Below, in pieces: positions 1-41,963 of a stretch of DNA of 41,963 nt. The position numbers and the translations under genes were made by a program. Position 1 is the stretch's first letter; each line of letters begins with the position of its first letter. The stretch is from an uncultured Eubacterium sp. (lineage in GTDB: Bacteria > Bacillota > Clostridia > Lachnospirales > Lachnospiraceae). The stretch spans positions 1 through 41,963 of the forward strand of contig CANDJC010000030.1 of NCBI GenBank assembly GCA_947384955.1, written 5' to 3'. The notes beneath the pieces were generated by a model. That model saw nothing but the letters and a program-made list of their open reading frames with translations. It ran no database searches and was not told where the DNA came from.

Positions 1-3
1 AAA

Positions 4-83
4 TGCCGCTGATGGGACTTGAACCCATATGGTTTCCCGTACGATTTTGAGTCGTATGCGTCTGCCAATTCCGCCACAGCGGC
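4..83 (-). tRNA. tRNA-Leu (anticodon CAA)
   Basis: Read on the minus strand, the acceptor stem GCCGCTG pairs with CAGCGGC, with A as discriminator base. The anticodon stem TACGA/TCGTA encloses the loop CTCAAAA, giving anticodon CAA (reads UUG). The T-arm contains GGTTCAAGTCCC. A variable arm lies between the anticodon and T arms, as expected for a class II leucine tRNA. The 3' CCA is not encoded. A candidate promoter lies directly upstream at 108-136. Confidence 0.96.
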
Positions 84-107
84 TTATCTTTACTGCCTAT
101 GGATGAT

Positions 108-136
108 ATATTAGCACATCATTAGATAATATGCAA
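108..136 (-). promoter_or_regulatory. sigma-A-type promoter for tRNA-Leu(CAA)
   Basis: On the minus strand TTGCAT is followed by a 17-bp spacer and TAATAT, about 25 bp before the tRNA 5' end. The second tRNA-Leu in this window has the same layout (TTGACG-17-TAATAT), which supports the call. The rest of 137-311 holds no convincing gene. Confidence 0.55.
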
Positions 137-311
137 CATTTTTTTAAGAATTTTAACGCAAAAATCCATTTGAAACTGTTTCGTGATGGAATTTTAGAGT
201 GGTCTGTGCAGTTTCTGTCCTATTTTGCATTTACTGCACAGCCCGTAAAAAAGATATCTGAACGGTTACATAACAAAACTGTACGCTGCCATACAAAACC
301 GGGAAAACTCA

Positions 312-1883
312 TTACTTCTTTATATGTTTCTCAATTATACACGTATGACCTTTCTTATCATCATAACTGATTCCTATCAGCAAAATATCTCCCGTATATC
401 CTTCCAGCCAGACAGCATATTCCCTGTCTTTTATCTGGCTGACTGCGGCTTCTGCTGACCGGTTCCATTTCAGTTCCACCAAAAGCGCGGGCCTGTCTGT
501 ATTTCTTTTGGGAAGATAAACAATATCAGCAAAACCTTTTCCAGACGGAAATTCCATAATCGGATTCATATAATAAACTTTAGCGCTATAATAAGCAATC
601 AGCACAGTGCAGGAAAGCGAATTTTCATCATTGTATCTTAACATCGCTGCTGTTTCATTATGGACAGCTGCAATTCCTTCTGCCACTGCTTCTGCATTCA
701 GATTCCAGGTGCTTTCAAGAAGCTTTTCAGAACGTCTGACTGCCTGTATCAGTCCATTCCACCCAGGGCTGTCGGCCGCATTCAGAAACTCCTGTGCAAT
801 TTCCAGATTGGGAATAAAAACCTCTCCAGCCTCTCTGTCACAAGTCAGATACCCAAGATGTACCAGCAATGTCAGTATATCATCCCTGTTCTGAAAAGTA
901 GTCATATCATTCTGAAATTTCCTCGTATTCACTTTGCATCTGGCATTTCCAAGCATCGTAAGGACCGCCTCCTTCAAGCCGTCAAAGTTTAAATCAATAT
1001 AAACCTTTAACGCTTCATATGTCTCTGTGCCGGTCCAGTAGCTTTGAAAGTCACCGCTTTCTATCAGTTCGGTAACTGCCATAGGATTGTAAATATGAAT
1101 TCCTTCCATAAGATATCCGTCATACCATTTTCTGGCTTCCTCAAAATCAGTTCCATATGTTTCACAGAGTTTTCTGACCTCTTCCTCCGTAAAACCAAAG
1201 TCACTGGCAAGTCTTCCCGGATTCAGCACAGAAAACTCCTTAAAGATATTAATCGCAGAATGCTCCCCGTACTTTTTAATCGGAAGTATTCCGGTCATAT
1301 AAGCAAGCTCCACATAATCCTGTCCTTTAAAAAGACCCCGCAGAAAATCGAGATACTCTTTTTGTATGTCTCTGCGCTCTTTTGCAATCCTGAATACACA
1401 GTCCCATTCGTCTACAATAAAAATAAATCCTCTGCCCGTCTGCGCATATATCTGTTCCAGAACACCTGGAAGGCCATACTGGTTTTCCTCAAAACAGTCC
1501 CCAAATTCTTTTCTGAGCTCCGAGATTACCAATTCCTGTATCTTATCTATAAAAATGTCTGTATGTGATTTCCTGAACAAAAACTTTTGAATATCCAGGC
1601 GGATTACAGAATGCTTATTAAGATGTTTTTTGTATTGTTTATCTTTACTGATTTTAAGCCCTGAAAATAAGTTTTCAGAATCACATCCGCAGCTGTAATA
1701 GGCCGAGAGCATATTTGCCGCCATAGATTTTCCAAACCGGCGCGGACGGCTAACGCATAGAAAACGTTTTTCCGTCCTGTATGCTGCGTTCACTCTGGAA
1801 ATCAGCATACTTTTATCCACATAAATATCAGAAAATCTTGCCATCTCAAATGCCGCATTTCCCGGATTGACATAAATACCCAT
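312..1883 (-). CDS. AAA-ATPase-like / PD-(D/E)XK nuclease domain protein
   Basis: A 523-residue protein of the AAA-ATPase_like plus PDDEXK_9 family, common in multiple copies in Clostridia and Bacteroidia; its cellular role is not established. The N-terminus has the family signature NPGNAAFE...IYVDKS, then a P-loop variant RPRRFGKS near residue 45 and a Walker B-like FIFIVDEWD near residue 155. The C-terminus carries the nuclease-like core FADIVYLP...LLVELKWN (D...E-x-K). I chose the ATG at 1883 because AAGGAG sits about 10 bp upstream and the family begins MGIYxNPGN. An upstream in-frame ATG at 1931 has a weaker case, since the predicted transcript starts inside its ribosome site. It is monocistronic. 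Family assignment is firm; function is unknown. Confidence 0.88.
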   Translation of the reverse strand: MGIYVNPGNAAFEMARFSDIYVDKSMLISRVNAAYRTEKRFLCVSRPRRFGKSMAANMLSAYYSCGCDSENLFSGLKISKDKQYKKHLNKHSVIRLDIQKFLFRKSHTDIFIDKIQELVISELRKEFGDCFEENQYGLPGVLEQIYAQTGRGFIFIVDEWDCVFRIAKERRDIQKEYLDFLRGLFKGQDYVELAYMTGILPIKKYGEHSAINIFKEFSVLNPGRLASDFGFTEEEVRKLCETYGTDFEEARKWYDGYLMEGIHIYNPMAVTELIESGDFQSYWTGTETYEALKVYIDLNFDGLKEAVLTMLGNARCKVNTRKFQNDMTTFQNRDDILTLLVHLGYLTCDREAGEVFIPNLEIAQEFLNAADSPGWNGLIQAVRRSEKLLESTWNLNAEAVAEGIAAVHNETAAMLRYNDENSLSCTVLIAYYSAKVYYMNPIMEFPSGKGFADIVYLPKRNTDRPALLVELKWNRSAEAAVSQIKDREYAVWLEGYTGDILLIGISYDDKKGHTCIIEKHIKK

Positions 1884-1946
1884 GATATCCTGCTCCTTTC
1901 CAGATGACATTCCAGCCACCTTCCCTATCATGCAGATTCACTCCTG

Positions 1947-1975
1947 ATTATAGCCTGTTTTTGATACATCTGCAA
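1947..1975 (-). promoter_or_regulatory. promoter of the AAA/PD-(D/E)XK gene
   Basis: On the minus strand TTGCAG, a 17-bp spacer and TATAAT. The predicted transcript start is near 1940, leaving about 55 nt of leader before the ATG at 1883. It is divergent from the B12-riboswitch promoter 17 bp away. Confidence 0.6.
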
Positions 1976-1991
1976 TCAAAAGAATCTGTAA

Positions 1992-2020
1992 TTGACAGAA
2001 ATCCCATTTCATATTATGAT
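1992..2020 (+). promoter_or_regulatory. sigma-A promoter driving the cobalamin riboswitch
   Basis: TTGACA at 1992-1997, a 17-bp spacer and TATGAT at 2015-2020. Transcription would begin at about 2027, at the 5' edge of the riboswitch. Confidence 0.75.
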
Positions 2021-2026
2021 AATTAC

Positions 2027-2225
2027 CGGACTGTTCGGGGAAACAGGTGCAAGACCTGTGCGAGCCCGTCGCCGTAAGGCATAGAAACAGCCGCCGTTCC
2101 TACCGAAAGCCACGGTTCGGAAAAAGCCATTGGACGAAATACGCCATCAGACATCCTGCTGACGTTCCATAGTCTGAGAAGGCCGGACAGCGAATGCCAA
2201 GCCGAAACACCCGTTCAGCCCGTAT
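2027..2225 (+). promoter_or_regulatory. cobalamin (B12) riboswitch
   Basis: A leader of about 200 nt has the cobalamin aptamer hallmarks in order: GGGGAA, then CAGGTGCAAGACCTG (B12-box region), GCCCGTCGCCGTAAGG, AAAGCCACGGTT, and a 3' segment AGTCTGAGAAGGCCGGAC that matches the conserved AGTCnGnAnACCnGCC-type block. It lies between a sigma-A promoter and a lipoprotein/ECF S-component pair. By established knowledge such aptamers repress downstream genes when adenosyl- or methylcobalamin is bound. Boundaries are approximate, and I did not resolve the expression platform. Confidence 0.82.
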
Positions 2226-2287
2226 CCTCACTTTTACTGCGGCTGCCAGTTGCATGAGGAAATATTATAACAAAAGGAGAACAAAAA

Positions 2288-2842
2288 ATGATAACGAAAA
2301 TCACAAAAAAACTATCGTCATTCGTTCTTTGTACCGCGCTGATTGTGGCTATGGCGTTTACTACAGCAGGATGTAATGGCAAATCAGACGATGCTGCATC
2401 GAAGGACGCTGCCAAAACCGAAAGCAGCGCACAGGAAAATGACAGCACACAGACAGACGCCCCTGCCTCTGGAGAAGACAGCCAGCAGACAGATGCAGAC
2501 GTACCTGACGAAACCAGCGCACAGGATGATGTAAAAACAGCTGGCGAAGGCAGTACGAAGTTTCTCTTCACTGTAACAGACCCGGACGGAAATGAGACTG
2601 CGTTCGAAGTTCATACAGACAAAGAAACCGTAGGAGAAGCGCTGTCAGACGCCGGTTTAATCGAAGGAGAGGAAGGGCAGTACGGCCTGTATGTGACATC
2701 CGTTAACGGAATTACTGCTGACTATGACAGTGACGGCCTGTACTGGGCTTTTTATATTAATGACGAATACGCCACGCAGGGGGTGGACTTGGTTACAATA
2801 ACGGAAGGCGATACCTATTCATTTAAGGCCGAAAAAGCATGA
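2288..2842 (+). CDS. DUF4430 (transcobalamin-like) lipoprotein
   Basis: A 184-residue exported lipoprotein. A lysine-rich n-region and hydrophobic core end in the lipobox TTAGC with Cys29. Residues about 30-92 are a Ser/Thr/Asp/Glu/Gln-rich linker that would hold the domain off the membrane. Residues about 95-184 are a DUF4430 domain (FTVTDPDGNETAFEV...YGLYVTSVNG...YWAFYINDEYA). DUF4430 is also the fold of the C-terminal domain of transcobalamin and intrinsic factor. AAAGGAG lies about 9 bp before the ATG. The B12 riboswitch upstream and the translationally coupled ECF S component downstream suggest a surface corrinoid-capture protein. Binding itself is inferred. Confidence 0.9.
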   Translation: MITKITKKLSSFVLCTALIVAMAFTTAGCNGKSDDAASKDAAKTESSAQENDSTQTDAPASGEDSQQTDADVPDETSAQDDVKTAGEGSTKFLFTVTDPDGNETAFEVHTDKETVGEALSDAGLIEGEEGQYGLYVTSVNGITADYDSDGLYWAFYINDEYATQGVDLVTITEGDTYSFKAEKA

Positions 2843-3357
2843 AACTAAACATAAGGGAAATCACCATATTTGCAATGCTCGGTTCTTTGATGTATGCTTC
2901 CAAAATGATTATGGAAATCGCGCCAAATATTCATCTGCTTGGCGTATTTACCATTGCTTTCACAGTTGTATACAGAAAAAAGGCACTTTATCCCATTTAT
3001 ATTTTTGTACTGCTAAACGGCATGTTCAGCGGATTTGCTGCCTGGTGGATTCCTTATTTATATGTATGGACGGTTTTATGGGGAATGACAATGCTTCTTC
3101 CTAAAAAACTGCCAAAGCGGGCCGCACCGCTTATCTATATGTCGGTATGCGCCGCGCATGGATTTTTGTTCGGCACACTGTACGCCCCGGCACAGGCAGT
3201 TCTGTTCGGACTGAGCTTTCAGGGCATGGCTGCATGGATTATCGCCGGACTTCCATGGGACTTTCTGCATGGTGTCAGCAACTTCTTCTGCGGTATCCTG
3301 ATTGTACCTGTGATTTCCGCACTCAGGCTTGCAGAAAAAAATTCTATTCAAGGCTGA
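2839..3357 (+). CDS. ECF transporter S component, probably for cobalamin/corrinoid
   Basis: A 172-residue integral membrane protein with about five to six hydrophobic segments. The N-terminal pattern REITIFAMLGSLMYASKMIME is typical of ECF-transporter substrate-binding (S) components, which dock on a shared EcfT-EcfA-EcfA' module; none is encoded in this window. It overlaps the DUF4430 gene by ATGA (2839-2842), so translation is probably coupled. Riboswitch control and the transcobalamin-like partner point to cobalamin or a precursor as substrate, comparable in role to CbrT-type S components. The substrate is inferred from context. Confidence 0.82.
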   Translation: MKLNIREITIFAMLGSLMYASKMIMEIAPNIHLLGVFTIAFTVVYRKKALYPIYIFVLLNGMFSGFAAWWIPYLYVWTVLWGMTMLLPKKLPKRAAPLIYMSVCAAHGFLFGTLYAPAQAVLFGLSFQGMAAWIIAGLPWDFLHGVSNFFCGILIVPVISALRLAEKNSIQG

Positions 3358-3401
3358 CCGTGCTGACATTCCAACAGTCATATTATTCTACAGCAGCAGA
3401 C

Positions 3402-3442
3402 AAAAACAGGGTACTTTCCAGTTATATAGAAAGTACCCTGTT
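3402..3442 (-). terminator. terminator-like hairpin between convergent genes
   Basis: A perfect 14-bp inverted repeat (3405-3418 with 3429-3442) has a 10-nt loop. On the minus strand the stem runs into TTTTTG, so it best serves the 62-codon gene at 3492-3680. On the plus strand no U-tract follows, though the stem could still protect or end the B12-uptake mRNA. Confidence 0.6.
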
Positions 3443-3491
3443 ACTGCCGGTATCTGCTGTTATGATTCTGTTCTTCCATGCCGGCTGCCTG

Positions 3492-3680
3492 TTATCGGTT
3501 ACCTGTCTGTTCCAGATAAAATCTGCATGCATGAAAATTGCCGTTTAATGCCAGGAATCCGCACACAATCTGAGCGCCGTTTTCTTCCATATATTTTATA
3601 AATCTTTCTTTCAGGCTTAATTTTCCTGTACGCATACCATGATTTGTTACTGCTTTATTTGTCATTGTCAGTGCTGTCAT
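3492..3680 (-). CDS. small hypothetical protein (62 aa)
   Basis: I chose the ATG at 3680 because AAAAAAGGAGATTTCAATT directly precedes it; a longer in-frame start at 3734 lacks such a site. The 62-residue product starts MTALTMTNKAVTNHGMRTGK, then has a charged segment LSLKERFIKYMEENGAQ, a short hydrophobic stretch IVCGFLALNG, and ends NFHACRFYLEQTGNR. It has no signal peptide and no full membrane span. A terminator-like hairpin lies 50 bp downstream. I do not recognise the family. The ribosome site and terminator make a real gene likely. Confidence 0.6.
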   Translation of the reverse strand: MTALTMTNKAVTNHGMRTGKLSLKERFIKYMEENGAQIVCGFLALNGNFHACRFYLEQTGNR

Positions 3681-3890
3681 AATTGAAATCTCCTTTTTTT
3701 CAAATTTAAGTAGCTCACCTGTCAGCTTTGTCATACCTTGCTGACAATGACTATCTTACAGTAACCAGGCTTCGGATAACAGGCCGATATTTGACTTTTT
3801 TTAAGTCAATATTGACATTTCTGCCTCTGTTTCATCTGCCCTGCGAACATATGCCGTTCAGTATTCGGATATCAAACGTTACCCGCATTA

Positions 3891-4057
3891 TCCAGCCAGC
3901 ATCTGTCTCCTGGATTTTCCAGTTATCTGCCAATATCTGTCCTCCTGAATCCAAAGTTATTCTGCCAGCATCTGTCTTCCTGGATTCTGCAGCTATTCTG
4001 CCATCGTCTGCTCTCCTGATTTTTCCATCTTATTCTGCCAGCATCCGCTCCACCAGC
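3891..4057. repeat. degenerate tandem repeat of the metH 3' end (about 34-37 bp units)
   Basis: Four imperfect units with the core attctgccagcatctgtc (variants ccagccagcatctgtctc, tctgccaatatctgtcct, tctgccatcgtctgctct) follow one another. A fifth, ttattctgccagcatccgc, is the last codons and stop of metH. The repeats therefore extend the metH terminus into non-coding DNA. The rest of 3681-3890 holds no gene. It contains a TTGACTT/AAGTCAA palindrome at 3791-3809 that may end metH transcripts. Confidence 0.65.
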
Positions 4058-6732
4058 TTCACACAGTCAGCTGCATCTTTCGAATAGCCGTCCGCTCCGA
4101 TTTCTTCCGCAAACCCCTGCGTAATCGCCGCACCGCCGATGATAATCTTTCCAGTGTACCCCTTCTCTTTTGCCAGCGCCACAACTTCTTTCATACGCAT
4201 CATCGTCGTTGTCATCAGCGCAGACAGACCGATGACTGCGGCATGTTCTTCTATTGCTGTCGATACAATCGTTTCCGCAGCAACATCCTTGCCCAGGTCA
4301 ATGACATGATAGCCATAATTGCGCAGCATCAGCACGACAAGATTTTTCCCAATATCATGAATATCGCCTTCTACGGTCGCAAGAACCAGCACAGCCGCTT
4401 CTGCATCTCCTGCTTTGCGCTCTATCTGCGGTTCCAGATATTCAATCGCTGTTTTCATGGCATTTGCACTGGCAATCAGCTGCGGCAGAAAATATTTCTG
4501 CTGATTAAACAGTTCGCCCACTTCATTGATAGCCGGTATCAGATACTGGTCTATTACCTGTTCCGGGCGGGCAGCATTTGAAAGTTCTTCTTTTACATAT
4601 TTAATAATACTGTTTTTCTCTCCGTGAAGCACTGCCAGGTAAACAGCATTCGATTTGACAGCTGCACTGAAATCTTGTTCTGCTGCCAGGCTGCTGGCAC
4701 CGCTTCCTGCTATTATCTGTTCCCCGTTTCCCGCCGCAGCCCGTACCCCGCCGCTGTCTGCTCTATACATACTGCCGCCTGCTGCTGGCACACCGCCGTC
4801 TGCTGCCGCTCGCACACCGCCGTCTGCCTTGTACACGCTGCCGTCTGCTTTGTGCCCACTGCTGTCTGCTGCCGCTCGCACACCGCCGCCTGCTGTTCCC
4901 GGCACACTGCTGTTATCTGCCCGGTATCCGGCTGCCGCTGCATGTGCGCTGTATTTTTGCTGCTGCTCCTGTTCCTGTTTTTCCTGCTTTTTCCTGTACA
5001 CCTGAATACGGCTGATGTAACCCATATCGCCGCCTTCTTTATGCAGCAGCATATCCGCTGCCGCCGCCATATTCATAAGCAGGTCCTGGGACGGATTGAC
5101 AATTGCCATCGTAAGCCCGTTTGCAATTGCCATCGTAAGAAAAGCAGCGTTTACAAATGAACGTTCCGGCAGACCGAAGGAAATATTCGAAAGACCGCAT
5201 ATAGTCGCAAGTCCCAGCTGCGAATGGCAGTATTTTATCGTATCAAAGCATTCCAGCGCCGCATCCGGATTTGCACCGACAGTAGCGGTTAATCCGTCCA
5301 CAATGATGTCCTCTTTTGCAAATCCCTGGCGAAGCGCTTCATCCAGAATCGTATGCACAATTTCCCGTTTTTCCACTGGTGTTTTCGGAAGCCCCTTATC
5401 CGAAAGCGGCAGCAGGATAAACATTGCGCCGTATTTTTTTGCAATCGGCAGCAGCCGTTCAAATTTCTCTTTTTCCAGCGAAATCGAATTAATCAGCGCC
5501 CGTCCCGGATAAATCCGAAGCGCCGCCTCAATCACCTCAATATAACTCGAATCGATGCACAGCGGACAGTCTGACACCGACGTCACCTCGCCGACTGCTT
5601 CTAACATCATCTGCTTTTCATCAATGCCGTTCATTCCCATATTGATATCCAGAACCGAAGCGCCGTTTTCTTCCTGCTCCCTGGCCATAGAGCGCACCAG
5701 CTCCAGACTGCCTTCCTTCAGCTCTGCCTGCAGCTTCTTCTTCCCCGTAGGGTTAATCCGTTCACCCACAGCCAGAAAACTGCCTTCCATCCCGATTTCC
5801 ACAGTTCTGCGTTCCGATGCCAGCACGCGCCTTTTCTCCTTACGCACCGGCAGCCTTTGTACATCACGGACAGCCCGGGCCAGCGCTTCAATATGCATCG
5901 GCGCCGTACCGCAGCAGCCGCCCAGGATAGCTGCCCCGCATTCTGCCAGTTTTCTTCCTGCACGGGCAAAATCCTCAGGGCTTGTCCGATACACCGTCTT
6001 TCCGTCTTCCAGCTCAGGAAGCCCGGCATTTGGCTTTGCGAGAATCGGGACATTCGCATATGCATACATTTTTTCTACAATTTCTATCATTTCTTCGGGC
6101 CCCGTGGAGCAGTTCAGCCCGACTGCATCGGCCCCCAGGCTCTGGAGCACGACAACAGCCGTCTGCGGGTCTGTCCCAAACAGTGTCCTTGCATCCGCCT
6201 CAAAGGTCAGGCTCGCCATTACAGGAAGCTCACATGTTTCCTTTACCGCAAGAACTGCCGCCCTTGTTTCCTGAAGGCTCATCATTGTTTCTGCTACAAA
6301 TAAATCCACCCCGGCTTCACATAAAACCTTCACCTGTTCCTTATAAATATCCACCAATTCTTCAAACTGCAGGCTTCCAAGCGGATACAGCTGCTGTCCC
6401 GTCATCGTCAAATCCCCGGCTACCAGCGCTTTCCCCTCAGCCGCCTCTTTAGACAGCCGGACCAGCCGCGTATTGATATCCGCAAGCTGATTTTCAAGAC
6501 CATATTCTGCCAGCTTGATGCGGTTTCCGGTAAATGTCGGCGCATACAAAATATTTGTGCCTGCTTTCACATAACTGCGCTGAAGCTGTACCATCACATC
6601 CTCATGCTCTAAAATCCACTGCTCCGGACAAACCCCGGCCGGCATTCCGGCTTTTTGAAGATTTGTGCCTGTGGCACCGTCCAGTATGATAATACCGCAT
6701 TCTGCGAGATATCGAAATTCTTGTCTTGTCAT
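4030..6732 (-). CDS. metH: cobalamin-dependent methionine synthase (no reactivation domain)
   Basis: Transfers methyl from 5-methyltetrahydrofolate through cobalamin to homocysteine. Domains over 900 residues: homocysteine S-methyltransferase (1-290) with zinc cysteines C208 in GLNCSTG and C273/C274 in GGCCGT; pterin-binding barrel (about 310-575); a linker; B12 cap (about 690-770); and B12-binding Rossmann domain (about 775-900) with axial His792 in GDIHDIGKN. There is no C-terminal AdoMet-binding activation domain, as in many Clostridia where a separate protein reactivates the enzyme. Unusual: linker residues about 590-688 are a repetitive Ala/Gly/Asp-rich stretch (repeated VRAAAD, KADG, YRAD). 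AGGAG lies about 11 bp before the ATG. The B12-uptake unit lies next door, but no riboswitch is visible in the short metH leader. Confidence 0.95.
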   Translation of the reverse strand: MTRQEFRYLAECGIIILDGATGTNLQKAGMPAGVCPEQWILEHEDVMVQLQRSYVKAGTNILYAPTFTGNRIKLAEYGLENQLADINTRLVRLSKEAAEGKALVAGDLTMTGQQLYPLGSLQFEELVDIYKEQVKVLCEAGVDLFVAETMMSLQETRAAVLAVKETCELPVMASLTFEADARTLFGTDPQTAVVVLQSLGADAVGLNCSTGPEEMIEIVEKMYAYANVPILAKPNAGLPELEDGKTVYRTSPEDFARAGRKLAECGAAILGGCCGTAPMHIEALARAVRDVQRLPVRKEKRRVLASERRTVEIGMEGSFLAVGERINPTGKKKLQAELKEGSLELVRSMAREQEENGASVLDINMGMNGIDEKQMMLEAVGEVTSVSDCPLCIDSSYIEVIEAALRIYPGRALINSISLEKEKFERLLPIAKKYGAMFILLPLSDKGLPKTPVEKREIVHTILDEALRQGFAKEDIIVDGLTATVGANPDAALECFDTIKYCHSQLGLATICGLSNISFGLPERSFVNAAFLTMAIANGLTMAIVNPSQDLLMNMAAAADMLLHKEGGDMGYISRIQVYRKKQEKQEQEQQQKYSAHAAAAGYRADNSSVPGTAGGGVRAAADSSGHKADGSVYKADGGVRAAADGGVPAAGGSMYRADSGGVRAAAGNGEQIIAGSGASSLAAEQDFSAAVKSNAVYLAVLHGEKNSIIKYVKEELSNAARPEQVIDQYLIPAINEVGELFNQQKYFLPQLIASANAMKTAIEYLEPQIERKAGDAEAAVLVLATVEGDIHDIGKNLVVLMLRNYGYHVIDLGKDVAAETIVSTAIEEHAAVIGLSALMTTTMMRMKEVVALAKEKGYTGKIIIGGAAITQGFAEEIGADGYSKDAADCVKLVERMLAE

Positions 6733-6782
6733 CCGTTTTGCATCTCCTATGCCTTTATTTGTACATTCACATTCCGGATTTT

Positions 6783-6811
6783 ATTATAATATTGTCAGAG
6801 CAAGCTGACTA
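6783..6811 (-). promoter_or_regulatory. candidate metH promoter
   Basis: On the minus strand TAGTCA, a 17-bp spacer and TATAAT. The spacer region carries a GTCAG/CTGAC dyad that could be an operator. The -10 box is strong and the -35 box is weak. Confidence 0.45.
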
Positions 6812-6865
6812 GTCTTTTTTCAGTTTTATCTGGTAAAACGCTTTTCTTTCTGTATATTCAAACCT

Positions 6866-7492
6866 TTAGCAGGATTCAGCACGTCCTCTGTTTCTGACGA
6901 TACAGCGAATCCACTGAATGGTCTTTCCTACGAAAACTGCAGAAACAATCGTTGCAATTCCAAACCCTTTGATTTTATGCAGAAAAATAAGACTCAGCAC
7001 AACCGACAGAAGTACGCAGATTACATCATATGCAATTTTTACCTTACCCAGTTCCAGCCCGGATAATATACTGATTTGTTTTACAGTCCCATCCGGCGGG
7101 TTCTGAATCAAATTCATGTCCAGCATGCATATCATGCCAAGCGCTGTAAAGATAATGCTGAATACAAGAGCTGCAGCCTGACAGAATACAATCCGGCTGT
7201 CAATCAGTATCAGCCGGTTTAACAGGTCAATTACCCAGCCAAATACAAAAGCCAGCGGTACCTGCAGCCATAACTTCAAATCCCATATTCTCCGGGCCAG
7301 TATCATTTGAAGAACAATATTTACGAAATGAAAAAGAGCAGTCAGGCTTCCAAACGTAAAAGGCATAATGTCTGCCAAAACGAACGGTATACTGCTGATT
7401 GGAGATATTCCCAGACCGCATTTTTTGCATAATACAATTCCCAGAGAAACAAGCAGGATACCTGCTGCGTAAATCAAAACTCTTTTGAGCAT
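6866..7492 (-). CDS. YczE/YitT-like integral membrane protein
   Basis: A 208-residue membrane protein with about five to six hydrophobic helices. The N-terminus (LKRVLIYAAGILLVSLGIVL, then KKCGLGISPISSIPFVLAD) is typical of the YczE/YyaS/YitT group (DUF6198-like), whose transport substrates are unknown. I chose the ATG at 7492 because AAGGAGG lies 8 bp upstream, just after the regulator's stop. Longer in-frame starts would reach into the regulator gene. It is last in the deglycosidase-type locus, so it may be co-transcribed with the regulator, but a link to sugar or aglycone export is only an inference. Confidence 0.8.
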   Translation of the reverse strand: MLKRVLIYAAGILLVSLGIVLCKKCGLGISPISSIPFVLADIMPFTFGSLTALFHFVNIVLQMILARRIWDLKLWLQVPLAFVFGWVIDLLNRLILIDSRIVFCQAAALVFSIIFTALGMICMLDMNLIQNPPDGTVKQISILSGLELGKVKIAYDVICVLLSVVLSLIFLHKIKGFGIATIVSAVFVGKTIQWIRCIVRNRGRAESC

Positions 7493-7517
7493 TACCTGCT
7501 TCCTCCTTTTCCCCATT

Positions 7518-9986
7518 TTATTTATGATAGATATGGACATAGCGGATTTCATTAGGCTCAAGATCCATGCTTAATTCCAGGCTTCCATCCATGCTTTTGA
7601 CTTCCTTAATGGAAATACTGCTGATGCTGCTCGCCCTCAGATAATTCAGTTCTTTCCGTGTCAGGTCAGATTCCATATTCATTTCTATCCAGTTATCCTG
7701 AATGCTCCCGTGATGACTGTTCAGCAGATTAGTTTTAACAATATAGATACCGTCTTTTACCCCCTGTATTTTCAGCCGGAGTTTTAAGTATTCCCGGTCA
7801 TTCATGATATTGGAAATATCTTTTATGTCCAGCGCATCTTCGTCTGCCAGATAATACTTATAATTTGGTCTTTTTAAATTATGGCATACCAGGCGCAGCG
7901 ATCCCCTGCTGTTTCTTGTAATCAGATAATTGCTGTGCTTTCGCTGTACCTGCGTATATAACTGGTTTAAAAACTCTGCTGCATAATAGCTGGGCTTTGG
8001 AATTCCATCTTTCGTAAGAAATCCATTTCCTCCAAACAGGACCATTCCTGTATCACTTGCATCAGCAAATGCATCGGAATAAAAAAACTGCCCTAAAAGC
8101 TCCGCCTTCCCGATACAGTCAATTGCATTATTTAAAAGATAAGCAGCTTTCAGGCAGCTGTCGTTTAATACGTTCCTGCTGGAAAGGCTGAGACTATACT
8201 CTGTTACATGGACCGGAACATTTTTAAAACCAGACTTTTTCATTGCAGCTGCAGCTGTTTCAATTCCATATCGTACAAAGTTAAGATCTGACACACGTTT
8301 TTCATAATAGATGCCGTTTTTCTTTTCCTGCTGATAAGGATAGCAGCTTAAAGAGATAAAGTCCGGCTTCTGATCTTCCATCTGCCACATGGAAAGTATT
8401 TTTGTAAAAATATCTTTCCCATAAATCCTCACAGGAAAGCCTGCACCTCCTATTTTCGCTTCAGGAAGCTGTTCCCTTAAGGTTTTTGCAATCACATGAA
8501 ACTGACGAAAATACTCCTTATGCGAAGCCTCATCCAATTCTGAATAACGCATCGCAATATTCTGTCCATGAAGCCACATCGGTTTTTCCCAATATTCAAA
8601 GTACCACTGCCGGACTTCCCATGATCCATACCGGTTAATAAAGTGTCCAAATAACACCTGATAAAATTCTTTCATTTCCTGTTCATTTTCAAAAAAGTCC
8701 AGTCTCTGGTCCGCACGTACCGTCTGCTTCATGCTGCGGATAATGCGTTTTCCTTTAAAACCCAGTTCTATATACGGTTTCAGCTGATGTTCTACCAGAA
8801 AGTCTGTCACTGCGTCAATCCGGCTGAAATTCTGTTTCCCATTTTCTGAATGCAGTACAAGATATAACTCTAAATCATAGATATCCCAAAATCTGACATA
8901 ACGGAATCCCATCTGCTCCTGATGATCCAGAATTTGTTTCTGGACGCCTGCATTCAGCAGATCCGCAGCCGTTCCTGCATTTATGATAAGGCAGGCTGAA
9001 TGATTCCATGTACCCTCTGGTTTCATCTGCATATCAACCAAAACATCCAGTATGTCTTCCTCTTTATCAATTCCGCACTGGTCCGGGTTACGCTCCAGAT
9101 ACAGCTCTACTTTTTCGTAAACGATACGGGCATTTCTGTGTTCATCTTTTTCTTGTTTCTTACTGCTTTTATGCTGTTTGCGAAATTCAGAAGGGGTATG
9201 ATGATAAGCTTCTTTAAATACTTTATTAAAAGCAGTAACGCTTGCAAATCCGTTATCCAGAGCAATTTTCATAATAGAATCTTCCGTATACATCATATCT
9301 TCTATAGCATGGCTGAGCCGTACAGAATTTAATAATTCCATAAAATTGATTCCGCACTTTTGTTTTATATACTTAGAAACGTAGGCTGCAGAAAGATAGA
9401 GATTCTGCGCGATGTCATCCAGAACAATATTCTGCCGGTAATTACTCCGGATATAGGCAAATATTTCCTGCATGCGGTCATCCGGTTTTTCAGATTTCTC
9501 ATCCTGACGCTGCACATTTACAGCAAGGATAAAATTCTCTGCTAAAATATGCAGCATCTGATAATACATGCTGTTTAAATACAGCCGGCTCCTTTTATCA
9601 CTGCGCAGGCTCTGGTTCAGGATTTTTGCAATTACTTTTTTCAATTTTTCATACGCTTCATTTCCATCTGCTTCATAATCTGCTTTGGAATTGCACCAGA
9701 ATGTAACATGATCCATGCCCAGCAGATCCCGTACTTTTTGATAAGAAATCAGAAACCTTACTAGTACAAGGTCGCCAGCGCTGTGGTAGCCATGCTGATG
9801 ATTCGGATTCACCAGTGCAAGATCACCGCTGGCAAGCTGGTAATGATCTTCTTCTATTACAAGATCTATCTTTCCGCTGATTACAAACAGTAATTCAAAA
9901 TTTTCATGCCAGTGAATATTGATGCTTTGTTCTGTAATAAAATCCAGTTCTGCCAATGCATCCGGCTTCATATAATTTCGTTCCAT
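7518..9986 (-). CDS. AraC-family regulator fused to a GH39-like domain
   Basis: About 822 residues (numbering here counts from the ATG at 9992). Residues 1-100 are a cupin-type sensor (INIHWHENFELLFVISG). Residues about 175-275 are the double helix-turn-helix AraC DNA-binding domain (VLDDIAQNLYLSAAYVSKYI, then FASVTAFNKVFKEAYHHTPS). Residues about 300-820 resemble GH39 beta-xylosidases. The GH39 acid/base motif WNEP reads W-E-K-P here (468-471), so the general acid is Lys470, while a nucleophile-like Glu598 in HVTEYS is kept. The domain therefore probably binds a glycoside rather than cleaving it. AGGAAAG suits the ATG at 9986 better than the one at 9992. It probably controls the adjacent catabolic genes, and a promoter at 10800-10829 can express it apart from them. 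Confidence 0.88.
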   Translation of the reverse strand: MERNYMKPDALAELDFITEQSINIHWHENFELLFVISGKIDLVIEEDHYQLASGDLALVNPNHQHGYHSAGDLVLVRFLISYQKVRDLLGMDHVTFWCNSKADYEADGNEAYEKLKKVIAKILNQSLRSDKRSRLYLNSMYYQMLHILAENFILAVNVQRQDEKSEKPDDRMQEIFAYIRSNYRQNIVLDDIAQNLYLSAAYVSKYIKQKCGINFMELLNSVRLSHAIEDMMYTEDSIMKIALDNGFASVTAFNKVFKEAYHHTPSEFRKQHKSSKKQEKDEHRNARIVYEKVELYLERNPDQCGIDKEEDILDVLVDMQMKPEGTWNHSACLIINAGTAADLLNAGVQKQILDHQEQMGFRYVRFWDIYDLELYLVLHSENGKQNFSRIDAVTDFLVEHQLKPYIELGFKGKRIIRSMKQTVRADQRLDFFENEQEMKEFYQVLFGHFINRYGSWEVRQWYFEYWEKPMWLHGQNIAMRYSELDEASHKEYFRQFHVIAKTLREQLPEAKIGGAGFPVRIYGKDIFTKILSMWQMEDQKPDFISLSCYPYQQEKKNGIYYEKRVSDLNFVRYGIETAAAAMKKSGFKNVPVHVTEYSLSLSSRNVLNDSCLKAAYLLNNAIDCIGKAELLGQFFYSDAFADASDTGMVLFGGNGFLTKDGIPKPSYYAAEFLNQLYTQVQRKHSNYLITRNSRGSLRLVCHNLKRPNYKYYLADEDALDIKDISNIMNDREYLKLRLKIQGVKDGIYIVKTNLLNSHHGSIQDNWIEMNMESDLTRKELNYLRASSISSISIKEVKSMDGSLELSMDLEPNEIRYVHIYHK

Positions 9987-10036
9987 ATACATCTTTCCTG
10001 TCCAAGAATTTTGGGAGCCAGCGCTATATCTTATCC

Positions 10037-10771
10037 TTATGATTCCAGTTCAAAAACCCGTGCGAAATTTCCACCCAGAAGCTTTCTCATGCCTTCCTGG
10101 TCATTTAAGTCATCTGCCGCCAGTTTCTGCTTCTGGAGCTCCATCTCAAATTTATAAAACGGGTAATCACAGCCCATAAATACCTTATCCGGACACTGCT
10201 CTAAAACATGGACTACTGCCATAAAAGAAGTGATTGCTGTGTCCAGATATACATTAGGAATACGTTTTGCTATATCAATCGCATATTCACCAGCCATGAC
10301 TTCACCCATATGGGCCATCTGGATAATCACATGCGGAAATTCCAGTCCCAGGCGTTCAAACATAACCGGGTGTACGCGGTAATCCTCAGAAGTACAGTGA
10401 ACTACCGTGTAAAGACGGCGTTCCTCTAAAATTTCCATCAGCGGCCGCAGCAGCTCGATATTCGCCAGGCTGAAATTACCAAACCATGGATGAAGCTTCA
10501 TGCCTTTACATCCCAGTTCATCCAGGCAGTATAAAAGCTGTTCTTTTGCATCCGGGTCATTGGGATTTATAAATGCCAGCTGCATAAACCGTCCCGGATA
10601 AGGCGCAATCAGTTCCGATAGCTTTTTCTGCTTCTCTATGCCGGCTGAAAATGGAAAGCATACCACTAGATCAATCCCATTTGCATCCATGCTTCTTATT
10701 ACATTCTCTACCCTGGCACGTGGATTTTCCTGTTCATCCGTAGCAATATGTACATGCGCATCTATTACCAT
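10037..10771 (-). CDS. amidohydrolase-2 family TIM-barrel hydrolase/decarboxylase
   Basis: A 244-residue protein of the amidohydrolase_2 family (PF04909). The metal-site motif DAHVH is at residues 4-8, a barrel histidine is in VVHCTSED, a further histidine is in IQMAHMGEV, and the late aspartate is in FMGCDYPFY, in the order expected for this superfamily. Members hydrolyse lactones or amides or decarboxylate aromatic acids. Here it lies between oxidoreductases of a 3-keto-glycoside locus and the regulator. Possible substrates are a sugar lactone made by oxidation or an aromatic aglycone fragment; neither is shown by sequence. It has its own sigma-A promoter. Confidence 0.82.
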   Translation of the reverse strand: MVIDAHVHIATDEQENPRARVENVIRSMDANGIDLVVCFPFSAGIEKQKKLSELIAPYPGRFMQLAFINPNDPDAKEQLLYCLDELGCKGMKLHPWFGNFSLANIELLRPLMEILEERRLYTVVHCTSEDYRVHPVMFERLGLEFPHVIIQMAHMGEVMAGEYAIDIAKRIPNVYLDTAITSFMAVVHVLEQCPDKVFMGCDYPFYKFEMELQKQKLAADDLNDQEGMRKLLGGNFARVFELES

Positions 10772-10799
10772 TCTACACCCCCGCTTTCATCTTTCTATC

Positions 10800-10829
10800 A
10801 TCTTACTGAATGATTTACATTTTTGTCAA
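10800..10829 (-). promoter_or_regulatory. internal sigma-A promoter for amidohydrolase-regulator-YczE
   Basis: On the minus strand TTGACA, an 18-bp spacer and TAAGAT in the 80-bp gap after the second oxidoreductase gene. The start would fall near 10793, about 20 nt before the amidohydrolase ATG. Confidence 0.7.
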
Positions 10830-10851
10830 TCATTATTCTTTCTAAATACAT

Positions 10852-11922
10852 TTATTCAAAATCCACACTCCGCATAGTCCGGGCTGATTCCCTGCACGCT
10901 TCCATAACACGCAGCACACGGCGGACCTCAGGAATTTTGACAAGAAATTCCTCCTCACCTTTAAGTGCTTTAAAATAATTTACAAAATAATCGCTTTGTT
11001 CCGTATCAGCCTTCGGAATATCTTCTGTTACGATCAGTCCAGGTTCCGGTACGCCAAAGGAACGGGTAGGCCCGTATGACTTTGCTGATTTGTCCTGGTC
11101 TTCCTTCACATTTTCCAGCAGGCGGGTTGTCCGTACAATCCTGCCTTCCGGGCTGAACTTATCTGCATACATGCTGCCTTTACTGCCCCCAGCATACCAG
11201 TGCCGTTCAAACCAGTCCTTCCGGTCAGACAGGAAATAGGTACCCAGCTCAATCTCTGCTGTTACCTGGTTCTCAAACCGGAGAATAATTTTAAAATAAT
11301 CATCTACTTCTTTATTGATGACATTACGGACATCGGCAAAAACAGTCACCAGACGGCTGTCTACCATATACAGAATCTGATCAATCAAATGAACGCCCCA
11401 GTCATAAAGCATGCCCCCGCCTTCACTCTTATAGACATGCCAGTCATGCATATTGCCATTATATCCATAAAGTGAACTCTGAATTGTATAGATATCACCT
11501 ATCAGTCCTTTATCGTAACACTCTTTTACCACATTAAAATCTTTGTCAAAACGCCGCTGCTGATGAACAGTAAACGATACGCCTGCTTTTTCGGTTTCTG
11601 CAGTCATCTCGTCAAATTCAGCAACCGTCATGGCCGCCGGCTTTTCTACGATAATATGGAGTCCCGCGCGGGCGGATTTGATAACCAGATCCTTATGCTG
11701 GTTATTATTTGCTGATATAATAACACCGTCCAAATCCTCATTTTCAAACATCTTATCTGCGTCCAGATAAACAGGCATGTCCGGATAAAGTTCCCGTACC
11801 TCATCCAAACGATTCTGATTCCTGTCACAAACTGCAGCACAGTCAGAATCTGGATGATTTTTAAGTGTTGAGACATGCCTGCGTCCAATAAATCCATAAC
11901 CTATCACTGCATATCGAAACAT
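10852..11922 (-). CDS. Gfo/Idh/MocA-family oxidoreductase (second copy)
   Basis: A 356-residue NAD(P)-dependent sugar dehydrogenase-like protein. The Rossmann motif YAVIGYGFIGRRH is at the N-terminus, the family EKP motif is in IIVEKPAAM near residue 93, and the C-terminal domain has GGGMLYDWGVHLIDQI with the catalytic-region His. GGAGG lies 7 bp before the ATG, and the gap from the previous gene is about 20 bp. In C-glycoside degraders a Gfo/Idh/MocA enzyme (DgpA type) oxidises the sugar C3 hydroxyl to a ketone before cleavage. This or its neighbour could do that; the other could reduce the released 3-keto sugar. It shares the fold with the 11943-13046 protein but is clearly a distinct paralogue. 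Confidence 0.88.
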   Translation of the reverse strand: MFRYAVIGYGFIGRRHVSTLKNHPDSDCAAVCDRNQNRLDEVRELYPDMPVYLDADKMFENEDLDGVIISANNNQHKDLVIKSARAGLHIIVEKPAAMTVAEFDEMTAETEKAGVSFTVHQQRRFDKDFNVVKECYDKGLIGDIYTIQSSLYGYNGNMHDWHVYKSEGGGMLYDWGVHLIDQILYMVDSRLVTVFADVRNVINKEVDDYFKIILRFENQVTAEIELGTYFLSDRKDWFERHWYAGGSKGSMYADKFSPEGRIVRTTRLLENVKEDQDKSAKSYGPTRSFGVPEPGLIVTEDIPKADTEQSDYFVNYFKALKGEEEFLVKIPEVRRVLRVMEACRESARTMRSVDFE

Positions 11923-11942
11923 AAATCTGCCTCCATTCTAAA

Positions 11943-13046
11943 TCAAAGCTTCACTGTGCTGTTTGTTTCAGATGCTTTGTAGATCGCCTCCAGAATCTGC
12001 GTCACACGGAATGCTTCTTCCGGCTTTACACAAGGCTCCGTATCTGTCAGAATGGCATTGATCCACTGTCTGGCTTCTACCACTCCAGGAGCTTCATTTA
12101 CACCCTCAAAATAATCAACAAGCGCCTCGCCATCAAGTTTTTCGCTCATCATCTTGCCATGCCGTGTATGGTTAAAATACAGCTCGGACTGTGCATAACT
12201 TCCTCCGTGTTTGATTTCAGCGCCAGCAAGGGTTCCGCACAAAGTTGTGGATGCCTCTCTTGCGTCCATGTAATTTAAAGCCCATGACGCACGCAGATTA
12301 ATTAAAGAACCGTCCTTCATTTTAATAAATCCCATTGCAGAATCTTCCACTTCAAAGTTATCTGTATCCCACGGTCCATATGTATTCCCCTGTGCAGCTT
12401 CCGGCAGATGCCCCAGCTTATAAAATACCTGGCCGCTCACACTGTCAACATCATAATTATTCATACACCATAAAGTAATATCAAGCGCATGGGTCCCAAT
12501 ATCAATCAACGGGCCTCCACCCTGTTGTGATTTATCTGGAAATACTCCCCATGTAGGAACTGCTTTACGACGGATCGCATTTGCTTCAGCGTAATAAACC
12601 TCACCCAGTTCACCTGCTTCACACGACTTCTTCAATACCTGTACATCCGGGCGGTAACGGTTCTGATATCCCACCGTAAATTTCTTTCCTGACTTTTTCC
12701 ATGCATCAATCATTTTTTTCGCATCTGATGATGTTGCAGCCATCGGCTTTTCGCACAATACATGCTTTCCTGCTTCAAATGCGTCTACTGTAATCTGGCA
12801 GTGTGCAGCATTAGGCGTACATACATGGATGATATCAATACTTTTGTCTGCCAGCATCTCTTTATAATCTGTATAGATCTTAGCCTCTGTAAGCCCATGC
12901 CGCTTGGCGGTCGCCTTTGCCTTTTCTTCAATCAGGTCGCACAGGGCGACAACTTCAACCTGGTCTGCAGCTTTTGCAAGTGATGGCAAATGCTTATTAT
13001 TGCAAATCCCGCCTGTTCCTACAATTCCTAATCTTAATTTTTTCAT
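11943..13046 (-). CDS. Gfo/Idh/MocA-family oxidoreductase (first copy; candidate glycoside 3-dehydrogenase)
   Basis: A 367-residue protein. The dinucleotide-binding motif GIVGTGGICNNKHLPSL is at the N-terminus, the EKP motif is in HVLCEKPMA near residue 99, and the C-terminal substrate domain has GGGPLIDIGTHALDITLWC, the G-x-x-x-D-x-G-x-H signature of the family. AAGGAG precedes the ATG by about 10 bp. It directly follows the deglycosidase alpha-like gene, the position expected for the oxidase that makes the 3-keto substrate. Both the substrate and the direction of the reaction are inferred from context. Confidence 0.9.
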   Translation of the reverse strand: MKKLRLGIVGTGGICNNKHLPSLAKAADQVEVVALCDLIEEKAKATAKRHGLTEAKIYTDYKEMLADKSIDIIHVCTPNAAHCQITVDAFEAGKHVLCEKPMAATSSDAKKMIDAWKKSGKKFTVGYQNRYRPDVQVLKKSCEAGELGEVYYAEANAIRRKAVPTWGVFPDKSQQGGGPLIDIGTHALDITLWCMNNYDVDSVSGQVFYKLGHLPEAAQGNTYGPWDTDNFEVEDSAMGFIKMKDGSLINLRASWALNYMDAREASTTLCGTLAGAEIKHGGSYAQSELYFNHTRHGKMMSEKLDGEALVDYFEGVNEAPGVVEARQWINAILTDTEPCVKPEEAFRVTQILEAIYKASETNSTVKL

Positions 13047-13107
13047 TTTCTTACTTCTCCTTTTTATTTATAAACCAGTCTGCTTTTGCAGACAAATAAG
13101 AACCTTT

Positions 13108-14232
13108 TTACGCTTCAATCAGACGCTTTAACATTCCCTGATGCAGCCTTACCTGCTCCACTTCGCTGATCAATTCCTTTTCTGTACGATCCTGAAATCT
13201 TCTCTGCCCTTCGTATTCCGTGTTGATGTAACCGTCGTATCCATGCTCTTTTAATACACGGATCGGATTCTCGTAATCAACAGCTTTATCCTCATAAATC
13301 CCCGGATGTCCTTCCACTTCTGACATATGATAGAATTTTCCATGGAAATTAACGATGATTGGCAATAACGGAATCAAATCCTCTGCCTTTGCCCTGGAAA
13401 GCAGCAGCGCCTGCCCCATAACCTCAAAATCAATTTCCGTATAATCCGAAACATTTTCTTTCACAAGCGCCTCCATTTTCTGAAATGCGCCGGTGAGGTC
13501 TTTCGGCGCGTCCCCAGTTTTCAGATAACGGTGAAAGAAAGACTCTACATTTCCCGCAGAATACAGCGACAGGTCAATTTTGCTCAGTTCGTCACTCTTT
13601 CCTGTATAGTTGTCCATGCATAACTGGTCTGCCAGTTCACATGTCCTTCTTTTCGCACCCTGACGGACATACCAGTCAAGGGTCACTTCGGATGGACGGT
13701 ATGCAAAAATCCCCCAGTCAGGAACAATTCCCAGATGTTTTGTTCCTGTTCGTTCCACAACCTCCTGGATTTCCTTTACAAACTGTCCATTCAGCGGAAT
13801 CGGTGCATGAATCTCTTTTCCAATCCTGACATCACATTCCTCTGCAGTATCCAGTGCAAGCTCCATGACTTCAATCGGAGTTGTCGCCAGTGTCCGGACA
13901 TTGCGAAATCCTAACTTTTTGGCAAGCCGGATGTCATGCCTTAACCGTTCTGCACACTCTTCCAGGCTCATCACATGATCCCGAAACTGCAGTACATCGC
14001 AAAATACATCCATCGTCACTGCCTCAAGCTGATACTGTTCCAGCCAGCGGTGCCACTGTGCCACAAACTCATCCGATGGATCCGGATAGTGAAAGGACTG
14101 TTCGTCCAGCACTTCCACTCCTGTAACCCCTTCAATGCCTGCGGCTTCCTTCAGCATTGCCTCCAGATCCATTTCTTTAAAAAACTGTGCCTGCTGATAG
14201 CTGTAAAAATCAACGCCTCTTTTAATACCCAT
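13108..14232 (-). CDS. TIM-barrel protein; C-glycoside deglycosidase alpha subunit-like
   Basis: A 374-residue sugar-phosphate isomerase/epimerase-like (AP-endonuclease-2 fold) barrel. The expected metal tetrad is visible: Glu140 (GKEIHAP), Asp172 (IVPDWGIF), His297 (VNFHGKFYHM) and Glu339 or Glu341 (INTEYEG). GGAGG lies 8 bp before the ATG, and the gene starts only 15 bp after the DUF6379 beta-subunit gene. In characterised C-glycoside deglycosidases a metal-bound alpha barrel and a small DUF6379 beta subunit form the enzyme that breaks the C-C bond of a 3-keto C-glucoside. The pairing supports that role; action on O-glycosides by the same eliminative chemistry is an alternative. Confidence 0.85.
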   Translation of the reverse strand: MGIKRGVDFYSYQQAQFFKEMDLEAMLKEAAGIEGVTGVEVLDEQSFHYPDPSDEFVAQWHRWLEQYQLEAVTMDVFCDVLQFRDHVMSLEECAERLRHDIRLAKKLGFRNVRTLATTPIEVMELALDTAEECDVRIGKEIHAPIPLNGQFVKEIQEVVERTGTKHLGIVPDWGIFAYRPSEVTLDWYVRQGAKRRTCELADQLCMDNYTGKSDELSKIDLSLYSAGNVESFFHRYLKTGDAPKDLTGAFQKMEALVKENVSDYTEIDFEVMGQALLLSRAKAEDLIPLLPIIVNFHGKFYHMSEVEGHPGIYEDKAVDYENPIRVLKEHGYDGYINTEYEGQRRFQDRTEKELISEVEQVRLHQGMLKRLIEA

Positions 14233-14247
14233 CTTTTTTTCCTCCCG

Positions 14248-14715
14248 TTATTTGTCCTGATTTTGTAATTCAAGTTCATAAGTTACAATATTTTTCGTCT
14301 TATCAGATCCTGCCCCGGTTCCCGGTTCCGGAGGACACTTTACCCACTCTTCATCAGTCGGAAGATATCCATAAGCGGCTAAGACTGACTGCTGAAACTC
14401 AATGACATGTTTTCCAGGCGCAAGTCCGCCGGTTTTCTTTATATGAATGATTCCCTCATCATCATAGTCCCAATGTTCCCAGACTGCTTTCTTGATTTCT
14501 TCAAAAGTTCTCGGCGCCTTTCCATTAATCTCGAAAGTCTGCACATCCCTCTTATACTGAATCCCGTCTGCTTTGATGTAGTATCCATTATGAAGCGACA
14601 GGTATACACCACGGTAATTTGCATTTCTGGCTGCAAATTTAAAGCCCGTTACATTCCCGTCAGCATCCACTTCATTTTCCAGACTGTCTTTTCTGATTAA
14701 AAAATTATCAAACAT
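14248..14715 (-). CDS. DUF6379 protein; C-glycoside deglycosidase beta subunit-like
   Basis: A 155-residue protein recognised by the pattern FKFAARNANYRGVYLSLHNG, then DGIQY, the FEEIKKAVWEHWDYDDEG segment and GGLAPGKHVIEF, all typical of the DUF6379 (C-glycoside deglycosidase beta subunit) family. Known beta subunits are small beta-sandwich proteins of similar length that cap the active site of the TIM-barrel alpha subunit, encoded here 15 bp downstream. AAGGAGG lies 8 bp before the ATG. The roughly 200-bp gap upstream holds a long dyad (14855-14893) and may contain its own control. Family assignment is strong; substrate is unknown. Confidence 0.86.
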   Translation of the reverse strand: MFDNFLIRKDSLENEVDADGNVTGFKFAARNANYRGVYLSLHNGYYIKADGIQYKRDVQTFEINGKAPRTFEEIKKAVWEHWDYDDEGIIHIKKTGGLAPGKHVIEFQQSVLAAYGYLPTDEEWVKCPPEPGTGAGSDKTKNIVTYELELQNQDK

Positions 14716-14854
14716 TGCTTTTCCTCCTTGTTATTTTCCATGTTTCTTTGCTGGTTATTAGTTTACAGCCGTTTCATCATTTCTTCTTCTCAATTTTCAT
14801 CATATTTTTATGCGAAAAATTATGATCTTAAATTTTGAATGCTGCACACCCTGC

Positions 14855-14893
14855 CAGGAGTGCAGGATTTCGTATGTAAATATTGCACTCCTG
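14855..14893 (-). other. 10-bp inverted repeat in the gap before the deglycosidase genes
   Basis: CAGGAGTGCA and TGCACTCCTG are separated by 19 bp, between the symporter stop and the beta-subunit start. No U-tract follows on either strand. It could be an operator for the AraC/GH39 regulator or an mRNA processing or stabilising stem. I found no convincing -35/-10 pair between it and 14715. Confidence 0.45.
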
Positions 14894-14918
14894 TGTTTTA
14901 AAACAAAATCCCGTTTAT

Positions 14919-16268
14919 TTATGCACTGTGTTTTGCCATAAGATCTTCCTGTATCTGGTCTATGTCCTTGTCAATGTTCATTGCCAGTATAATAGCCAGG
15001 CAAATTGCCGATAAGATGACTGAAGCATACCCAAATCCAAACTGGATGGATGAAACTGCAGAATCTGCCTGACTCGCTGCCATACCGTCATATCCGCCAA
15101 ATTCCAGAATCCAGCTGGCTACAAAAGCGCCCAGTCCAAGGCCGACTTTCATGCCGAAAGAGACACAGCATGTTGTTAACCCTTCTGAACGGATTCCTGT
15201 CTTCCATTCACCATAGTCAATAATATCTGGCGTCATTGCAAATACATCTGCGTAAACCGGCCCAAGAGCCAGTCCGTGAAGCGCACAGCCTGTCAGCACC
15301 AGCATCATATTCGTACCGCCGGCTCCGACAATGGCACGCCCCATCATTGAAACAATAAATGCCCCAATCATGACTTTGCGTTTTCCAAATTTTTTGACCA
15401 GAGCCGGGTTCATAAGGCTGCCGATAATCGTAGGAATATTGTAGCACATACTGACCACAGTCATGGCTGCCAGGCTGCCAAGAACAGTATTGCAAAAATA
15501 GTACATCATATTTCCTACTGTCATGATATTGATATACAAAAATACCATCATCAAAGCCTGCAGATAAAAATATTTGTTTTTTAATAAAGCTGGAAGCGCC
15601 GTTTTCAAAGGGACTTTTTCCGCTTCAACAGCTCCTTCCTGATCTGCGTCAATGCGCTCCCGGCAGCCTGCAAAACAAACCAGAAGCAAAACAGCTTCTA
15701 TGATTCCGTATATTACAATCAGCCTGCCCCAGCCAAGGGTTGTAACAAGGTTCGCAGTAACCGCATTAATCAGCAGCACTACAAGATTTCCAAGCACAAA
15801 CCGCCATGATGTACAGGAAACACGGTCCTGAATATTCAATGTCATGCGGGCCAGAAGGGAATTATATGCTATCCCGTTTGCCGTATAGATAATACAGTTC
15901 AGCAGAATGTATGTAAAATATGCATATACCAGCTTTCCACTGTCGCCAAGAGACGATGGCACCGTAAACATTGCAATGAGCGCAATCCCCATCAGCGGCG
16001 CTGTCCACAGTATCCACGGACGCGCTTTTCCATATTTCGATTTTGTTTTGTCCAGAATTGCTCCCATGATCAAATCGCTTGTTCCATCAAACAGGCGGGC
16101 AAACAGCATCATGGTTCCTATTGCAGCAGCGGCTATCCCTACGGTATCTGTGTAGAAACCCGTAAGAAAATATGTACATAGCGTAACATAAATCTGGCTT
16201 CCACAGTCGCCCGCGCTGTAACATAATTTTTCGGATATGCTGAGCCGGTTTTCTTTTTCTGTTTTCAT
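14919..16268 (-). CDS. GPH-family glycoside:cation symporter (MFS)
   Basis: A 449-residue transporter with about 12 hydrophobic segments. The glycoside-pentoside-hexuronide family signature is visible near residues 60-85: DGTSDLIMGAILDKTKSKYG followed by KARPW. The N-terminus SISEKLCYSAGDCGSQIY is also typical (E-K-x-x-Y-x-x-G-D). These symporters import glycosides or sugars with H+ or Na+. AAGGAG precedes the ATG. The gene lies between a sugar isomerase-like gene and the deglycosidase-like pair, so it probably imports the glycoside that this locus degrades. Confidence 0.92.
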   Translation of the reverse strand: MKTEKENRLSISEKLCYSAGDCGSQIYVTLCTYFLTGFYTDTVGIAAAAIGTMMLFARLFDGTSDLIMGAILDKTKSKYGKARPWILWTAPLMGIALIAMFTVPSSLGDSGKLVYAYFTYILLNCIIYTANGIAYNSLLARMTLNIQDRVSCTSWRFVLGNLVVLLINAVTANLVTTLGWGRLIVIYGIIEAVLLLVCFAGCRERIDADQEGAVEAEKVPLKTALPALLKNKYFYLQALMMVFLYINIMTVGNMMYYFCNTVLGSLAAMTVVSMCYNIPTIIGSLMNPALVKKFGKRKVMIGAFIVSMMGRAIVGAGGTNMMLVLTGCALHGLALGPVYADVFAMTPDIIDYGEWKTGIRSEGLTTCCVSFGMKVGLGLGAFVASWILEFGGYDGMAASQADSAVSSIQFGFGYASVILSAICLAIILAMNIDKDIDQIQEDLMAKHSA

Positions 16269-16306
16269 TTTCTTCTCCTTGATTCCTTGGGATTTTCATG
16301 CCCTCT

Positions 16307-17221
16307 CTAAATTACAAAGTTCTTTAAATACTTTGCACTAAGAATCACGGCTTTCTTTGCATCTTCAATACTGCCTTCAAACGCTTTGTCTTCTACTTCA
16401 ATACATGTATATCCTGTATATCCAATATCTGTCAGCGCAGATACAAATCTTCCCCAGTCAATATCGCCAAGTCCCGGAAGCTTAGGCGACATATACTGCA
16501 GGGGCGTTGCCATTATCCCAGCATCCGCAAGCTTATCCTTATAAATTTTAATATCTTTGTAATGCACATGAAAAATTTTATCCCTGAATTCATAAATTGG
16601 TTTGATATAATCAATCATCTGCCATACAAAATGTGACGGATCATAGTTAATACCTAAATTTGGACTGTCAATAATTTCAAATACCCGTCTCCAGTTCGCA
16701 GGCGTTGTCATAATATTCTGCCCGCCTGGCCACTCATCATTTGTAAAAAGCATCGGGCAGTTTTCGATGCCAATCCTTACGCCCTTTTCTTCCGCATATC
16801 TGATAATCGGCGGCCAGATTTCTTTGACAAGCTCCATATTATCATCAACATTTTTAACCGGATCACGCCCTATAAAGGTTGTAACCATATTTACACCAAG
16901 CATTGCCGATGCATCAATCAGTTTATACAGATGTTCGATACATTCCCGCCTCTTGCCTAAATCCGGATCTAATGGATTTGGATAATACGCCAGAGAAGAT
17001 ATTTCAACCCCTTTGGATGCACATAAAGCCTTAATCTTTCCTGCTTTCTCCTCCGTCAGATTTACGACATCAATGTGGCTGACACCCGCATATCTCCTTT
17101 GCACCCCTCCCTGCGGCCAGCAGGCTGCTTCCATGCACTCCAGATGATTTTCAGCTGCAAAATCCACAACATCTTCAAAATCCATTCCATCACAAATTGC
17201 TGTAAGAAAACCTAACTTCAT
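16307..17221 (-). CDS. sugar-phosphate isomerase/epimerase-like TIM-barrel protein
   Basis: A 304-residue AP-endonuclease-2-fold protein. Metal-site residues appear in order: Glu in GIENCPML, Asp and His in INYDPSHF, His in HVHYKD, and Glu in CIEVED. I chose the ATG at 17221 because AAGGAGAATAAGT directly precedes it, whereas an in-frame ATG at 17248 lacks a site. It is first in the locus. It is not closely similar to the alpha-subunit-like barrel at 13108. Likely work is isomerisation or epimerisation of the released (3-keto) sugar, or a second eliminase activity; the sequence does not decide. Confidence 0.85.
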   Translation of the reverse strand: MKLGFLTAICDGMDFEDVVDFAAENHLECMEAACWPQGGVQRRYAGVSHIDVVNLTEEKAGKIKALCASKGVEISSLAYYPNPLDPDLGKRRECIEHLYKLIDASAMLGVNMVTTFIGRDPVKNVDDNMELVKEIWPPIIRYAEEKGVRIGIENCPMLFTNDEWPGGQNIMTTPANWRRVFEIIDSPNLGINYDPSHFVWQMIDYIKPIYEFRDKIFHVHYKDIKIYKDKLADAGIMATPLQYMSPKLPGLGDIDWGRFVSALTDIGYTGYTCIEVEDKAFEGSIEDAKKAVILSAKYLKNFVI

Positions 17222-17551
17222 ACTTATTCTCCTTCCCGTTTTCTGCATGAATTTTTTGATGTTTTAATTTTAATTTGGAAGTAAGATTTCTGCATCTGCA
17301 TTTCTTTCAAAAAAATATATCAAAAATTATCCTGTTTTCTGAAATTCCCCCCTGGTCCGAAAAAAAGTGCAGGAAAATAATCCCATTTTTAGTTATGCTG
17401 TTTCAAATACAAAACAATGCTTTCCTCACTGCACCCTGTTCCCTGATTCTATTTACCAGACATTCTTTTATTCCGCATTTCCGGTTATCTTTCATCCTTT
17501 AAAGCTGCATAAAGGCGGTATCCGCTAATTCCTCCTTAAAGAACTTTATGT
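17222..17551. other. intergenic region upstream of the catabolic locus
   Basis: About 330 bp, A/T-rich near 17260-17340, with no supportable gene. It should contain the promoter for the minus-strand locus, but I see no clean TTGACA/TATAAT pair, which would fit activator-dependent expression. The right end joins the decayed transposase. Confidence 0.4.
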
Positions 17552-18550
17552 ATGCACATGATCCAAAGGATGCAGACAAAGGCCTTACCGGAAAACGCAC
17601 AGGATTACCGACACCCGTCTTATGTAAGGCACAGACTAAGCGATATCATTATGGCTGTGTTTTTTGCAACGCTTTCCAGTGCAAATGAATGGGCTGAAAT
17701 CGAAAGTTTTGCAACGAAAAAAGAAGCGTGGCTGCGCAGGTATCTGGAACTTCCTTACGGCATTCCGACAGATGATACATACAGGATTGTGGCCGGGAAT
17801 ATTTATATAGGGCATTTTCCATGTCACTGTGAAGCTTTTAGCTGATACAGTCAATCATATCCTTTCAGTTTCAGGAAATGAGGATGGCATCCATGAGAAA
17901 GGCATAGTGTCCGTGGACGGCAAAGTGAGCTGCGGTTCTGCACGGAAAAAAACTCAGGACGGGGACGTTAAGGCATTGCAGACACTGAATGTTTTTTCAG
18001 TGGATTACGGCATCTGCCTGGATCAGAAGTTTATCGGGGAAAGACGAATGAAATACCTGCAGCGCAGGAAATACTGCGCCTGATGGACCTGGAAATCACA
18101 ATTGTAACAGCGGATGCCATGAACTGCCAGAAAGGCACTGTAAAAGCGATTGGATTTTTTGATGAGGAATGCCTGGAAGGGATAAAGTGGAAAGAATACG
18201 GTTATAAGAAAACCATTGAGCCTGAACACGGCGGCAGTGCTGCAAGGGAATATTACATCACAGAAGATACAGGCTGGTATAGGGAAAAAAGAATGGAAAA
18301 ACCTGTGCAGTTTTTGAATGGTGCATAAAACGCTGAAAAAGCCGGATGGAAGCTGCATGACGGAGGACAGGTATTTATATCTGCAGTATAACAGCGGATG
18401 CAGATGAATTTGAAAGGGCAGCACGCGGGCACTGGGGAGTGGAAAATAACCTGCACTGGCAAATGGATTTCACTTTCCGGGATGATAAAAATAAAAGCAT
18501 GGCAAAAACAGGGCCAAAAACGGGAGCATCATTGAAGATTACCAGCAGAG
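17552..18550 (+). pseudogene. ISAs1-family transposase, frameshifted remnant
   Basis: Successive frames carry ISAs1 (DDE_Tnp_1-associated) landmarks: DIIMAVFFATLSSANEWAEI and LPYGIPTDDT (17552-17845); VSVDGKVSCGSARK with the first Asp (17829-18083); TIVTADAMNCQ with the second Asp and the EHGGSAARE region (18083-18328); then HWGVENNLHWQMDFTFRDD with the Glu (about 18430-18485). Several frame changes and an in-frame stop after position 18325 break the gene. All three catalytic residues survive. I found no terminal inverted repeats. Confidence 0.85.
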
Positions 18551-18555
18551 CAGAA

Positions 18556-18834
18556 CATACACAGTGACAGCCAGTTTTTGAAAGAAATCCCCGATGACAT
18601 GGAAAGGCAGGCTGAAACTGTAACAATCGTGACGGACGGTGCCTGCAGCGGTATGCAAAATGAAAAAATGGCTGCCGAAAAAATATATGACTTGCCACCA
18701 CAAATCTTACAGGGCAGAAAACCAAACACATATATGAATACTTTTCTGCTTCTCACAAGTGTACAGCAGATGAATTTTTGTGTCAATGGCAAGGCCTTCG
18801 CCAGTTCCATGCTGATTTTAGGGCGCTCAGTGTG
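18556..18834 (+). pseudogene. second DDE transposase fragment (IS1182-like)
   Basis: The fragment reads FLKEIPDDM...TVTIVTDGACSG...NEKMAAEKN and, after a frame change near 18680, LATTNLTGQKT. This matches the segment TDGAYSG...LAAEKNI-LVTTNLTG found in IS1182/IS5-like transposases of Clostridia, not ISAs1. A stop interrupts the second frame. It abuts the ISAs1 remnant without a visible boundary. Family name is tentative. Confidence 0.6.
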
Positions 18835-18931
18835 TAATCATACAATTTCAGCCCGGCACCGGAAATATCCCCATAAAAACCTCGATTCCATCCAAAACTG
18901 CCATCAATCCACGTAAATTCCGCCAAAACCA

Positions 18932-19172
18932 GCCGGGTGACGGGAAGATGCCCTGGCTTCCAGTGACATTGGAGGAATGTTTAGAATCCCTTGGCATTCT
19001 GCCCAATAACCAGGCGGCGAAGCCGAAGCGGCACCTTTAGCTGCTGGCAGAAGGCCAGGGCGAACTAGGTGCCGCGTTCCGTCCGGTACCACAACGCAGA
19101 CGCAGAATGCCTAGGGATTCTTAACATTCCAGAGCCGGAACCGGAAGCCAGGGCATCTTCCCGTCACCCGGC
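18932..19172 (+). repeat. palindromic structured element, copy A
   Basis: Terminal arms GCCGGGTGACGGGAAGATGC... and its complement pair perfectly over 30 bp. Inside, 29-nt arms (18974-19002 and 19102-19130) pair with two T/T mismatches. The core holds GCGGCACCT/AGGTGCCGC and CTGGC/GCCAG stems. The left flank carries a single degenerate array-type unit on the opposite strand. The right flank GTCCGCGCCGCC plus a C-rich tract is shared with copy C. It sits 41 bp past the end of the cysteine desulfurase gene. Confidence 0.9.
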
Positions 19173-19212
19173 GTCCGCGCCGCCACTCCCCTCCCCCTCC
19201 CCATGTCTGGAA

Positions 19213-20367
19213 TCACTCCCTCTCATCCTCCGCCACTTCCCTCAGCAGCCTCACATTCTCCACCACCGCATCTGCCGCCACCCGGATTTCCTCCGCCGTC
19301 GTAGCCTCCCCCAGCGTCATGCGAAGCGTCCCCGACGCAAGCTCCCTCCCCCTTCCAATCGCCGTCAGCACATGCGACGGTTCCGCAGAGCCAGTCGAGC
19401 ACGCCGATGCCGCCGAAGCACAGATATCCTTTGCATCGAGCAAAAGCAGCAGCGTCTCCCCCTCAATCCCTTCAAAGCTGAAATTCACATTATTCGGAAG
19501 CCTTGCATAGCGGTCCCCATTCAGCCACGCTCCCGGAATCCTTCCCGCAATCTCATGAATCAGAAAATCCCGCAGCCTTGTCTCACGGTAAATGCGTTCC
19601 GACATCGTGCGCACTGCCAGTTCCGCTGCCGCTCCCATTCCTACAATGCCCGGCACATTCTCTGTCCCGGCACGCCTTCCCATCTCCTGTCCTCCGCCAT
19701 GAAGGAAGGAAGCTGTTTTGATGCCGTCCCGGATATATAAAAACCCGGTTCCTTTAGGCCCGTAAAACTTATGTCCGCTTGCGCTTAACAGGTCGATATG
19801 ATAAAAATTCACATCCACCGGAACCTGCGCATATGCCTGTACCGCATCTGTATGGAAAACAATGCCGTGGCGTCTGGCAATCCGGCCAATCTGCGCTGCC
19901 GGCTCCATTGTGCCGATTTCATTGTTGGCAAACATGACCGAAATCAGAATCGTATCCGGCCGTATGGCTTTTTCCAGCTCCGCCAGACGGATAAATCCCT
20001 GCGCATCCACTGGCAGATACGTTACCTCATATCCCTGTTCTTCCAGATACCGGCATGTGTTTAAGACCGCATGGTGTTCTATCTGAGTCGTAATAATATG
20101 CCTGCCGTAATCCTTATATGCCTCGGCAGTTCCTTTGAGCGCCCAGTTATCCGATTCGCTGCCTCCTGCCGTAAAATAAATCTCCCTCGGACTGGCATGC
20201 AGGGACCTCGCAATAATTCCCCGCGCATGTTCCACAGCTTCCCTGCTTTTTTCGCCAAATTCGTATATCGTAGATGCATTGGCGTAATCTTTTGAAAAAT
20301 ACGGCTGCATAATCTCTGCTGCCTGCTCTGCCAGCGGTGTTGTAGCTGCATGGTCCAGATATATCAT
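19213..20367 (-). CDS. cysteine desulfurase (NifS/IscS-like)
   Basis: A 384-residue PLP enzyme that takes sulfur from cysteine to a persulfide for Fe-S clusters or tRNA thiolation. Landmarks: N-terminal YLDHAATTPL; EHHAVLNT with the cofactor-stacking His; the PLP lysine in SASGHKFYGPKG; RAGTENVPG; and the catalytic Cys in ASACSTGS on a long loop. Length is normal for the group. AAGGAGG precedes the ATG. No iscU, nifU or mnmA gene is adjacent in this window, so the sulfur acceptor cannot be assigned. Confidence 0.94.
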   Translation of the reverse strand: MIYLDHAATTPLAEQAAEIMQPYFSKDYANASTIYEFGEKSREAVEHARGIIARSLHASPREIYFTAGGSESDNWALKGTAEAYKDYGRHIITTQIEHHAVLNTCRYLEEQGYEVTYLPVDAQGFIRLAELEKAIRPDTILISVMFANNEIGTMEPAAQIGRIARRHGIVFHTDAVQAYAQVPVDVNFYHIDLLSASGHKFYGPKGTGFLYIRDGIKTASFLHGGGQEMGRRAGTENVPGIVGMGAAAELAVRTMSERIYRETRLRDFLIHEIAGRIPGAWLNGDRYARLPNNVNFSFEGIEGETLLLLLDAKDICASAASACSTGSAEPSHVLTAIGRGRELASGTLRMTLGEATTAEEIRVAADAVVENVRLLREVAEDERE

Positions 20368-20499
20368 AAAAGTTCCTCCTTATTATCTTATTATGTACAC
20401 ACGATATCTCTGTCCGGATTCCCATTTGCTTCTTTTATGCACATAAATTTTTTACCGGCTCATATATTTTATAAGACGCTATCAGCAGGAGAGTAATTT

Positions 20500-21813
20500 A
20501 TGCCAGACTTATCACCATTCAAAAAATATGCCAGTCATCCTGTACTGCTTGGCACAGCGCTGCTTACGGCTACCGGACTTGCCAGCCGGGTAATCGGCTT
20601 CTTTTATAGAATATTCCTTTCTCATACAATTGGTGCACAGGGAATGGGAATTTACCAGCTTATCTTTCCGGTTTTTACACTTGGTATCGCATTCTGTGCT
20701 GCCGGAATTCAGACTGCCATCTCAAAATATACGGCTGAGGCGGAAGGCTCTGGACACTGCCCTCAGGTCTTTTTGTATGCCGGGCTGCTTCTTTCTGTCA
20801 GCCTCTCGGTTTTATGTGCTTTTCTCATTTACAGCTGTTCTGATATCATAGCTGTCACGATACTGGATGAACCGCGCTGCGGGATGCTGCTGCGCATTAT
20901 CGCACTGTCGCTGCCGTTAGCTGCTGTCCACTCCTGTATCAACGGCTATTATTACGGCCTGCAGAAAACCTTTGTGCCCTCTGTATCCCAGCTGTTAGAG
21001 CAGGTATGCCGTGTTTTATGCGTATACATCATCTACCGTATCTGCCAAAACCAGGCACAGCCTGTAACCGCTGCCATGGCGGTCTGGGGCATGGTATTCG
21101 GCGAACTGGCCGGAGCGCTTTTTTCTCTCACCGTCGTCCGTTTCACCAGATGCAGCAGGCATTTTCTGGCCTCCATGCGCCGGATTTTTACTTTTTCTGT
21201 ACCGCTGACTGCAAACCGGGTACTGATTAATTTTATTAACAGTGTGGAAGCGATTCTGATTCCTGTCTGCCTGAAATCTTACGGCTATTCGAACGAAGAT
21301 GCCCTGAGTATTTTTGGAATTCTGACCGGAATGGCAATGCCGATGATTCTGTTTCCTTCCGTATTAACAAATTCCGTGTCTGTCATGCTGCTGCCGTCGA
21401 TTTCCCAGGCAAAGGCGCAGAAAAACCAGGCACTGATCCGCCGCACCATACGGCGCACAATCGAATCCTGCCTGGTCCTTGGGTTTGCAAGCACCCTGTT
21501 TTTCCTTCTGACTTATTCCTTTATCGGACAGTATTTATTTGCAAATACCCTTGCGGGCATTTATATCCGTACACTCAGCTTTATCTGCCCGTTTATGTTT
21601 CTTACTACCACCTTAAACAGTATCCTGCACGGACTCGGACATCCGACCGCCACGCTGCTGCTGAATCTGGGCGGATGCCTGATACGGATTGCGTTTATCT
21701 GGATGTTTGTACCGGTACACGGTATCCGGGCCTATCTGTACGGCATGCTTGCCAGCCAGATTGTAACCGCATCCTGCGCCGTTTTCCTTTTAAACCGTTC
21801 CAAAGATGTCTGA
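20500..21813 (+). CDS. SpoVB/MviN-like oligosaccharide flippase
   Basis: A 437-residue polytopic membrane protein of the polysaccharide-flippase (MATE/MOP) superfamily. The N-terminus LTATGLASRVIGFFYRIFLS and IGAQGMGIYQLIFPVFTL matches stage V sporulation protein B and related lipid-II or oligosaccharide flippases. It is shorter than Bacillus SpoVB (about 520 residues), so a sporulation role is not certain. CAGGAG lies about 10 bp before the ATG. It is divergent from the cysteine desulfurase and convergent with the GH36-like gene. Its stop codon lies inside a direct repeat shared with the latter's 3' end. Confidence 0.88.
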   Translation: MPDLSPFKKYASHPVLLGTALLTATGLASRVIGFFYRIFLSHTIGAQGMGIYQLIFPVFTLGIAFCAAGIQTAISKYTAEAEGSGHCPQVFLYAGLLLSVSLSVLCAFLIYSCSDIIAVTILDEPRCGMLLRIIALSLPLAAVHSCINGYYYGLQKTFVPSVSQLLEQVCRVLCVYIIYRICQNQAQPVTAAMAVWGMVFGELAGALFSLTVVRFTRCSRHFLASMRRIFTFSVPLTANRVLINFINSVEAILIPVCLKSYGYSNEDALSIFGILTGMAMPMILFPSVLTNSVSVMLLPSISQAKAQKNQALIRRTIRRTIESCLVLGFASTLFFLLTYSFIGQYLFANTLAGIYIRTLSFICPFMFLTTTLNSILHGLGHPTATLLLNLGGCLIRIAFIWMFVPVHGIRAYLYGMLASQIVTASCAVFLLNRSKDV

Positions 21814-21876
21814 AACGGAATCGTAATATGCCACGGCCTGAGACGCTTTTTCTTACTGAAGCGGAATCGTAATATG
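21810..21876. repeat. 21-bp direct repeat at convergent gene ends
   Basis: ctgaaacggaatcgtaatatg (21810-21830) recurs with one change at 21856-21876, a period of 46 bp. The second copy is the end of the GH36-like gene (HITIPLQ-stop region) and the first spans the flippase stop codon. Confidence 0.75.
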
Positions 21877-23484
21877 AAACAGGCTGTCATTGCTTTCCAG
21901 ACCTGAACCGGACTGCTCATACCAGTTATATTCCGTCTGTCCGTTTTCGTCTTTCCAGATTTCCGGGCAGTCAGTTTCTTTCCAGTCCGCAGGTATTTTA
22001 TGGCAGGACTGGGAAGAAGCCTTTACCAGTATCTTTCGAAGCTCTTCTTTTTCTGTGTCGTTTAAAAGTCCCGGTTTTGCAGATACAAACAGCGGCGTGC
22101 CGCTTTCTGCAATTACATCAGCCCACTGGCGGTTTAAATTCCATGGAATATTTCCTGCAATTCCCACGCAGTCAGCGTCCACATCGTAAAACGTCCTGTG
22201 CTGCGGCAGACGGAACGCAAGTGTATTGATTCCCATACGCCTCGTGCGCTCCCAGTTCTTTCCGCTCGTATCGTCCCCTGTCCGGTTCGCGTGCATCAGC
22301 CCGGCGCCCAGATGCCCGATGGTATTGCATCCGATAATTATCGCATTGTATTCTTTCGTTACATCATAAACGGCCTGATACAGCATCTTTACCACTTCCG
22401 CACTCGTTTTGCCGCGGTCATAAAAATGCCAGCCGTCATGTGTTACAAACGGATTCATCTCAAATCCCCAGCGGCCAAACAAATCAAACGTAGAAAAATC
22501 ATGCTTAATCAGTTCATAGCCCCATTCGCAGATTCTTCTGACATCCTGTCTGATATATTCAAGCGCCTCTGGATGGGAAGGGTCCAGACATCCGTTATAA
22601 GAAATCCTCCATTCATCCGGTACCGCTTCATCTTTATTCAGCAGAAAACGTACCCAGATGCCGGGATGTACGCCTTTTTCGGCAAGTTTTTTCGCAAGCC
22701 CTTTCATATCCGGAAATCTGCTGTTGCCGCACCTCCACGGCCCGCCGTTGTATTCATCCAGCCGGTGGTGCTCCTGCCAGCAGTCGTCAATCACCATAAA
22801 CGGAGGATTTGCAGCGCCTTTCGTCAGTTCCAGGACATAATCCGTATCGCTTAAAATCTCCTCCTCGCAGCTTTGTCCATAAGCATAATACCAGTTGTTG
22901 CTGCCATAGACCGGAACATCCGGGAAAATCGGATCCGGACACATCAGGCGGCAGAAATCTTTCGCAAAACGAAACGAATCCGTGCCGTCTTCTTCCATAC
23001 ATACAAATTCCGCCGCTTTTAACCGTCTGCCGTTTAACACAACGCCGTCTCCGCCGCACCGTACATCTAATACAAGCGTAATGCCCCTTGTATCAGCCTG
23101 CCAGTAACACATTGCGGACGGCCTTGTCCTGACCCCGAATCCATACTGCCTGTCAGCGGCAGAGGCCAGAAAATACCATGGCATAAACCGGTTTCCGCTG
23201 ATACCGCGCCATTCTAAATCCCCATAGCCGCGCTCCCATGCATCTCCTAAAATCCGCACCTGCTTTGGCAGCGGCTGGTTCCACCGGAATCGTATCCATT
23301 CAACCGGAGCTGTATCCGCAGTCAGATAGATGGCAGACGCTTCTGCATCCTCCTCCCATTCCACGCAGATATCCGGCACACGGATGCTGCTGCCTTCGCG
23401 GCGTATCTGATATGTTTCCCCGGCTGTTTTAATCGTCACATAATCAAACGAGCCAAATTCCAGCGGTTTTTTTTGTTCGCTCAT
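21853..23484 (-). CDS. GH36-like (clan GH-D) alpha-galactosidase-type hydrolase
   Basis: A 543-residue cytoplasmic protein (no signal peptide). An N-terminal beta-sandwich region (1-190) is followed by a TIM barrel with FMVIDDCWQ, GIWVRFLL, the nucleophile-region motif LIKHDFST, and NRTGDDTSG, which contains the likely acid/base Asp. These fit clan GH-D enzymes (GH27/GH36/GH31-like) acting on alpha-linked galactose or related sugars. It is shorter than classical GH36 (about 700 residues). GGGAGA precedes the ATG. It has no transporter neighbour; substrate is not determined. Confidence 0.8.
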   Translation of the reverse strand: MSEQKKPLEFGSFDYVTIKTAGETYQIRREGSSIRVPDICVEWEEDAEASAIYLTADTAPVEWIRFRWNQPLPKQVRILGDAWERGYGDLEWRGISGNRFMPWYFLASAADRQYGFGVRTRPSAMCYWQADTRGITLVLDVRCGGDGVVLNGRRLKAAEFVCMEEDGTDSFRFAKDFCRLMCPDPIFPDVPVYGSNNWYYAYGQSCEEEILSDTDYVLELTKGAANPPFMVIDDCWQEHHRLDEYNGGPWRCGNSRFPDMKGLAKKLAEKGVHPGIWVRFLLNKDEAVPDEWRISYNGCLDPSHPEALEYIRQDVRRICEWGYELIKHDFSTFDLFGRWGFEMNPFVTHDGWHFYDRGKTSAEVVKMLYQAVYDVTKEYNAIIIGCNTIGHLGAGLMHANRTGDDTSGKNWERTRRMGINTLAFRLPQHRTFYDVDADCVGIAGNIPWNLNRQWADVIAESGTPLFVSAKPGLLNDTEKEELRKILVKASSQSCHKIPADWKETDCPEIWKDENGQTEYNWYEQSGSGLESNDSLFHITIPLQ

Positions 23485-23592
23485 AAACTGATTCTCCCTT
23501 TCATAATCTTAATCCTTATTCCGCCGCTATCCTTCCTCCTGTGCCTGCAATGCAGATAGTTCAGCAGCGGACGCTGCTGCCCGGAACAGCCG

Positions 23593-24693
23593 TCAGCCCC
23601 AAAAAGCCTCCTCCTGCTGCCATTCCCGTTCCGTTTCCTTTGCAAGGGAATCGCTGATGTCCGCTACCGCCGCGGCTTCTTCCGCCGACATGCCGCGCCT
23701 GCGGCAGTTCCTGTATACTGCTTTTCCTTTGCTCTCTTCTCCTTCTGCCTTTCCTTCTGCCCTTCCTTCCCGAAAACTTCTCAAAGTCTGCAGTTCCAGC
23801 ACTTTTCCGCCCATCGCTTCTTCCACTCCCTTCCTTATTTTCTTTCCTGTTTTTCGGAATGCATATCTTGCTACAGTCTGCACCATTTCTGTCAGCCCCG
23901 CATACAGCACGGCTTTATCTTTTTTATCTGTCTCCTCTTTCAGGCGCGCGCATACATCCTTTAAGTCTTCCAGCACTGTCCTGGCAGCCTCCGTATCCGG
24001 GTCTTCCTGCTTTTCCATTTCCTTTATCTGAGCCTCATACCGAAGCACATAGTACGGCAGAAAAACAAACAGCTGTTTTTCAAAAATCTCTTCTTTTGTA
24101 TATTTCTGCACATTTACTGCCGGAACATGATACCGGTATACAAAACCGTCCGCAAATTCTATTTCCATCTCCAGTTCTTCCGGGATGCTGCCGTCATCAC
24201 GGATATACATAACGCATGACTGCGGAAACCGGATGCGGTAACACATGTTCTCCTGCCGCCCTGCGCCGGACTTTTCCTTTTCCTTCAGCCATCGCGGATG
24301 TTCCAGTGCAATTGCCATGTCATAAGCTGCCATGCGGATAATCATGTTCGCATCTTTGGTACTCTGGCATTCGGCATGGAAACACCGTCCTTCAATCATA
24401 AGTACACAGTCTGTAATAATTTTGCCGCCCGGCTCCATGTGCTCGTTACGCAGCTGAATGATTTCCACATCCTGCGGATAATGTGTCCCGAATACCTCGT
24501 TAATCAGCGAAATCAAAAGCTCTGGAAACTCCTCCACAATTGTGCGGAATACATCGTCAAACAGTGTCGTGCTGAACGTTTCTTCATCATGCACGTTTTC
24601 GCTTTCTCCAGACTCCGCCGCCGAAGACTGCTCCGTTGTTTTGATACTGCTCTGGACAGTCTTTGTTTTGTCTTTTTCTTTGTTTTTCTTCAT
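23593..24693 (-). CDS. Rpn/PD-(D/E)XK nuclease-family (transposase-like) protein
   Basis: About 366 residues. The first 35 are charged and low-complexity. The core FDDVFRTIVEEFPELLISLI, then NEVFGTHYPQDVEIIQLRNE, then ITDCVLMIEGRCFHAECQST, is the PD-(D/E)XK site of the Rpn/transposase_31-like group (Asp, then E-x-Q). Residues near 300-325 are rich in KAEG/RAEG, a common tail in the family. Rpn proteins are recombination-promoting nucleases with possible anti-phage roles. The start is odd: an upstream ATG (24717) has no ribosome site and overlaps the promoter, while the ATG at 24693 coincides with the predicted transcript start, implying a leaderless mRNA. Confidence 0.82.
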   Translation of the reverse strand: MKKNKEKDKTKTVQSSIKTTEQSSAAESGESENVHDEETFSTTLFDDVFRTIVEEFPELLISLINEVFGTHYPQDVEIIQLRNEHMEPGGKIITDCVLMIEGRCFHAECQSTKDANMIIRMAAYDMAIALEHPRWLKEKEKSGAGRQENMCYRIRFPQSCVMYIRDDGSIPEELEMEIEFADGFVYRYHVPAVNVQKYTKEEIFEKQLFVFLPYYVLRYEAQIKEMEKQEDPDTEAARTVLEDLKDVCARLKEETDKKDKAVLYAGLTEMVQTVARYAFRKTGKKIRKGVEEAMGGKVLELQTLRSFREGRAEGKAEGEESKGKAVYRNCRRRGMSAEEAAAVADISDSLAKETEREWQQEEAFWG

Positions 24694-24699
24694 ACCCTG

Positions 24700-24728
24700 A
24701 TTATACAATGCAAACATAAAATTAGCAA
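24700..24728 (-). promoter_or_regulatory. promoter of the Rpn-like gene (leaderless arrangement)
   Basis: On the minus strand TTGCTA, a 17-bp spacer and TATAAT, with only 6 bp between the -10 box and the ATG at 24693. It is divergent from the marR promoter, the two -35 boxes lying about 18 bp apart. Confidence 0.6.
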
Positions 24729-24746
24729 TATATCATCCGAATCTTC

Positions 24747-24775
24747 TTGACAATAGTATGAAATCATACTATAAT
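24747..24775 (+). promoter_or_regulatory. consensus sigma-A promoter of marR-MATE
   Basis: Perfect TTGACA (24747-24752), a 17-bp spacer and perfect TATAAT (24770-24775). The spacer is almost wholly taken up by an operator palindrome, so a bound regulator would block RNA polymerase. Confidence 0.88.
24754..24771. promoter_or_regulatory. MarR operator O1
   Basis: TAGTATGA-AA-TCATACTA is a perfect 8+8 inverted repeat with a 2-bp centre, between the -35 and -10 boxes. Size and symmetry fit a dimeric MarR protein, most simply the one encoded just downstream. Confidence 0.75.
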
Positions 24776-24779
24776 CCAA

Positions 24780-24797
24780 TGGTACGATTTCATACTA
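24780..24797. promoter_or_regulatory. MarR operator O2
   Basis: TGGTACGATTTCATACTA matches O1 read on the other strand at 16 of 18 positions. It lies just past the predicted transcript start. The centres of the two sites are 26 bp apart, compatible with co-operative repression. Confidence 0.65.
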
Positions 24798-24800
24798 TAT

Positions 24801-24852
24801 AGGTTTCTAATAAAGGTTTCTAATGAAGATTTTTAATGGAGGTTTTTAATGA
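24801..24852 (+). repeat. four 13-bp tandem repeats covering the marR ribosome site and start
   Basis: Units aggtttctaataa, aggtttctaatga, agatttttaatgg and aggtttttaatga follow without gaps. The last supplies the ribosome site region and the ATG (24849). Copy number could change by slippage and alter leader length. Confidence 0.8.
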
Positions 24853-25295
24853 AGACTTATGTATCTAAAGAAATGAACCGCTGCAACTATCTGCTGGGCG
24901 AAATTGACGCCGTATACCATGAGCTGTCTAAAAAACTCGGCTTATCCGACAGCGCTATGCGCATTTTGTATACAATCTGTGACATTGGAGACTGCTGCCT
25001 GTTACAGGAAATCTGCCGCCGCGGCGGCCTGAGCAAGCAGACGGTCAATTCTGCCATACGCAGACTGGAAGCAGACGGAATCCTGTTTTTAAAACCGGCC
25101 GGAGCAAAAAATAAGAAAGTCTGCCTTACCGGTCAGGGCAAAACTCTTATCAGCCAGACTGTCATACGTATTATCCAGGCCGAAAACGAAATCTTTGCAG
25201 CCTGGCCGGCAGAAGATGTTTCAAAATACCTGGAATTAACGGAACGGTATCTGACCGACCTGCAGGAAAAGAGCAGAGTTTTCCAGGCTGAATAA
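24849..25295 (+). CDS. MarR-family transcriptional regulator
   Basis: A 148-residue winged-helix protein. The helix-turn-helix is in LLQEICRRGGLSKQTVNSAI followed by RRLEADGIL, and the wing is in LKPAGAKNKKVCLTGQGK; flanking helices form the dimer interface. The gene lies 51 bp upstream of a MATE exporter, the usual MarR-efflux operon layout. Two copies of an 18-bp palindrome in its promoter indicate autorepression of the operon, probably relieved by an exported compound. The divergent Rpn-like promoter lies close enough to be affected as well. Confidence 0.9.
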   Translation: MKTYVSKEMNRCNYLLGEIDAVYHELSKKLGLSDSAMRILYTICDIGDCCLLQEICRRGGLSKQTVNSAIRRLEADGILFLKPAGAKNKKVCLTGQGKTLISQTVIRIIQAENEIFAAWPAEDVSKYLELTERYLTDLQEKSRVFQAE

Positions 25296-25346
25296 CCCAG
25301 GCTGCCAAAATCTGCAGCTAAATAACCAAAAGGAGATAACACAGCA

Positions 25347-26705
25347 ATGCGTATAAAAAATACTGCCAGCAAAAACGGCAGCATTCAATTATCAGACCAT
25401 TTTACCTATCGAAAACTGCTCCGTTATACATTTCCGTCTATGATTATGCTTGTATTCACTTCCATTTACGGAGTCGCTGACGGATTTTTTGTTTCGAACT
25501 TTGTCGGGAAAACGCAGTTTACTGCGGTGAATTTTATTATGCCTTTTTTACTGATTTTAGGCTCTGTCGGATTTATGTTCGGTACAGGCGGCAGCGCACT
25601 GATTTCCAAAACAATCGGAGAAGGAAAGAAAAAAGAAGCAGACAGTCTGTTTTCCCTGATTATTTATACATCTGCCTTTTTCGGGCTGATACTTGCTGTA
25701 CTGGGATTTATTTTTATCCGGCCTCTGGCAGCCGCGCTCGGCGCACAGGGAGAAATGCTTGCATACAGTATCGTTTACGGACGCATTATTATTACTGCCA
25801 TTCCTGCCTATGTTCTGCAGTATGAATTTCAGTGTCTGTTTGCAGCCGCCGGAAAACCAGAGCTCGGTCTTTCTGTGACAGCCGCGGCAGGAATTTTAAA
25901 TATCGCGCTTGATGCACTGTTTATTCTTGTATTCCGATGGGGATTAGCGGGTGCAGCCGCAGCCACTGCAGGCAGCCAGTTTGCCGGAGGAATTCTTCCT
26001 CTTTTGTATTTTGCAGGGCCAAACAGCAGTCTGCTGCGTCTTGGCAGGACACATTTTGACGGCGGCGCACTGCTGAAAACATGCGCCAACGGTTCTTCCG
26101 AGCTGATGAGCAACATTTCCATGTCCATTGTAAGCATGCTTTACAATGCCCAGCTGCTTGTCTATGCCGGAGAAGACGGCATTGCGGCATACGGCGTGCT
26201 GATGTATGTCAGCCTCATATTTCAGGGTATCTTTATCGGATATTCCGTCGGCGCAGCCCCGGTCACCGGATACCATTACGGCGCACAGAATCATGCGGAG
26301 TTAAAAGGAATCCTGAAAAAAAGCCTTGTACTTATCAGCATATTTGCAGTGATAATGTTTACTGCTTCCTCTGCCCTGGCAAGACCGCTTTCTGTCATAT
26401 TTACCGGCTACGATGAAGGACTGTTAAATCTGACCGTGCGCGGCTTTTCGATTTTTTCGTACTCGTTCCTTTTTTCAGGATTTGCGATATTTGCTTCTTC
26501 CTTTTTTACGGCATTGAATAACGGACTTGTGTCTGCATCCATATCGTTTCTCAGGACGTTTGTATTTCAGGCAGCTGCTGTGCTGATATTTCCCCTGTTC
26601 TGGGATGTGGACGGTATCTGGATGTCCATTGCCGCGGCAGAGCTGCTTTCCGTTATTACATCCGTACTGTTTTTGCGCATAAACCGGAAAAAATACCAAT
26701 ACTAA
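25347..26705 (+). CDS. MATE-family multidrug/metabolite efflux protein
   Basis: A 452-residue membrane protein with about 12 hydrophobic helices in two halves. Family features include SIYGVADGFFVSNFVGKTQFTAVN in the first helix pair, GTGGSALISKTIGEGKKKEAD, and in the second half GIFIGYSVGAAPVTGYHYGA followed by AQNHAELKG. MATE proteins export cationic drugs or metabolites using Na+ or H+ gradients. AAGGAG lies about 11 bp before the ATG. It is second in the marR operon and so under the two operators described; substrate is unknown. Confidence 0.92.
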   Translation: MRIKNTASKNGSIQLSDHFTYRKLLRYTFPSMIMLVFTSIYGVADGFFVSNFVGKTQFTAVNFIMPFLLILGSVGFMFGTGGSALISKTIGEGKKKEADSLFSLIIYTSAFFGLILAVLGFIFIRPLAAALGAQGEMLAYSIVYGRIIITAIPAYVLQYEFQCLFAAAGKPELGLSVTAAAGILNIALDALFILVFRWGLAGAAAATAGSQFAGGILPLLYFAGPNSSLLRLGRTHFDGGALLKTCANGSSELMSNISMSIVSMLYNAQLLVYAGEDGIAAYGVLMYVSLIFQGIFIGYSVGAAPVTGYHYGAQNHAELKGILKKSLVLISIFAVIMFTASSALARPLSVIFTGYDEGLLNLTVRGFSIFSYSFLFSGFAIFASSFFTALNNGLVSASISFLRTFVFQAAAVLIFPLFWDVDGIWMSIAAAELLSVITSVLFLRINRKKYQY

Positions 26706-26714
26706 GACAGCATT

Positions 26715-26764
26715 AAAAAAGGAGCCGCCGCACTAAGAAAAAATTTTCTTAGTGCAGCAGCCCC
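26715..26764 (-). terminator. terminator of the zinc-ribbon/DUF5685/J-domain operon
   Basis: On the minus strand a long stem, with core GCACTAAGAAAA paired with TTTTCTTAGTGC (26730-26755) and further GC pairs outside, runs into TTTTTT (26715-26720). It may also end the MATE transcript on the plus strand, where it is followed only by CCCCTTCTCTTC. Confidence 0.75.
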
Positions 26765-26918
26765 TTCTCTTCTGCCCCGTCAGATTTCCGATTCCTGCTG
26801 CCGTCATACCGCTCCGGATTCACATCCGCACCGATTCGTAAAAAATCTGCTCCCGGCGAAAATCCGCATTCGATTCCGATTCCAGTTCCTGTTCCATTCT
26901 TCCAAACAGCTAAAACCG

Positions 26919-27521
26919 TTAAAATCCGCAGCAGCACGTACAGCACATATTCATCATTACCATAGACATACAGAACCGGTTAAAGCTCTCATACGGCCTG
27001 CCATAACTCGTCCCCATGCTGCTGTACCAGCTGCCTCCAAAATTCAGCTGCTGCATCAGCTGTCTGTATTCAATATTGCTCGGCTCTAACTGCACAGCCT
27101 GTTCCGCGCACTCCCGTGCCGTCATATTATTGCCGAGTCCCGCATTCGCAACTGCGCTGTAATAATACCACCTGGCTCCCCGCTCGCTCATGCTGTTTAA
27201 TACATTTAAAGCTTCCTGATAATAGCGGTTTGCCAGATAATTTGCCACCGCCTGCATTTTCGGCGTTTCCTGCGTCTGTCTGCCAAAACCGCCGTACCTT
27301 GCAGAGCCGTAACCGGTAAAACTGCTTCCCTGCTGCTTTTCCTGCATAATCTGGTTATACGCCTGCTGGATTTCTTTAAACCGCTCCTCTGCCTGCTCCC
27401 TGTTCGGATTATTCACATTGGCATCCGGATGATATTTACGGCTTAATGCCCGGTATGCTTTTTTTATTTCTTCATCTGTTGCACCGGGTTTTATGCCCAG
27501 CACATCATAAGGATTTCCCAT
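26919..27521 (-). CDS. J-domain protein with a TPR-like segment and Cys-rich tail
   Basis: A 200-residue protein. The N-terminal J domain (1-70) has [20 protein letters not shown] and the essential HPD in RKYHPDAN, so it should stimulate an Hsp70 (DnaK). A Gly/Gln-rich linker follows. Residues about 95-160 look like paired TPR helices ([19 protein letters not shown], then [15 protein letters not shown]). The tail ends MCCTCCCGF with five cysteines. It lacks the zinc and substrate domains of DnaJ, so it is a specialised co-chaperone. It is the last gene of a three-gene operon with DUF5685 and a zinc-ribbon membrane protein. Confidence 0.88.
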
Positions 27522-27548
27522 GACTGGTCTGTCTTCTTTCTATTCATT

Positions 27549-28466
27549 TTACTGCGTCTTCCGAATCAGCCCGTGTTTCTTTTCTTCTTTCATCTGTGCT
27601 GACTGCTTCTTTTTGTTCTGACTGTTTTTTTGTTTTGACAATTTTTTTAAACGAAGATATTCATATTTCGTCCAGACACCCGAATATAAAACATTACGGC
27701 AAATCTCCGCATGCAGCAGAATCGGAAGCCTTTCAAAAGACTTTGCGCACTCTGCCATCATACTCGTTAACATCAGCCTGGAAAATGTTTCAAAATCCTG
27801 CTCTGTCTCCTGACGCATCAGATTCAGCACATTATAGCATTTATTTTTTGCATCCTTCGCGATATCTTCATAGGCATCCATCAGATAAATGAACTTGCCC
27901 ATATAAAATCCCATGCAGCGCAGCTCCTCCGCCCAGATATCGTTCTCTTTCCAGGCAAAAATCTCTCCAAGCATCTCTCCTGTCAGCCCGGCTACGGCAT
28001 CTACATTTTTTTCTTTGTATTTTTCTGCCTCTTCCAGCCTTTTTATATATCTTGTAATTGCCCGTTCCTGTCTTGGATACTCTTTTTGGATACGCTCATA
28101 ATCTTTCCGAAACACCTGTGACAGCGCTCTTTTGGCATAGGAATGACTGTCATTCCAGTCGTCTTCAAAATTCTTCATCGCTAACAGGACATTCATGGCT
28201 GCTGCATATCTGGTCGCTTCATTGTAACGCGCCGTCTGTTTTTTGGACGGATGCACTGCGCAGATAAATTCTGCCTTTTCATCCTCCAGTTCGTACAGCC
28301 CCGTAAGCAGCACAACCAGAAATGTCATATCATAGTTTAACAGTACCTGGCCCTTGCGGCCGAACTGCTCTTTCAGCTGCCTGCATAATCCGCAGTAATA
28401 TGACTGATAGGTACAGCGGTCTGGAAGATTTAGTTTTTCCCGGTTCACATTAATATATCCAAACAT
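27549..28466 (-). CDS. DUF5685 family protein
   Basis: A 305-residue helical protein without signal peptide or clear membrane span. The N-terminus MFGYINVNREKLNLPDR is followed by C-x5-C-x2-C (CTYQSYYCGLC) and a later CAVHP, a possible metal site. Two acidic motifs, FEDDWND (about residue 100) and LMDAYEDIAKD (about residue 195), are placed like the two Asp-rich motifs of all-alpha isoprenoid synthases. That resemblance is my inference; the family has no established function. The C-terminal 35 residues are Lys/Gln-rich. GGAGCGT precedes the ATG. It is co-transcribed with the zinc-ribbon and J-domain genes. Confidence 0.78.
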   Translation of the reverse strand: MFGYINVNREKLNLPDRCTYQSYYCGLCRQLKEQFGRKGQVLLNYDMTFLVVLLTGLYELEDEKAEFICAVHPSKKQTARYNEATRYAAAMNVLLAMKNFEDDWNDSHSYAKRALSQVFRKDYERIQKEYPRQERAITRYIKRLEEAEKYKEKNVDAVAGLTGEMLGEIFAWKENDIWAEELRCMGFYMGKFIYLMDAYEDIAKDAKNKCYNVLNLMRQETEQDFETFSRLMLTSMMAECAKSFERLPILLHAEICRNVLYSGVWTKYEYLRLKKLSKQKNSQNKKKQSAQMKEEKKHGLIRKTQ

Positions 28467-28472
28467 ACGCTC

Positions 28473-28877
28473 CTAACTCTTTTTAATGAATTCTGTGTGG
28501 CATTTTGGACATGTAATCGCAATTTTTCCCTTTCCCCGCGGCACCCTTACTTTCTGTCTGCATCCCGGACAGCTGAAAAACCGGTACTCTTTCCGCTGCG
28601 CCCAGTGCTTCTTTGCATTGCTGTATTTCACAGCCCTCTGATACCGCCAGTTTAAATATTTCTGATTCTGCGCTGACATTTTGGCAGTATTCTTAGAAAA
28701 TGAACGGTACATCCCATAAATGAGAACCGCCATTCCCGCCAGATAAAAGATACCAAGCCCTGTCAGCAGATTTAAAACCAGAAAAACAATTGCCAGTCCA
28801 AGATACAGCTTCGACAGCTGGTCTGCCCCATACCTGCCATACATAAATCTTGTCATTCGTTCCCGTAAACTATTCAT
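28473..28877 (-). CDS. small membrane protein with C-terminal zinc ribbon
   Basis: About 134 residues. Two hydrophobic helices (about 22-60: LGLAIVFLVLNLLTGLGIFY and LAGMAVLIYGMY) are followed by a basic segment and a zinc ribbon with CPGC...CPKC spacing, ending at TEFIKKS. The zinc ribbon would face the cytosol. I prefer the ATG at 28877 because AGGAG is 9 bp upstream; a GTG at 28883 is too close to it. It is first in the operon with DUF5685 and the J-domain protein, suggesting a membrane-associated complex. Function is unknown. Confidence 0.75.
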   Translation of the reverse strand: MNSLRERMTRFMYGRYGADQLSKLYLGLAIVFLVLNLLTGLGIFYLAGMAVLIYGMYRSFSKNTAKMSAQNQKYLNWRYQRAVKYSNAKKHWAQRKEYRFFSCPGCRQKVRVPRGKGKIAITCPKCHTEFIKKS

Positions 28878-28976
28878 ATTCACACACTCCTATCCATGCA
28901 AAAGCATTCTGCGGCAAAAACTTCCGTTTTGTATCTTTCTGCTGCAGACCTGCTATTACGAATCAGCCTGTTATAT

Positions 28977-29005
28977 ATGGTATATTCGAAACTTTTTTCT
29001 GTCAA
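28977..29005 (-). promoter_or_regulatory. candidate promoter of the zinc-ribbon/DUF5685/J-domain operon
   Basis: On the minus strand a perfect TTGACA, a 17-bp spacer and TACCAT, about 100 bp upstream of the first gene. The -10 box is only moderate. Confidence 0.5.
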
Positions 29006-29068
29006 TGGAATCGGAAATGTTTTCAGAAAAAATTGAGAATCTTTATACTTTCTTAATACTAACAAAAT

Positions 29069-29124
29069 CCTTATTCCAGGCATATTGGCTGCGCGAAGCA
29101 CGGCTTGGTGAGGCTGGATTAAGG
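29069..29124 (-). ncRNA. possible small hairpin RNA or operon leader
   Basis: On the minus strand CCTTAATCCAG pairs with CTGGAATAAGG (10 of 11) around a GC-rich loop with an inner TTCG-containing hairpin, followed by ATTTTGTT. An extended -10 box (TGC-TATAAT, 29141-29149) with a weak -35 lies just upstream. This could be a short independent RNA of about 75 nt or a structured leader. No known RNA family is recognised. Confidence 0.3.
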
Positions 29125-29140
29125 TTTGTTGTGCATTGAT

Positions 29141-29169
29141 ATTATAGCACATATTCTGGGTTTTGCCAG
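29141..29169 (-). promoter_or_regulatory. extended -10 promoter upstream of the hairpin
   Basis: On the minus strand CTGGCA, 17 bp, then TATAAT preceded by TGC (extended -10). It faces the hairpin at 29069-29124 and, further on, the zinc-ribbon operon. Confidence 0.45.
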
Positions 29170-29219
29170 CCCTAATTTTGTGAGGGGGAATAAGAAGAGG
29201 GGGATTTGGCTGTGCGGAC

Positions 29220-29455
29220 GCCGGGAGAGGGGATTTGGCGGGATTTCTGCGGCTGCTCCAGAATGTTAAGAATCCCTAGGCATTCTGCATCTATGCTGTG
29301 GCCCCGGACGGTCGCGGCACCTGGTTCGCCCTGGCCTGCAGCCAGCAGCTAAAGGTGCCGCTTCGGCTTCGCCGCCTGGTTATTGGGCAGAATACCAAGG
29401 GATTCTAAACATTCTTCCAATGCCGCAGAAATCCCGCCAAATCCCCTCTCCCGGC
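29220..29455 (-). repeat. palindromic structured element, copy B
   Basis: It is oriented opposite to copies A, C and E. Its terminal arms (GCCGGGAGAGGGGATTTGGC... and complement) pair perfectly over 34 bp, yet differ from the arms of A, C and D. The core is the same: 29-nt inner arms, GCGGCACCT/AGGTGCCGC-type stem and CTGGC/GCCAG hairpin. The flank GGACGCCGGG mirrors the CCGGCGTCCG of copies A and C. The tandem array begins at its other edge. Confidence 0.9.
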
Positions 29456-29870
29456 TGGTTTTTGAATAGATTTACTTGAATTATCCCAGGCACTGCTTCT
29501 CTTCACGGCTGGTTTTTGGATAGTTTTACTTGAATTATTTCTGACATCGCTTCTTTTCACGGCTGGTTTTCGGATAGTTTTACTTGAATTATTTTTGACA
29601 TCGTTTCTTTTCACGGCTGGTTTTTGGATAGTTTTATTTAAAATTTTTCAGACACTGCTTCTTTTCACGGCTGGTTTTCGGATAGTTTTACTTAAATCAT
29701 CTCTGACGCTGCTTCCTTTCTTGATTGATTTCCATGATATTTCTTGAAATCCCTCAAATACAGCTTCCTTTCACGGTTGATTTTCATATGATATTTCTTG
29801 AATTATACCTGACACTTCTTCTTTTCACGGCTGATTTTTGTATAATATTTCTTAAAATTCCCCTGACACC
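29452..29870. repeat. tandem array 1, 54-bp period, 8 units
   Basis: Unit starts of the type CGGCTGGTTTT fall at 29452, 29506, 29560, 29614, 29668, about 29721, 29774 and 29828, so the period is 54 bp (one step of 53). Each unit continues with TTTTACTTGAATT and TTCTTTTCA-type tracts. The last three units are diverged. The array lies between element copies B and C. Short open frames exist on the minus strand (SSKTIQKPAVKR-like repeats), but there is no ribosome site and I regard it as non-coding. Confidence 0.9.
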
Positions 29871-29972
29871 ACACCGTTCCCATACCATATTTCCCAGCAT
29901 CTTCCTGCCGCCTTCCATACAAAATCCATCCCGCCATCTACAATTCTTCACGTAAAACTTCCCCAAAAAACA

Positions 29973-30212
29973 GCCGGGTGACGGGGAGATGGCCTGGCTT
30001 CCGGCGACATTGGAGGAATGTTTAGAATCCCTTGGCATTCTGCCCGATAACCAGGCGGCGAAGCCGAAGCGGCACCTTTAGCTGCTGGCTGCAGGCCAGG
30101 GCGAACCAGGTGCCGCGACCGTCCGGAGCCACAGCATAGATGCAGAATGCCTAGGGATTCTTAACATTCCGGAACCGGAGCCGGAAGCCAGGCCGTCTCC
30201 CCGTCACCCGGC
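29973..30212 (+). repeat. palindromic structured element, copy C
   Basis: Terminal arms pair over about 33 bp with one position that would be a G-U pair in RNA. The inner core is nearly identical to copy A. It is oriented opposite to copy B across array 1. The right flank GTCCGCGCCGCC with C-rich tract is shared with copy A. rnpB begins about 100 bp beyond it. Confidence 0.9.
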
Positions 30213-30308
30213 GTCCGCGCCGCCAGTCCCCCCTCCCTCCCCCGCACCACAATTTTTCAAAAAAACACTTTACAATTCCCACAATATATGATTGAATATT
30301 CTGTGAAC

Positions 30309-30663
30309 GCAAGCAGGATAAATGATCGCGGCTGCAAGTGTCGAAAGACCGCAGGTGAGGAAAGTCCGGGCTTCACAGGGCAGGATGCCGGATAACGTCC
30401 GGTGGAGGCGACTCCCAGGAAAGTGCAGCAGAAATATACCGCCAGCCGGCACAGTTCCAGGCTGGTAAGGGTGGAATGGCAGTGTAAGAGACTACCGCCT
30501 TTCTGGTAACAGGGAGGGCACATGTAAACCCCATCCGAAGCAAGACCGAGCAGAAGCATTGACGCGGCCCGCCAGCTTCAGGTAGGTCGCTTGAGACGGC
30601 TGGCAACAGCCGCCCTAGACAGATGATCATTCCAGACAAAACCCGGCTTACAGTCCTGCTTGC
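30309..30663 (+). ncRNA. rnpB: RNase P RNA (bacterial type A)
   Basis: The catalytic RNA of RNase P, which matures tRNA 5' ends. Conserved blocks appear in order: GAGGAAAGTCCGGGC; the AGAAATATACCGCC region; AAGGGTGGAATGGC; GGTAACAGGGAGGGC; CCATCCGAAGCAAGACC; GGTAGGTCGCTTGAG; and the 3' block ATGATCATTCC...ACAAAACCCGGCTTACAG. The ends GCAAGCAGGA and TCCTGCTTGC pair as P1. The layout is the ancestral type A. A possible TTTACA -35 box is at 30269. A strong terminator follows. Confidence 0.96.
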
Positions 30664-30667
30664 GCCA

Positions 30668-30710
30668 GAAACGGGACTGCCGTATGACAGTCCCGTTTCG
30701 CTTTATTTTA
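30668..30710 (+). terminator. rho-independent terminator of rnpB
   Basis: A perfect 12-bp stem (30668-30679 with 30688-30699), 8-nt loop, then GCTTTATTTT. On the opposite strand no U-tract follows, so it serves rnpB only. Confidence 0.9.
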
Positions 30711-30714
30711 TGGC

Positions 30715-32382
30715 TTATACATGAAAACAGCTTCCTCCGATAAATTCTCTCAGAATCGAATTTCTCCCGATATCCTCGCTCGGCACCTGAAGAAAATAAT
30801 CCAGGAATTTCAGCAGACGCTTTGCCTGCATATGCTGCGGGCTGTCCTGTGGAATTGCAAAAAGCAGCGGTTCCGCATACATTTTCAAAACTGCCAGTTC
30901 ATAAATAAGCGCGGAATTAAACATTACATCCGCGTGCTCCTGGAACGGGAAAATATTTTTCTCCTCTCCTCTGCGTACAGACTGCCACATTTCAATCGTA
31001 TGCTCCGCCGATGTGCCTCTTGCAAACGCGTCCCGCACAATTCTGCGAATCAGCCGTCCGTCTGTCGTCGGGATGGCATTGTGTTCGTCGATATTTATCT
31101 GCGTAAGGGCGCTGATATAAATTTTAAATTTTGTTTCCTTCGGCAGGGTGGAAAGCAGCTTCTCATTCAGCCCGTGAATCCCTTCGATTACAAGTACATC
31201 GTCCGGCCCGAGCTGAAGCATTTCTCCTTTAAATTCCCGCTTTCCGGTCTTAAAATTAAAATGCGGCATTTCCACTTTTTTACCCGCAAGCAGTTTTGCC
31301 ATGGAAGTATCAAACAGCTCCATGTCAATTGCTTCCAGACATTCAAAATCATACTGTCCGTTTTCATCTAACGGTGTTTTTTCGCGGTCTACGTAAAAGT
31401 TATCCATTCCGATTGGATGCGGCGTCAGTCCGTGCGCGCGCAGCTGAATGGAAAGCCTGTGAGAAAATGTCGTCTTGCCCGAAGAAGAAGGACCGGCAAT
31501 CAGGATAAACTTTTTCTCTCTCTTTCCGGCAATCTGCTCTGCAATCTTTCCGATGCGCTGCTCCATCTCTGCCTCCTGCAGCAGAATGACGTCCTGAATC
31601 TTTCCCTTTACAATCTGTTCATTCAGCTCTCCTATTGTACTGATATGCATCTGCTTTGCCCATGCCGCCGCTTCCATCAGCGTATCGTACAGCTTCTTTG
31701 ATGTCTGGAACTGCGCTGTTTTTTTCGTGTCCTCATTCGGATACAGCAGAATAAATCCCGCTTCATACGCAAACAGCTCAAAATATTTTAAATATCCGGT
31801 CGACGGCACCATATACCCGTAAAAATAATCCTGAAATCCGTCAATATCATACAGATTGACATGCGAGCTTCTGCGGAACCGGAATAATTTTGCCTTATCT
31901 TCCATTCCGTATTCATGAAATTTCGAAACCGCAAGGTCTGTATGAAGCGAATTTTTCCGTATCTGAATATCTGCTTCGCAAAGCCTTTCCATTTCAGCGC
32001 GGATTTCGCCAAGCAGTTCTTCGGATACTTTCCTGTCTCCTTCGAGTTCACAATACTGCCCCTGCCCGAGCATATGCATAATCCGCAGCTTCACACCCTT
32101 GCCGTATAAATTGTAGATCGCCTTTTCCAGCATCATCACCATGCTCCTGCGGTACGCTTTTCTTCCTTTTGTATCCGCAGTCGTTAAAAACGATACTGCT
32201 CCGTCCGATGTCAGAGAACGGTTTAATTCCCTTAGCTTATTATTATGAACGGCCAGTACAATATCATCCGCATAATCCTTCTGATATTCCAGCGCAATCT
32301 TCATATACCGCGTGCCCTGCGGATATTCCTTTGTTTCATTTCCAATTACAATCCGGCACATCTTTCCTTCTCTTTCCTGCAT
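30715..32382 (-). CDS. nucleoside (uridine-like) kinase with ThrRS-type N-terminus
   Basis: A 555-residue two-part protein. Residues 1-60 resemble a TGS domain and the region to about 250 resembles the second additional domain of threonyl-tRNA synthetase. Residues about 290-500 are a uridine-kinase/PRK-type P-loop kinase with Walker A GPSSSGKTTFSH, GMDNFYVDREKTP, and VLVIEGIHGLNEKL. This fusion is widespread in Clostridia and annotated as nucleoside kinase; the exact substrate is unknown. I kept the ATG at 32382 (AAGGA close upstream); a second ATG at 32361 is possible. It follows Nif3 by 15 bp and is probably the last gene of the dgt-rpoD cluster. Confidence 0.9.
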   Translation of the reverse strand: MQEREGKMCRIVIGNETKEYPQGTRYMKIALEYQKDYADDIVLAVHNNKLRELNRSLTSDGAVSFLTTADTKGRKAYRRSMVMMLEKAIYNLYGKGVKLRIMHMLGQGQYCELEGDRKVSEELLGEIRAEMERLCEADIQIRKNSLHTDLAVSKFHEYGMEDKAKLFRFRRSSHVNLYDIDGFQDYFYGYMVPSTGYLKYFELFAYEAGFILLYPNEDTKKTAQFQTSKKLYDTLMEAAAWAKQMHISTIGELNEQIVKGKIQDVILLQEAEMEQRIGKIAEQIAGKREKKFILIAGPSSSGKTTFSHRLSIQLRAHGLTPHPIGMDNFYVDREKTPLDENGQYDFECLEAIDMELFDTSMAKLLAGKKVEMPHFNFKTGKREFKGEMLQLGPDDVLVIEGIHGLNEKLLSTLPKETKFKIYISALTQINIDEHNAIPTTDGRLIRRIVRDAFARGTSAEHTIEMWQSVRRGEEKNIFPFQEHADVMFNSALIYELAVLKMYAEPLLFAIPQDSPQHMQAKRLLKFLDYFLQVPSEDIGRNSILREFIGGSCFHV

Positions 32383-32397
32383 AAATTCCTTCTCTCC

Positions 32398-33180
32398 CTA
32401 TAGAATCTGAAACGGCTCCGTTCTTGTCTGCTGCATAATCTCCAGTTCTGGAATCTTTTCTTTCAGGTACTCCGCCATGTACGGAATAAACAGATATTCC
32501 AGTCCGTAATGCCCCGCGTCAATCACCGCCATGCCGGCTGCCGCCGCATCGATTCCGGTATGGTGGTCGATATCTCCGGTAATATACACCTGTGCTCCCG
32601 CACGCAGCGCGTTGTCTGTATTGCTCTTTCCGGCTCCCGGACAGACAGCGGCCCGCCGCACCGTCTGATTCAGATTTCCAAACACCTTTACATGTGAAAT
32701 GCCAAACTCAGACTTCACCATTTCAACGCATTCAGATACCGTCATTTCCTGCCCGAAGTCCCCTGTCTTTCCGATTCCCTGAAAAATTCCGTTTTCCACA
32801 CACGTAGCCTCAAGAGGCTCCGTGTTTTTTAAATGCAGTTTATCCGCAGCCAGCTGTGCCATGCCTGTCACATCAAAATTCGTATGCATCGCATAATAAG
32901 ACATATCAGCCCGAATCATCGTCATCAGCCTGCGCCCGACAAAATCATCGTCTGTCACCCGTTTTATCCCTTTAAAAATCAGCGGATGATGTGTCAGCAG
33001 CAAATCCGCTCCTTTTTCAGCTGCCTCCTCCACTGCTTCATCCGAAGCATCCAGCGCGATATATACGCTTTTTACCTCTTTCTCCCGCCTCCCGGCAAGC
33101 AGCCCGGGATTATCCCAGCTGCATGCATACGATTCGGCAAAACGCCTGTTTAATACTTCAATGATATCGGAACACTTCAC
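32398..33180 (-). CDS. Nif3-like dinuclear metal-centre protein
   Basis: A 260-residue Nif3/YbgI-type protein that in known members forms toroidal hexamers with a two-metal site. Visible motifs: SWDNPGLLAG near residue 21; LLTHHPLIFKG with metal histidines near residue 64; and C-terminal ITGDIDHHT and DAGHYGLE with further ligands. The length fits the short form without the PII-like insert of YqfO. It begins with GTG at 33178-33180, with AAAAAAGGAG 9 bp upstream. Biochemical function is debated in the family. It is typically found beside trmK and rpoD in Firmicutes, as here. Confidence 0.92.
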   Translation of the reverse strand: MKCSDIIEVLNRRFAESYACSWDNPGLLAGRREKEVKSVYIALDASDEAVEEAAEKGADLLLTHHPLIFKGIKRVTDDDFVGRRLMTMIRADMSYYAMHTNFDVTGMAQLAADKLHLKNTEPLEATCVENGIFQGIGKTGDFGQEMTVSECVEMVKSEFGISHVKVFGNLNQTVRRAAVCPGAGKSNTDNALRAGAQVYITGDIDHHTGIDAAAAGMAVIDAGHYGLEYLFIPYMAEYLKEKIPELEIMQQTRTEPFQIL

Positions 33181-33245
33181 TTTTTACATCTCCTTTTTTC
33201 AAAATACCAGCACCCTTTATCCCTGAAAACCCCGTCGGATTCCGG

Positions 33246-34085
33246 CTAAGCCTTCAGTATCTCCAGCAGCACTTCTGTCTCTTCCAGACGCATTTTTGCC
33301 TCTCTCTCCCTTTGTATGCGTCTGTCTTCCTTCTCTCCAAAATTTTTTTCAAAAATATTTCCAGAATCTTCTTCCGAATTTTTATCTAAAACAGCCTCTT
33401 TCCCCGCTGCAAGATGCCGCAGAATTTCGGTTTCCCTCTCCCTGTCCCGCTCTAACAGTTTTACAAGCCCCGGATGCTTTCCAAACACCGGACATTCCCC
33501 GTACTGGTCTAAAAGCTGGCGGATTCTCAGCTCATCCGCCAGCTTTTTTTTCAGAACTCCCAGCATCCTCTCTCTGTTTTTCTGATAAGCTTCATCCATC
33601 TGAGGCTTCTGCATCACTGCATGCAGCACCGGGTAAAATTTTCCAGTTTCCAAAACCAGGTCTTCTTTATCTATATATATGTTATGTTCACGCAGCCACC
33701 TGCGTACCTTCGCGATATCAGACTGCGGCCCTAATACCAGTTCTTTCAGGCCGGGCAGCAGATTCAGCCCTTCATTCAGTATCTGAATCACGGTCAGTCC
33801 GCCCATTCCGGCAATGACCACACTGTCTGCTTCGCCTTCGGAGAGCATCTGCATTCCGTCTGACAGACGTATCTGAATCCGTCCCGCAAGCCCTGCCTCT
33901 TCAATATGTTCCTGCGCCCGTTTCAGCGGCCCTTTTCTTAAGTCCATAGCAGCCGCAGCGGGACATCTGCCGCTTTGAACCAGATAAACCGGCAGAAATC
34001 CATGATCCGTCCCGATATCTGCCACCCGGTTTCCCGGCGTCACAAAATCCGCCGCCGCCTGCAGGCGTTTTGATAATTTCTGCAT
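33246..34085 (-). CDS. trmK: tRNA (adenine22-N1)-methyltransferase
   Basis: A 279-residue class I SAM-dependent methyltransferase. The SAM-binding motif VADIGTDHGFLPVYLV is near residue 20, the acidic motif is in AAMDLRKGPL, and VVIAGMGGLTVIQIL carries the family's catalytic-region motif. TrmK methylates N1 of A22 in tRNA. The C-terminal 80 residues are charged and predicted coiled, longer than the Bacillus protein (about 240 residues). Its ribosome site (GGAG) overlaps the end of rpoD, 3 bp upstream, so translation is probably coupled. Confidence 0.93.
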   Translation of the reverse strand: MQKLSKRLQAAADFVTPGNRVADIGTDHGFLPVYLVQSGRCPAAAAMDLRKGPLKRAQEHIEEAGLAGRIQIRLSDGMQMLSEGEADSVVIAGMGGLTVIQILNEGLNLLPGLKELVLGPQSDIAKVRRWLREHNIYIDKEDLVLETGKFYPVLHAVMQKPQMDEAYQKNRERMLGVLKKKLADELRIRQLLDQYGECPVFGKHPGLVKLLERDRERETEILRHLAAGKEAVLDKNSEEDSGNIFEKNFGEKEDRRIQREREAKMRLEETEVLLEILKA

Positions 34086-34088
34086 AAA

Positions 34089-35378
34089 TTACTCCAGATA
34101 GTCTTTCAGCTTGCGGCTTCTGCTCGGATGACGGAGTTTCCGCAGCGCCTTTGCCTCAATCTGGCGGATACGTTCTCTGGTAACGTTAAATTCCTTGCCG
34201 ACTTCTTCTAACGTCCTTGCCCTGCCGTCTTCTAAGCCGAAACGTAAGGTCAGCACTTTCTGTTCACGTTCTGTCAGAGTCCCGAGCACTTCTCCGAGCT
34301 GTTCTTTTAGAAGCGTAAACGCAGCGGCATCCGCCGGCACCGGCACATTGTCGTCCTGGATAAAGTCGCCGAGATGCGAATCCTCCTCTTCCCCGATTGG
34401 CGTTTCTAAGGAAACCGGTTCCTGGGAAATTTTTAAAATCTCACGCACGCGTTCTACCGGCATATTCATCTGCACGGCAATTTCCTCCGGGGCAGGCTCG
34501 CGTCCGAGTTCCTGCAGAAGCTGTCTGGAAACGCGGATTAATTTATTAATCGTTTCGACCATATGCACCGGAATGCGGATGGTCCTTGCCTGGTCTGCGA
34601 TAGCTCTGGTAATGGCCTGGCGAATCCACCATGTCGCATAGGTGGAAAATTTATATCCTTTGCGGTAATCAAACTTTTCTACGGCCTTAATCAGTCCGAG
34701 GTTTCCTTCCTGAATCAGGTCTAAAAACAGCATGCCGCGCCCTACATAGCGCTTTGCGATGCTGACGACAAGACGCAGATTGGCCTCTGCCAGCCTTTTT
34801 TTGGCATCCTCTCCGTGGTCCTGCTCTAACAAGAGGTCATAGATTTCCCGGTCTAATTCCGCCTTTTCTTCCTCTGTTTCTGCTTTTTCTTTGCGGCCGC
34901 GCAGTATCAGAATTTTTTCATGTGCAACCATGCCGTTTTCCATCTTCTGTGCCAGGTCAATTTCTTCTTCCGCACTCAGCAGCGGCACCTTGCCGATTTC
35001 CTTTAAGTACATGCGCACCGGGTCTTCAATGCTTACCCCGTCCGGCACGGTAAGGTCTATATTTTCAACCTCGACGTCATCTTCTTCGATTAAAAGGTCG
35101 GCATCGTCGTCGTCATCTGAAATGCGCAGAACGTCTACATTGTGGATTTCCAGATATTCTAACACATTTTCCAGCTGTTCGGCTGACAGACACATGCTTT
35201 GGAATGCATCACTGATTTCCTGGTATTCGAGCATATTTTTCTTCTTCTTCGCCCGCTCTACCAGCATGCTTAAGATTTCCAGAAATTTATGCTGGTCGAA
35301 TGCGGGACGCTCTGCGTTTCCATCTTTGGCCTGGTCTTTCTTTTTCATTGTCTTTTTGTTTTCTTCCATTTTCGCCAT
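34089..35378 (-). CDS. rpoD: primary sigma factor RpoD/SigA
   Basis: A 429-residue housekeeping sigma-70 factor. Region 1.2 ([20 protein letters not shown]), region 2 ([20 protein letters not shown] and [17 protein letters not shown]), region 3, and region 4.2 ([20 protein letters not shown]) are all present, ending in [16 protein letters not shown]. The N-terminus is Lys/Glu-rich with an acidic stretch ([18 protein letters not shown]). It lies between dnaG and trmK, the classic macromolecular-synthesis arrangement. AGAGGA precedes the ATG. The consensus promoters in this window fit this factor. Confidence 0.97.
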
Positions 35379-35413
35379 TTATTTCATCCTCTCTTGGTTT
35401 CACATGCTTATCT

Positions 35414-37207
35414 TTACACTGGTAAATTCAGTAAAAACTCTTTCCTCCGCAATTCTTCAAGCATTTTTTTCTCCTGAAGCATCTGTTCAAACCGCTCTTT
35501 CACCCCTTGTGCGTCCTGGTTTTCACGGAGCCGCAGCAGCCTGTTTTCTTTTAATTTTAAAATCGTATCTTTTAAAGCCTTCCCGCGCTCGGCTTCGGTC
35601 TTTATTTCGGCAATGGTTTCATGAAACGCCGACACAATCTCGCGCTGGTCTTCGATATCTTCAAAATGCCCCGGTATCTGTGCCAGATGTAACGTCCCGG
35701 ATTCTAACTGCGCAAACAGCTCCGTGGCAGCCGTGCGGCACTTCTCATCCGGGAAATCCTCCGGGGTAATGTATTCGCGTATTACAGGATACAGCGCCGG
35801 CTGCTCGCTCAGCCAGGTTAACAGCAGCTTCTGCGCTTTTTTGATTCCGTCTTCCTTATGGCTTTCTTTTTTATGAATGCCGGATTTTAACGGCTCGGGC
35901 TTTCTTACCATCCCGGCCTGCATGCTGACCTGTGCCACCAGCCTGCGCAGATTTTCAAAACCGGTCTGATATTTCTGCGCAACCGCTTCTATATAATTAT
36001 TCCGCTCTATGTCCTCTGTAAATTCCAGTAATTTTCTGGCAGTTTCCTGATAGAACGCAGTTTTGCCCTGCGGATCTGTCATATCATAATTCTGCTCCAA
36101 AATACGGATTTCAAACATAAAGCTGTTTTCTGCTTCATCAATTCTTTTCTGATACTCCTGCGCGCCCAGTGCTTTGATAAATTCATCCGGGTCCTTGTAC
36201 GGCTGCATGCGGATAACCTTCGATGTAATGCCTGCTTCTTTCAGTATCGGAATCGCCCGCAGCGCTGCCTTAATACCCGCGCCATCGCTGTCAAACGTCA
36301 GATAGACTTCTTTTGCATAACGCTTTAACAGGCTGGCATGCCCGCTCGTAAACGCGGTACCGAGGGATGCCACGGCATTATCAAATCCAGCCTGGTGCAG
36401 TGCGATGACATCCATATATCCCTCGCACAGCAGCATCTGCGGACGCCTTGACTGCCTGGCCAGGTTCAGGCCGTACAGATTTCTGCTTTTATCAAAAATC
36501 TGCGTTTCCGGAGAATTTAAATATTTCGGCTCTCCTTCTCCCATCACTCTTCCGCCAAAGCCGATAATCTTATTATGCACATTCATAATCGGAAACATCG
36601 CCCTGTTCCAGAATTTATCATGCGCGCCCCGTTTTTCGTCCAGCGTAATCAGCCCGGAATCCTTCAGCAGCCTGTCGTCATAACCTTTGGACTTTAAATA
36701 ACGGTATAAATCGTCGCTGTATTTATCCGAATAGCCCAGGCCGAACTTTTTCATCGTCTCATCTGTGAGCTCACGCATTTTAAAATATTCCATGGCATGC
36801 GCGCCGCGTTCACTGCGAAGCAGCATATAATAATATTTCCCGGCTTCCCTGTTTACTTCTAAGAGCCTCGAACGGTAGTCCGATTCCCGTTTTTCCTGTT
36901 CCGAGCGCTCTTTTACCGGAAGCCGGATGCCGGCCCGTTCAGCCAGTGACTCCATGGCTTCCTGAAACGTATAATTTTCATACTGCATCAAAAACCCAAA
37001 CACATCTCCCCCGGCTCCGCATCCAAAGCAGTGATACATCTGCTTATTCTGCGATACGTTAAAAGAACCGGTTTTTTCGTTATGAAACGGACAGAGCCCG
37101 ACATAACTGCTGCCTTTTTTCTGCAGCCGCACATACCCGGATATGACGTCTACAATGTCATTCGCGGAACGCACCTCTTCTTTTATCTCATCTGAATAAA
37201 ACGGCAT
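35414..37207 (-). CDS. dnaG: DNA primase
   Basis: A 597-residue primase that makes RNA primers for replication. It has an N-terminal CHC2 zinc finger (CPFHNEKTGSF...YHCFGCG), a catalytic core with the Toprim motif LLCEGYMDVIALHQAG and acidic FDSDGAGIKAA, and a C-terminal helicase-interaction region. I chose the ATG at 37207 (MPFYSDEIKEEV) because family members start there and AAAGGA lies upstream; a longer in-frame start at 37273 would overlap dgt. The gap to rpoD is 35 bp. Confidence 0.96.
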   Translation of the reverse strand: MPFYSDEIKEEVRSANDIVDVISGYVRLQKKGSSYVGLCPFHNEKTGSFNVSQNKQMYHCFGCGAGGDVFGFLMQYENYTFQEAMESLAERAGIRLPVKERSEQEKRESDYRSRLLEVNREAGKYYYMLLRSERGAHAMEYFKMRELTDETMKKFGLGYSDKYSDDLYRYLKSKGYDDRLLKDSGLITLDEKRGAHDKFWNRAMFPIMNVHNKIIGFGGRVMGEGEPKYLNSPETQIFDKSRNLYGLNLARQSRRPQMLLCEGYMDVIALHQAGFDNAVASLGTAFTSGHASLLKRYAKEVYLTFDSDGAGIKAALRAIPILKEAGITSKVIRMQPYKDPDEFIKALGAQEYQKRIDEAENSFMFEIRILEQNYDMTDPQGKTAFYQETARKLLEFTEDIERNNYIEAVAQKYQTGFENLRRLVAQVSMQAGMVRKPEPLKSGIHKKESHKEDGIKKAQKLLLTWLSEQPALYPVIREYITPEDFPDEKCRTAATELFAQLESGTLHLAQIPGHFEDIEDQREIVSAFHETIAEIKTEAERGKALKDTILKLKENRLLRLRENQDAQGVKERFEQMLQEKKMLEELRRKEFLLNLPV

Positions 37208-37260
37208 CTGCCTGATTTCCTTTCTGTCATCCGCTGTCTGTCCCGGCCTCTGCCAGCTTT

Positions 37261-38265
37261 TTAAATCTGCCACTGCAGCGGCACGTAATATTCATTAAAT
37301 TTTGCAATTGCATACTGGTCGGTCATGCCCGCAATATAATCGCAGACTGCCCGGTCCGGCCTTTCTCCCTCTTTTATCATATCCGTAAACTGCTGCGGCA
37401 TCTGTCCGGGCCGCTTCATATAATAATAAAACAGGCGCTCTAACAGTTCTTCGGCTTTTTTTTCCTCCCGTTTTGCCACCGGATTATGATACAGATTTTG
37501 AAACATGTACCGGCGCAGCCCTTTCATGGCGTTTTCCACCTCCGGCGACATGAAAATATCATCTTTACCCATGCTGTTCGTAACAATATTATGTATTAAA
37601 GTATTCAAACGCATACGCACGCCTGTCCCCAAAATCTCCCTGTATTCCCGCGGTATATCCTCCTCGCACAGAATCCTGGCCCGGACGGCGTCATCGACAT
37701 CATGATTAATGTATGCGATTTTATCTGAGAGCCGCACAATCCTCCCTTCTAACGTAGCCGGCATGCTGCTCATCTGGTGATTTAAAATCCCGTCCCGCAC
37801 TTCTTTCGTCAGATTTAATCCTTCCCCGTGTTTTTCTAACTTTTCCACAATGCGTACACTCTGCTCATTATGCTTAAAACCCCCTTCGCACAGACTGTTC
37901 AGCATATATTCCCCGGCATGTCCAAAAGGCGTATGCCCCAGGTCATGCCCGAGAGCGATGGCTTCCGCTAAATCTTCATTTAAGCGCAGCGCTTTTGCAA
38001 TCGTACGGGCATTCTGGGACACTTCTAATGTATGGGACATACGTGTGCGGTAATGGTCGCCTTTCGGCGTCAGAAATACCTGCGTCTTATTTTTTAATCT
38101 GCGAAATGCCCTGCTGTGCAGTATTCTGTCCCTGTCACGCTGATAAACCGGACGGATATCGCACGGTTCCTCTTCGCGGTCCCTTCCGGCAGACTCATCG
38201 CTGAATGCTGCATACGGACTAAGAAGCGCATGTTCCCTTTGTTCCATTTCTTCACGTATCGTCAT
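37261..38265 (-). CDS. dgt: dGTP triphosphohydrolase (HD family)
   Basis: A 334-residue HD-domain dNTPase. Motifs: SRAFRRLKNKTQVFL; HYRTRMSHTLEVSQNAR with the first His; and ALGHDLGHTPFGHAGE, which holds the HD metal pair. It belongs to the shorter Dgt-like group (E. coli Dgt is about 505 residues). These enzymes cut dNTPs to nucleoside and triphosphate. It heads the dgt-dnaG-rpoD cluster. AGGAAGGGG lies about 9 bp before the ATG. Confidence 0.93.
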   Translation of the reverse strand: MTIREEMEQREHALLSPYAAFSDESAGRDREEEPCDIRPVYQRDRDRILHSRAFRRLKNKTQVFLTPKGDHYRTRMSHTLEVSQNARTIAKALRLNEDLAEAIALGHDLGHTPFGHAGEYMLNSLCEGGFKHNEQSVRIVEKLEKHGEGLNLTKEVRDGILNHQMSSMPATLEGRIVRLSDKIAYINHDVDDAVRARILCEEDIPREYREILGTGVRMRLNTLIHNIVTNSMGKDDIFMSPEVENAMKGLRRYMFQNLYHNPVAKREEKKAEELLERLFYYYMKRPGQMPQQFTDMIKEGERPDRAVCDYIAGMTDQYAIAKFNEYYVPLQWQI

Positions 38266-38359
38266 GAGGAAAATCCCCTTCCTTGATTTAAATTCATCCT
38301 CCTTACCTATAAAATTCTGTATTTTTTTCGAAAATCCTTTATTTTTTTCAATTTTTTTG

Positions 38360-38365
38360 TATAAT
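38360..38365 (+). promoter_or_regulatory. -10 box upstream of the GT-C membrane protein
   Basis: A perfect TATAAT follows a T-rich stretch (38342-38358), 45 bp before the start codon at 38411. No good -35 hexamer is visible at 16-18 bp; the T-tract may compensate. Confidence 0.45.
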
Positions 38366-38410
38366 CATATGAGAGCGCGTTTGAAAACGATAACACAAGG
38401 AGCTTCCCGC

Positions 38411-40231
38411 ATGCATGAATTTCTAAAAAAACAACACAATACCATATTATTTCTGTTATTTTCCGGCATCATTTTCCTTTTCCGTATCTGGTATATCAGG
38501 GACTGCAATGTACTGGCTATCCGCAACGACGAATACGGCTACTGGTCCCATGCCGCGCTGCTGACCGGACACGACTGGTCCGATGTCCTCTCCGGGCACA
38601 TGAACTGGTATTCGTACGGCTACAGCCTGATTCTGGTGCCTTTGTTCTGGTTCAGCCACAATCTTCACCTGATGTACAAAACAGCTATTGTATTTAACGG
38701 AATATTTGCCGTCCTGACCTTTTATCTGTGCATCCGGTGCGCAGTCCTTTTATTTCCCAAAATCGAACGCTGGCTGCTGCTCACCGCTTCCTTTATGGTC
38801 TGCATGTATTCTTCCTATATCACGCAGGGGCCGATTGCCTGGAGCGAAACGTTTCTGTATCTGCTTGTATGGCTGCTTTTGTATCTGTTTCTCTGTTTTG
38901 AACAGGAGCCTGACTTAAACCGCGCGCTCTGCTTAAGTCTCTGCATGGGCGGCTGTTACATTACCCATAACCGGACCATTGGCATTGTGACCGCATATAT
39001 TATGACCGTTTTGTTCCTGCGCCTGACAGATGCCATTGACTGGAAGCTTTTTGCCGCGCTGCTGCTGCCGCTAACCGCAGTTTTATTTGTCAATGTAAAC
39101 ATAAAAACATATCTCTGTATGATGGAGGGCTTCGGCCTGAAACCGAAAAACGGCATGGGCGCGCAGAAAGACCACCTGCTCTCCCTTTTAACTGTAAACG
39201 GCTGGCAGAATCTGCTCCGTGCACTCAGCGGACAGCTCTGGGGGCTTATGACCTCTTCCTTCGGGCTGTTTTACTGGGGAATGCTGCACTGCGCCGGACG
39301 CATTCTGCATGCATTCCGTACAAAAAAGCCTGGAAAGCATACTTCCTTTTACCTGTTCACGCTGCTTTCCTGTACCGGAACCTTTTTAATTTCAGCTATC
39401 AGCCTGATAGACCCGGCTTCTATTACAAACCTGAAATCCGATACAGACCTGACTTACTTTATTTATACGCGCTACGACGAGTGCATCATCGGTATCCTGC
39501 TGCTTTTGGGCTTTTTTGAATCTGCTTTCCAAAGGCGGAAGCTGCAGTCAGTGCTGTACACGGCCGGCGAAGTCTTATTTTATACTGCCGTAAGCATTGT
39601 ATTATATTTTAACCTGCAAAGAATCGAAGATACCTGGCATTACCGCTCCTTCTGCGCAGCAGGAATCGGGTTTTACCGGCTGTTTTCCGAGGAATTTTCA
39701 CTTCGCTGGTGTATTATCATAGGTGTGACTGTATCTCTGGCGCTGTTTCTTCTATGCTGCCTGTATCGGATGCGGTTTCAGAAACGGTATTTAGCTGCCG
39801 CCTGTCTTATGCTGACCGTGGTCTTTATCCCATCCGGCCTGTATTCAGCAAAAATCGGCACCATTAATTCCCAGCTTGGTAAAGTGTCTTCTGGAAATCT
39901 GGACCTGTATGGTCAGCTGAAGGATGTGGTCAGTGACCGGGATGTATACTGTACACTGGATGATACCAAAAACTACCGGATTGCATACGAACTGCAGGTA
40001 AACCTCATTGACACTCACGTCTATTCTATTACATTGGAAGATCTTCCCGCACAGGAAGAAGGATATTTTATCTGCTGCAGCAGCGGTGACCTCGGTAATT
40101 TTGAAGGAGATGATTATTACATGCTGACACAGAGCAGATATTATGCCGCTGTTGTAAAAGGAGATGCACTGGCCGAAGAGGTATCTGCGAAAACCGGGAA
40201 AGAGCTGGTAAACCTGGATGTCCTGGAATAG
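38411..40231 (+). CDS. GT-C-type membrane glycosyltransferase-like protein
   Basis: A 606-residue polytopic membrane protein with about 11-12 hydrophobic helices and a C-terminal extracytoplasmic segment of about 110 residues. After the first helix, AIRNDEYGYWSHAALL has the acidic D-E pair seen in the first outer loop of GT-C glycosyltransferases (GT39/GT83, ArnT-like), which use polyprenyl-phosphate sugars; CYITHNRTIGIV is also family-like. I chose the ATG at 38411 because AAGGAG is 10 bp upstream; the open frame extends back to 38264 without a ribosome site. It stands alone, divergent from dgt; acceptor and donor are unknown. Confidence 0.78.
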   Translation: MHEFLKKQHNTILFLLFSGIIFLFRIWYIRDCNVLAIRNDEYGYWSHAALLTGHDWSDVLSGHMNWYSYGYSLILVPLFWFSHNLHLMYKTAIVFNGIFAVLTFYLCIRCAVLLFPKIERWLLLTASFMVCMYSSYITQGPIAWSETFLYLLVWLLLYLFLCFEQEPDLNRALCLSLCMGGCYITHNRTIGIVTAYIMTVLFLRLTDAIDWKLFAALLLPLTAVLFVNVNIKTYLCMMEGFGLKPKNGMGAQKDHLLSLLTVNGWQNLLRALSGQLWGLMTSSFGLFYWGMLHCAGRILHAFRTKKPGKHTSFYLFTLLSCTGTFLISAISLIDPASITNLKSDTDLTYFIYTRYDECIIGILLLLGFFESAFQRRKLQSVLYTAGEVLFYTAVSIVLYFNLQRIEDTWHYRSFCAAGIGFYRLFSEEFSLRWCIIIGVTVSLALFLLCCLYRMRFQKRYLAAACLMLTVVFIPSGLYSAKIGTINSQLGKVSSGNLDLYGQLKDVVSDRDVYCTLDDTKNYRIAYELQVNLIDTHVYSITLEDLPAQEEGYFICCSSGDLGNFEGDDYYMLTQSRYYAAVVKGDALAEEVSAKTGKELVNLDVLE

Positions 40232-40355
40232 GTTTCCTGCCAGTACCGGTTTTTCGCCGGAAACGGTGTTTGTATAAGCTGCCGGCTAAAATTCCGGCAC
40301 TGCAGATGGAACCGGCAGTTTCTGGAAGCGCTGGCAGCTGTAAAATAAAAAGGAT

Positions 40356-40400
40356 GCAGAAAAAAATAAGAACCCGAAAACCGGATTCCTATTTTTCTGC
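40356..40400. terminator. bidirectional terminator
   Basis: AATAAGAACCCG (40365-40376) pairs, with G-U allowance, with CGGATTCCTATT (40382-40393). T-tracts flank both sides: TTTTTTC on the minus strand, ending tRNA-Leu(CAG), and TTTTTC on the plus strand, ending the GT-C gene. Confidence 0.78.
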
Positions 40401-40408
40401 TCTGCAAG

Positions 40409-40492
40409 TGCAGAAGATGGGACTTGAACCCACACGACATTGCTGCCACAGGCACCTGAAGCCTGCGCGTCTGCCAATTCCGCCACTTCTGC
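40409..40492 (-). tRNA. tRNA-Leu (anticodon CAG)
   Basis: On the minus strand the acceptor stem GCAGAAG pairs with CTTCTGC, with discriminator A. The anticodon stem CAGGC/GCCTG encloses TTCAGGT, giving CAG (reads CUG). A long variable arm and T-arm GGTTCAAGTCCC follow. No encoded CCA. Confidence 0.96.
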
Positions 40493-40506
40493 TTGGCACA
40501 ATAGGT

Positions 40507-40535
40507 ATATTACACTATATAGCAGAATTCGTCAA
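40507..40535 (-). promoter_or_regulatory. promoter of tRNA-Leu(CAG)
   Basis: On the minus strand TTGACG, a 17-bp spacer and TAATAT, about 15 bp before the tRNA 5' end. Same spacing and -10 box as the other tRNA-Leu promoter at 108-136. Confidence 0.7.
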
Positions 40536-40617
40536 GGGGGTTTTTGAAAATTTTTTCATTTTTTGTGGCTGTTTGGGTGAGGGTGTGTGTTTATGGTGTG
40601 TTTATGGCCCCTCGGAC

Positions 40618-40857
40618 GCCGGGTGACGGGAAGATGCACTGGCTTCCTGTGACGGCTCCGGAATGTTAAGAATCCCTAAGCATTCTGCTTCTGCGCTGTG
40701 GTACCGGACGGACCGCGGCACCTATTCGCCCTGGCTTTCTGCCAGCAGCTACCGGTGCCGCTTCGGCTTCGCCGCCTGGTTATTGGGCAGAATGCTAAGG
40801 GATTCTAAACATTCCTCCGATGTCACAGGAAGCCAGTGCATCTTCCCGTCACCCGGC
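40618..40857 (-). repeat. palindromic structured element, copy D
   Basis: Terminal arms pair perfectly over 36 bp (start GCCGGGTGACGGGAAGATGC, end with its complement). Relative to copies A and C the arm has GCAC/GTGC in place of GCCC/GGGC or GGCC/GGCC, and an inner G-C pair is replaced by A-T (CTTAGC/GCTTAG), so changes occur on both sides. Orientation is opposite to A, C and E. Array 2 starts at its right edge. Confidence 0.92.
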
Positions 40858-41735
40858 TGGTTTTCGCTGGCTTTACTTGAAATTGCCTGTCACCTGACTG
40901 ATTTTCACTGGCTTTACTTGAAGTTGTCCGTCACTCGGCTGGTTTTACTTGAAATCATCTGTTATCCGGCTGGTTTTCGCTGGCTTTACTTGAAATTGCC
41001 TGTTACCCGGCTGGCTTTACTTGATTTCGCCTGTTACCTGGCTGATTTTCACTGGCTTTACTTGAATTCGCCTGTCACTCAGCTGGTTTTCACTGGCTTT
41101 ACTTGAATTCGTCTGTACCCGGCTGGTTCGCTGGTTTTACTTGGAATCGCCTGTCACTCGGCTGGTTTTACTTGAAGTTGCCCGTCACTCGGCTGGTTTT
41201 ACTTGAATTCGCCTGTTACCCGGCTGGTTTTCGCTGGTTTTACTTGAAATTGCCTGTCACCTGACTGGTTTTACTTGAAATCACCTGTTACCTGGCTGGT
41301 TTTCACTGGCTTTACTTGAATTCGCCTGTCACTCAGCTGGTTTTCACTGGCTTTACTTGAATTCGTCTGTACCCGGCTGGTTCGCTGGTTTTACTTGGAA
41401 TCGCCTGTCACTCGGCTGGTTTTACTTGAATTCGCCTGTTACCCGGCTGGTTTTACTTGAATTCGCCCGTCACTCGGCTGATTTTAATTGAATTCGCCTG
41501 TTACCCGGCTGGTTTTACTTGATTTCGTCTGTTACCCGGCTGGTTTTCGCTGGTTTTACTTGATTTCGCCCGTCACTCGGCTGATTTTCACTGGTTTTAC
41601 TTGATTTCATTTGTTACCCGGCTGGTTCACTGGTTTTACTTGATTTCGCCTGTTACCTGGCTGGTTTTCGCCGGTTTTACATAAACCGCCTGTCACCCGG
41701 CTGATTTTCACTGGTTTTACTTGAAATCGCCAGAC
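40854..41735. repeat. tandem array 2, about 24 units of 31 or 41 bp
   Basis: Units have the form CGGCTGGTTTT(CGCTGGTTTT)ACTTGAATTCG followed by CCTGTCAC or CCTGTTAC. Long units (about 41 bp) carry an extra TTTTCGCTGG-like duplication and short units (about 31 bp) lack it. About 24 ACTTGA-type cores can be counted. A block of about 140 bp near 41036 recurs near 41290, so the array has also grown by larger duplication. It lies between element copies D and E. No supportable gene; both strands are broken by stops. Confidence 0.92.
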
Positions 41736-41836
41736 GCTCTGCTGAATATTTATATACATCAGACATTCTATAAACTGCCGCCGGATTATATCTATTCCGC
41801 ACCCAAAATGTCTCATATAACGTCTGCCACAAAACA

Positions 41837-41963
41837 GCCGGGAGAGGGGATTTACCAGGTCTTCCTGCGGCATCGGAAGAATGTTTAGAATCCCTTGGCA
41901 TTCTGCCCGATAACCAGGCGGCGAAGCCGAAGCGGCACCGGTAGCTGCTGGCAGAAAGCCAGG
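41837..41963 (+). repeat. palindromic structured element, copy E (cut by window end)
   Basis: The left arm GCCGGGAGAGGGGATTTACC resembles copy B's start but then differs. The inner arm GAATGTTTAGAATCCCTTGG and the GCGGCACC and CTGGC core are present. The sequence ends after GCCAGG, so the right half is not seen. Orientation matches A and C and is opposite to D across array 2. Confidence 0.85.

Follow-up and report, generated by a model that had tools for sequence, protein, structure and literature searches.

Head-to-head pairs of covarying 240-bp palindromes in an uncultured Eubacterium genome and their probable kinship with TwoAYGGAY RNAs

We identified five related elements in the window, by which we mean the whole stretch analysed (41,963 nucleotides; contig CANDJC010000030.1, assembly GCA_947384955.1, uncultured Eubacterium sp.). 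The five copies named in the initial annotation are all present: four (A–D) are complete 240-bp imperfect palindromes, and E is truncated at the contig end. B and D are inverted relative to A, C and E, an arrangement that the initial annotation missed. The five copies comprise one single element (A) and two head-to-head composites (B–C and D–E), laid out as follows.

18932..19172, + strand: copy A, single element, arm type T1
29197..29219, no strand: left outer flank of composite B–C, an imperfect inverted copy of the right flank
29220..29455, − strand: copy B, arm type T2, left end of composite B–C
29456..29972, no strand: spacer of composite B–C
29973..30212, + strand: copy C, arm type T1, right end of composite B–C
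30213..30235, no strand: right outer flank of composite B–C
40618..40857, − strand: copy D, arm type T1, left end of composite D–E
40858..41836, no strand: spacer of composite D–E
41837..41963, + strand: copy E, arm type T2, right end of composite D–E, truncated by the contig end

The elements share one architecture: the outer stem is long, the inner stem is conserved and carries two T.T mismatches spaced ten positions apart, and two hairpins lie side by side (30 + 27 stem pairs around a structured centre of 100 nt). The arm letters first quoted for them are correct (A, GCCC/GGGC; C, GGCC/GGCC; D, GCAC/GTGC; B, TTTGGCGGG/CCCGCCAAA), as is the change of an inner pair from G-C to A-T in D. The arm of B does differ from the others, but it is not a stray variant: it represents a second arm type, T2, which E shares. 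Both spacers contain repeats. The B–C spacer is mainly a 54-bp tandem array of about 4.4 + 2 units up to ~29870, and the D–E spacer carries a tandem array of 31/41/254 bp as far as ~41740, with a unit similar to the T1 5′ end (CCAGCCGGGTRACAGGC). No element was seen by eye in the inspected stretches of relatives that hold the gene adjoining copy A.

The 5.06-Mb genome has about 270 copies, a number that corresponds to 539 half-sites in a pattern search that allowed up to 2 mismatches (a reversed-pattern control gave 1). Of 13 genomes of the genus, 8 have the half-site pattern. BLAST matches occur in 10 of 61 genomes, every one of the same genus, and two of these ten (G001 and G004) have short or single matches only. 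Neither the plasmid and phage collections searched nor viral contigs, in an exact pattern search, contain a copy. Gaps that hold an element show no clear preference for gene orientation (34/41 tandem, against 520/753 background gaps), and outer ends face stops about as often as starts (T1, 21 and 30; T2, 15 and 16). None of 41 elements lies inside an open reading frame (ORF), a count that holds for long ORFs only, since ORFs under 330 nt and element-overlapping ORFs under 900 nt had been removed beforehand.

Complete units have a uniform geometry. All 21 complete pairs typed at both ends consist of a T2 and a T1 element placed head to head, with a private spacer of 132–2471 bp between them; the types come from a short 5′-arm motif, by which some copies of a second family (described below) are mislabelled T1 or left untyped. 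The same orientation holds for two more complete pairs in which an end is untyped. Among 60 neighbour pairs less than 4 kb apart, the head-to-head arrangement accounts for 51 (23 complete and 28 incomplete), and the 9 arranged otherwise are all incomplete. The 11 distinct complete pairs under 3 kb in relatives are head to head without exception. Arm types vary within the genus: in G002, G005 and G008 the two ends look alike by eye. Any common stretch is found in only 2 of the 21 spacers (102 of 15398 nt), and some spacers carry genes.

Within a composite, the cores of the two ends have evolved in concert (0/10000 permutations, 23 composites; L175 is untyped, so its partner falls outside the 58 T1 copies), and the outer arms of a composite show no such concerted evolution. 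Target-site duplication is absent from the 23 composites (longest common word 4.57 within versus 4.68 between composites), although the exact ends are uncertain. No transposase was found among the 14 ORFs scanned of 24 spacer ORFs of at least 80 codons, in the 1.81 of 5.06 Mb (~36%) of the genome that was read.

Two whole composites, spacer included (L118 and L137), are missing at the orthologous sites of another species, G008, where the gaps measure 179 and 157 bp against 1249 and 1200 in the own genome. At the L137 site G008 retains a scar, so the absence there is a loss; the L118 flanks do not align cleanly with G008. These are two of four G008 sites compared, L103 (gap longer in G008, 1718) and L127 (a remnant) having been set aside. 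The RNase P locus was rejected as an empty-site test because the gene is inverted there.

The initial annotation held that the arms change in step, and the genome-wide copies bear this out, with paired change far exceeding both shuffled and slid controls. Copies A and D fold with energies far outside the chance range (z = −16.4 for A folded as RNA and −17.5 for D folded as DNA). We aligned 96 copies, drawn from 99 near-complete matches after omission of 3 that scored below 150; a further 103 partial matches, 59 of them at stretch ends, lie outside this set. In the outer stem 99.6% of cells pair, against 83.4% after shuffling, with 410 double changes and 23 G.U or A.C cells (a ratio of about 18, by arithmetic). 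In a hand-picked alignment of 35 sequences (14 own-genome and 21 genus), 42 of 71 pairs have changed on both sides at least once (21.7 when shuffled), 260 cells are changed on both sides (63 when shuffled), and 98.4% of cells pair, compared with 37–45% after a slide of 1–3 columns. A second alignment of 25 sequences was likewise picked by hand. Copies from the same genome are not independent, so that permutation and binomial values serve as guides.

The two T.T mismatches are kept in 96/96 own-genome copies, their four positions are T in all 35 aligned genus copies, and by eye they recur in complete copies of the second family. The arms have therefore not simply been homogenised. Mean pairwise difference is 5.5–6.1% in the inner stem versus 11.9–14.5% in the outer arms and core. 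One base pair is absent from both sides in 37 copies and from one side alone in none, which is compatible with templating; this largely coincides with the T1/T2 difference and may reflect a single event. Over all stems G.U outnumbers A.C by 29 to 11 (binomial p 0.006, uncorrected for relatedness), a mild bias in favour of one strand; in the outer stem alone the figures are 16 and 7 (p 0.09, not significant). Selection on structure and copying of one arm from the other had been offered as alternative causes, and neither suffices alone: the T.T mismatches speak for selection on the fold, and the rarity of intermediates, with the concerted cores of composites, speaks for one strand templating the other.

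A core covariance model built solely from window-type copies (R1) identifies a second family in the same genome, most members at 60–68 bits, as well as homologs in four other genera. All six other-genus loci tried against the Rfam family TwoAYGGAY (RF01731; curated cut-off 43 bits) score above the cut-off, at 53–130 bits, with each of the four genera represented. Two of eight second-family copies from three loci (L116, L132 and L152) also pass, at 66.5 and 66.2 bits. R1 positions 1–158 are matched in the second-family and other-genus copies that are themselves RF01731 matches, and the inner stem and two adjacent hairpins are thus homologous, through the covariance model, with RF01731 members. 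No window copy reaches the gathering cut-off, and copy A has no credible Rfam match at E 10 or better. The homology of window-type copies to RF01731 is, on these model scores, transitive. That the element belongs to no named family accordingly stands for the exact window copies and fails for their relatives, which match TwoAYGGAY.

Hairpin 2 of the own-genome copies reads GGC-GAA-GCC in 95/96 cases, with an AAA loop in the remaining one, and does not present an AYGGAY loop; the loop of hairpin 3 is variable. Among 71 hairpins of relatives that fit GGC-NNN-GCC, the loops are GAA (29), GGA (19), GCA (14), GTA (1) and AAA (8), in a tally that includes some overlapping loci and is restricted to this pattern. 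Head-to-head pairing extends to these families: the orientation is shared by 6/6 second-family pairs no more than 1.2 kb apart and, by eye, by 5/6 RF01731 pairs under 600 bp among the matches listed. RF01731 neighbours 1.6–1.7 kb apart are tandem in two cases among the matches listed, and G078 has one tail-to-tail and one tandem pair. RF01731 is found in 35 of 200 genomes of the bacterial family, several of which reach at least 13 scored candidates. The portions of the literature available to us, including those of PMC2267715, PMC2864571, PMC11661157 and PMC11701678, gave no account of these repeats in the genus, and TwoAYGGAY was not found described there as a mobile or head-to-head element.

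We somewhat favour the view that a non-autonomous mobile element, present in high copy number, has the 240-bp palindromes as its structured ends, and that these palindromes form a derived branch of TwoAYGGAY. The full unit would be [T2 reversed]–spacer–[T1], in which two folded ends, both derived within the TwoAYGGAY structural lineage, lie head to head with a private spacer between them. Spread would occur by transposition, with a putative enzyme supplied in trans that may recognise one folded strand, either RNA or single-stranded DNA. Arm complementarity would be kept by selection for the fold, probably aided by template switching inside the hairpin.

One alternative is that these sequences are regulatory RNAs rather than mobile elements. 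TwoAYGGAY RNAs have been predicted to be CsrA-binding sponges, a published proposal (available portion of PMC4333381), and the window copies would then form a large multigene family of such RNAs. In three other genera (G078, G178 and G211), GGA occupies both predicted loops in 23/27 copies and one loop in the other 4, and a CsrA domain is present in 15/17 genomes, both in keeping with this proposal. The own-genome copies have no conserved GGA loop, and thus lack the paired GGA of a predicted sponge, and the two copies of G197 likewise have no GGA loops. Sponge activity would also leave unexplained the head-to-head units, the private spacers and the absence of whole units elsewhere, and we regard it as an unlikely account of the window copies. 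Extra CsrA ORFs are present in several of the genomes rich in elements (G000, 3; G002, 3; G003, 6; G005, 5; G007, 4; G078, 3) and number 0–1 in the pattern-free genomes G001, G004, G006, G011 and G012. We dropped them as an element-linked feature owing to the exceptions (G008, 0; G009, 1; G010, 1) and because the one examined adjoins a flagellin gene, a simpler cause than the elements.

It is similarly improbable that the paired change is purely mutational, arising as template switching during replication corrects long inverted repeats, with no selection on the fold. Such correction is a published mechanism (PMC8794818, in the part available). It would fit the ~18-fold excess of double changes over intermediates and the homogenised cores of a composite's two inverted ends. 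As a sole cause, however, it predicts that the T.T sites would become complementary at the rate of other sites, which has happened in 0/96 copies; the conservation of the inner stem and the mild G.U excess towards one strand also count against it. Far less probable than either is movement as REP/REPIN-like repeats by a Y1 (RAYT-type) transposase. The elements do resemble several tagged REP families in being high-copy, extragenic, palindromic and arranged as head-to-head heterodimers (PMC3733652, in the part available), but they have a 30 + 27-pair stem and a structured 100-nt centre in place of a short hairpin. The search for a RAYT-like mobiliser that the initial annotation suggested yielded no link: across 13 genomes the number of Y1 transposases does not track that of the elements (G004, 54 Y1 matches and no pattern match; G002, no Y1 and 155 half-sites).

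The mobile-element reading admits a wider form, which we put forward as a tentative and on balance doubtful proposal: that there is a new class of mobile element which moves as a single, folded strand, and that TwoAYGGAY 'RNAs' are its two ends. Two such ends lying head to head would make up the unit, an enzyme would read the fold and not the sequence, and copying inside the folded strand would keep the stems complementary and the two cores of a unit alike. GNA triloops are stable in DNA, and the triloop of the hairpin (GGC-GNA-GCC, in which each of the four bases occurs at N within the genus) hints at a folded strand of DNA. If the proposal is correct, the GGA loops of other genera would reflect either a separate constraint or a secondary function.

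For the described RNA family TwoAYGGAY, the CsrA sponge is the sole functional proposal in the literature portions we found. The branch in this one genus, with ~270 copies in a single genome and no conserved GGA loops, makes it possible to test whether the role is that of a mobile element end, a regulator or both. The element set is also a natural test of how long stems remain complementary, because the same molecules record selection, in the fixed T.T, separately from templated copying, in the shortage of intermediates and the concerted cores.

Several known systems share features with these elements. Miniature inverted-repeat transposable elements (MITEs) are non-autonomous and intergenic and have terminal inverted repeats; the elements described here are likewise intergenic with inverted ends and probably non-autonomous, and the whole unit is absent at two orthologous sites. 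They differ in that the ends are palindromes in their own right, with covarying arms, in that spacers are non-homologous between units, and, from DDE-type MITEs, in the lack of target duplication in the 23 composites. Tagged REPs and REPINs (GTAG/CGTC families, RAYT) are extragenic, high-copy and palindromic (PMC3733652, part available) but measure 20–40 bp against 240 bp, whereas the window elements have a structured centre and private spacers with genes or arrays, and are unrelated to Y1 number. Integron attC sites are folded, recognised by structure and little conserved in sequence (PMC2727003, in the part available). Unlike attC sites in cassette arrays, the window elements are head-to-head pairs scattered genome-wide. 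R-box pairing at the stem base is a feature of attC sites, and by eye no R-box-like pairing occurs at the stem base of the window elements. TwoAYGGAY RNA (RF01731, clan CL00106) differs in that the window copies fall below its cut-off and have a GGC-GNA-GCC hairpin in place of two conserved AYGGAY loops; it shares with them the core of inner stem and two adjacent hairpins, the presence of several copies per genome and the head-to-head arrangement of neighbours.

The palindrome family of the window is real and far bigger than the window. We re-located all five copies at the positions that the initial annotation had given (A at 18932, B at 29220, C at 29973, D at 40618 and E at 41837), and their folding strength is far above that of shuffled sequences. 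Two of them, B and D, lie in inverted orientation, and the contig end truncates E. The core pattern yields 274 and 265 half-sites in the genome of origin, against 1 for the control, which corresponds to approximately 270 copies. We found 202 matches in 1.81 Mb of this genome's sequence, 99 of them near-complete. None of 41 sited clusters lies within a long ORF, shorter ORFs overlapping elements having been excluded beforehand. Of 61 genomes searched by BLAST, 10 contain the element, and all ten belong to one genus; the matches in two of them, G001 and G004, are no more than short or single. Within this genus, 8 of 13 genomes show a stricter pattern. The named records carrying the pattern, among the matches listed, are uncultured Eubacterium and Eubacteriaceae assemblies.

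The copies carry two arm types, T1 (A, C and D) and T2 (B and E), and are often organized as head-to-head composites. In the genome of origin, all 21 complete typed pairs have the arrangement [T2 reversed]-spacer-[T1]. Head-to-head orientation extends to 51 of 60 neighbor pairs less than 4 kb apart, the other nine each being incomplete, and to all 11 distinct complete pairs within 3 kb in relatives. Both arms of pairs appear alike by eye in three congeneric genomes (G002, G005 and G008). Composite outer flanks are likewise inverted. Spacers of complete typed pairs span 132–2471 bp and share almost no sequence: with 70 nt trimmed per end, one 53-nt stretch is common to 2 of 21 spacers (102 of 15,398 nt in total). 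Private tandem arrays make up many spacers, including both in the window, and a few carry genes:

Window, B–C spacer: 54-bp array
Window, D–E spacer: 31/41-bp array, its unit similar to the T1 5' end
L145, 122–1507: gene-carrying spacer
L095, 9061–11533: gene-carrying spacer
L094, 88–669: gene-carrying spacer
L094, 9866–10750: gene-carrying spacer
L123, 11237–12516: gene-carrying spacer

The cargo includes a SocA/Panacea antitoxin-type ORF with a neighboring ORF, and further ORFs of ParE type, HTH_3, GNAT acetyltransferase and a 324-codon ORF without a Pfam match. Toxin–antitoxin-like genes occur in three of the five gene-carrying spacers. Some copies are flanked on either side by a tandem duplication of stem base and flank (T1 3' flanks in L153 and L093; window 40858–41740), as if produced by replication slippage at the hairpin foot.

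Composite B–C is situated on the promoter side of the RNase P RNA gene (window 30310–30666). This gene is antiparallel to both adjoining genes, and in relatives (L235, L236, L239 and L246) it has the opposite orientation. The window also contains a cobalamin riboswitch (2011–2232; 35.4 bits, over the Rfam cut-off). Elsewhere, at L116 11711–12760, an ORF that by eye resembles a tyrosine recombinase adjoins a CsrA ORF and a large repeat-bearing flagellin-like gene.

Stem changes are mostly paired. Across 30 outer-stem pairs in 96 copies (2832 cells), 2394 cells hold the commonest pair, 410 a double Watson–Crick change, 16 G.U, 7 A.C and 5 another state, so that 99.6% are paired versus 83.4% after shuffling. 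In 74 comparisons of copies nearest by core, 214 pair differences are two-sided with Watson–Crick pairing retained, 45 are one-sided and 5 are two-sided with another state. One base pair is absent from both sides in 37 copies and from a single side in none, which is largely the T1/T2 difference. In a genus-wide set of 35 copies, all five pairing measures exceed each of 500 shuffles, and pairing falls to 37–45% when the arms are slid by 1–3 columns.

Paired changes in stems can arise by template switching, as described in the literature (PMC8794818). The inner stem contains two T.T mismatches, ten positions apart, which every one of the 96 copies retains; each of the 35 genus-wide copies also has T at all four positions, and by eye both mismatches recur in complete copies of a second family in the same genome. 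These invariant mismatches indicate that the stem is not merely copied and that the T.T positions are held. The two ends of a composite also change together. Core identity is 94.3% within composites versus 89.5% between them (reached in 0 of 10,000 permutations), and in 15 of 23 composites the partner core is unsurpassed in closeness by any of 58 T1 copies. By region, identity within versus between composites is 0.933 versus 0.878 for the core and 0.937 versus 0.917 for the inner arm (0 of 5000 permutations each), versus 0.659 and 0.657 for the outer arm (2321 of 5000). Concerted change thus spans the inner stem and core but does not extend into the outer arms.

We compared orthologous sites with 397 kb of sequence from G008, on the basis of 84 reciprocal best hits and 58 syntenic neighbors. 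Four sites that carry elements in our genome have none there. At L118 and L137 whole composites are missing, with gaps of 1249 and 1200 bp in our genome versus 179 and 157 bp in G008; the L118 flanks align poorly between the two. At L103 the G008 gap is the longer one and hence gives no information on absence. The L137 site retains a scar of outer-flank and arm pieces in G008 and a fragment in G010, and by eye no element was seen in the inspected stretch of G001, G003, G005, G006 and G007. The fourth site, L127 (7214–7355), is a collapsed composite, with a T1 left arm fused at CATTCTG to a T2 right arm.

These observations fit a non-autonomous mobile element folded at both ends, whose mobility we infer. 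We found no target duplications flanking composites and, across 13 genomes, no correlation between the numbers of Y1 (RAYT-type) transposases and of elements. G004 has 54 Y1 transposase matches yet lacks the element pattern.

A core covariance model (R1) built from 25 window-type copies matched 5 of 200 family genomes, our own included, where it recovered the second family, mostly at 60–68 bits. The other four represent other genera, with 6 (G078), 8 (G178), 2 (G197) and 10 (G211) copies among 150 candidates scored per genome. Their outer arms differ greatly in sequence and still pair: in each of the 26 copies with enough flank, none of 200 shuffles scores as high as the real arms. In G078, G178 and G211, 23 of 27 copies have GGA in both predicted hairpin loops; the two G197 copies have it in neither. 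In our genome, stems contain 29 G.U versus 11 A.C pairs, a bias that is weak when the outer stem is taken by itself (16 versus 7), and in the genus-wide set a hairpin 3 pair is U-G in 26 and U-A in 8 of 35 copies. Three sense-strand features, the G.U excess, the GGA loops in the fold of this strand and the hairpin 3 U-G pair, together suggest that one given strand folds, which would be either RNA or single-stranded DNA.

All six loci tried from these four genera match the Rfam family TwoAYGGAY (RF01731; 53–130 bits), as do 2 of 8 copies from three second-family loci in our genome, at 66 bits, above the cut-off. Window copies do not pass the RF01731 model and instead have a GGC-GNA-GCC hairpin. 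Of the 200 family genomes, 35 contain TwoAYGGAY. Among the matches listed, pairs less than 600 bp apart are head to head in five of six cases and tandem in one, and two pairs at 1.6–1.7 kb are in tandem. Near neighbors at L304 and L324 are head to head; in G078, one further neighbor pair is tandem and another tail to tail. TwoAYGGAY was described in 2010 as probably an RNA, neither cis-regulatory nor a switch (PMC2864571), was predicted in 2014 to be a CsrA-binding RNA of Clostridia (PMC4333381), and is called ‘relatively unexplored’ in a 2025 preprint (PMC11661157); the passages on TwoAYGGAY in these three sources mention neither head-to-head pairs nor mobility. The window palindromes are linked to an RNA family that has been described but not explained, and they suggest a new reading of what that family may be.
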